DNA from: Anaerolineaceae bacterium 4572_78
GTDB lineage: Bacteria > Chloroflexota > Anaerolineae > 4572-78
Direction: 5' to 3'
NCBI GenBank assembly: GCA_002084875.1
Contig: NBMH01000081.1
Span: 1 to 33,138 of the forward strand
DNA: 33,138 nucleotides
This document shows positions 1 to 33,138 of this stretch, one piece after another. The position numbers were made by a program, and so were the translations under genes. The notes under the pieces are model-generated. The model had not been told where the DNA came from and searched no databases. It worked only from the letters and a program-made list of their open reading frames with translations. How positions within the stretch are numbered: position 1 is the first letter of the stretch; each line of letters opens with the position of its first letter.

Positions 1-769
1 GTGATGAGTGGAATCCCCGCCATGTCAGTAATGTTGACTCGACTTAATGTCAGTTGGAATATGTCGGGGACAATGGAAACATTGATGTTGTGCTGTTCAC
101 ATGCGGCTGTGATGTCCATAATGCGACGAGAATATTTCCATGGTAATGTGATGATAACTTGGTCTATATCTTCATGCATGAGAATATTGGATAAATTATC
201 AATGCTACCGAGTGCTTCAAAGCGACCGATATCGGTATGCCCTTTGCGAATATCATCGTCCATAAAACCGACGATTTCATAACCGAGTGTCGAATTTGCC
301 ACAACGGCTCGCATGACAGCTCGAGCCATTTCACCCGCTCCATAATCAGAATATCGGCGTAAATAAAAATCGCCCGCGAATAGAATGAAGATTGGTAGAC
401 AAAAACTATGACAATCATAATCATGATACCCGTGTTTGTACTCTTAAAAATAGTATACACTTCGTCAAATAATGACAAATCACGTCTTACTTTGTAAAGT
501 CCTTCGTAATAGTATACAATTAATAAAAGTAAAATAAGGATTATGATAAAAGGGGCAAATGCTGACAACCTGACATAGTTTGCAGGGTCTACTCGTCGCA
601 AGAGTTGTAAATCATAGCGAATGTAATAGGCTAAGGCAAATGCCACATTAATTAGCATGGCATCGGTGATTGCCCAAAACCAGCCATTTGTCCAAAGTGC
701 TTGTAAACGTGTTGTTGGTTTCATTTCAATTTCGGGAAATGTTGTTCCTAGTTGTTGTGTGTTAATCAT
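1..769 (-). pseudogene. Undecaprenyl-phosphate sugar phosphotransferase, N-terminal part, frame-disrupted and cut by the window edge
   Basis: Family role: transfers a sugar-1-phosphate to undecaprenyl phosphate to start exopolysaccharide repeat units at the inner membrane. The ATG at 767-769 opens a stretch with about four to five membrane segments (for example FIIILILLLLIVYYYEG), ending FYSRAIFIYA. Near 338-362 the frame changes. In the other frame the protein continues GAGEMARAVMR, GYEIVGFMDDD and IDQVIITLPWKYS, the nucleotide-binding-like middle domain of this family, open to base 1. At the joint the one-base shift comes with an apparent loss of roughly 30-40 residues: the last membrane helix and linker that normally precede GAGE. 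The C-terminal catalytic domain lies outside the window. Last gene of the minus-strand polysaccharide cluster, about 160 bp after the GT4 gene. No strong ribosome binding site is seen. Family call firm; whether it is truly broken or an assembly error is open. Confidence 0.8.
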
Positions 770-784
770 TTATATTTTAGGAAG

Positions 785-862
785 AAACCCCACCCCCGAC
801 CCATCCCCTACAAGGATAGGGGAGTAAGATTTCCCTTTCCCTATTAGGGCTGTTCAATGCTA
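785..862. repeat. C-rich hairpin repeat followed by an AGGGCTGTTCAATGCTA module
   Basis: Noncoding. It holds a C-rich stretch, a 7-bp stem TCCCCTA (804-810) / TAGGGGA (817-823), and the 17-mer AGGGCTGTTCAATGCTA (846-862). The same 17-mer bounds the element at 5857-5988 and, slightly altered, occurs at 22473-22489, each time next to a C-rich run. Together these form one dispersed repeat family. Confidence 0.75.
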
Positions 863-927
863 AAGAAGATATTGGATTTCGTACCTCAATCTCATCCATG
901 GGGTATTGTTTTTAACAGAATATGTAG

Positions 928-946
928 GGATTTATGGCATAAATCC
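928..946. repeat. 19-bp palindrome covering the stop of the GT4 gene
   Basis: GGATTTATGGCATAAATCC reads the same on both strands except at its centre base. The stop codon of the GT4 gene (932-934) lies inside it, and the last four residues (GFMP) are encoded by it. It therefore looks like an insertion that replaced the natural C-terminus. Confidence 0.7.
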
Positions 947-2026
947 TGAAAACTTTTTTGCTTGTTCAAAACCTTTCTGTTGCAAACGGGTCCGCAATGT
1001 TACATCGTAAAATGTAGATTTCATTGATTCTGCCAAAGCAACGGTATCATTAGGGTCATTGAGTATAGCAGCTTCCCCAGCCGCTTCGGGCATGGATGAA
1101 ATATTACTGGTGATAACTGGTGTTCCACATGCCATTGCTTCAATAATCGGCAACCCGAATCCCTCAAAAAATGATGGATAGATAAATAATGTAGCAGAAT
1201 TATGCCACAATGGCAATTCTGCTTGAGGTATATATCCTACAAAAATAATGGAGTCCGTCAAATTATGTGTCTCAACTAACTGAAATACATGCTGATAGTA
1301 CCATCCTTTGCCCCCACCAATTAGCAATTTTGGTGCATGCGTATCATGCTTTTTCCACATGGCATAAGCTTCTATCAACCCCAAGACATTTTTGCGAGGT
1401 TCAATCGTCCCTAAGTAGAAAATAAATGATTTTGGTAAACCGTTCTTTTGTTTAAATAATGCTATCTCGGCTGATGAATATCGCCTGAAAATCGCATCAA
1501 CTCCACAATAAATTGTATGAACTTTTGCGGGAGTGATGTCGTACAGTTGAATAATGTCTTGGCGTGTGCTTTCTGAGATGGCGATTATAGCTTTAGCCCG
1601 ACGAGCAGAGTATGCGGTAAAGGTGTCTAAATACCAACGCTTAAATGGTCGAAAAGCGTCAGGGTATCGTTTGAAAGAAAGGTCATAAATAGTAATGATA
1701 AACGGACATGGCACCATCACAGGAGCGATAAATGCAAGAGCATGTAGCAAATTGATTTTGTTATGGAGCAGGGCAAACGGTTGAAATGCCTGTTCCCAAA
1801 TGATGCGGGCGAGGGGATTCGCGGTCGGGAAAAGACTGTGGGATACGGTCAGATTTTTTGTGGAATGAACCCGCTTGTCACTAAGAAAAGCTGTGTAATG
1901 ATATTCGGGTTTCATATCAGCAAGATGCATCAGCAGGTTATGGATGTACCCGCTTATGCCCGCACTGCGATAATTTTTTTCAAGTGATAAGAGGTGTGCG
2001 TTCAAGCCGATGTGTGGAATTGCCAT
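932..2026 (-). CDS. Family 4 glycosyltransferase (GT-B fold), C-terminus altered by a repeat
   Basis: 364 residues. Family role: transfers a sugar from a nucleotide-sugar donor during polysaccharide synthesis at the cytoplasmic face. The C-terminal half shows the family landmarks: FYLGTIEPRKNV at about 200, LLIGGGKGW, GYIPQAELPLWHNSATLFIYPSFFEGFGLPIIEAMACGTPVITSN and the donor-site region SSMPEAAGEAA. The N-terminal half has the acceptor-side Rossmann fold with GISGYIHNL near the start and a YDLSFKRYP stretch. ATG at 2024-2026 begins eight bases after the stop of the beta-helix gene, so the two are probably co-transcribed. The expected last ten to twenty residues after EQAKKFS are replaced by GFMP from a palindromic repeat (928-946). 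The catalytic core is complete, so it may still function. Acceptor and sugar cannot be told. Confidence 0.9.
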   Translation of the reverse strand: MAIPHIGLNAHLLSLEKNYRSAGISGYIHNLLMHLADMKPEYHYTAFLSDKRVHSTKNLTVSHSLFPTANPLARIIWEQAFQPFALLHNKINLLHALAFIAPVMVPCPFIITIYDLSFKRYPDAFRPFKRWYLDTFTAYSARRAKAIIAISESTRQDIIQLYDITPAKVHTIYCGVDAIFRRYSSAEIALFKQKNGLPKSFIFYLGTIEPRKNVLGLIEAYAMWKKHDTHAPKLLIGGGKGWYYQHVFQLVETHNLTDSIIFVGYIPQAELPLWHNSATLFIYPSFFEGFGLPIIEAMACGTPVITSNISSMPEAAGEAAILNDPNDTVALAESMKSTFYDVTLRTRLQQKGFEQAKKFSGFMP

Positions 2027-2033
2027 GACGGTA

Positions 2034-4283
2034 TTATTTTAACACCAACGGTAAATATATCCAAAATTCTTCATCAACCTGTGGTGTAGTCGTTACTGTT
2101 GGTGTAGAATCTGACATGGAGGTCGCACTCGGCGTGACTGAAACCGTCGGGGTTGGTGGTGTAGTCGTCACTGTCGGTGTAGAATCTGGCATGGAGGTCG
2201 CACTCGGCGTGACCGAAACCACCGTCGGGGTTGGTGTTGTAGTCGTTATCGGCGGTGCATCCTGTCCATCATAAAGCAAAATTTCAGCACTGAACGGCTC
2301 CAATATAATTGAACCCGTAACTTGTTCTCCTGCTAAATCTTGGTAACGGATACCTTCTAAATCAATAGAGGTCTGTGTATCTGTGGGATTCATGAAAATG
2401 TGTTCGGAATGACGTTAAGATCCTTACTGGTATCCAAATATTCAGCTCGCAAACTGCCGCCATCCATGTCAGCTTGAGTGGTATCATGGAAAATCTTACT
2501 GGTCGGTTTCCAACCTGAAACATCAGTTTCAAAATAAGAGTTTTCAATTAAGTTTGTCCCCGTTTGTTGAACAGTGTATTCAGGAAACAGTACATGCACT
2601 GCTGTTGAATTAGTTTCCATGTTGGCAAACTCATCTTGGAAATGTGCCAAGCTATAACGAATACCATCCCGCTTAATTGTGATTTTACTGTACGGATTGC
2701 CGTAGACATTATTTTGAAATGTGCCGTGATTGGTATCATTCGTTAAATCCAATGTTAGTTGGTCAGGATGTAGGGCATAGACAATATTTCCTTCAACGAC
2801 ATTATTTTGTGAGGGTCCATTTTTATCCTGCACTACAATACCAGGGTCACTGTTATAAACGATATTATTTCGTACAGTTGTATTTTGAAAAGCATTGAGT
2901 CTAATTCCCATGTCTCGATTGTTGGCGATAACATTTGCCTCAATGACATTATCTACAAACTTGCTATCGGCTCCAATGCCCATGCCGTAGGCTGAATGAT
3001 GCATGCATGGCGTGCTGTTAGTGCTACCACATCCATTTGACTCATCAGTATTGCCCCATGAATTGAACAGGAAATTGCCCCGAATGACATTTCCATTTGA
3101 GCCAATGCTTATCGCCCCACCGTCATTCAACAAAAGCAAAACGTTACTCACTACATTGTTTTCAATGATATGATGACCATCATCTTTGAGATAGATGCCT
3201 GTGTGCGACACATTTTCAATAACATTCTGGCGTATGGTATATGCCTTGCCGAATACGCTAATGGCATGCCCGAGGTATACTCCATCATAACGTATCCCAT
3301 AAACAGGATACATGGCGGTATTTGTGATTTGATTTTTTTCGATGATTGCACTCTGCAAGTCAAAATCAGATTTTGCATTAAGACCGATACCTTTATTAAA
3401 ATTATAATCAAAGGTATTATTTTGAATCAGGACGTTTGCCCCATTCCAAACACTCACCCCTGTTTGGTTATGTTCAAAATGGCAATTGCGTATTTTTGGG
3501 ATAAAGATATACCTTTTTCGTAGCGGCATCATAGAACCATTCGCCAGGATGGTCAATTTCTTCCAGTTTGTTATCCAAGAAATAACCCCATTCAGGCAAC
3601 TGATTACTGAGCCGCTCTGCTTGGATTTTGCCTGTGCTTCCAGTAGAACTGGTAATTTTCGAAATGGTATATGTCCAACTGTAATTGCGAATACGTAACG
3701 TTGCCCCTTTCCAGTAATCATCGGGCTTAGCCAATGTTGCTAGAGCGGCATCCTTAAAGCCATTGGTGCCAGCCGTTTCGTCAACATCCAGCCAATTTTT
3801 TTGTGTAGGCGAGTCTACATTCGGATAACGGGCAAGCGTCATGAGTTCATTATTCACAAACAGATGATGAATCCCCTGTTCATCATCAATGGTCATGCTT
3901 GATATGTCTGCCTCGTAGACCTCATCAGATAGGGAGGCATGGCTGGTTTTTGTCCAATTTTCAATAGCGATGCTTCCCGCTAAAACAGGATTATCCCCAT
4001 CACCATAAGCCCCAATTGTCACCCCAACAGGAGTTTTATATAATCGTAATTCTCCTCGAAACACATCACCACGTTGAAATAAAAGGATGTCATTATCACT
4101 CAATCTGAATGTATTGACATGCTCAATGGTTTGCCATGCTGTGTCGGGAGATAAGCCATCGTTATCATCACTACCATCATTGCTCACATAATAGGTGTTA
4201 TCATCTTGAGTAGCAATGGCAGGAGATATCGTTACCAAAAAAAATACTATGAGAATTGTGTAATGAAAATACTTTTTTATCAT
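2034..4283 (-). pseudogene. Secreted right-handed beta-helix protein with carbohydrate-binding-like domain, broken by two frame changes
   Basis: Three overlapping reading frames make one protein. Piece 1 (4283 to about 3500) has a signal peptide (YTILIVFFLVTISPAIA) and the start typical of DUF1565-type beta-helix proteins (YYVSNDGSDDNDGLSPDTAW). Piece 2 (about 3500 to 2398) carries parallel-helix coils such as NVLIQNNTFDYN, HIIENNVVSN and TTVRNNIVYNSDPG, then the first half of a CBM4/9-like domain (NSYFETDVSGW). Piece 3 (about 2398 to 2034) reads IFMNPTDTQTSIDLEG, then a Thr/Pro/Ser linker and the end FWIYLPLVLK. Expected sequence is missing at both joints: the segment between KKVYLYP and IRNCHFEHN, and the rest of the carbohydrate-binding domain. 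Likely role: extracellular polysaccharide binding or lyase/epimerase-like activity; substrate unknown. It lies in the polysaccharide cluster, before the GT4 gene. Confidence 0.8.
2086..2238 (-). repeat. Two tandem copies (75 and 78 bp) coding the Thr/Pro-rich linker
   Basis: Copies start at 2086 and 2161; a third partial copy starts at 2239. They encode SVTPSATSMPDSTPTVTTTP-like blocks in the linker between the folded part and the terminal YLPLVLK of the beta-helix protein. The second copy has one extra codon, so the frame is kept. Confidence 0.85.
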
Positions 4284-4357
4284 AATACTATTTTACCATG
4301 TTTATCGAAACCGAGGCAAATATACTCAAAACATGCCTAAAGTAATATTTTCATGAA

Positions 4358-4376
4358 GATATTGCTAGAGAGCATC
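4358..4376. repeat. Short repeat GATATTGCTAGAG(AG)CATC at the end of the GT39 gene
   Basis: The same word without the extra AG occurs at 32187-32203 in a noncoding region. The stop codon of the GT39 gene (4365-4367) lies within it, which may explain that protein's unusual end (SHFDAL). Confidence 0.5.
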
Positions 4377-5816
4377 AAAATGGCTTAGACAAGCAATCAC
4401 CAGCCACAGGCGTTTACCTTTCCCATGAACGTCGTCTAATTCCCACACGGTTCCCCCAACAGATTCATAAACTGTTTTCGGTTTACGTGGGTCAGGGTCA
4501 TGGGCAAGTAAAGCATGGAGAGCGAGTGGTTTAGCTTTTGCATGGTTAAAAAAACTGCTATATCGCAGTGCAGGAAAATATGAGCCATCACTTGTGTGCA
4601 AAATTATGTCAGTAGGCTTTTGGTGCTGGCTAATGAACAGCATTGCGTCTCGATAGGGTGGTTTGATGGCAGGTTGCCTTGCATGTAAAACCACACCTGC
4701 CATCATAACAATTATCATACCATAGACCAAGTACGGCAATGGGGTGTGTTTGCGTGTTGTTCCCCAAGCACATAATATTAACAAAAATGGAGAGGCTCCC
4801 GCCATTGTTCTATCTGGTAAATAAAATGGACGAATAAGATAAATCACAATTGGCACCACTAAGGTGCAAAGGACGATTAAAATGAGCAGTGCGATAAACG
4901 GGTTTTCAGCAGTTTTGCATGTTTTGACGAGTTCCATGCTGAGGATTATGCTGATAGCCATTGTGAAAAATAATGCAAGTCCATTATAAATTATCCCGCT
5001 GACTGACCCAAACATTAGAAAAGTTAAGGTTGCTATAGGCTTGATGTATCGAAAATTATCGCTACTAGCTTGGGCAAGCGGGCGTAGACTTCCCAAACTT
5101 TGCTGAGATTCCTGAATTAAGATATATGCCCATGGACTTAGTAAAATGAGCAGGACTCCGATAATTATTGTAGTTTGCTTTAATGAATTATGTCCCTTGC
5201 ATGAGGAGGAAAAGGCAACTGCATACAACCCTATGCCCGCTAAAGCAAACAGGGAAAAAAGATGAGTATAAATCGCTAGTAAAAATGCCATAAAAAAAGC
5301 AACCCACCATAACCATTTATCTGTTTTTTGTGCTTGCAAATAAGCTAATGTGCCACCAACCGTTAAGGTCATCAATTGGGTATACATGCGGAGTTCTTGG
5401 CTGTAAATGATATGAAACGGTGAAACGACTATTAATAATGCTGAGATTAATGCCATGTCGCGTTTTTGTGGCAATAAGGTTAATGTTACCCAATAGGTAA
5501 GGGGAATTAAAAGCAGATTCCATATCATGCTGAACAATCTAAGATAGCCGTCATGGTTAGGGATAAGTTGTCGCCAAAAGGCAAGCAATAGGTAATAAAG
5601 TGGGGGATGACTCGATTGAATTGTGTTATTTAAGATGGCAGACAGTGGCAAGGTTGAGGCTAAATAACTGATTGATTCATCAAACCACAAACTATCCCTA
5701 CCGATAGTTATGAGGCGTAAGGCGGCTGAAATAAATATCAAAATTATTAACCATTGCCGTGCAGGATTTTTTTGCATGCCAAAGTTTACATGTCCATGTG
5801 GAATTAGGCAATTCAT
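4365..5816 (-). CDS. GT39-type membrane glycosyltransferase (PMT/ArnT-like)
   Basis: 483 residues with roughly ten hydrophobic helices. Family role: transfers a sugar from a polyprenyl-phosphate carrier to a lipid, glycan or protein on the outer side of the membrane. The N-terminal loop has the family signature DSLWFDESISYL (about residues 45-57), with the catalytic-type acidic pair, followed by SHPPLYYLLLAFW and IIYSQELRMYTQLM. The last third is a soluble domain (YRDAMLFISQHQKPTDIILHTS). The usual further tail after LWLVIA is short: the protein ends ACLSHFDAL at a stop inside a dispersed repeat (4358-4376), so the C-terminus may have been clipped. ATG at 5814-5816. It lies between the other GT39-like gene and the beta-helix gene on the same strand. 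Acceptor and donor unknown. Confidence 0.88.
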   Translation of the reverse strand: MNCLIPHGHVNFGMQKNPARQWLIILIFISAALRLITIGRDSLWFDESISYLASTLPLSAILNNTIQSSHPPLYYLLLAFWRQLIPNHDGYLRLFSMIWNLLLIPLTYWVTLTLLPQKRDMALISALLIVVSPFHIIYSQELRMYTQLMTLTVGGTLAYLQAQKTDKWLWWVAFFMAFLLAIYTHLFSLFALAGIGLYAVAFSSSCKGHNSLKQTTIIIGVLLILLSPWAYILIQESQQSLGSLRPLAQASSDNFRYIKPIATLTFLMFGSVSGIIYNGLALFFTMAISIILSMELVKTCKTAENPFIALLILIVLCTLVVPIVIYLIRPFYLPDRTMAGASPFLLILCAWGTTRKHTPLPYLVYGMIIVMMAGVVLHARQPAIKPPYRDAMLFISQHQKPTDIILHTSDGSYFPALRYSSFFNHAKAKPLALHALLAHDPDPRKPKTVYESVGGTVWELDDVHGKGKRLWLVIACLSHFDAL

Positions 5817-5856
5817 ATGTTTTTATTTGCCCCAACCCCTAGCCCTTCTCCAAGAG

Positions 5857-5988
5857 TAGGGCTGTTTAATGCTAAAACAAAAAACATGGCTTGGGATATT
5901 TATGGAGCAAAAAAGCTTGCTTTTTCATGTCAAAGCAAGCTTTGACGCTCCAATTTATCTTGTCAAAAAATAGCATTGAACAGCCCTA
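5857..5988. mobile_element. MITE-like 132-bp element with 18-bp terminal inverted repeats
   Basis: The left end TAGGGCTGTTTAATGCTA (5857-5874) and the right end (5971-5988, its reverse complement with one mismatch) frame a noncoding core. The core contains a long hairpin (5903-5952). There is no open reading frame for a transposase, so any movement would need help in trans. The right end supplies the TAG stop codon of the upstream GT39-like gene. Related end sequences occur at 846-862 and 22473-22489. Confidence 0.65.
5903..5952. repeat. Nested hairpin with TGGAGC...GCTCCA ends
   Basis: TGGAGC (5903-5908) pairs with GCTCCA (5947-5952). Inside, AAGCTTGCTTT pairs with AAAGCAAGCTT, and 5929-5946 (GTCAAAGCAAGCTTTGAC) is itself an 8-bp-stem palindrome. 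It belongs to the same repeat family as 18922-18970, 22555-22576 and 27855-27879. Confidence 0.8.
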
Positions 5989-8148
5989 TGGGGTGGAGTT
6001 TGTTTCCCTTGGGATGATTATGACAATTCCTTCATCAACCACTGTGGCTGACCCAGCATGCCTAATTCTAAGTCGTGTTCCCGTTTCAAAACGATATAAA
6101 CCGATGAAAAGATGATATGACTCATCCATGACTCCCATGCCAACATGAGGGGTAAAATTGACAGTGTAGCTATCTTTGATAGTCTCACTTGCCTCCCACC
6201 ATGTTGTCGGATAATTTCCATTCAGAGGAAGGCGGTCAAAACCAGCAACCTGTTTTGTCTCATGCCACAATTGAACAAAAACAGTATAATTTTCTGTAGG
6301 GTGTCCTGTCGGCTGCCAATATAATACCAATTGACATGACGTAAATGGCACGGTACAATCAGTATTAAAACCAGCTAGTTGAATATTATCATCGAACTGA
6401 ACGTGAAGCGGTATGTAGTTTTCATCTGACCATGCTTTGGGAATGATTTTCACCATGCCGATGATGCCGTTGGTTTTCTGACCAAATTCATCTAGGATGG
6501 GAGGTTGCTGTCCACATCGGTTTTCAAATTTATACATGCCAACCTCAATTTTAGCAATCATGGGAGCAGTTGTGCCGCCATCAATTTGAACAAAATGCTG
6601 GTCGGCGATTACTTCGTTGGCATGCCAAAACCGAGTTGGTCTTAAGCCTTGAGCAGGATATGAGTTGTGTTGCCCCACGGATTGCATGGAATGGTCAAGC
6701 AGGCTAACATAAATACTGTAATTGGTTTCAATCTGTTTCAGAGGTTGCCAATAAAGAGTTATAGGTATATGTTCACCAGGCTGATATGTTCCCGATTGAA
6801 CATGACCGCCAAGTAAACGTATAGTGTTCATAAGGTAACGGTTGGGTTGTTGGTCAGCTAAAGGAATTTGGGCATGGGTGATTATCGGAGGTGGTGTATA
6901 GCTGGGCATGAGATAATAAACCATTAGTAGGATGCATACCGATGGAAATAGTATCAAAATAAATTTGGAGAACCATGTCCAAAGTGATTTAGGAATGAGA
7001 CTAAGCCAGCCTACAAAGAGTAGAATTGATAAACTGGCAATCATGGGAAAGTAATGTCGTCCTTGTAGCCCGCCGAAGATTCATGTACTACGTGTCAAAG
7101 AAAACCATATCAAACCGAGTAAGCCAATTCGGTCAAATAATCTTATTGCTTGATAATAACTCTCATGCACGCCGATGCTCAACCAGCCAAAGGTTGCCCA
7201 GTAAGAAACTTCTGCTTGAATAAATGGTAGTAGCCAATCACCAAGTGTTTCAAGTTTTGGTTCGACATTGTAGTGATATATCCACAAAGTAGTCAGAAGT
7301 GGATCGCCATGCAATTGCCAATTTCGGATATACCACCACCCACTGACCATGCCCGTCGTGAAAGCTAATAATATTCCCCCTTGCAACCAAAATGAAAGTG
7401 ACCGTTCTCGCCATGCAACTACGGTAATAGCTATGGCACCAATCGGCAAAAGAGCCAATCCTGTTACTTTGGTAAGACTGGCACATCCTATCACCACTCC
7501 CAGCACGACAATTCGTTTGTAAGAAGGGTAGCCTTGCATAATTTGAATGGCAAGCAATAACCCAATTGTGGAAAAAGCCGTAACAGCATTATCGGTATTG
7601 ATAACAGAACTAATATAGACAAACTGAGGATTAAATGCCACGATAGCTGTTGCCCCAAGTGCCAACCAAGTTTCATTTTTGAAAACATGACATGAAATAA
7701 GATAAGTGGCAATAATTGTGCTGGTAGCAAATCCAATTGAAACGAAACGAAAAAGGGTAACTGCTAAAGCAGTCCCATGCAATAAACGAGTGTTAGGTGG
7801 ATGAACAAATGTGTTTTTATTACCAAGTACATGCACTCTACTGACACTAGCATGCGGATTGCGTTCTAAATAGCTATCCAAATCTGTTATTGCCACCCAC
7901 CCCGCAAACAATGAACCAATCGCATAGTATAACGGCGGTTGCAATTTTTGTTCGGGAGTTTCATCGGGGGAATAGATAGGCAAATGACCATCTTTGGCTA
8001 AGATGGTCATATAAATAAAATGTTCATTTTCATCAGGTCCCTCAAAGATTGGGTTGTTAATACTCAACCATAAAGTTATACTAACGAAAATAACGATAGT
8101 AAAAGAAAGGGGATGAAAAATATTAAAAGTTGATTTTATCAGCTGCAA
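5986..8148 (-). pseudogene. GT39-like multi-pass membrane glycosyltransferase with C-terminal beta-sandwich part, one frame break
   Basis: Piece 1 (8148 to about 7090) is the membrane core: a hydrophobic start, then NNPIFEGPDENEHFIYM and QKLQPPLYYAIGSLFAGW, the acidic outer loop and PPLYY motif of GT39 relatives, and some eight helices up to GLLGLIWFSLTRS. Piece 2 (about 7075 to 5986) begins in another frame with FGGLQGRHYFPMIASLS, the late motif of the same family, then two helices. Two beta-sandwich-like repeats follow: YQPGEHIPITLYWQPL...YSIYVSLLD, and CQLVLYWQPTGHPTENYTVFVQLW. Roughly 50 or more residues expected between LTR and GGLQGR are absent at 7075-7095. The stop codon is supplied by the inverted repeat of the neighbouring 132-bp element. 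Probable role: sugar or glycan transfer from a lipid carrier in polysaccharide assembly. First gene of the left cluster. Confidence 0.8.
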
Positions 8149-8211
8149 AAGAACTCACGAGTAATGGTCTATAGGCATAAACCACATTTGTGGATTCCCA
8201 TTATCCTTGAT

Positions 8212-8454
8212 TTATTCGGCAGATAGTTTTTCAATATATGTTACGGCATCGCCCACTGTTTTAATGTTTTGAGCATGCTCATCACTGATTTCACCGCCAA
8301 ACGTCTCTTCAAATTCCATGAGGAGCTCCACTAAATCAAGTGAATCCGCCTCCAAATCGACACGAAAGTCAGCATTCAGGGTTATTTGGTCTTCATCAAC
8401 CCCAAGTTGTTCCATAACAATTTCTTTTACTTTCTCAAAAATGTCATCTGACAT
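8212..8454 (-). CDS. acpP: Acyl carrier protein
   Basis: 80 residues, full family length and very acidic. It carries growing acyl chains on 4'-phosphopantetheine in fatty acid synthesis. The attachment serine lies in EADSLDLVELLMEFEE (DSLD at about 37-40), and the four-helix pattern is clear from FEKVKEIVMEQLGV to DAVTYIEKLS. ATG at 8452-8454 is preceded by a strong ribosome binding site (GAAGGAG, about nine bases upstream). It stands alone between the GT39-like gene (63 bp downstream) and the histidine kinase (195 bp upstream), without the usual fab neighbours, as is common in Chloroflexota. Specialised use in a nearby pathway cannot be excluded, but the sequence is a plain housekeeping type. 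Confidence 0.95.
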   Translation of the reverse strand: MSDDIFEKVKEIVMEQLGVDEDQITLNADFRVDLEADSLDLVELLMEFEETFGGEISDEHAQNIKTVGDAVTYIEKLSAE

Positions 8455-8649
8455 AAAAATTATTCTCCTTCTTCTTAAGAATTTAAATTTGATGTGGCTA
8501 TCTACTCAATGAGATTACTACAAAAAGTACAAATTAGCAAATACAAAAACGCTAAGTAATTTAACACAATTTTGAGGTGTAAGTTACGACCAATCACGTA
8601 GTACGGATAACTTGTCCATAGTTGTTTTACACAACCCTTGGGCAGTTGG

Positions 8650-11600
8650 CTATCGATACATCCATACCCTCAGCATAGAAAATAAACGCTCATTATCTAT
8701 TGGCTTAGATAAATAATCATTTGCCCCTGCTTGAATACATTTCTCACGGTCGCCTTTCATCGCCTTTGCAGTTAGAGCAATGATGGGAATATACTTAAAG
8801 CGAGTCTGTTGGCGAATCTGTTTAATCGTTTCGTAGCCATCCATCACAGGCATCATGACATCCATCAAAATAATATCTATATCAGACTCTTGCTCAAGTT
8901 GTTTCAATGCATGCTTGCCATTTCCAGCAAGCGTTATTTCCATACCCTTGTCCGATAATAACTTTGATAACGCAAAAGCATTACGCATGTCATCATCAAC
9001 AATTAGTATCTTTTTGCCCGCTAGAGCCTTTTCCTTGTCATACAGTTGTTTGATAGTTGCTTGTTTTTCCTGCGGCATATCCGCTACCACGCGATGCAAA
9101 AATAAGGCTGTTTCATCCAGCAATCGTTCAGGCGATTTAACTCCCTTTATAATTATGCTATCGGTGTATTGTCTCAATAGATTACTTTCATCTTGGCTTA
9201 ATTCCTTGCCAGTATACACAATAATTGGACATTTATTGATAGTGTTATCTTGTCTAATGACATTTAATACATCAAATCCTGTTATGTCAGATAGATTTAA
9301 ATCCAAAATCATACAGTCAAACGCCTCTTTTCGTAACCAGTCTAAAGCCGTCTTACCCATGTCAGTTTCGATAATTTTGATATCATTATCATGCAACAAT
9401 TGTCGAATACTTTGCCGTAATACCATGTCGTCTTCAACTAGCAAAATTCGTTTGATGCCATGATGAACAAACTGCTCAATGCGTTGGAACACATTTTCTA
9501 AATCATCACTACTAACTGGTTTGGTCAGATAGCCAACTGCTCCTTGCTGGTAAGCACCCATTGTTTCATCTTCGACTGACATGATGTGAATAGGAATATG
9601 ACGCGTATCGGTATTTGCTTTCAAGACATTTAGAATATCCCAACCGCTCATGTTGGGCAGTTTTAAGTCAAGCAAGATAGCGGACGGGATATGGTGCAGT
9701 GCCATATCCAATCCTTGACGACCATCACGGGAAACGATACATCGAAATCCCTTTTTCTTTGCCATGTTCTGTACTATTTTGGCAAATTTTTTATCATCTT
9801 CGATAATCAATAGCAGTGGTTCAGCACCATCTTCAATATCATCAAGCATGTCAATATAAATATCATCAATCGTTTCCTCAACAGAATCTCGCAATGAATT
9901 GCCGACTCCTGACTCCTGACTCCCAACTTCTGGCTCCTGCCTTTCTATTTCTAATTTCTCATCCTCAATCGGCAAATACAACGTGAATGTACTACCTCGA
10001 CCGTAAACACTTTCTAATGTAATCTCGCCACCGAGTTGAGTTGCCAATTCACGCGAGATAGAAAGCCCCAAGCCTGTACCACCATATTTGCGGCTAGTGC
10101 TACCATCTGCTTGTTGGAAAGCTTCAAAGACAATCTTTTGTTGTTCGGGAGTCATGCCTATACCTGTATCTTTGACCTGAATAGCTACTGCCCGACTAGG
10201 AGACAATTTACTGTTAGATAAATTCACTGTAAGACTTGGCAGGAACATGCTAAGAGTAACACTTCCCTTTTCAGTGAACTTAAAGGCATTGGACAGGAGA
10301 TTTTTGATGATTTGTCCTGTCCGTTTTCCATCGGTTTGAATGGTGACAGGTAAATCGTTGGCAAGGTTAATCTCAAATTTAAACTCTTTTTCTTCAGCCA
10401 CATGGGAAAATTGAAACTGCATAATGTCTGCTAATTCGCTCAACATGATAGATTCAAAGTTAAATTCCATTCGCCCCGCCTCGATTTTAGACAGGTCGAG
10501 AATCTCATTGATAAGATGTAGCAAGTCATTACCACCGCTATAGATAATCTGAGCCGATTCAACTTGTTCATCTGTCAAATTACCTTCGTTATTATCAGCC
10601 AATATCTTCGACAAAATTAGCAGGCTATTCAAAGGCGTACGCAGTTCATGCGACATGTTTGCTAAAAATTCGGATTTATATTTGCTGGTAAGGGTTAATT
10701 CCTCTGCTTTTCGTTCTAACTCGACTTGAGCCGCTTTTAATTCATTATTTTGCTTATCCAAGTCAAACTGCTTTTGTTGCAAGTCATTGCGACTCCGTTC
10801 TAGTTTATCAGCTTGGTCTTCTAATTGAACATTTGTTTTCTCCAGTTCAACTTGCTTTTCCTTCAAGCGAACCTCAGAAAATTGCAAAGCCTTAGTTTGT
10901 GTTTCCAGTTCTTCATTCGAAGATTGTAATTCTTCCTGTTGCGATTTGAGTTCTTCATTTGCTATTTTTAATGATTCTTGCTGGGTCTGCAATATTTGAG
11001 ATTGTTGCTGTGTCTTTTCCAATAATTCTTGCATGCGTTCGCGTGACAGAGCTGTATGGAAAGCAATGGCGATATTTTCCATGATACTATCAATGAAATT
11101 CATGTCTTTTTTGCCAAACGAATACAGCGAACCAATTTCAATGACACCGATAACATTGCCTTCATACATGAAAGGTGCGACCAAAACATTCGTAGGGATA
11201 CGTTCACCAAGCAAAGAACTAACAGGCATATAGCCTTCGGGTAAATCGGTAACGACAAACCTTTTCTTTTCATAAGCGGCTTGCCCAATTAAGCCCTCGC
11301 CAATCTTAAAATTAGTTCGAATGCCCTTGCGAACATCATAAGCATAACTTGCCGTCAGATGGAAAATATCATCGTCATGGTGCAGTGCTAAAACTCCTAC
11401 TTGAGCATTCAGGTATTCCGCTAAACATTGAATCACATTTTCGGCAAGAGTGGTAATTTCCTGCTGACCACGTATGCGGTCGTTTAAGGTTGATTGTCCA
11501 GTAGATTGCCACATCTGCTCTTTATTTTCGGTCATGACTAGTTGTAAATCAATCAGAAGTTTATTGAACGTTTCCGCCAATATTTGCAATTCTATAACTC

Positions 11601-12405
11601 CTATCGGTTGTAATTGCATGCTTTCACTTTCAAGACTACCTTCATTCTTGAGGTGATTTGTGTATAATCCTATAGGTATACTAAGAAAATACCATACGCC
11701 CCACAAAATTCCACCCATGCCAAGAGGAATAACAACAGAAAGCACAATTAATATCGTAACGGCTATTCTCATGCCATTTCGAGCTTCTTCAACATCATTA
11801 TCAACTCGTGTATGCATCATCGTTTGAAATTCGGCGATGGGTTTCATGATGATACGCCTATCTTCGTGATATTGCTGGTCAAACATAATTTCACGGGCTT
11901 TCATCAACTTGGTAGCATCATCTAATGATTCATCTTCAGGGCTTAGCTTATATGCCGCCACATCAGATGGCATGTCACTTTCAGCCACACCTTTTACCTC
12001 TAACACAAGACGCATGCCGCGTGTCTCGGTATTGACTAAGGCATCCGAATTTGCCTTCGCTTCGGCTAACAAATCAACTTCTTCTTGAGGTGTGCCAAGT
12101 TTGTCCAACTGCTCTAATACCTTATCACGGGTTTTGGTAACATAGATTTCCTCCCAATAGTAGTCAAGGTGTTCTTCATTGGTGGTAACAACATACTTAC
12201 GTACTTCATCGGTCAAATAGTCTGATGCATCAGATAAATCAATGCCAAGTTGTTTGTATTCAGCACGACGCTCTACAGCAAGCCTTTCAGCCTCAATAGC
12301 TTGAGTGAGAAAATATACACTCCCGCTTAGCAAAAGTGCCATGACTAAAAACACAACACTAATAAAAATGTTAATTGTTGATAACTTGATGTTGATTGTT
12401 CTCAT
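8650..12405 (-). CDS. Hybrid sensor histidine kinase with GAF domain and three receiver domains
   Basis: 1251 residues, membrane-bound. Order: helix 1 (about 10-32), extracellular helical sensor (33-210), helix 2 (about 210-240) and linker. Next come a GAF domain (about 317-455), a Gln/Glu-rich coiled coil (455-570), and the dimerisation/phosphoacceptor domain with [14 protein letters not shown] (His near 583). The ATPase domain has [23 protein letters not shown] and GGTGLGL (about 690-810). Three receivers follow, with phosphate-accepting Asp in [13 protein letters not shown] (about 908), [13 protein letters not shown] (about 1031) and [13 protein letters not shown] (about 1180). No DNA-binding output domain is present, so signal likely passes to a separate partner. 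The linker at about 820-835 is encoded by heptamer-like repeats. Its start overlaps the NifX-like gene by 35 bases, suggesting one transcript with it and DUF302. Signal unknown. Confidence 0.95.
9903..9940. repeat. Degenerate GGGAGTC/GGGAGTT heptamer run inside the histidine kinase gene
   Basis: On the minus strand the run reads as imperfect copies of GGGAGTT, AGGAGTC and GGAGTC. It codes for [13 protein letters not shown] in frame, between the ATPase domain and first receiver. Similar runs occur in noncoding DNA at 15842-15870 and 30905-30990, so a repeat seems to have entered a linker where extra residues are tolerated. Confidence 0.75.
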
Positions 12406-12889
12406 GATTACATCTAAACTCTATTGTGCCAACTAACGTTGCAATCAGCCGCTGAGAAAGGAGACCATGATGGTGCTTATGCTCGCCATGACCATGATGG
12501 TGCTTATGCTTGCCATGACCATGATGGTGCTTATGCTTACCACCACCATGATGGCTCTTATCTGGTGGTTCGCTTATGAGAGAGCCACTTAAATAAAGTA
12601 AGACAGCTTTCTCTGGATCTTCTTCTTTCGTTATCACGCCTTTAATACCTTTTCTTTCGAGGCGCATCACGAGCCCTTGACCCATACCCCCAGCAATCAA
12701 GACATCAACATGATCTAGGGGATGTTGTTCATGCGGTGAACTATCATGAAATGATTGTTCTTTGGGAAGCTCAAGAAGTTCTTTATCGATTATCTTGTTG
12801 TCCTCAATGTTGAATATCCAGAACTTTCTGCATCGACCAGTATGTTCCGTTATAGTTTTGCGATTTTGACTTGTTACAGCAATTTTCAT
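12371..12889 (-). CDS. NifX/NafY-type iron-molybdenum-cofactor-binding domain protein with His-rich tail
   Basis: 172 residues. Residues 1-105 form the small NifX/NifB-C-like domain ([26 protein letters not shown], then [21 protein letters not shown]), which in relatives binds metal-sulfur clusters or FeMo-cofactor precursors. Stand-alone copies are common in anaerobes without nitrogenase. Residues about 113-143 are His/Gly/Lys blocks (GKHKHHHGH three times) coded by 27-bp tandem repeats, which would bind divalent metals. The final 30 residues ([16 protein letters not shown]...) match nothing I recognise and may be out-of-frame read-through beyond an original stop. ATG at 12887-12889 has GAGGT five bases upstream. 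It follows the DUF302 gene by about 118 bp and overlaps the kinase start. Role: metal or cluster storage or delivery (inference). Confidence 0.85.
12464..12544 (-). repeat. Three 27-bp tandem repeats coding the His-rich tail
   Basis: Units start at 12464, 12491 and 12518 and differ by only a few bases. Each gives the nine-residue block H-G-H-G-K/E-H-K-H-H in frame. Because 27 is a multiple of three, copy number can change without a frameshift, so tail length may vary between strains. Confidence 0.92.
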
Positions 12890-13007
12890 TTTTACCTCAT
12901 ATTTTGTATATTAAGTGCTGGACAGGCAAGTTGACCAGCTAATTTGAAATGAATCGTGGCTCCTGCCTCGCCAACTACATCACCAGCTCACACTAGCAAT
13001 GTGGTAC

Positions 13008-13487
13008 CTATTTCTCAAGTGGGGCAAAAATCTGTTCTGTTTGTGCAGTAGCCTCACTCATTACTTCTGTCACTAGCCCGCCAAACATTTGACTCATCAA
13101 ACCTGTATTCATCCGCGATAGTATCACATCACCGTTGCTGTTTTCATACACAGCAACGCGACATGGCATAAGGGAAGACACTAGACGAGCGTCATCTTCA
13201 GCCAGTATTTTTGCTGCAAGATCAGGCCTGCACAATTCGATGACTGCCACTGGGCGTACATCATATCCATGATCGGCAACAGATTTATCCAATCGCATTA
13301 CGTTGGGTACAACCCAACCTTGTGCCGCGGCATTATCCTGAATGGCTTGTATCGTGTCGTCAAACCCCAATTTGCTATGGCTTTCTATCATCATCATGCC
13401 AGGAGCCATCGTCCATGCCACTATACTGGTAAACAATATCCCTACCACGAATCCAACCAAAGCACCAATCAATGTATTTTTTTGCAT
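13008..13487 (-). CDS. DUF302 domain protein with N-terminal membrane anchor
   Basis: 159 residues. An N-terminal hydrophobic helix (LIGALVGFVVGILFTSIVAW, about 6-26) anchors the protein, and the rest faces outward. The DUF302 fold is visible from SKLGFDDTIQAIQDNAAAQGWVVP through VAVIELCRPDLAAKILAEDDARLVSSLMPCRVAVYE to VILSRMNTGLM. The pair of Cys in ELCRP and MPCRV is typical of the family. DUF302 proteins are found in sulfur- and metal-related gene sets, but no reaction is established. ATG at 13485-13487 follows AAAGGAG about eight bases upstream. It probably heads a transcript with the NifX-like gene and the hybrid kinase. Base composition here is visibly richer in G+C than the flanks, which may mean transfer from another lineage. 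Confidence 0.88.
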   Translation of the reverse strand: MQKNTLIGALVGFVVGILFTSIVAWTMAPGMMMIESHSKLGFDDTIQAIQDNAAAQGWVVPNVMRLDKSVADHGYDVRPVAVIELCRPDLAAKILAEDDARLVSSLMPCRVAVYENSNGDVILSRMNTGLMSQMFGGLVTEVMSEATAQTEQIFAPLEK

Positions 13488-13531
13488 TCCAAATTCTCCT
13501 TTGTATTATTAATACTTCAATCTACTTATCG

Positions 13532-13548
13532 CACTAAATAACTTAGTG
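13532..13548. promoter_or_regulatory. Dyad CACTAA-N5-TTAGTG upstream of the DUF302 gene
   Basis: A 6-bp inverted repeat about 45 bases before the DUF302 start codon. It is a possible repressor site, together with the larger dyad at 13646-13667. No cognate regulator gene is in the window. Confidence 0.35.
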
Positions 13549-13625
13549 TTATCAAAAAACAAACATAATACAGCCAAACTCCCTACACACCGTAGCACCA
13601 CTATTGCCCTCCTACTAAATATGGT

Positions 13626-13667
13626 ATTATATTAAAACAATTTAATGAACTGAATTAACTCAGTTCA
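13626..13667 (-). promoter_or_regulatory. Candidate promoter overlapped by an 8-bp dyad (operator-like) for the DUF302 transcript
   Basis: On the minus strand a perfect TATAAT lies at 13626-13631. A weak -35 (TTCAGT, 13649-13654) sits 17 bases upstream, inside the inverted repeat TGAACTGA (13646-13653) / TCAGTTCA (13660-13667). A dyad covering a -35 box is the usual arrangement of a repressor operator. Transcription would start near 13619 and give a leader of about 130 bases. The weak -35 fits a regulated promoter. The ABC ATPase gene ends at 13756, so an alternative role in ending that transcript is possible. Confidence 0.45.
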
Positions 13668-13755
13668 CTATCTCATAGTACCTTAAAACTTTAAAAATGC
13701 AAATTACAGCCACTTTTTTTATTTTAGATAAATCGGATACTGATACGCTTGACTT

Positions 13756-14685
13756 CTAACCTCTAGCCATATCCCCTTTCGTAACCTGCATAAAGATTGA
13801 TTCCAGATTTCTATCCTTTTCCATAAAATGAATAATATCTAATTTATGTTCAATAAGATGAGTGAGCAAGCCTGCCATAGCAATATCATCGCCCTGAAGT
13901 TTGACATGCCAGCCTTTGCCATCCGCATGAAAACCTGTTACACCTGAATACATGTTCAAAGCTGATTCGACTTGTTCTGCATTTGCCAATGTCCGAAACA
14001 ACAATTGCCGTTCCAAATGTCGGTTTATGAGTCCCTCAGGGGTGCCACTGTATTGCAATTGTCCATGTTCGATGATGCCGACTTGATGGCACATTTCATC
14101 CAACTCGGTCAGAATATGAGAACTGATGATAATCGTTTTTCCCATAATGGATAGTTCCTTTAATAACTCTCTTATTTCGATGCGTGCTCGTGGGTCTAGC
14201 CCCGAAGCGGGTTCGTCAAGGAGTAGAATTTGAGGGTCATGAACAAGTGCTTGAGCAAGACACAAACGCTGTCGCATGCCACGCGAAAGGGATTGAACCC
14301 ACTCCATTCGCTTGTGTCCTAAATCCACCAATTCCAATAACTCGTCCACGATATGTTGTCGTTGTGTGGCATCTAAGCGATAGCACCGAGCAAAAAAATC
14401 AAGATATTCCCAAACTTGCATGTCCTCATATACCCCAAAGAAGTCAGGCATATAGCCGATTGACCATTTAGATTGGCTAACATTTTTGGTTATATCTACA
14501 CCATTAAGATAAATTTGTCCTGATGTTGGTTCTAACACGCCAGCAATCATGCGTAATGTGGTAGTCTTACCTGCTCCGTTTGGACCGATAAAACCAAAAA
14601 GCGTTCCTGATGCAATGGTTAAATCAAGATGGTCAAGGGCAACAAGATTGCCATAACATTTGGTTAGCTGTTTTATTTCTATCAT
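13756..14685 (-). CDS. ABC transporter ATP-binding protein (ABC-2 type), no permease beside it
   Basis: 309 residues. The nucleotide-binding domain is complete: Walker A GPNGAGKTT (about 34-42), Q-loop near IGYMPDFFGVYEDM, signature LSRGMRQRL, Walker B ILLLDEPASGLDP and switch His in IIISSHIL. The C-terminal 90 residues are an accessory domain of the type seen in CcmA/drug-exporter ATPases. It would power an ABC-2 membrane partner for export, but none follows: after the stop come only about 270 noncoding bases. The last residues (GDMARG) are coded by sequence resembling the heptamer repeats (13749-13765), so the natural end and a following permease gene may have been lost. ATG (14683-14685) touches the stop of the polyprenyl synthetase gene, so the two are translationally linked. 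Confidence 0.93.
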   Translation of the reverse strand: MIEIKQLTKCYGNLVALDHLDLTIASGTLFGFIGPNGAGKTTTLRMIAGVLEPTSGQIYLNGVDITKNVSQSKWSIGYMPDFFGVYEDMQVWEYLDFFARCYRLDATQRQHIVDELLELVDLGHKRMEWVQSLSRGMRQRLCLAQALVHDPQILLLDEPASGLDPRARIEIRELLKELSIMGKTIIISSHILTELDEMCHQVGIIEHGQLQYSGTPEGLINRHLERQLLFRTLANAEQVESALNMYSGVTGFHADGKGWHVKLQGDDIAMAGLLTHLIEHKLDIIHFMEKDRNLESIFMQVTKGDMARG

Positions 14686-15804
14686 CTAATACATCCGCTT
14701 AACAAAAAATTGAGTCATCTCTTGTAAAATAGCTATATCTTCAGAAGAGGCTTCAATATTTTGTAAAATCTGGTACGCCTTCTCGGCGTAGTGTTTCGCT
14801 TGTGCCTCCATGTATGTTTTAGCCCCCATTTCTTCTAAAAGAGTAACGGCGGTAGCAATATCAGTTTCAGTAAGCATATCGGCGGCATAAATTTCACGAA
14901 ATTGATTAGATAAAGTCTGACTCCCCTCTCCTTGCATGAGATGTGTTGGGGGCTGGATTTGATTAAGAGCAAAAACAACTGGCAGTGACTTTTTTCGATT
15001 ACGCAAATCATCAGCAGCTGGTTTACCTGTTACACTTTCTCTTCCCCAAATTCCTAGCCAGTCATCCTGAATTTGAAATGCCGATCCGAGCGTTTCCCCC
15101 AAACACTTAAATATAGTCGCTTTTTGCGGGGAATCTGTAGCGATTAAACCGCCTAAATAACCTGCACAACCTAACAAAGCACCAGTTTTGCCTTTAATCA
15201 TATCTAAATAATCAGATAAATTAATATCGAGTCTTTTTTCAAAAGACATATCAAGATATTGTCCCTTACACAAAGCTAAACTAGCATGGTCAAGGGTATT
15301 GATTGCTTCTAGTGTTGTTTGAAAAGGAACACCTTGTTTCGGCAAATCTAAAAGTGCATTCCGAGCAATAATAAACATGGTATCACCAGCATTAATTGCT
15401 TGCGGTTGCCCCCATATTTTCCAGACAGTAGTTCGTCCTCGTCTGGTATCGCTGTTATCTTGAATGTCGTCATGGATGAGAGTAAAATTATGGACAAGTT
15501 CAACCGCGGCGGCAGCTGTCAATGCCTTTTCATGACTGGCACCGCACGCTTGACATGTCAACATAGTAAAGACAGGTCTTAATAATTTTCCACCTGTTTT
15601 ATGGAGTGGCTGTAATTTTTCATCTACCCACCCAAGATGGTAATGAAGCATGCCATAAAATTCATCTGTAGGATAGACATCCTGTCCTTCCATGAACATG
15701 CATCCTGCCTGTTCTACAGGAGGTGCCACCACACGACGTAATTCGGCTTGAATCTTAGGTACAAATACGTTTAATGCTTGTTTGAATGTTGTTACTTTTT
15801 TCAT
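14686..15804 (-). CDS. Polyprenyl synthetase (short-chain trans-isoprenyl diphosphate synthase)
   Basis: 372 residues from the ATG at 15802-15804. This start has AAGGA about seven bases upstream and is preferred over an in-frame ATG 25 codons earlier that lies within repeat sequence. The enzyme condenses isopentenyl diphosphate with allylic diphosphates to make farnesyl/geranylgeranyl-type products. Landmarks are GGKLLRPVF, the first Asp-rich motif HDDIQDNSDTRRG (about 125), KGKTGALLG, and the second Asp region FQIQDDWLGIWG, where the usual DDxxD reads DDWLG as in many relatives. The product could feed undecaprenyl or carotenoid synthesis; chain length cannot be read safely. About 20 extra N-terminal residues (CMFMEGQDVYPTDEFYGMLHYHL) are common in Chloroflexota versions. 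Next to the ABC ATPase with no gap. Confidence 0.93.
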   Translation of the reverse strand: MKKVTTFKQALNVFVPKIQAELRRVVAPPVEQAGCMFMEGQDVYPTDEFYGMLHYHLGWVDEKLQPLHKTGGKLLRPVFTMLTCQACGASHEKALTAAAAVELVHNFTLIHDDIQDNSDTRRGRTTVWKIWGQPQAINAGDTMFIIARNALLDLPKQGVPFQTTLEAINTLDHASLALCKGQYLDMSFEKRLDINLSDYLDMIKGKTGALLGCAGYLGGLIATDSPQKATIFKCLGETLGSAFQIQDDWLGIWGRESVTGKPAADDLRNRKKSLPVVFALNQIQPPTHLMQGEGSQTLSNQFREIYAADMLTETDIATAVTLLEEMGAKTYMEAQAKHYAEKAYQILQNIEASSEDIAILQEMTQFFVKRMY

Positions 15805-15841
15805 GTGTTTTCCTTGAAGTTGGAAGTGATGCAAAGATTTC

Positions 15842-15870
15842 AAACTCCTAACGCCCAACTCCCAACTCAA
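15842..15870. repeat. GGGAGTT-type heptamer run at the end of the multi-GAF gene
   Basis: The minus strand reads as imperfect GGGAGTTGGGCGTTAGGAGTT. It supplies the last codons and stop of the multi-GAF gene (ELGVGR) and lies in the 40-bp gap before the polyprenyl synthetase. Related to 9903-9940 and 30905-30990. Confidence 0.7.
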
Positions 15871-18800
15871 CCACCACATGCTCGGCTGAAAATCGTTGCC
15901 CTAATTCCGAAGCGGCGGTTTTGACCAATTCCTCCAAACTGGTAGCAGCTCGCATTTTCTCCGTGATTTCTCGGATAGCTTTCTCACGCCTAGCCAAACG
16001 CTCACTTTCACGAGTAGCAATTTGTTGAGCAATAGAAGACCGCCGACTAGCAACGACAGCGGCTACAGGGTCTAAAAGTTGACGTAAAATAAATCGCTCA
16101 TCAGAACTAAAAATATGTGGTATACTCCATGCAAATGTAATAGAACCTTGCCAGCGTTGCCCGCTTCGCAATGGCATACAAGCAAAGGATTTAATGTTAG
16201 ATTGTTCAGAAATTTTTGCTGTAATGGCATCAATGTTTGTTTCGTTTGATAAATCCTCAATAAATGTTACCATATTAGATTGAGTAATCCATTTTTTTAG
16301 GGAAGGCACATCATCAAGATGAAAAAACTGATTAAGTAATTCGTCATCATCTGTCGTCAACTTCTAAATAGCCCAGCATGATACGTTCGGGCAAGTCTGT
16401 GTCAAATACAGGTGCCAACGTAGCCAAGACTTCTTCTGCTAGGGTTATTTGAGATAGAACGGCTTGAGTTTGGGTCAGTTTTTCAAGTTGAACAGCTCGT
16501 TCTTGAGTTTGATTAAATAACCTTCGACTTTCCACTGTGGTGGCTAACATTGAGGCAATCTGTTGAAGCAGGCTTTTATCTCGAGTGATATAGGCGTTTA
16601 AGTTGCGATGAAATACATTAAGTGTACCTATTGCCTGCCCACGTACAGTTAATGGAGCCATCATCGCTGAATTGAAGCCCTGTTCAACCAAAATGCAGGC
16701 ATCTTTTTCTGGGTTATCACGCATGTCAGATAATAACACAATTCTATTTTGTTCTAGGGCTTTACCCATCATAGTGTTAGAAATCTGCCATGCTTTCTGT
16801 TCCTTATGTAAATCAGATGTTTCACTAGATTGACGAATTATCAAGTTATTTTTATCTTCGCTCAATAACACTACTGAAGCAGAATCAGCCTCAATAATCC
16901 GTTTTGTTTCTACAACACCAATATTGAAAATCATATCAACACTTGTTTCTAGGGCTAATTTTGTACTCAATTCATTTAACAAAGCTAATCGTTTTGCTTG
17001 GGCGGCTGTCTCATCAAGTGCTGCTTGGTTTTGTTCAAACAAATTGACATTGGCAATAGCAATCGCTAACTGACTGGTAATAGTTAATAAAGTACGCAAC
17101 TCATCTTCATTAAAATGACCAATAATATCATGCTGAACATCCAATACACCACTAATCGTTTGCCCGATGTAAATCGGTAGAATAACTTGTGATAATGTAG
17201 CTGGTAAAAGCGGGTTTGTACCATAACGGTCGTCATTAACCACATCATTGATTACAATTGGTTCTAATGAATAAGCGGCATGAGTGATAACACTTACTTC
17301 GTCATCGACAGGAATAACAAGACCATTCTTCTTAAACTTTTCACTGGCATGCCCAGCGGCTTCACCAACAACAAACGCCTGTTGGGTTTCATCCAATAGA
17401 TAAACCGCCGTATGATAATATTCAAATGTCTTTTGAATCATGCCAACCACTTGAGGTAGTAGTTGTTCAAAATCAAGAATCGAAGATATTTCTTGACTAA
17501 TCCGAGCGGCGGCTCGAAGTTGTTTAGTTCGTTTTTCGGCTTGATTAAAAAGACGATTATTATCAACCGCTACAGCTATCTCACCCATAACTGCTATATA
17601 AGGTTGCACTTCACTTTCAATAAATTCATGATAATGTTGACTTTCGAGGACTAATATGCCAACTTGAAGCGACCCCACCCACAAGGGAAAGGCAGCCACA
17701 CTTTTGATTTTCAAGGCGGTTAAAAGACCTCTAATATCACCAGGAATTAACTCATAAGTTTCGGTATCGGCGATAAATGCTGGTTGAGTCATTATCCATT
17801 CATCTGAAACAGGAAAAATAGGTTGACGGTATTGGATGCCTACAAGCGTTGACAGAGGACCATCATCGGTATGCCAACTTGCCAAAATGGCGGCAGCAAC
17901 AATGCTACCTGACGCATCCCGTTCAAAACCCATTAAGATTATGCGGTCTACATCAGAAATACGTAATTCTCTAGCTAACACATCAACAATCTCTTGCAGA
18001 TTATTTGCTAATGCAATATGATAACTGGTGCGGTACAGAGTTTCAGTATTTTCTAAAACACGTTTTTCAACTAGGTGAGCCCGATGACTGCCAATAACTG
18101 CCCCAATTGATTTAGTCAGTTGTTGCAATACAAACACTTCTTCATCAACCAAATGGCGAGGTTTAGGCCAGTCAAACGTAAGTAATCCTTGCCAGCGTCC
18201 CTCACTCCACAACGGTAAAATTGCCAGTGCTTCAAAGTTCATCTTTTTGCCCAATTCGAAGAATGCCTCTAGTGAGCACGGGTCATCATGAATGTTTTGG
18301 AAAAACACAATTTGATTTGGCTCCTCAAGCCACAAATCTATTATAGGGAATGTTTGATAAGATGATTCTATATTATCTCCACTTTGGACAATCCCTTGTT
18401 CCCACACAGCCATGCGTTGCAGTTCAATTGGGGTGCCATCATTATCAGTTCTGATATAAAACAAAATAATTCGCATGTCAATATCAAATGTCAGTGCCAT
18501 GGAAATAATGGCTAACATTTCAGTTTCGTCATGCACATCAGAAAGTGCTGATTGTATTGCCAATAGTTTTTCGAGATAGATAGCCCGCTCTTGAATTAGT
18601 TGGAATCTCAACTGGCTATCAATAACAACTGCACTTTGCGTAGCTAAAAAGTCATAAAATCGCTGTTCCCGTTCGGTGAATAAATGTGGATTTTGCCAGC
18701 CAATAAGAGTAACACCAACCCAACGACTCCCTAAAACTAATGGCAGTAATACCATGGCTTTTGTGCCTATATCTATCAAGCCAAGGTCTGACGCTCTAGT

Positions 18801-19868
18801 AAAACGTGTATCTTGGTTGATGTCTAAAATAAAAATTGGACTGTCGTGATGCTCCAACAATACATCAATCAAAGGCAAATCGGCAAGTTTGATTCGTTGA
18901 CCAACTTCGAGGGGAAGTGTCGGAGCGTCAATGCTTGCTTTGACATGTGGAGCGTCAACGCTTACTTTATCAGAAGTTGTCATGATAGCTGAAACTTTAC
19001 ATTTTTTAATGGGTTCAGCATCAATATTCATACCAAAGGTAAAAATGATGGCACAACTTGGTGATTGAGCCAGTGGATGAATTGATGAGATTGAGGAAGC
19101 AATAATATGCAAGCCTTTATCTAATGATGTGGCAGTATTTAGTTCAAAGGCTATATTGTAAAATGTTTCCGTTTCAGTCAAAGCTAATTGGGTTTGTTCA
19201 TACTGATAAGCATGTTGAAGAGCAATCGCCACTTGAGAAGCTAAGGCAGTTTGAATACGAATCATGTCCTCTGTGAAATAACCGACATGATTAGATTGAA
19301 TATCCAACACACCCAATAAGGCATCCCCAACGGTCATGGGAATGATTGCTTCAGAAAGAGTATCAGGTAGCTGTTTGACAGGCAAGTATTCAGAAGATTG
19401 TCTGACATCTTGAACTGCAACGGCTTGACATGTTCGGGCTGCCTTAGCAACTAAGGATTGTTCTTGTGAAAGTGAAATTTCCCAGTCTTGTGCCACCATT
19501 TGTTTTCCAACTTCGCCTGACCCTACCCGCAAGGTTAGCATTTCTCTCTCCTCATCAAACACATAAATATCAACATGATAAAATCCAAAATTGCTTTTGG
19601 TCAGGTCAACAACTTTCTGTAATAACTCATCAGGTTGCATAATTGTCGAAATGACCTTACTAGCTTGCATGACTGTTGTCAATTCAGTGGCACGTTGAAT
19701 AAATAATTCTTCTGACTGTTTTTGCCACGTTTGTGCATGGGCAAATTGCTGGCAGATTTCTTTGGCAAAAGGAACTTCAGAATCCAGCTCTAATGTATAA
19801 TTATCATTTCCCTCTGCCAACTGCCTCATGGCTTTTAAGATTTCTCGAAAGGTATCTTCAAATTTCAT
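15848..19868 (-). pseudogene. Multi-GAF-domain signalling protein (seven GAF domains), frame break in the last domain
   Basis: About 1340 residues in two frames. Approximate GAF domains on the first piece: 60-215, 235-420, 440-605, 615-770, 780-950 and 960-1120, with typical endings such as GVLDIQSNHVGYFTEDMIRIQTALASQVAIAL. The seventh begins LTQTQAVLSQITLAEEV, breaks near 16343-16360 after RIMLGYLEVDD, and resumes in another frame with DDELLNQFFHLDDVP. Compared with the third GAF of the same protein, about 22-25 residues are missing at the joint. No kinase, cyclase or receiver domain is present, so it would act as a sensor or scaffold. ATG 19866-19868 is preferred; a GTG at 19881-19883 is possible, and the only AGGAG lies 14 bases before the ATG. 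In-frame repeats occupy 18922-18970. Ligands unknown. Confidence 0.85.
18922..18970. repeat. Two in-frame 27-bp copies of the GGAGCGTCAA repeat inside the multi-GAF gene
   Basis: Copy 1 is 18922-18948 (GGAGCGTCAATGCTTGCTTT, then GACATGT) and copy 2 is 18949 to about 18970. Read on the minus strand they add SVDAPHVKASIDAPT to the second GAF domain. Closely related copies are noncoding at 5903-5952 and 22555-22576, and coding at 27855-27879. Confidence 0.88.
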
Positions 19869-19948
19869 CGTTGATGGCAACACTCCTAACTTCTATGGTT
19901 ATGTTCCAAATTGGCACAGTGTCAAAAAATGCCCTAATCTGAATATCT

Positions 19949-19976
19949 ATTGTACTTAAAAATTTAAATGAGTCTA
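19949..19976 (-). promoter_or_regulatory. Candidate promoter for the multi-GAF gene
   Basis: Minus strand: -10 TACAAT (19949-19954), spacer 16, -35 TAGACT (19971-19976). The predicted start lies about 75 bases before the ATG. A TTGACA at 19920-19925 is nearer the gene but has no good -10. Confidence 0.4.
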
Positions 19977-20126
19977 TCTTAGCAAATATATTTTAATTTT
20001 AGCAAAATCGCGGTAAGAAATTCCACTGATGTCGTAAGCTAGATGGGATGAATTATTGTAGGATATGCATGCCATATCTTTTGTGTACTTTGCATTTTCA
20101 GGTGTTTGATGAAGCTTGTTACAGTA

Positions 20127-20978
20127 TCAAGCCTTTTTAAAAAGCATAAATTGTTTATTTTTATTATGGGCTAAAGGGTAATTACTAATCAATAATTCTT
20201 TACCTTTTGCAGCAAATGTTTTCTTATAATTATTCATGCCATATTGTAATTCCCAACTTAATTGATAAAAATCTGAATACAAATCTTGAATATATAATGA
20301 GTTATCATAAGTCATTAGCCAGTGGTGTGAACATGATTTGAGATACTTATGCAGACGCTTATGATTAAATCCAACATGTAAATTTCCTTTTTTGCCATAT
20401 AAGCGTGATTTTGTAGCCGAATAGTAGGGTGGGTCTAAAAAAATAAAAATATCTTGACCATTACATATCAAAAGTTCTTTATAATCATTTGATGTAAATA
20501 GCATATTCTTGACAATCTTATGAGCCATTTTCAGCCGTTCAATTGAAGATAAGGTAAATCTTTTTTGAAATGATTGCTCGGAATAACCACCACTATCAAC
20601 CACCCCTGAAAACGTAATTCGATTCAAAACAAAAAAATCAACAGCTCGTTGTAGTATTGATAAATCATCATGACGGCGTGCCAGTATCGTTTGAAAGAGT
20701 TGTCTGCCATTTGTCCATGTCTTTTTGATATGTAAAATCTCATTTACCAACTGACCAACATCACTTTTAACCATAGTCCAAAAACAATACAACTCATAAT
20801 TCAAATCATTGGCTATATAGTGAGCATGTGATTTCTTTTGCTGACAAAAGAAAGTCATGGATCCACCACCAAAAAATGGTTCACGAAATTCCTGATAGTT
20901 TGGAATAAATTGATATAAATATTTAACGGCACGAGACTTTCCACCAGGATACCGTAGTGGACTTTTAATCTTTGGCAT
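20127..20978 (-). CDS. DNA adenine methyltransferase (D12/Dam class), modification part of a type II system
   Basis: 283 residues from ATG 20976-20978 (a TTG two codons earlier is possible). It methylates the N6 of adenine in a specific DNA site using S-adenosylmethionine. Motif X/I region SPLRYPGGKSRAVKYL at the start and EPFFGGGSMTFF follow the D12 pattern. FFVLNRITFSGVVDSGGYS is the usual middle block, and motif IV IFLDPPYYS (DPPY) holds the catalytic residues. The target-recognition region lies roughly at 60-150; the site it reads cannot be deduced. The gene overlaps the end of the upstream nuclease gene by 14 bases, so both are translated together, nuclease first. The restriction-modification pair is low in G+C and sits beside tRNA-Leu, which fits acquisition as a unit. 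Confidence 0.93.
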   Translation of the reverse strand: MPKIKSPLRYPGGKSRAVKYLYQFIPNYQEFREPFFGGGSMTFFCQQKKSHAHYIANDLNYELYCFWTMVKSDVGQLVNEILHIKKTWTNGRQLFQTILARRHDDLSILQRAVDFFVLNRITFSGVVDSGGYSEQSFQKRFTLSSIERLKMAHKIVKNMLFTSNDYKELLICNGQDIFIFLDPPYYSATKSRLYGKKGNLHVGFNHKRLHKYLKSCSHHWLMTYDNSLYIQDLYSDFYQLSWELQYGMNNYKKTFAAKGKELLISNYPLAHNKNKQFMLFKKA

Positions 20979-22101
20979 ATTCAATAATCACCTGAAAATT
21001 ATTTTTATTGGCTTCTTGAAAAAGTTGATCAATCAATTTTTGATGACTTTTCTTGAAACTATGTGAATCAATAAATCTTTTTATATCATATGCATTAGCC
21101 TTTGAAGTAATTCTATACTTTATTTTTTGAGAAGTTAATCGTAAAACGGGTAAAAAATCTAAGGCACCATAACTTGATTTTAAAAACAATTGGTCAATGC
21201 TGGTATACAATACCATCTTTATTAATCCATCTTTGATATCATTTTTAGAAGGTAATATTGATTTTTTGGTATGCTTACTTTCAACTAAAAAATATGTATT
21301 ATTTTTGATAATAACTTCATCAATTGTAAAATAATACGTACCACCTAAATAATTTTTTATGTCAATTGTTGCTTTTATACCATGTCCTAAAGACTCTTTC
21401 GGTTGTATAGTAACAACTTCTCTATTTTGTGCTTGCTTTGCTTTTTCTCTTGAAAATCGTAGAAAACTATCACGGTGTTCGCTAATCTTTTCTCTAAAAT
21501 CATATAACCTTTGTTCACTATGAAAGATAACACCTGTTTTGGTTGAAATTTCTTGAAATGCTTGTATGGATTTCGATAATATCATATCAAGATGTGAAAT
21601 CTCTAATTGATGTAAATTCCAATGCAATGCTGATGAGTGATAACTTAGTAACAGATTCATCTGTTCTTTTACAAAATCATCATAGAATTTTTGATGTGTT
21701 ACTTTATTTTGTTTTGTGTTTAATCGCATGTTTTTTTCTGCATCATGATAATATGCAATAATTACATAAATATTAAGTGAACTCATCAAAGATATCGTAT
21801 CCCATTGTAAATAATCTCTATCACCGTCTTTACCTTCATCTTTCACCAATGGAATAATTGTAACTAATTTGACACTTGACAAATTCAAGGTGTTATAAAT
21901 TCGGCTATAAGGATATGAACGAGTACGTTTAGGTGAAACCCATTTACTAACTCCCCATAAAAAGTTCCCGTCCGTAACTTGACATGATGATGCCCAATTA
22001 TTCACGTTTTCATAAAACATGACTTGTGGTAACTTTTCTATTAAATAAGGTTTGTAAGTAATGTTTGTAATTGTGCCATGTAATCTAATTGAATGATTCA
22101 T
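20965..22101 (-). CDS. Probable type II restriction endonuclease (PD-(D/E)xK fold)
   Basis: 378 residues; I do not recognise the family by sequence. The case rests on position and a nuclease core. It overlaps a D12 adenine methyltransferase gene, and near residues 258-276 it has YYFTIDEVIIKNNTYFLVESKHTKK. That is an Asp followed about a dozen residues later by E-S-K on a predicted beta strand, the D...ExK arrangement of metal-dependent restriction nucleases. The N-terminal 200 residues (for example FLWGVSKWVSPKRTRSYPYSRIYNTL) may read the DNA site. It would cut unmodified foreign DNA at the partner's site. ATG 22099-22101; the nearest AAGGA is 12 bases upstream, weak spacing that could keep nuclease levels low. 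An alternative reading is another nuclease-fold protein tied to the methyltransferase. Confidence 0.75.
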   Translation of the reverse strand: MNHSIRLHGTITNITYKPYLIEKLPQVMFYENVNNWASSCQVTDGNFLWGVSKWVSPKRTRSYPYSRIYNTLNLSSVKLVTIIPLVKDEGKDGDRDYLQWDTISLMSSLNIYVIIAYYHDAEKNMRLNTKQNKVTHQKFYDDFVKEQMNLLLSYHSSALHWNLHQLEISHLDMILSKSIQAFQEISTKTGVIFHSEQRLYDFREKISEHRDSFLRFSREKAKQAQNREVVTIQPKESLGHGIKATIDIKNYLGGTYYFTIDEVIIKNNTYFLVESKHTKKSILPSKNDIKDGLIKMVLYTSIDQLFLKSSYGALDFLPVLRLTSQKIKYRITSKANAYDIKRFIDSHSFKKSHQKLIDQLFQEANKNNFQVIIEYAKD

Positions 22102-22305
22102 TATTTGTCATTTTCCTTACTGCGTTATAATAAGTTATGTTTTTGTATTTTAACCAACAGCAAATTCTGTATACTGCCGCATGATAGCCCAAAACAATAT
22201 CCGATTTCTATATCCAAATTTTACCATCTTTAATGTCAAATTGCAAAATATTACTAGAAAGGTTACACATACAATTTCCCAAAATTCAAAAATAATAAAC
22301 TAAAT

Positions 22306-22334
22306 TTGCATTTTTTTTAATCACGATGTATAAT
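22306..22334 (+). promoter_or_regulatory. Promoter of tRNA-Leu
   Basis: -35 TTGCAT (22306-22311), spacer 17, perfect -10 TATAAT (22329-22334). The start would fall near 22341, about five bases before the tRNA, as is usual for tRNA genes. Confidence 0.7.
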
Positions 22335-22345
22335 GAGTAGATACT

Positions 22346-22426
22346 GGGGAAGTGGTGGAATGGCAGACACGCATGATTTAGGATTATGTGCCTTACGGCG
22401 TGAGGGTTCGACTCCCTCCTTCCCCA
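22346..22426 (+). tRNA. tRNA-Leu (anticodon TAG)
   Basis: 81 bases without encoded CCA. Acceptor stem GGGGAAG (22346-22352) pairs with CTTCCCC (22419-22425), discriminator A at 22426. The D arm carries the GGAATGGCAGAC pattern of leucine tRNAs. The anticodon loop TTTAGGA gives TAG, between CATGA and TTATG. There is a long class II variable arm (TGCCTTACGGCGT region), and the T arm is GAGGGTTCGACTCCCTC. It reads CUN leucine codons. It lies between the restriction-modification pair, on the other strand, and a block of repeats. I see no second copy of its 3' end in the window that would mark an integration site. Confidence 0.96.
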
Positions 22427-22433
22427 TTCAGTT

Positions 22434-22478
22434 AGCCCCCCGCAGTAAGATTCCCCTCTCACTGTGAGGGTGGGGGCT
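22434..22478. repeat. C-rich hairpin repeat just after tRNA-Leu
   Basis: AGCCCCC (22434-22440) pairs with GGGGGCT (22472-22478), with an inner CTCA/TGAG stem. It could fold in the tRNA transcript, but no T-run follows. It resembles the C-rich repeats at 785-825, 5826-5863 and 25413-25460 and is better read as a repeat copy than a terminator. Confidence 0.6.
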
Positions 22479-22489
22479 GTTCAATGCTA

Positions 22490-22576
22490 GTAGGGGCGTA
22501 CGGCCGTACGCCCCTACAACTACGGCCGTACGCCCCTACCATTAGTACTGTTCAAACCTTGCTTTGACGCTCCAAC
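22490..22576. repeat. Composite repeat: perfect 28-bp palindrome, half copy, and GGAGCGTCAA module
   Basis: 22490-22517 is a perfect palindrome (GTAGGGGCGTACGG and its reverse complement). A 19-base part copy follows at 22521-22539. Then GTACTGTTCAAACC and a GGAGCGTCAAAGCAAGG module (22555-22576, minus strand) end three bases from the stop of the TPR gene. The whole is flanked at the left by GGGGCTGTTCAATGCTA (22473-22489), so modules from several repeat families are stacked here. Confidence 0.85.
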
Positions 22577-22578
22577 TT

Positions 22579-24002
22579 CTACCTTCGGATATTAAAAACA
22601 TAATTACGGTAAACTCCTGATATATCCCAATCAATCGCATGTTTAAATTCCTGTTCAGCTTCTACATCTCGTCGTTGGGCTTTTAAGACTCGTCCTAAAT
22701 GATAGCGGATTGACACATCGTAAGGGGCAAGTTCAAGGGCTTTTCGTAATTCAATTTCAGCTCCAACATAATCACCTGTTTGAAATTTTGCCCAGCCAAG
22801 CAGGTTGTATGCCTGTGGATTATCCCGTTCCATTTCAAGCAAACGCTCCGCCGCAGGTAAGCCATGTTCTAAAACATGATAACTTCTTTCGACATAAAAC
22901 ATTGTCAATTGTTGTTGAGAAGTGACCGATTCAGGTTCTAGCTTAACAATTGCTTGATACCAGGCTTCGGCAGAAATGTAATTGCCTGTTTCAGCTAAGG
23001 TAAAGGCAGCTTCCATAGCAATCCCAAGGTTATTTGGGTCGTAGTCCAACGCCTCTAAGAATCGGTCAATAGCTAAATCAGGCAAACCTTGTCTACGAAA
23101 ATAAATCCCTTCAAAATATGGAGTCAAAGCTATTGCAGGGTCTAGTTTACGAGCATGATTAAAACTTTCCATAGCAGGTAAACCTAAATTTACCTTTGTA
23201 TATCCAAAAAAAGCCCATGCATCTGCATCCGTTGAGTTATATGTTGTTGCTATGTTAAGTGCATTGTCAGCCAGTTCCCATTCTCCAAGTTGAATCAAGG
23301 CAATGCCGATTATTTTCGCTACTTCTGCTTGATGGGTTTCGGTAGTAAATGGGGCAATCGTTTCTTTTAAGTAATTTGCTTGGGGGGAATCTAAATTATT
23401 AAGATACGTTTGACCTTTGGACAAGTCAGCAGGTAATGTCAAAGCGGATAGATACCACAAAATTTGCCGACCAGATTCGGAGTGCAAAAATTTTAGCGTT
23501 TGCATTCCTGATGATTCTAGTGGGGTTAAAAAAGTAGCTTCTGCTCGGCTATATTTTCGTCGAGCCATGTATGCTCGTCCCAAGCCAAGCCAAGCTTCCA
23601 TAGACTCACTGTCATGCTCAATCACATTATGCCACCAATTTATTGATTCTGTAGGCTTTCCCTGTTGCAATAATGACTCTGCTAAGCCTAACTTTGCAGC
23701 TTGATTATTGCTATCAATATTTAAAATTTCATTAAACCTCCGTTGAGCCAATTCCCAACGATATTGAACTAGATAAATTTCTGCTAATTTATGACGCGGT
23801 TCTATTGCTTTGGGGTCATGCTTAATCACTTCTTCCAATATTAAAATGGCATCGGTATAAGATTTTTCAGCAATTAAATTTTCTGCTTCGGTTAGATGTG
23901 ATGTAATGTCATACAACGAAGATGGCGTAGATTGGCAACTAATCAAAAAGATGAAACTTAATACAACTATGTAGATTGCATGTTGCTTATCTGTTATTTT
24001 CA
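22579..24002 (-). CDS. TPR-repeat lipoprotein
   Basis: About 474 residues from ATG 24000-24002 (or 24003-24005). Both follow AAAGGGA; the second ATG has the better spacing. A lipoprotein signal is clear: charged start, hydrophobic run IYIVVLSFIFL and lipobox LISC, so Cys is lipidated and the protein faces outward on the membrane. The rest is about ten tetratricopeptide repeats from HLTEAENLIAEKSYTDAILILEEVIKHDPK to ALELAPYDVSIRYHLGRVLKAQRRDVEAEQEFKHAI, which act as protein-binding scaffolds. Its start overlaps the end of the DUF2079 gene by about 16 bases, so the two are coupled and may work together at the membrane. The stop is followed at once by a repeat module. Partner unknown. Confidence 0.88.
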
Positions 24003-25950
24003 TCATTCCCTTTAACGGCATACACCATGCATGCCATCCGCTTAAAATCTTGCAGATAGACAAGATTATCCGCTAATATAAGGCATGGTTTTTTCTCCTG
24101 CTCATGCAAAATAAGTATCCTGTTTGTCCTTTGACATACAACATGCAAACGTGAATCTACATCCCATGGATCCGCCTCATAAGAAATACCAACTGCATAA
24201 CTAAATACATCAGTTCTATCAGCAGTCCACCATGACAAAGTATTAAATCGTACTTTAATTATCTGCCCTGCTTGCCATAAATGCGTCGGCCACCAAACGA
24301 GGACAGGTTGTTGAAAAACTGTGGCTCCTTTTACATGTCCCATGTCATCTAACAAATAAAGATGAATAAAATAATCATCATTTGGCTGTTGAAGCACATG
24401 AAAATAAAGACTGACTTCTGCTTCCTCTTTTCGATTCACATGGACATCCATACCAACTAACGATAATATATCACCAAACTTGGCAGGGACAAATTTCGAT
24501 TGTGCCTGTTGATTATCGGCAAATAAGAAATCCTGAAAACCATCTTGAGTCGGTTTACGTGTTGCTTCTCGTTTTAAAAGCAGGTAACCATCTCGGCTGA
24601 CCATCAAGCCGAAATTCGATTCATAAATCATCGTGCTGATAAGATTTGTTTGAGCATTATCGGCGTTTATAAATTTGGGATGTGATATGTCAAAAAAAAT
24701 ATAATCAATATCTGACGAAAAATCACCTGTCCAAATTGAAACATGCTCACGTTGACTAATGTGTGGGACGAGTTCGGCTTGAGCCATGACACTTGCCGAT
24801 TGCGGAATGGTAGCGGCAATCTCATCTCCGATGGCATGATGTTGTGTTACATTGGGCAAATGAAATGGTTTGCTGAGAGGAGAATAACCTCGAAAGTAGT
24901 GATAGGTGAATGACGAACATAAAAGGATTATGGTTAGCATGATAGAAATTTGGTTTTTATCACCCCACTTCTTGTTTCTCCCATGTGCATAAAAATGGTT
25001 TAGGTGGAGTTTTTCCAAACGCCTCATGCCATCCACCACAGCCAGCATGATAAACGGTAACATCGGGGCAGCATAATGCCATGTTTCCAATTCTTGTTGA
25101 AGCGGATTGTTGCTCAATAAACTAATGGCAAGTGCGGGAGCGGTCAAAATAAAAATGGGCAACCCTGCTTTTCCAAAGGTGTATTTCCTAGTGTCGGGAA
25201 ATATTTGATGTATGCTGATTCTTCGCCGCCAATTCGATAACTTGGCAGGACAATCTCAAAGGCGATGTATGCCCAAGCTAATCCCATCACAGCAAGTAAT
25301 ATGCCCATCGAGTAGCGTTTTTGCCACAAGGCGACGTATAGCCCCACCATAAATATAAGTAGTGAAATATCCTCCTTGCATGACATTGCTAGAATGAAAC
25401 TGATTAAGGCGTAAACCCCACCCCAACCCCTCCCCTGAAAAGGAGAGTGGCAAGTGGTGTGGTCTGCTTCCAAAAAATACCATCCCCACAAAATGAAAAA
25501 TGGGGCAAGAGCCACAGCATGAAAGTCAAATAAATTGACGGATTCTGTAGCAGGCAAAAGGAGATATGCTAACACAATTGCTACAGCAGACCATTCTGAT
25601 TGTAATTTACGACGGGCAATTAAAAAAAGAGGGATTGCCGCTAAACCAAGTGCCACTGTTTGTAGCCATAACAATGTGATGGGGTTAGGTGCTATCCAAT
25701 AGAGAGGAACTAGCAGAAATAATATCGGTTCTACATGCAGTCCCATGCGATTGAGACTAATTTTGGGCAAGGTGGTTAAAGCCAAACCTCGCCCATGTGC
25801 CGCGTTCCACATAGCCTGGTCATAGTTCCCCAAATCTAAGGCACTCGTTTCGTAGGCAAAGTGCTGACGTGTGGCAAGGATGCCAAAGGTGATGATATAA
25901 ATTAGTATGAGAATAGTAACAACAAGACTGCGATAATTTAGGGATTTCAA
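23987..25950 (-). pseudogene. DUF2079 multi-pass membrane protein, one frame break and a repeat-coded insertion
   Basis: DUF2079 proteins are polytopic, GT39-like membrane proteins of unknown reaction, frequent in Chloroflexota. Piece 1 (25950 to about 25175) starts at a TTG (MKSLNYRSLVVTILILIYI) and has the family motif LDLGNYDQAMWNAAHGRGL, then VNLFDFHAVALAPFFILWGWYF and CKEDISLLIF. Piece 2 (about 25170 to 23987), in another frame, continues GLPIFILTAPALAISLLSNNPLQQELETWHYAAPMLPFI and ends in a beta-sandwich part like that of the left GT39 gene. At 25160-25175 about 60-70 expected residues after LGNTPLE are missing along with the frame change. Between YFLEAD and YALISF a run TTCHSPFQGRGWGGV is coded by a C-rich dispersed repeat. 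It lies 19 bp after the PP2C gene and overlaps the TPR gene. Confidence 0.82.
25413..25460. repeat. C-rich dispersed repeat in frame inside the DUF2079 gene
   Basis: The plus strand reads ACCCCACCCCAACCCCTCCC, then CTGAAAAGGAGAGTGG. It encodes CHSPFQGRGWGGV on the minus strand, a peptide recognisable from similar repeats in other bacteria. Noncoding relatives lie at 785-825, 5826-5863 and 22434-22478. Confidence 0.82.
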
Positions 25951-25969
25951 AATAAACGTAGTTAGAAAT

Positions 25970-26782
25970 TCAATCGTTTAGAAAAGTTGAATTTCTAGGG
26001 TTTGCCTTACGAACTAACACCAATGTTTTATCATCATCAGTTCTGGCATTAACCCGTTCCGAATCCAAAAATGACTCCAATTGCTGATGGGCATTATCTT
26101 CATCACCTTCATTGCTTTCAATGGAAGCTACAAAAGTAAATAAGGGATTAAAAAATGGTGGGTACGGTTTATTTTGCACAATGTTTATCGCCAAAGGTAG
26201 CAATCCATCAGACATGACAGCCAACCCTTGCATCATTTCCGTCCGAATTTGAATATCAAGTACCTCGAGAGCATTAGGCTGGCTTAAGAAATTGGTCATG
26301 TTGGCGTACTCACCTTTTTGAGGTTGACACAAACTGATTAATTCATCATTGTTATCTAAGGCAACAGCCGCCGAATCTCCTATCAGTCCACATGCTGTCC
26401 ATCCTTCTGCCATGGCGACCAACACCAATGTCGTAGCATAATCACGCATGGTTTTATCGTAATTTGCTGCTTCGATTTCGATTGCCATTTGAGCTGATTC
26501 ATAAGCCTTTTCTATGATTGCTAGCCAACCACTTTCATAATCAGGAGGTAATTCCCGTAAAACTTCCATCATATATGTCATGGCAGTCTCTACGGCTAAT
26601 TTTGCCCCTTCGCCACCTCTTTCTGCTGAACCAGCTCCATCTGCCACAGCAACAATAATGACACCATTTGGAAGTAATTTATACTCAAAGGCATCACTGC
26701 ATGAATCTCCTGTTTTCAAATGACTGGTTCCCGTCATTGAAGCACCAACAAAACGCCATACTTTATTATTGTCATTACCCAT
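25970..26782 (-). CDS. PP2C-family serine/threonine protein phosphatase
   Basis: 270 residues from ATG 26780-26782, which has AGAGG eight bases upstream; an ATG six codons earlier lies inside the preceding gene. It removes phosphate from Ser/Thr using two metal ions. Family motifs: TSHLKTGDSCSDAFEYKLL at the start, VIIVAVADGAGSAERGGEGAKLA (metal-binding Asp and Gly-rich turn), YATTLVLVAM, GLIGDSAAV, GLAVMSDGLLPL and the late acidic DDDKTLVLV. This is the compact PP2C_2 type often paired with vWA genes. It starts two bases after the vWA stop, so the two are tightly coupled. In TerY-type triads the third partner is a protein kinase; here the next gene is DUF2079 and no kinase is present in the window. 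Confidence 0.93.
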   Translation of the reverse strand: MGNDNNKVWRFVGASMTGTSHLKTGDSCSDAFEYKLLPNGVIIVAVADGAGSAERGGEGAKLAVETAMTYMMEVLRELPPDYESGWLAIIEKAYESAQMAIEIEAANYDKTMRDYATTLVLVAMAEGWTACGLIGDSAAVALDNNDELISLCQPQKGEYANMTNFLSQPNALEVLDIQIRTEMMQGLAVMSDGLLPLAINIVQNKPYPPFFNPLFTFVASIESNEGDEDNAHQQLESFLDSERVNARTDDDKTLVLVRKANPRNSTFLND

Positions 26783-26784
26783 AA

Positions 26785-27444
26785 TTAAACCTCTGCCCAT
26801 CCTACAGGTGATTGTAATGGAACCTGCTCACCAATTTGTGAATGAGAAACGGATGTTAAACTGGCTGATAACCACACAAACATTTCCCGAAAATTTAATC
26901 CTTTTAAGGTAACAGGTTGCCGAGATGAAATTTTCGATAGAACATCCAAATCAGCTCCTTGTACACCTACGGCAAAAAATGCCACCGATTTTGAAGACTC
27001 TTCATGGCGAACCCGTTGAGCGGCTGCTTGCCATTCATCTGTAGGAGTCCCATCCGTGATGAGAAATATCCAGGGGCGATAATAAGGAACTCCATTTTGT
27101 TTATAAATTCCTTTACGGCGACGAACCATGTCTAATGACATATCAATCGCTTCACCCATGGCTGTCGTTCCCCCTGCTTTCAATTTAGGTGATTCAAATT
27201 GATTAGCCGTAACAAAATCTAACTGAACAGTAGCGGTACTGCTAAAAGCAACAATAGCGACTTCAACCCGCATAGAAGCCAAATCATCATCCTTCAGGGC
27301 ATCCTCGAAGGCAACCAAACCATCATTCAACTGGGTAATTGGATCCCCGTACATTGAACCAGATACATCAAGGGCTAATACACATGGACATCTTGGTTCA
27401 GGATTACTGGTATCAAATTCAACTTGTCCTAAAATATCTTCCAT
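26785..27444 (-). CDS. TerY-like von Willebrand factor A domain protein
   Basis: About 219 residues from ATG 27442-27444. This start is preferred because the predicted transcript begins near 27465, after the upstream in-frame GTG at 27466-27468. A single vWA domain fills the protein. The metal-ion-dependent adhesion site is complete: CVLALDVSGSMYGDP (DxSxS), the Thr in KAGGTTAMGEAI and the Asp in WIFLITDGTPTDEW. RRRKGIYKQNGVPYYRPW is the usual stretch before the third motif in TerY-type proteins. These cytoplasmic vWA proteins bind partners via a metal and are grouped with PP2C phosphatases and kinases in stress or tellurium-linked systems. First gene of a likely operon vWA - PP2C - DUF2079 - TPR. 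Divergent from the methyltransferase gene. Confidence 0.93.
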   Translation of the reverse strand: MEDILGQVEFDTSNPEPRCPCVLALDVSGSMYGDPITQLNDGLVAFEDALKDDDLASMRVEVAIVAFSSTATVQLDFVTANQFESPKLKAGGTTAMGEAIDMSLDMVRRRKGIYKQNGVPYYRPWIFLITDGTPTDEWQAAAQRVRHEESSKSVAFFAVGVQGADLDVLSKISSRQPVTLKGLNFREMFVWLSASLTSVSHSQIGEQVPLQSPVGWAEV

Positions 27445-27471
27445 TATGATTTTTCTTTCTTTTGTCACATA

Positions 27472-27500
27472 ATAATAGTGTGACCCACATTATTAAACAA
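27472..27500 (-). promoter_or_regulatory. Promoter of the vWA-PP2C operon
   Basis: Minus strand: -35 TTGTTT (27495-27500), spacer 17, -10 TATTAT (27472-27477). Start near 27465, a leader of about 20 bases. Confidence 0.6.
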
Positions 27501-27540
27501 TAATGTTCATTTTACATCACTTCTGCTATCTACGCAAATC

Positions 27541-27572
27541 AGGAGTGCAAAAGATAAATCTTTTGCACTCCT
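27541..27572. repeat. Perfect 14-bp-stem hairpin between two divergent promoters
   Basis: AGGAGTGCAAAAGA (27541-27554), loop TAAA, then its reverse complement (27559-27572). An outer pair AAATCAGGA (27537-27545) / TCCTGATTT (27585-27593) partly overlaps it. Because both flanking genes point away, it is not a terminator; it matches the modular GGAGYG palindromes elsewhere in the window. Confidence 0.85.
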
Positions 27573-27591
27573 ACACTCCGTTCATCCTGAT

Positions 27592-27620
27592 TTGACAAAT
27601 TAGGCACTACCAAGTATCAT
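27592..27620 (+). promoter_or_regulatory. Strong promoter of the methyltransferase gene, predicting a nearly leaderless message
   Basis: Perfect -35 TTGACA (27592-27597), spacer 17, -10 TATCAT (27615-27620). The predicted start near 27627 falls at the first ATG (27629-27631). Confidence 0.75.
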
Positions 27621-27628
27621 TTTTGATA

Positions 27629-28501
27629 ATGACAACATCAACAAAACCACATACTAAAACTTATCATCTTCTTGATTCGGGTAATGGTCAAAAATTAGAA
27701 CAAGTTGGAAAATATCGCCTTATCCGACCATGCCCACAAGCGATATGGCAACCATCCCTATCCAAAAAAGCATGGAAAACAGCCCATGCCATTTATCAAC
27801 GAAGTAAATCAGGTGGTGGGCAGTGGACATACAAAAGTCACTTGCCCGAAAGTTGGAACGTCAACGCTTGCTTTGACAGGACTATGAAAATCAAACTGAC
27901 CAATTTTGGACATTTAGGTGTTTTCCCCGAACAGGGACCAAATTGGGATTGGATTCACCAACAGATTCAAAATGCTAAGCGTCCTATTAATGTACTAAAT
28001 ACCTTTGCTTATACAGGTGGAAGCACTCTAGCAGCAGCTATGGCTGGGGCAAATGTTGTCCATCTGGATTCTGCTAGAGGGATTGTGGCATGGGCAAGAG
28101 AAAATGCCGAAATTAACCAATTAAAAACCAAACCCATTCGTTGGATAATCGAGGATGTGTCGAAATTCGTCGCCCGTGAGATTCGTCGCAAACGACAATA
28201 CGACGCTATAATCCTCGACCCGCCTTCTTTTGGGCGTGGCTCAAAAGGAGAAGTATTCAAATTTGAACGAGACTTCCCAACGTTGTTATCTCAATGTCGA
28301 CAGCTATTGAGCCATGAGCCACTATTTGTTTTGTTAAGTGCCCATACGCCTGGTTTTACTCCTTTAGCCTTGCAAAATTTACTGGCTGATATGACAACTA
28401 ATCTTGGTGGACATCTCACATGTCTGGAAATGACCATCCCATATCAAAATGGCACACGTTTGTTGCCAAGTGGTGTAGTTGCTCGCTGGTGTAATTTCTG
28501 A
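27629..28501 (+). CDS. Class I SAM-dependent methyltransferase (RlmI/RlmK-like core)
   Basis: 290 residues from ATG 27629; an in-frame TTG at 27623-27625 would lie before the predicted transcript start. It transfers a methyl group from S-adenosylmethionine, most likely to rRNA. The fold is visible from VLNTFAYTGGSTLAAAMAGANVVHLDSARGIVAWARENAEIN (SAM-binding motif I and the acidic ribose-binding position) to YDAIILDPPSFGRGSKGEVFKFE. There the DPPSFGRG catalytic-type motif is that of RlmI/RlmK-family enzymes. The N-terminal PUA domain of RlmI is absent. The segment NVNACFDRT (about residues 76-84) is coded by a dispersed repeat (27855-27879) where relatives have a beta strand. Monocistronic, divergent from the vWA gene. 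Exact target unknown. Confidence 0.85.
   Translation: MTTSTKPHTKTYHLLDSGNGQKLEQVGKYRLIRPCPQAIWQPSLSKKAWKTAHAIYQRSKSGGGQWTYKSHLPESWNVNACFDRTMKIKLTNFGHLGVFPEQGPNWDWIHQQIQNAKRPINVLNTFAYTGGSTLAAAMAGANVVHLDSARGIVAWARENAEINQLKTKPIRWIIEDVSKFVAREIRRKRQYDAIILDPPSFGRGSKGEVFKFERDFPTLLSQCRQLLSHEPLFVLLSAHTPGFTPLALQNLLADMTTNLGGHLTCLEMTIPYQNGTRLLPSGVVARWCNF
27855..27879. repeat. GGAACGTCAACGCTTGCTTT repeat copy inside the methyltransferase gene
   Basis: It matches the copies at 18922-18970 with one or two changes and is in frame, coding WNVNACFDR. It is single here, whereas the multi-GAF gene has two. Confidence 0.75.
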
Positions 28502-28523
28502 CAAACATGACGTATCTTATTTA

Positions 28524-28551
28524 TTGCCTCTTTTTTCTTTTAGAGTATAAT
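28524..28551 (+). promoter_or_regulatory. Promoter of the GTPase-carbamate kinase operon
   Basis: -35 TTGCCT (28524-28529), spacer 16, perfect -10 TATAAT (28546-28551). The leader of about 70 bases holds a small TGGTG/CACCA hairpin near 28573-28590 and the ribosome binding site TGGAGGAAG (28618-28626). Confidence 0.6.
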
Positions 28552-28629
28552 TCAGTTTTCAGAATCAGGTAGTGGTGATATACCACCACCAAAATTTAAC
28601 CAATTATTTAACATCCAATGGAGGAAGTT

Positions 28630-29949
28630 ATGTCTAAGACAAAGACGTTGATTATGGGAGCCGCTGGGCGAGACTTTCATGTGTTTAATACATGTTTTCG
28701 GAACAACTCACAAGTTGAAGTTGTTGCTTTTACTGCAACACAAATTCCTAATATTGATGGTAGAAGATACCCCGCTGAATTAGCTGGCGAAGGATACCCC
28801 GATGGAATCCCTATCCGTGCTGAAGAAGATGTGATAGAACTAATTAAGAAGCATGACATTGATAATGTTGTGTTTGCCTATAGCGACGTGACCCATGAAT
28901 ATGTTATGCATAAAGCCTCAACCATCCTTGCGGCTGGAGCAAATTTCCAACTGATGGGAACGAAAAACACTTATGTGAAAAGCACCAAACCACTTATTGC
29001 GATTTGTGCAGTTAGAACAGGTTGCGGTAAAAGCCAAACGACTCGTCGCGTAGTCAATCTCTTAAAGGAAAAAGGGATTGAAAAGATAGCTGTGATACGA
29101 CATCCAATGCCTTACGGTGATTTGGTAGCTCAACGGGTGCAACGATTTGCCAGCTTGCAAGACTTAAAAGACCATGATTGTACAATTGAAGAAATGGAAG
29201 AATACGAACCTCACATTAACGCCAATACAGTTGTTTATGCTGGTGTTGACTATGAGGCAATTTTACGAGAGGCTGAAAAGGAAGCCGATGTTATCATTTG
29301 GGATGGTGGTAATAATGATTTGCCATTCTATGCTCCCGACCTTTTCATTACGGTTGCTGACCCACATAGAGCTGGTCATGAGTTAAGCTATTATCCTGGT
29401 GAATCAAATTTCAAGGCGGCTGATGTTATCGTTTTAAATAAGCTTGTTACAGCTGACCTTGATAATATCGAGCTGGTTCGAGAAAATGTACATCATGTGA
29501 ATCCACAGGCAATAGTTGTCGAAGCGGCTTCACCCATCTACGTTGAATACCCCGAAATTATCAAAGGTAAGCGTGTGCTAGTTGTCGAAGATGGACCAAC
29601 TCTTACGCATGGTGAGATGACTTATGGTGCGGGAGTTGTAGCCGCTCGGAAGTTCGGAGCAAGCGAAATGATTGACCCACGCCCTTACGCTGTAGGAACT
29701 ATCGCGGATACGTTTGAAAAATATCCCGATGTTGGCATCCTTCTGCCTGCCATGGGATACGGTACAAAACAAATTAAGGACTTAGAGGAAACCATTAATC
29801 GAACTGATTGCGATTCTGTCATTATCGCCACACCGATTGATTTAAGCCGAATTGTAAAAATTGATAAACCATATACTCGTGTCATGTATGAACTCCAAGA
29901 AATTGGTAAACCAAGTTTGGCAGATGTATTAAAAGATTTTCCAAAGTAA
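28630..29949 (+). CDS. Cyclic 2,3-diphosphoglycerate synthetase-like GTPase/ATPase
   Basis: 439 residues. ATG 28630 is chosen because TGGAGGAAG lies just before it; an in-frame ATG at 28618 is part of that ribosome binding site. The N-terminal domain is Rossmann-like (KTLIMGAAGRDFHVFNTCF). A P-loop (AICAVRTGCGKSQTTRRVV, about 140-158) follows, then ADVIIWDGGNNDLPFYAPDLFITVADPHRAG and VIVLNKL with a G4-like NKL. It resembles archaeal cyclic 2,3-diphosphoglycerate synthetase along its length. In methanogens that enzyme closes 2,3-diphosphoglycerate to its cyclic form at ATP cost. Bacterial members occur widely in anaerobes and have no firmly shown reaction. The carbamate kinase gene starts nine bases after its stop, so the two form an operon, suggesting a shared carbamoyl or phosphoryl pathway (inference). 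Confidence 0.85.
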   Translation: MSKTKTLIMGAAGRDFHVFNTCFRNNSQVEVVAFTATQIPNIDGRRYPAELAGEGYPDGIPIRAEEDVIELIKKHDIDNVVFAYSDVTHEYVMHKASTILAAGANFQLMGTKNTYVKSTKPLIAICAVRTGCGKSQTTRRVVNLLKEKGIEKIAVIRHPMPYGDLVAQRVQRFASLQDLKDHDCTIEEMEEYEPHINANTVVYAGVDYEAILREAEKEADVIIWDGGNNDLPFYAPDLFITVADPHRAGHELSYYPGESNFKAADVIVLNKLVTADLDNIELVRENVHHVNPQAIVVEAASPIYVEYPEIIKGKRVLVVEDGPTLTHGEMTYGAGVVAARKFGASEMIDPRPYAVGTIADTFEKYPDVGILLPAMGYGTKQIKDLEETINRTDCDSVIIATPIDLSRIVKIDKPYTRVMYELQEIGKPSLADVLKDFPK

Positions 29950-29958
29950 GGATTAGAT

Positions 29959-30906
29959 ATGCATGGGAAAACAGCCGTAATTGCAATTGGTGGTAACTCT
30001 TTAATCAAAGATAGTAAACATCCATCTATAATAGACCAAAATCTGGTCATAAACGAGGTAAGTTTGCACATTGCAAACATTGTTAAAAGTGGTTGGAATG
30101 TTATTATCGGGCATGGCAATGGACCACAGGTTGGTTTCGTTCTGCGTCGTTCAGAACTTGCCTCATCTGAGCTGCCACAAATTCCTTTAGATGCTTGCGT
30201 AGCAAATACGCAAGGTAAAATGGGGTATCTTATCCAACAAAATTTGATAAATCATTTCTATCAACTTGGTATTGATAAATGTATAACGACAATTATTACT
30301 CAAGTTGAGGTTGACCCTAATGATAAAGCCTTTAAAAATCCTACTAAACCAATCGGTACTTTTATGAGTAGAATCGAGGCACTTCGTCATTTTAATGAAG
30401 ATGGCTGGAATGTCATCGAGGATTCAGGACGAGGTTGGCGGCGAGTAGTACCTTCACCAATGCCTATACGAATTGTCGAAGGAAATGTGATTAAAAGATT
30501 AGTTGACATGGGTATTGTTGTCATCGCCGTTGGAGGAGGAGGGATTCCTGTCGTTCGAGATGGGAACAATTATTTGCGAGGAATACCTGCAGTAATTGAT
30601 AAAGACTATGCCACTGCTATGCTCGCTTCTATGGTCGGAGCGGATTTGTTTATGCTTTGTACTTCGGTTGACAAAGTTGCCCTAAATTTTGGTAAACCAA
30701 ATCAAAAATGGCTTGACCATTTATATCTTGCTCAAGCGAAAGAATATCTGGCTGAAGGTAGTCATTTTTCTGCGGGGAGCATGAAACCTAAAATCCAAGC
30801 TGCGGTCAATTATCTTGAGGCAGGTGGCATGAAGGCAATTATTACCTCTCCCGAAAATATGGAATTAGCTTTAGATGGTGAAACAGGTACTCTTGTTACT
30901 ACTTAG
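29959..30906 (+). CDS. arcC: Carbamate kinase
   Basis: 315 residues, normal length. It catalyses reversible phosphoryl transfer between ATP/carbamate and ADP/carbamoyl phosphate, usually to gain ATP. Family blocks: AVIAIGGNSLIKD at the start, IIGHGNGPQVGFVLRRSELA (about 50-70), DACVANTQGKMGYLIQQ, WRRVVPSPMPIRIVEG, VIAVGGGGIPVV and FSAGSMKPKIQAAVNYLE at the end. AAGGA lies seven bases before the ATG. No ornithine or other carbamoyltransferase and no arginine deiminase is in the window, so the source of carbamoyl phosphate is unclear. The upstream GTPase gene is the only partner. A repeat block follows the stop directly. Confidence 0.96.
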   Translation: MHGKTAVIAIGGNSLIKDSKHPSIIDQNLVINEVSLHIANIVKSGWNVIIGHGNGPQVGFVLRRSELASSELPQIPLDACVANTQGKMGYLIQQNLINHFYQLGIDKCITTIITQVEVDPNDKAFKNPTKPIGTFMSRIEALRHFNEDGWNVIEDSGRGWRRVVPSPMPIRIVEGNVIKRLVDMGIVVIAVGGGGIPVVRDGNNYLRGIPAVIDKDYATAMLASMVGADLFMLCTSVDKVALNFGKPNQKWLDHLYLAQAKEYLAEGSHFSAGSMKPKIQAAVNYLEAGGMKAIITSPENMELALDGETGTLVTT

Positions 30907-30995
30907 GGTAGGGAGTAGGGATTGGGAGTTAGGAGTGTCAAAATGAAATTTTGACTATGCAGAATGCAATTCTGCGACTCCGACTCTCAATCTCA
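30905..30995. repeat. Repeat block: GGGAGTT heptamers flanking two tight hairpins
   Basis: Heptamer-like GGGAGTAGGGATTGGGAGTT at 30911-30930 leads into GTCAAAATGAAATTTTGAC (30937-30955, 8-bp stem) and GCAGAATGCAATTCTGC (30959-30975, 7-bp stem). GACTCC/GACTCT runs in opposite orientation follow. It lies between carbamate kinase and the DprA-like gene. The hairpins could weaken read-through, but no T-run follows. Confidence 0.75.
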
Positions 30996-31009
30996 CAAAA
31001 GGAAATTAC

Positions 31010-32053
31010 ATGAACGACAACGTCATTTATTGGCTGACTTTAATAAATAACAGTGGTCTGAAACTGGGCAAGATAAAGAAAATTATCCATGAATGGTATT
31101 TCATGGACAACAAACCGATTAAGGATTTGTTTGCTCTATCAAGTTCAGAATTATATTTCAGTTTTAATCTAACCGATGCTGAAACAAACCAATTTCTTAA
31201 AGCAATCAAGCCACCCATTTTACAAAAACAACAAATACTAATTGAAACATGGCAAAAAGAAAATATTAAAATATTAACGCTTGAGAATCTCCATTATTCG
31301 GTACGCTTGATTGCCATGTTGCAAATTAAGCAATTGCCATTATTGCTATGGGTGAAGGGAGATACACATTTACTGAACGAACCAACTATAACAATTTTAG
31401 GACCCGAAAAACCACAGGAATCAACTGTTGAGTTTGTTGAGTTGTTAATTCAAGAATTAATTAGCGAAAATATTGGGGTTGTAAGTGGCTATGGTCGAGG
31501 GCTTGACCGTATCGTGTTTGAAAAGATGATTCAAGGTGAAAGTGGTTTGGGGGTAGCTTTTTTACCGATGGGATTAGCCTCCTTTGCAAAAATGACTCGA
31601 AGACTTGATAAATACATCGAATCACATCGAACGGTATTGGTCAGCCCATTTGCTCCCGACATGAGTTTCAAAGAAGGATTTAAGGCGGCTCGTAATATTC
31701 TTATTGATGCCTTCGCCTTAATTTTATTTGTTCCCGAAGCAAAAGATATTGACTCTGCCCGAATACAGACGGCTCTAAATCAAGGACGACCGGTAATTGT
31801 TTTGGAGAATGGTTCGCCTGAAAATGAGATACTTATCAATGAGGGAGCAATTGCAGTCAATCAGCCAAGTGAAATAATAGAGTTAATTCATCAAGTTCTC
31901 CTTGACAGCACCGTAACACCAACACATGAAACAGATGACGATGATTATGGATTAATTCGAGAAGTATTACCGCCATATAATTCTGATGAGGCACTAGATA
32001 TTTTATCGGCGGGTGGTAATGTACCAGAAGTATTGAAAGCTCGTTTGAAGTAA
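31010..32053 (+). CDS. DprA/Smf-like protein, divergent
   Basis: 347 residues; ATG 31010 with AAAGGA six bases upstream. DprA loads RecA on incoming single-stranded DNA in natural transformation. The central Rossmann fold is recognisable: TITILGPEKPQ, then VVSGYGRGLDRIVFEKMIQGESGLGVAFLPMGL (DprA: SGLARGID...), LVSPFAPDMSFKEGFKAARNILIDAFALILFVPEA (DprA: SEFPPG...RRNRIIAGLSDAVLVVEA), and ALNQGRPVIVLENG. Several usual residues differ: the Arg-Asn-Arg-Ile DNA-binding stretch reads ARNILI, and the His of the D-x-x-AH motif is missing. The N-terminal 100 residues lack a clear helix-hairpin-helix match. The last 60 residues (DDDDYGLIREVLPP...) are acidic and unplaced. It may be a DprA paralogue or LOG-like nucleotide-binding protein rather than a true transformation factor. 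Confidence 0.72.
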   Translation: MNDNVIYWLTLINNSGLKLGKIKKIIHEWYFMDNKPIKDLFALSSSELYFSFNLTDAETNQFLKAIKPPILQKQQILIETWQKENIKILTLENLHYSVRLIAMLQIKQLPLLLWVKGDTHLLNEPTITILGPEKPQESTVEFVELLIQELISENIGVVSGYGRGLDRIVFEKMIQGESGLGVAFLPMGLASFAKMTRRLDKYIESHRTVLVSPFAPDMSFKEGFKAARNILIDAFALILFVPEAKDIDSARIQTALNQGRPVIVLENGSPENEILINEGAIAVNQPSEIIELIHQVLLDSTVTPTHETDDDDYGLIREVLPPYNSDEALDILSAGGNVPEVLKARLK

Positions 32054-32094
32054 TCATCAGGTAACAGGCAAGATGCATGTGGCAAACACATAAG

Positions 32095-32126
32095 CTATTT
32101 TCAAGAGCAATTGCTCTCGAAAATAG
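32095..32126. terminator. 32-bp near-palindrome after the DprA-like gene, possible terminator
   Basis: CTATTTTCAAGAGCAA and its reverse complement with one mismatch form a stem directly 40 bases after the stop. No T-run follows, so it may equally be another modular palindromic repeat. Confidence 0.45.
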
Positions 32127-32218
32127 GCATCATTATGCGTCCAATCATCTTGAGAATGGGGAGATATACTAAAAACGGGCACAAAGGATATTGCTAGAGC
32201 ATCCAAGGTTCTTTGGTT

Positions 32219-32252
32219 AGACCTGACAGGTTTTTAGAAACCTGTCAGGTCT
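32219..32252. repeat. Perfect 15-bp-stem hairpin (AGACCTGACAGGTTT)
   Basis: Left arm 32219-32233, loop TTAG, right arm 32238-32252. The ACCTGACAGGTTT core is a palindromic word seen in many unrelated bacteria. Between converging genes it could act as a two-way terminator, with T-runs on both strands inside the arms. Confidence 0.8.
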
Positions 32253-32335
32253 TGGTACAAAATGTTACTTTATGACCTTCACAAGTATACTTCATTCCAC
32301 ATTTTCTTTACTTTGCTAATCATTAACACAGCATA

Positions 32336-32495
32336 AATCAAATTCTTCTTGTGTGCATCGGAGGCATGGCGAAAAGAATTTTGCCATGTCTCTTTTAAAT
32401 CTACAGGTGTCTGGCAATCAAATTTTGCTTATGTGCATCGGAGGCATGGCGAAAAGAATTTTGCCATGTCTCTTTTAAATCTACAGGTGTCTGGC
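32336..32495. repeat. Two tandem 80-bp repeats, each with a CATGGC...GCCATG hairpin
   Basis: Copy 1 is 32336-32415 and copy 2 is 32416-32495. They differ mainly in the first 20 bases. Each contains CATGGCGAAAAGAATTTTGC, then CATG, a 6-bp stem with a further AAAA/TTTT pairing. The second copy ends three bases before the stop of the small right-edge gene, so that gene's end may derive from the repeat. Confidence 0.9.
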
Positions 32496-32498
32496 AAT

Positions 32499-32832
32499 CT
32501 AAGTTATCACAAAAATGGATACGATTACAAGCACGTTTTTCAAGTCTGAGTCATTTTCAATAGTGTCAGCTAATGCTTGATACATGTTATCCAGATTCAA
32601 TGGGTTACCTTGAAATGTGGGGCGTGGCTCAAACTCCTTAAAAAGGTCTTGTAATTCAGGATGGATAAAATAAGCTTCTTTATGAATAAAACCTGTGACC
32701 ATTATGTGATGTTTTAGGATATTCTCACGATTAATTTCTCCTTTATCGTACATATCCTTAAAAATTGCTTCGGTATGGGAAAGTAATGATACTTTCAATA
32801 TGGGTTTTTAGCTGTTTTTTATTCAATCCCAT
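32499..32832 (-). pseudogene. Small unknown protein coupled to the ATPase gene, frame-shifted
   Basis: I do not recognise the family. The likely start is ATG 32830-32832, overlapping the ATPase stop by 14 bases. It gives MGLNKKQLKTHIESIIT and then runs into a stop after 24 codons. A second frame resumes at about 32790 with SHTEAIFKDMYDKGEINRENILKHHIMVTGFIHKEAYFIHPELQDLFKEFEPRP and runs to 32499. A single base change, or a small deletion near 32780-32795, would join them into a protein of about 110 residues. The alternative is a separate gene from TTG 32796-32798. The last residues (VLVIVSIFVIT) look unlike the rest and abut the 80-bp repeats. The tight coupling suggests it works with the ATPase. 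Confidence 0.6.
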
Positions 32833-33138
32833 GGTTGTTCTCTCGTTGGATTAATGGGGGAGGTAAATCTTTTACATGAGCTGGTGTAACTGCTCGGCAA
32901 AGTTCATAAGAATGAGTAGCTAAAATATACTGATTGCTAGGAGCCCATTCGTTCAAATCAATAATTACTTGATATTGCCAATCAGGATGTAAAGCAATCT
33001 CAACTTCATCCATCAACACAATGGCATTCTCGATTTCATTTGCTTTTAGCCAAGCAAACATAGTGAGTTGTTTTAACTCTCCATGACTCAAATCTTCGGG
33101 ATATAATCTCGTCTCACCACCATTGCCGTTATCCAATT
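32819..33138 (-). CDS. AAA/ABC-type ATPase, C-terminal part (N-terminus outside the window)
   Basis: About 105 residues are visible, open at the right edge. The signature LSHGELKQLTMFAWL, Walker B AIVLMDEVEIALHPDWQ with its D-loop His-Pro, and the switch His in YILATHSYELCRAV define the AAA_15/AAA_21 class related to OLD and SMC-like ATPases. Walker A must lie beyond 33138. Such proteins are often the motor half of two-gene defence systems, paired with a nuclease or TOPRIM partner. Here the gene downstream overlaps it and is small and unrecognised. Function is inferred only from class. Confidence 0.85.
   Translation of the reverse strand, partial: LDNGNGGETRLYPEDLSHGELKQLTMFAWLKANEIENAIVLMDEVEIALHPDWQYQVIIDLNEWAPSNQYILATHSYELCRAVTPAHVKDLPPPLIQRENNHGIE

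Follow-up and report, generated by a model that had tools for sequence, protein, structure and literature searches.

Chen et al. (2020, PMC7111523) described local assembly errors at scaffold joins of metagenome-assembled genomes, which they suspect to be especially frequent with IDBA-UD; the errors include joins made despite overlap, which leave duplicate sequence, in IDBA-UD and in CLC assemblies. The stretch of DNA analyzed here (the window) is a complete contig (C198; 33,138 bases) of an environmental draft genome, G000, which comprises 4,104,200 bases in 252 contigs and is, by marker genes, 81.61% complete and 2.76% contaminated. Its gene content suggests that it belongs to the class Anaerolineae (Chloroflexota). 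Several genes of the window are broken, with residues missing at the break. Judging from sequence comparison, these breaks are very probably an assembly artefact, in which ordered contig pieces were concatenated without gap letters and without a check for overlap; the broken genes in the window are no biological feature. Reading frames in the window were taken from a list of open reading frames together with the sequence, and the genomes used for comparison include none from the same genus as G000. The first 104 bases of the window (1..104) match the start of another contig of the same genome (C48) exactly, in the opposite orientation. End overlaps of this kind are typical leftovers of word-based assemblers, which produce graph-style contig ends.

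All of the breaks in the window affect minus-strand genes. Near position 350 (338..345), a gene for an undecaprenyl-phosphate sugar transferase (CoA_binding_3) changes frame between pieces at 164-769 and 3-329; the median loss is 91 nt, as measured from 24 tblastn pairs with intact homologues from 20-odd genomes of the order, all of them concordant. A GH141-like/beta-helix gene is broken twice by frame changes, near 3495 (3474..3500, between pieces 3474-4283 and 2390-3721), just after the point where the GH141_M domain terminates, and near 2400 (2387..2396, between pieces 2390-3721 and 2034-2393). Contig C132 of a relative, G017, carries this gene as a single open frame of 1,399 amino acids across both joins, and spacing in this one relative gives losses of roughly 135 nt at the former join and roughly 290 nt at the latter. 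In the multi-GAF protein gene (16346..16356, near 16350), pieces 16347-19883 and 15848-16360 lie in different frames, with about 53-59 nt missing according to two homologues, in G023 and G020. The frame likewise changes in a gene for a DUF2079 membrane protein at 25165..25171, between pieces 25144-25950 and 23987-25162, where 22 tblastn pairs give a median loss of 109 nt; the match to PF09852 halts at position 212 and restarts at 264, and exactly 38 residues are missing by 18 of 21 relatives.

The join near 7085 (7081..7100) differs in kind. There, a gene for a PMT-type membrane glycosyltransferase is interrupted by an in-frame TGA (7081-7083), and the next piece resumes in phase at 7044, as the phases of the open frames indicate (pieces 7081-8148 and 5986-7044). 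No fewer than about 30 residues have been lost, since intact homologues, including a paralogue in G000 itself (contig C54), have 30 to 73 residues between the two pieces. An in-frame TGA might call to mind recoding or splicing-like biology that unites the frames in the cell, such as programmed frameshifting, bypassing, or read-through of the stop at 7085. However, recoding cannot restore residues that are missing from the DNA, intact relatives carry a single uninterrupted frame wherever the loss was measured, and the joins fall at unrelated points of unrelated genes, so that we regard the chance of such an explanation as vanishingly small.

Toward the end of the window, a gene that starts inside the end of an AAA_21 ATPase gene (32819-33136) changes frame near 32790 (32780..32800), as judged from its reading frames; a search of 150 genomes of the class found no full-length relative of this gene. 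Nearby on the same strand lies an 80-nt duplication (copies at 32352-32419 and 32432-32499), in which 68 bases are exact and the remainder has diverged, and on whose upstream side the frame changes near 32540. This is likely a further frame change, one that, like the duplication, is absent from the initial annotation, and the duplication itself is a probable unmerged contig overlap between strain variants. A glycosyltransferase group 1 gene stops abruptly at 932-950 (FSGFMP), where relatives usually run on, and its end is possibly another join.

Of the seven frame changes that the initial annotation had listed, those near 350, 2400, 3495, 16350, 25165, and 32790 stand, while that at 7085 proved to be an in-frame stop with the same frame on both sides and residues missing. 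Alignment to full-length relatives, proposed there as a check, yielded the gaps of 91, 109, and about 53-59 nt given above and bore out the absence of blocks of residues at the measured joins; the range of about 20 to 70 residues offered for them was too low near 2400, by the spacing in G017. The initial annotation was also right that mere base-call errors would not make whole blocks disappear. At 350, 7085, 16350, and 25165 and in the GH141-like gene, the same protein family flanks a block that is missing by comparison with intact relatives.

Base composition is uniform along the window except for a low-GC island at 20-22 kb (20127-22101; 29 to 32% versus 40%), in which a gene for a D12-class N6-adenine DNA methyltransferase (PF02086) overlaps a 378-amino-acid open frame with no Pfam match. 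The island resembles a restriction-modification pair gained by horizontal transfer, and a tRNA-Leu gene adjoins it on the plus strand (22345-22427). Mobile DNA commonly inserts at tRNA genes. Across the sample of G000 (loci L093 to L292), palindromes are avoided to an extreme degree, with GATC at 0.08, GCGC at 0.10, GGCC at 0.10, and CCGG at 0.14 of expectation; the avoidance is weaker in relatives of the family and, for GATC, absent in G012. This suggests strong past restriction pressure in G000. Short dispersed elements of the GAGCGTCAAA type occur singly between genes in the window (5880-5960 and 22540-22600) and in tandem within a histidine kinase gene elsewhere in G000 (L101:13930-14080).

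Using tblastn, we aligned proteins from relatives and from other loci to 936 kb (0.94 Mb) of G000, and counted frame changes that had at least 40% identity on both sides of the break. Three relatives received the same treatment as a control, which was modest in size (57 kb aligned) and consisted itself of draft genomes. In G000, 125 kb of aligned coding DNA contained 12 frame changes with missing blocks, versus 0 in the 57 kb of controls (P = 0.011). Among them, one corresponds to the sole run of Ns and another falls in a repeat region; the conclusion is unaffected by either. Losses of 12 or more residues that kept the frame were similarly confined to G000 (21 versus 0; P = 0.0004), while in-frame insertions showed no excess (9 versus 4). 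The lost lengths are mostly 20 to about 155 nt, at times more, and the broken genes outside the window include rpiA and genes for a threonine synthase-like protein, an M16-type peptidase-like protein, and a GGDEF protein. Breaks therefore run throughout G000 and are commoner there than in the other assemblies. They fall on both strands, and the restriction to minus-strand genes remarked upon in the window is not significant, plus-strand genes making up just ~4.4 kb of it. A codon-usage scan also gave G000 a larger number of long-overlap frame changes than its relatives, but its hits included normal overlapping genes, a YidC/Jag pair for example, and the scan was replaced by the homology comparison.

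The missing blocks and frame changes are truly in the sequence, and a population with broken genes is conceivable in principle. Genuine small deletions, in the course of genome decay in, for example, a symbiotic or dying lineage, might thus be considered, as the initial annotation had done. Natural decay, however, is dominated by breaks without missing bases, that is, indels of 1 to 2 nt, and among the robust sites of the G000 sample no frame change of this simple kind was found; the mix of indels, nonsense changes, and deletions to be expected of decay did not appear. The protein flanking the breaks is still well conserved, with identities of up to 73%, the coding fraction of G000 is an ordinary 0.82, and the losses come together with exact, fresh duplications.

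Decay is also expected to spare essential genes. In G000, ileS (contig C81) is divided into two frames at about 4740 with about 59 nt missing, upstream of which identity to relatives is 67 to 73%, and leuS (C238) breaks near 9600, with a loss of about 47 nt; both genes are single frames in relatives, and a search of G000 for a second copy of either found none. Isoleucyl- and leucyl-tRNA synthetases are indispensable to any cell. Because a cell needs both, the sequences as assembled cannot be those of a living organism, unless intact copies sit in the unassembled part of the genome. The breaks thus ignore gene function, striking essential genes present in single copy. The genes rpoC, dnaE, and valS are intact in G000, as would be expected of random joins, although this is not a proof. 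Given these results, we consider genome decay very improbable, and it is less probable still that the deletions are real and that a living population tolerates missing blocks in ileS, leuS, and many other genes, for instance by importing the products or as a moribund lineage.

Isolated exact two-copy tandem duplications of at least 30 nt are a second sign, in excess in G000, with 9 in 0.94 Mb, whereas 2.40 Mb from other genomes yielded 1 (P = 8 × 10^-5). They measure 30 to 68 nt, few of the clear ones (35 to 68 nt) have a length divisible by three, and some break open frames (e.g., L280:14903). The excess is limited to this class, as direct repeats in general showed none in G000. Such duplications are what stays when overlapping contig ends are written in series, unmerged. 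We also considered library artefacts from template switching or PCR, by which reads, instead of scaffolds, would have been joined at short repeats. In several cases the match to the protein persists in both frames for 10 to 17 nt around the join, which is compatible with joining at short repeats, but simulated blunt joins show comparable apparent overlaps of the two frames (median, -1 nt, with a lower quartile of -19 nt, where the median observed is about -10 nt), such that no microhomology is shown, and the two best-measured joins in the window give -1 and +5. Moreover, exact unmerged duplications are not predicted by such artefacts, and we consider them very improbable.

Concatenation of contig pieces during assembly is supported since the breaks are genome-wide, essential single-copy genes are struck, simple indels are lacking, and exact duplications are present. 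Of the two explanations in the initial annotation, contigs joined across gaps with loss of sequence is thus the one upheld, the breaks being genome-wide, ileS and leuS being struck, and duplications lying alongside, while genome decay through numerous small deletions did not hold up against broken essential single-copy genes and the lack of simple indels at robust sites. Under the proposed mechanism, pieces of a short-read metagenome assembly, correct in order and presumably ordered by read pairs, would have been written end to end regardless of their true distance, with no gap Ns and with overlaps unchecked. Where a true gap separated two pieces, that many bases would be lost; one protein family would then continue across the join, short of some residues and, in two cases out of three, shifted to a new frame. 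If two pieces truly overlapped by less than the word length of the assembler, the overlap would be written twice, as an isolated exact tandem duplication. One process accounts for both signs, losses and duplications. We infer that the exact step was scaffolding by read pairs, in which Ns were either stripped out or not put in at all. The only run of Ns in the 936 kb, 44 N at L093:7538, lies at a join like the others, and its survival counts against Ns having been stripped everywhere.

The finding matters as a quality-control warning only. Joins free of gap letters make a draft genome seem rich in pseudogenes, reduce its completeness score, and feed false truncated proteins to databases. Block losses that are blind to gene function, taken together with exact tandem duplications that stand alone and span a few tens of bases, provide a flag for such genomes that requires no reads.

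The breaks in G000 share with natural pseudogenes of decaying bacterial genomes the combination of frame changes and missing segments in recognizable genes; unlike those pseudogenes, they strike essential single-copy genes, lack indels of 1 to 2 nt, and carry the signature of joins. They more closely recall the cases described by Chen et al. (2020, PMC7111523), in which wrong or missing sequence at contig joins, duplicates from overlap, and incorrect protein-coding genes were likewise found. In those cases Ns mark the joins, whereas in G000 nearly all joins are without Ns and therefore look like real deletions and duplications.
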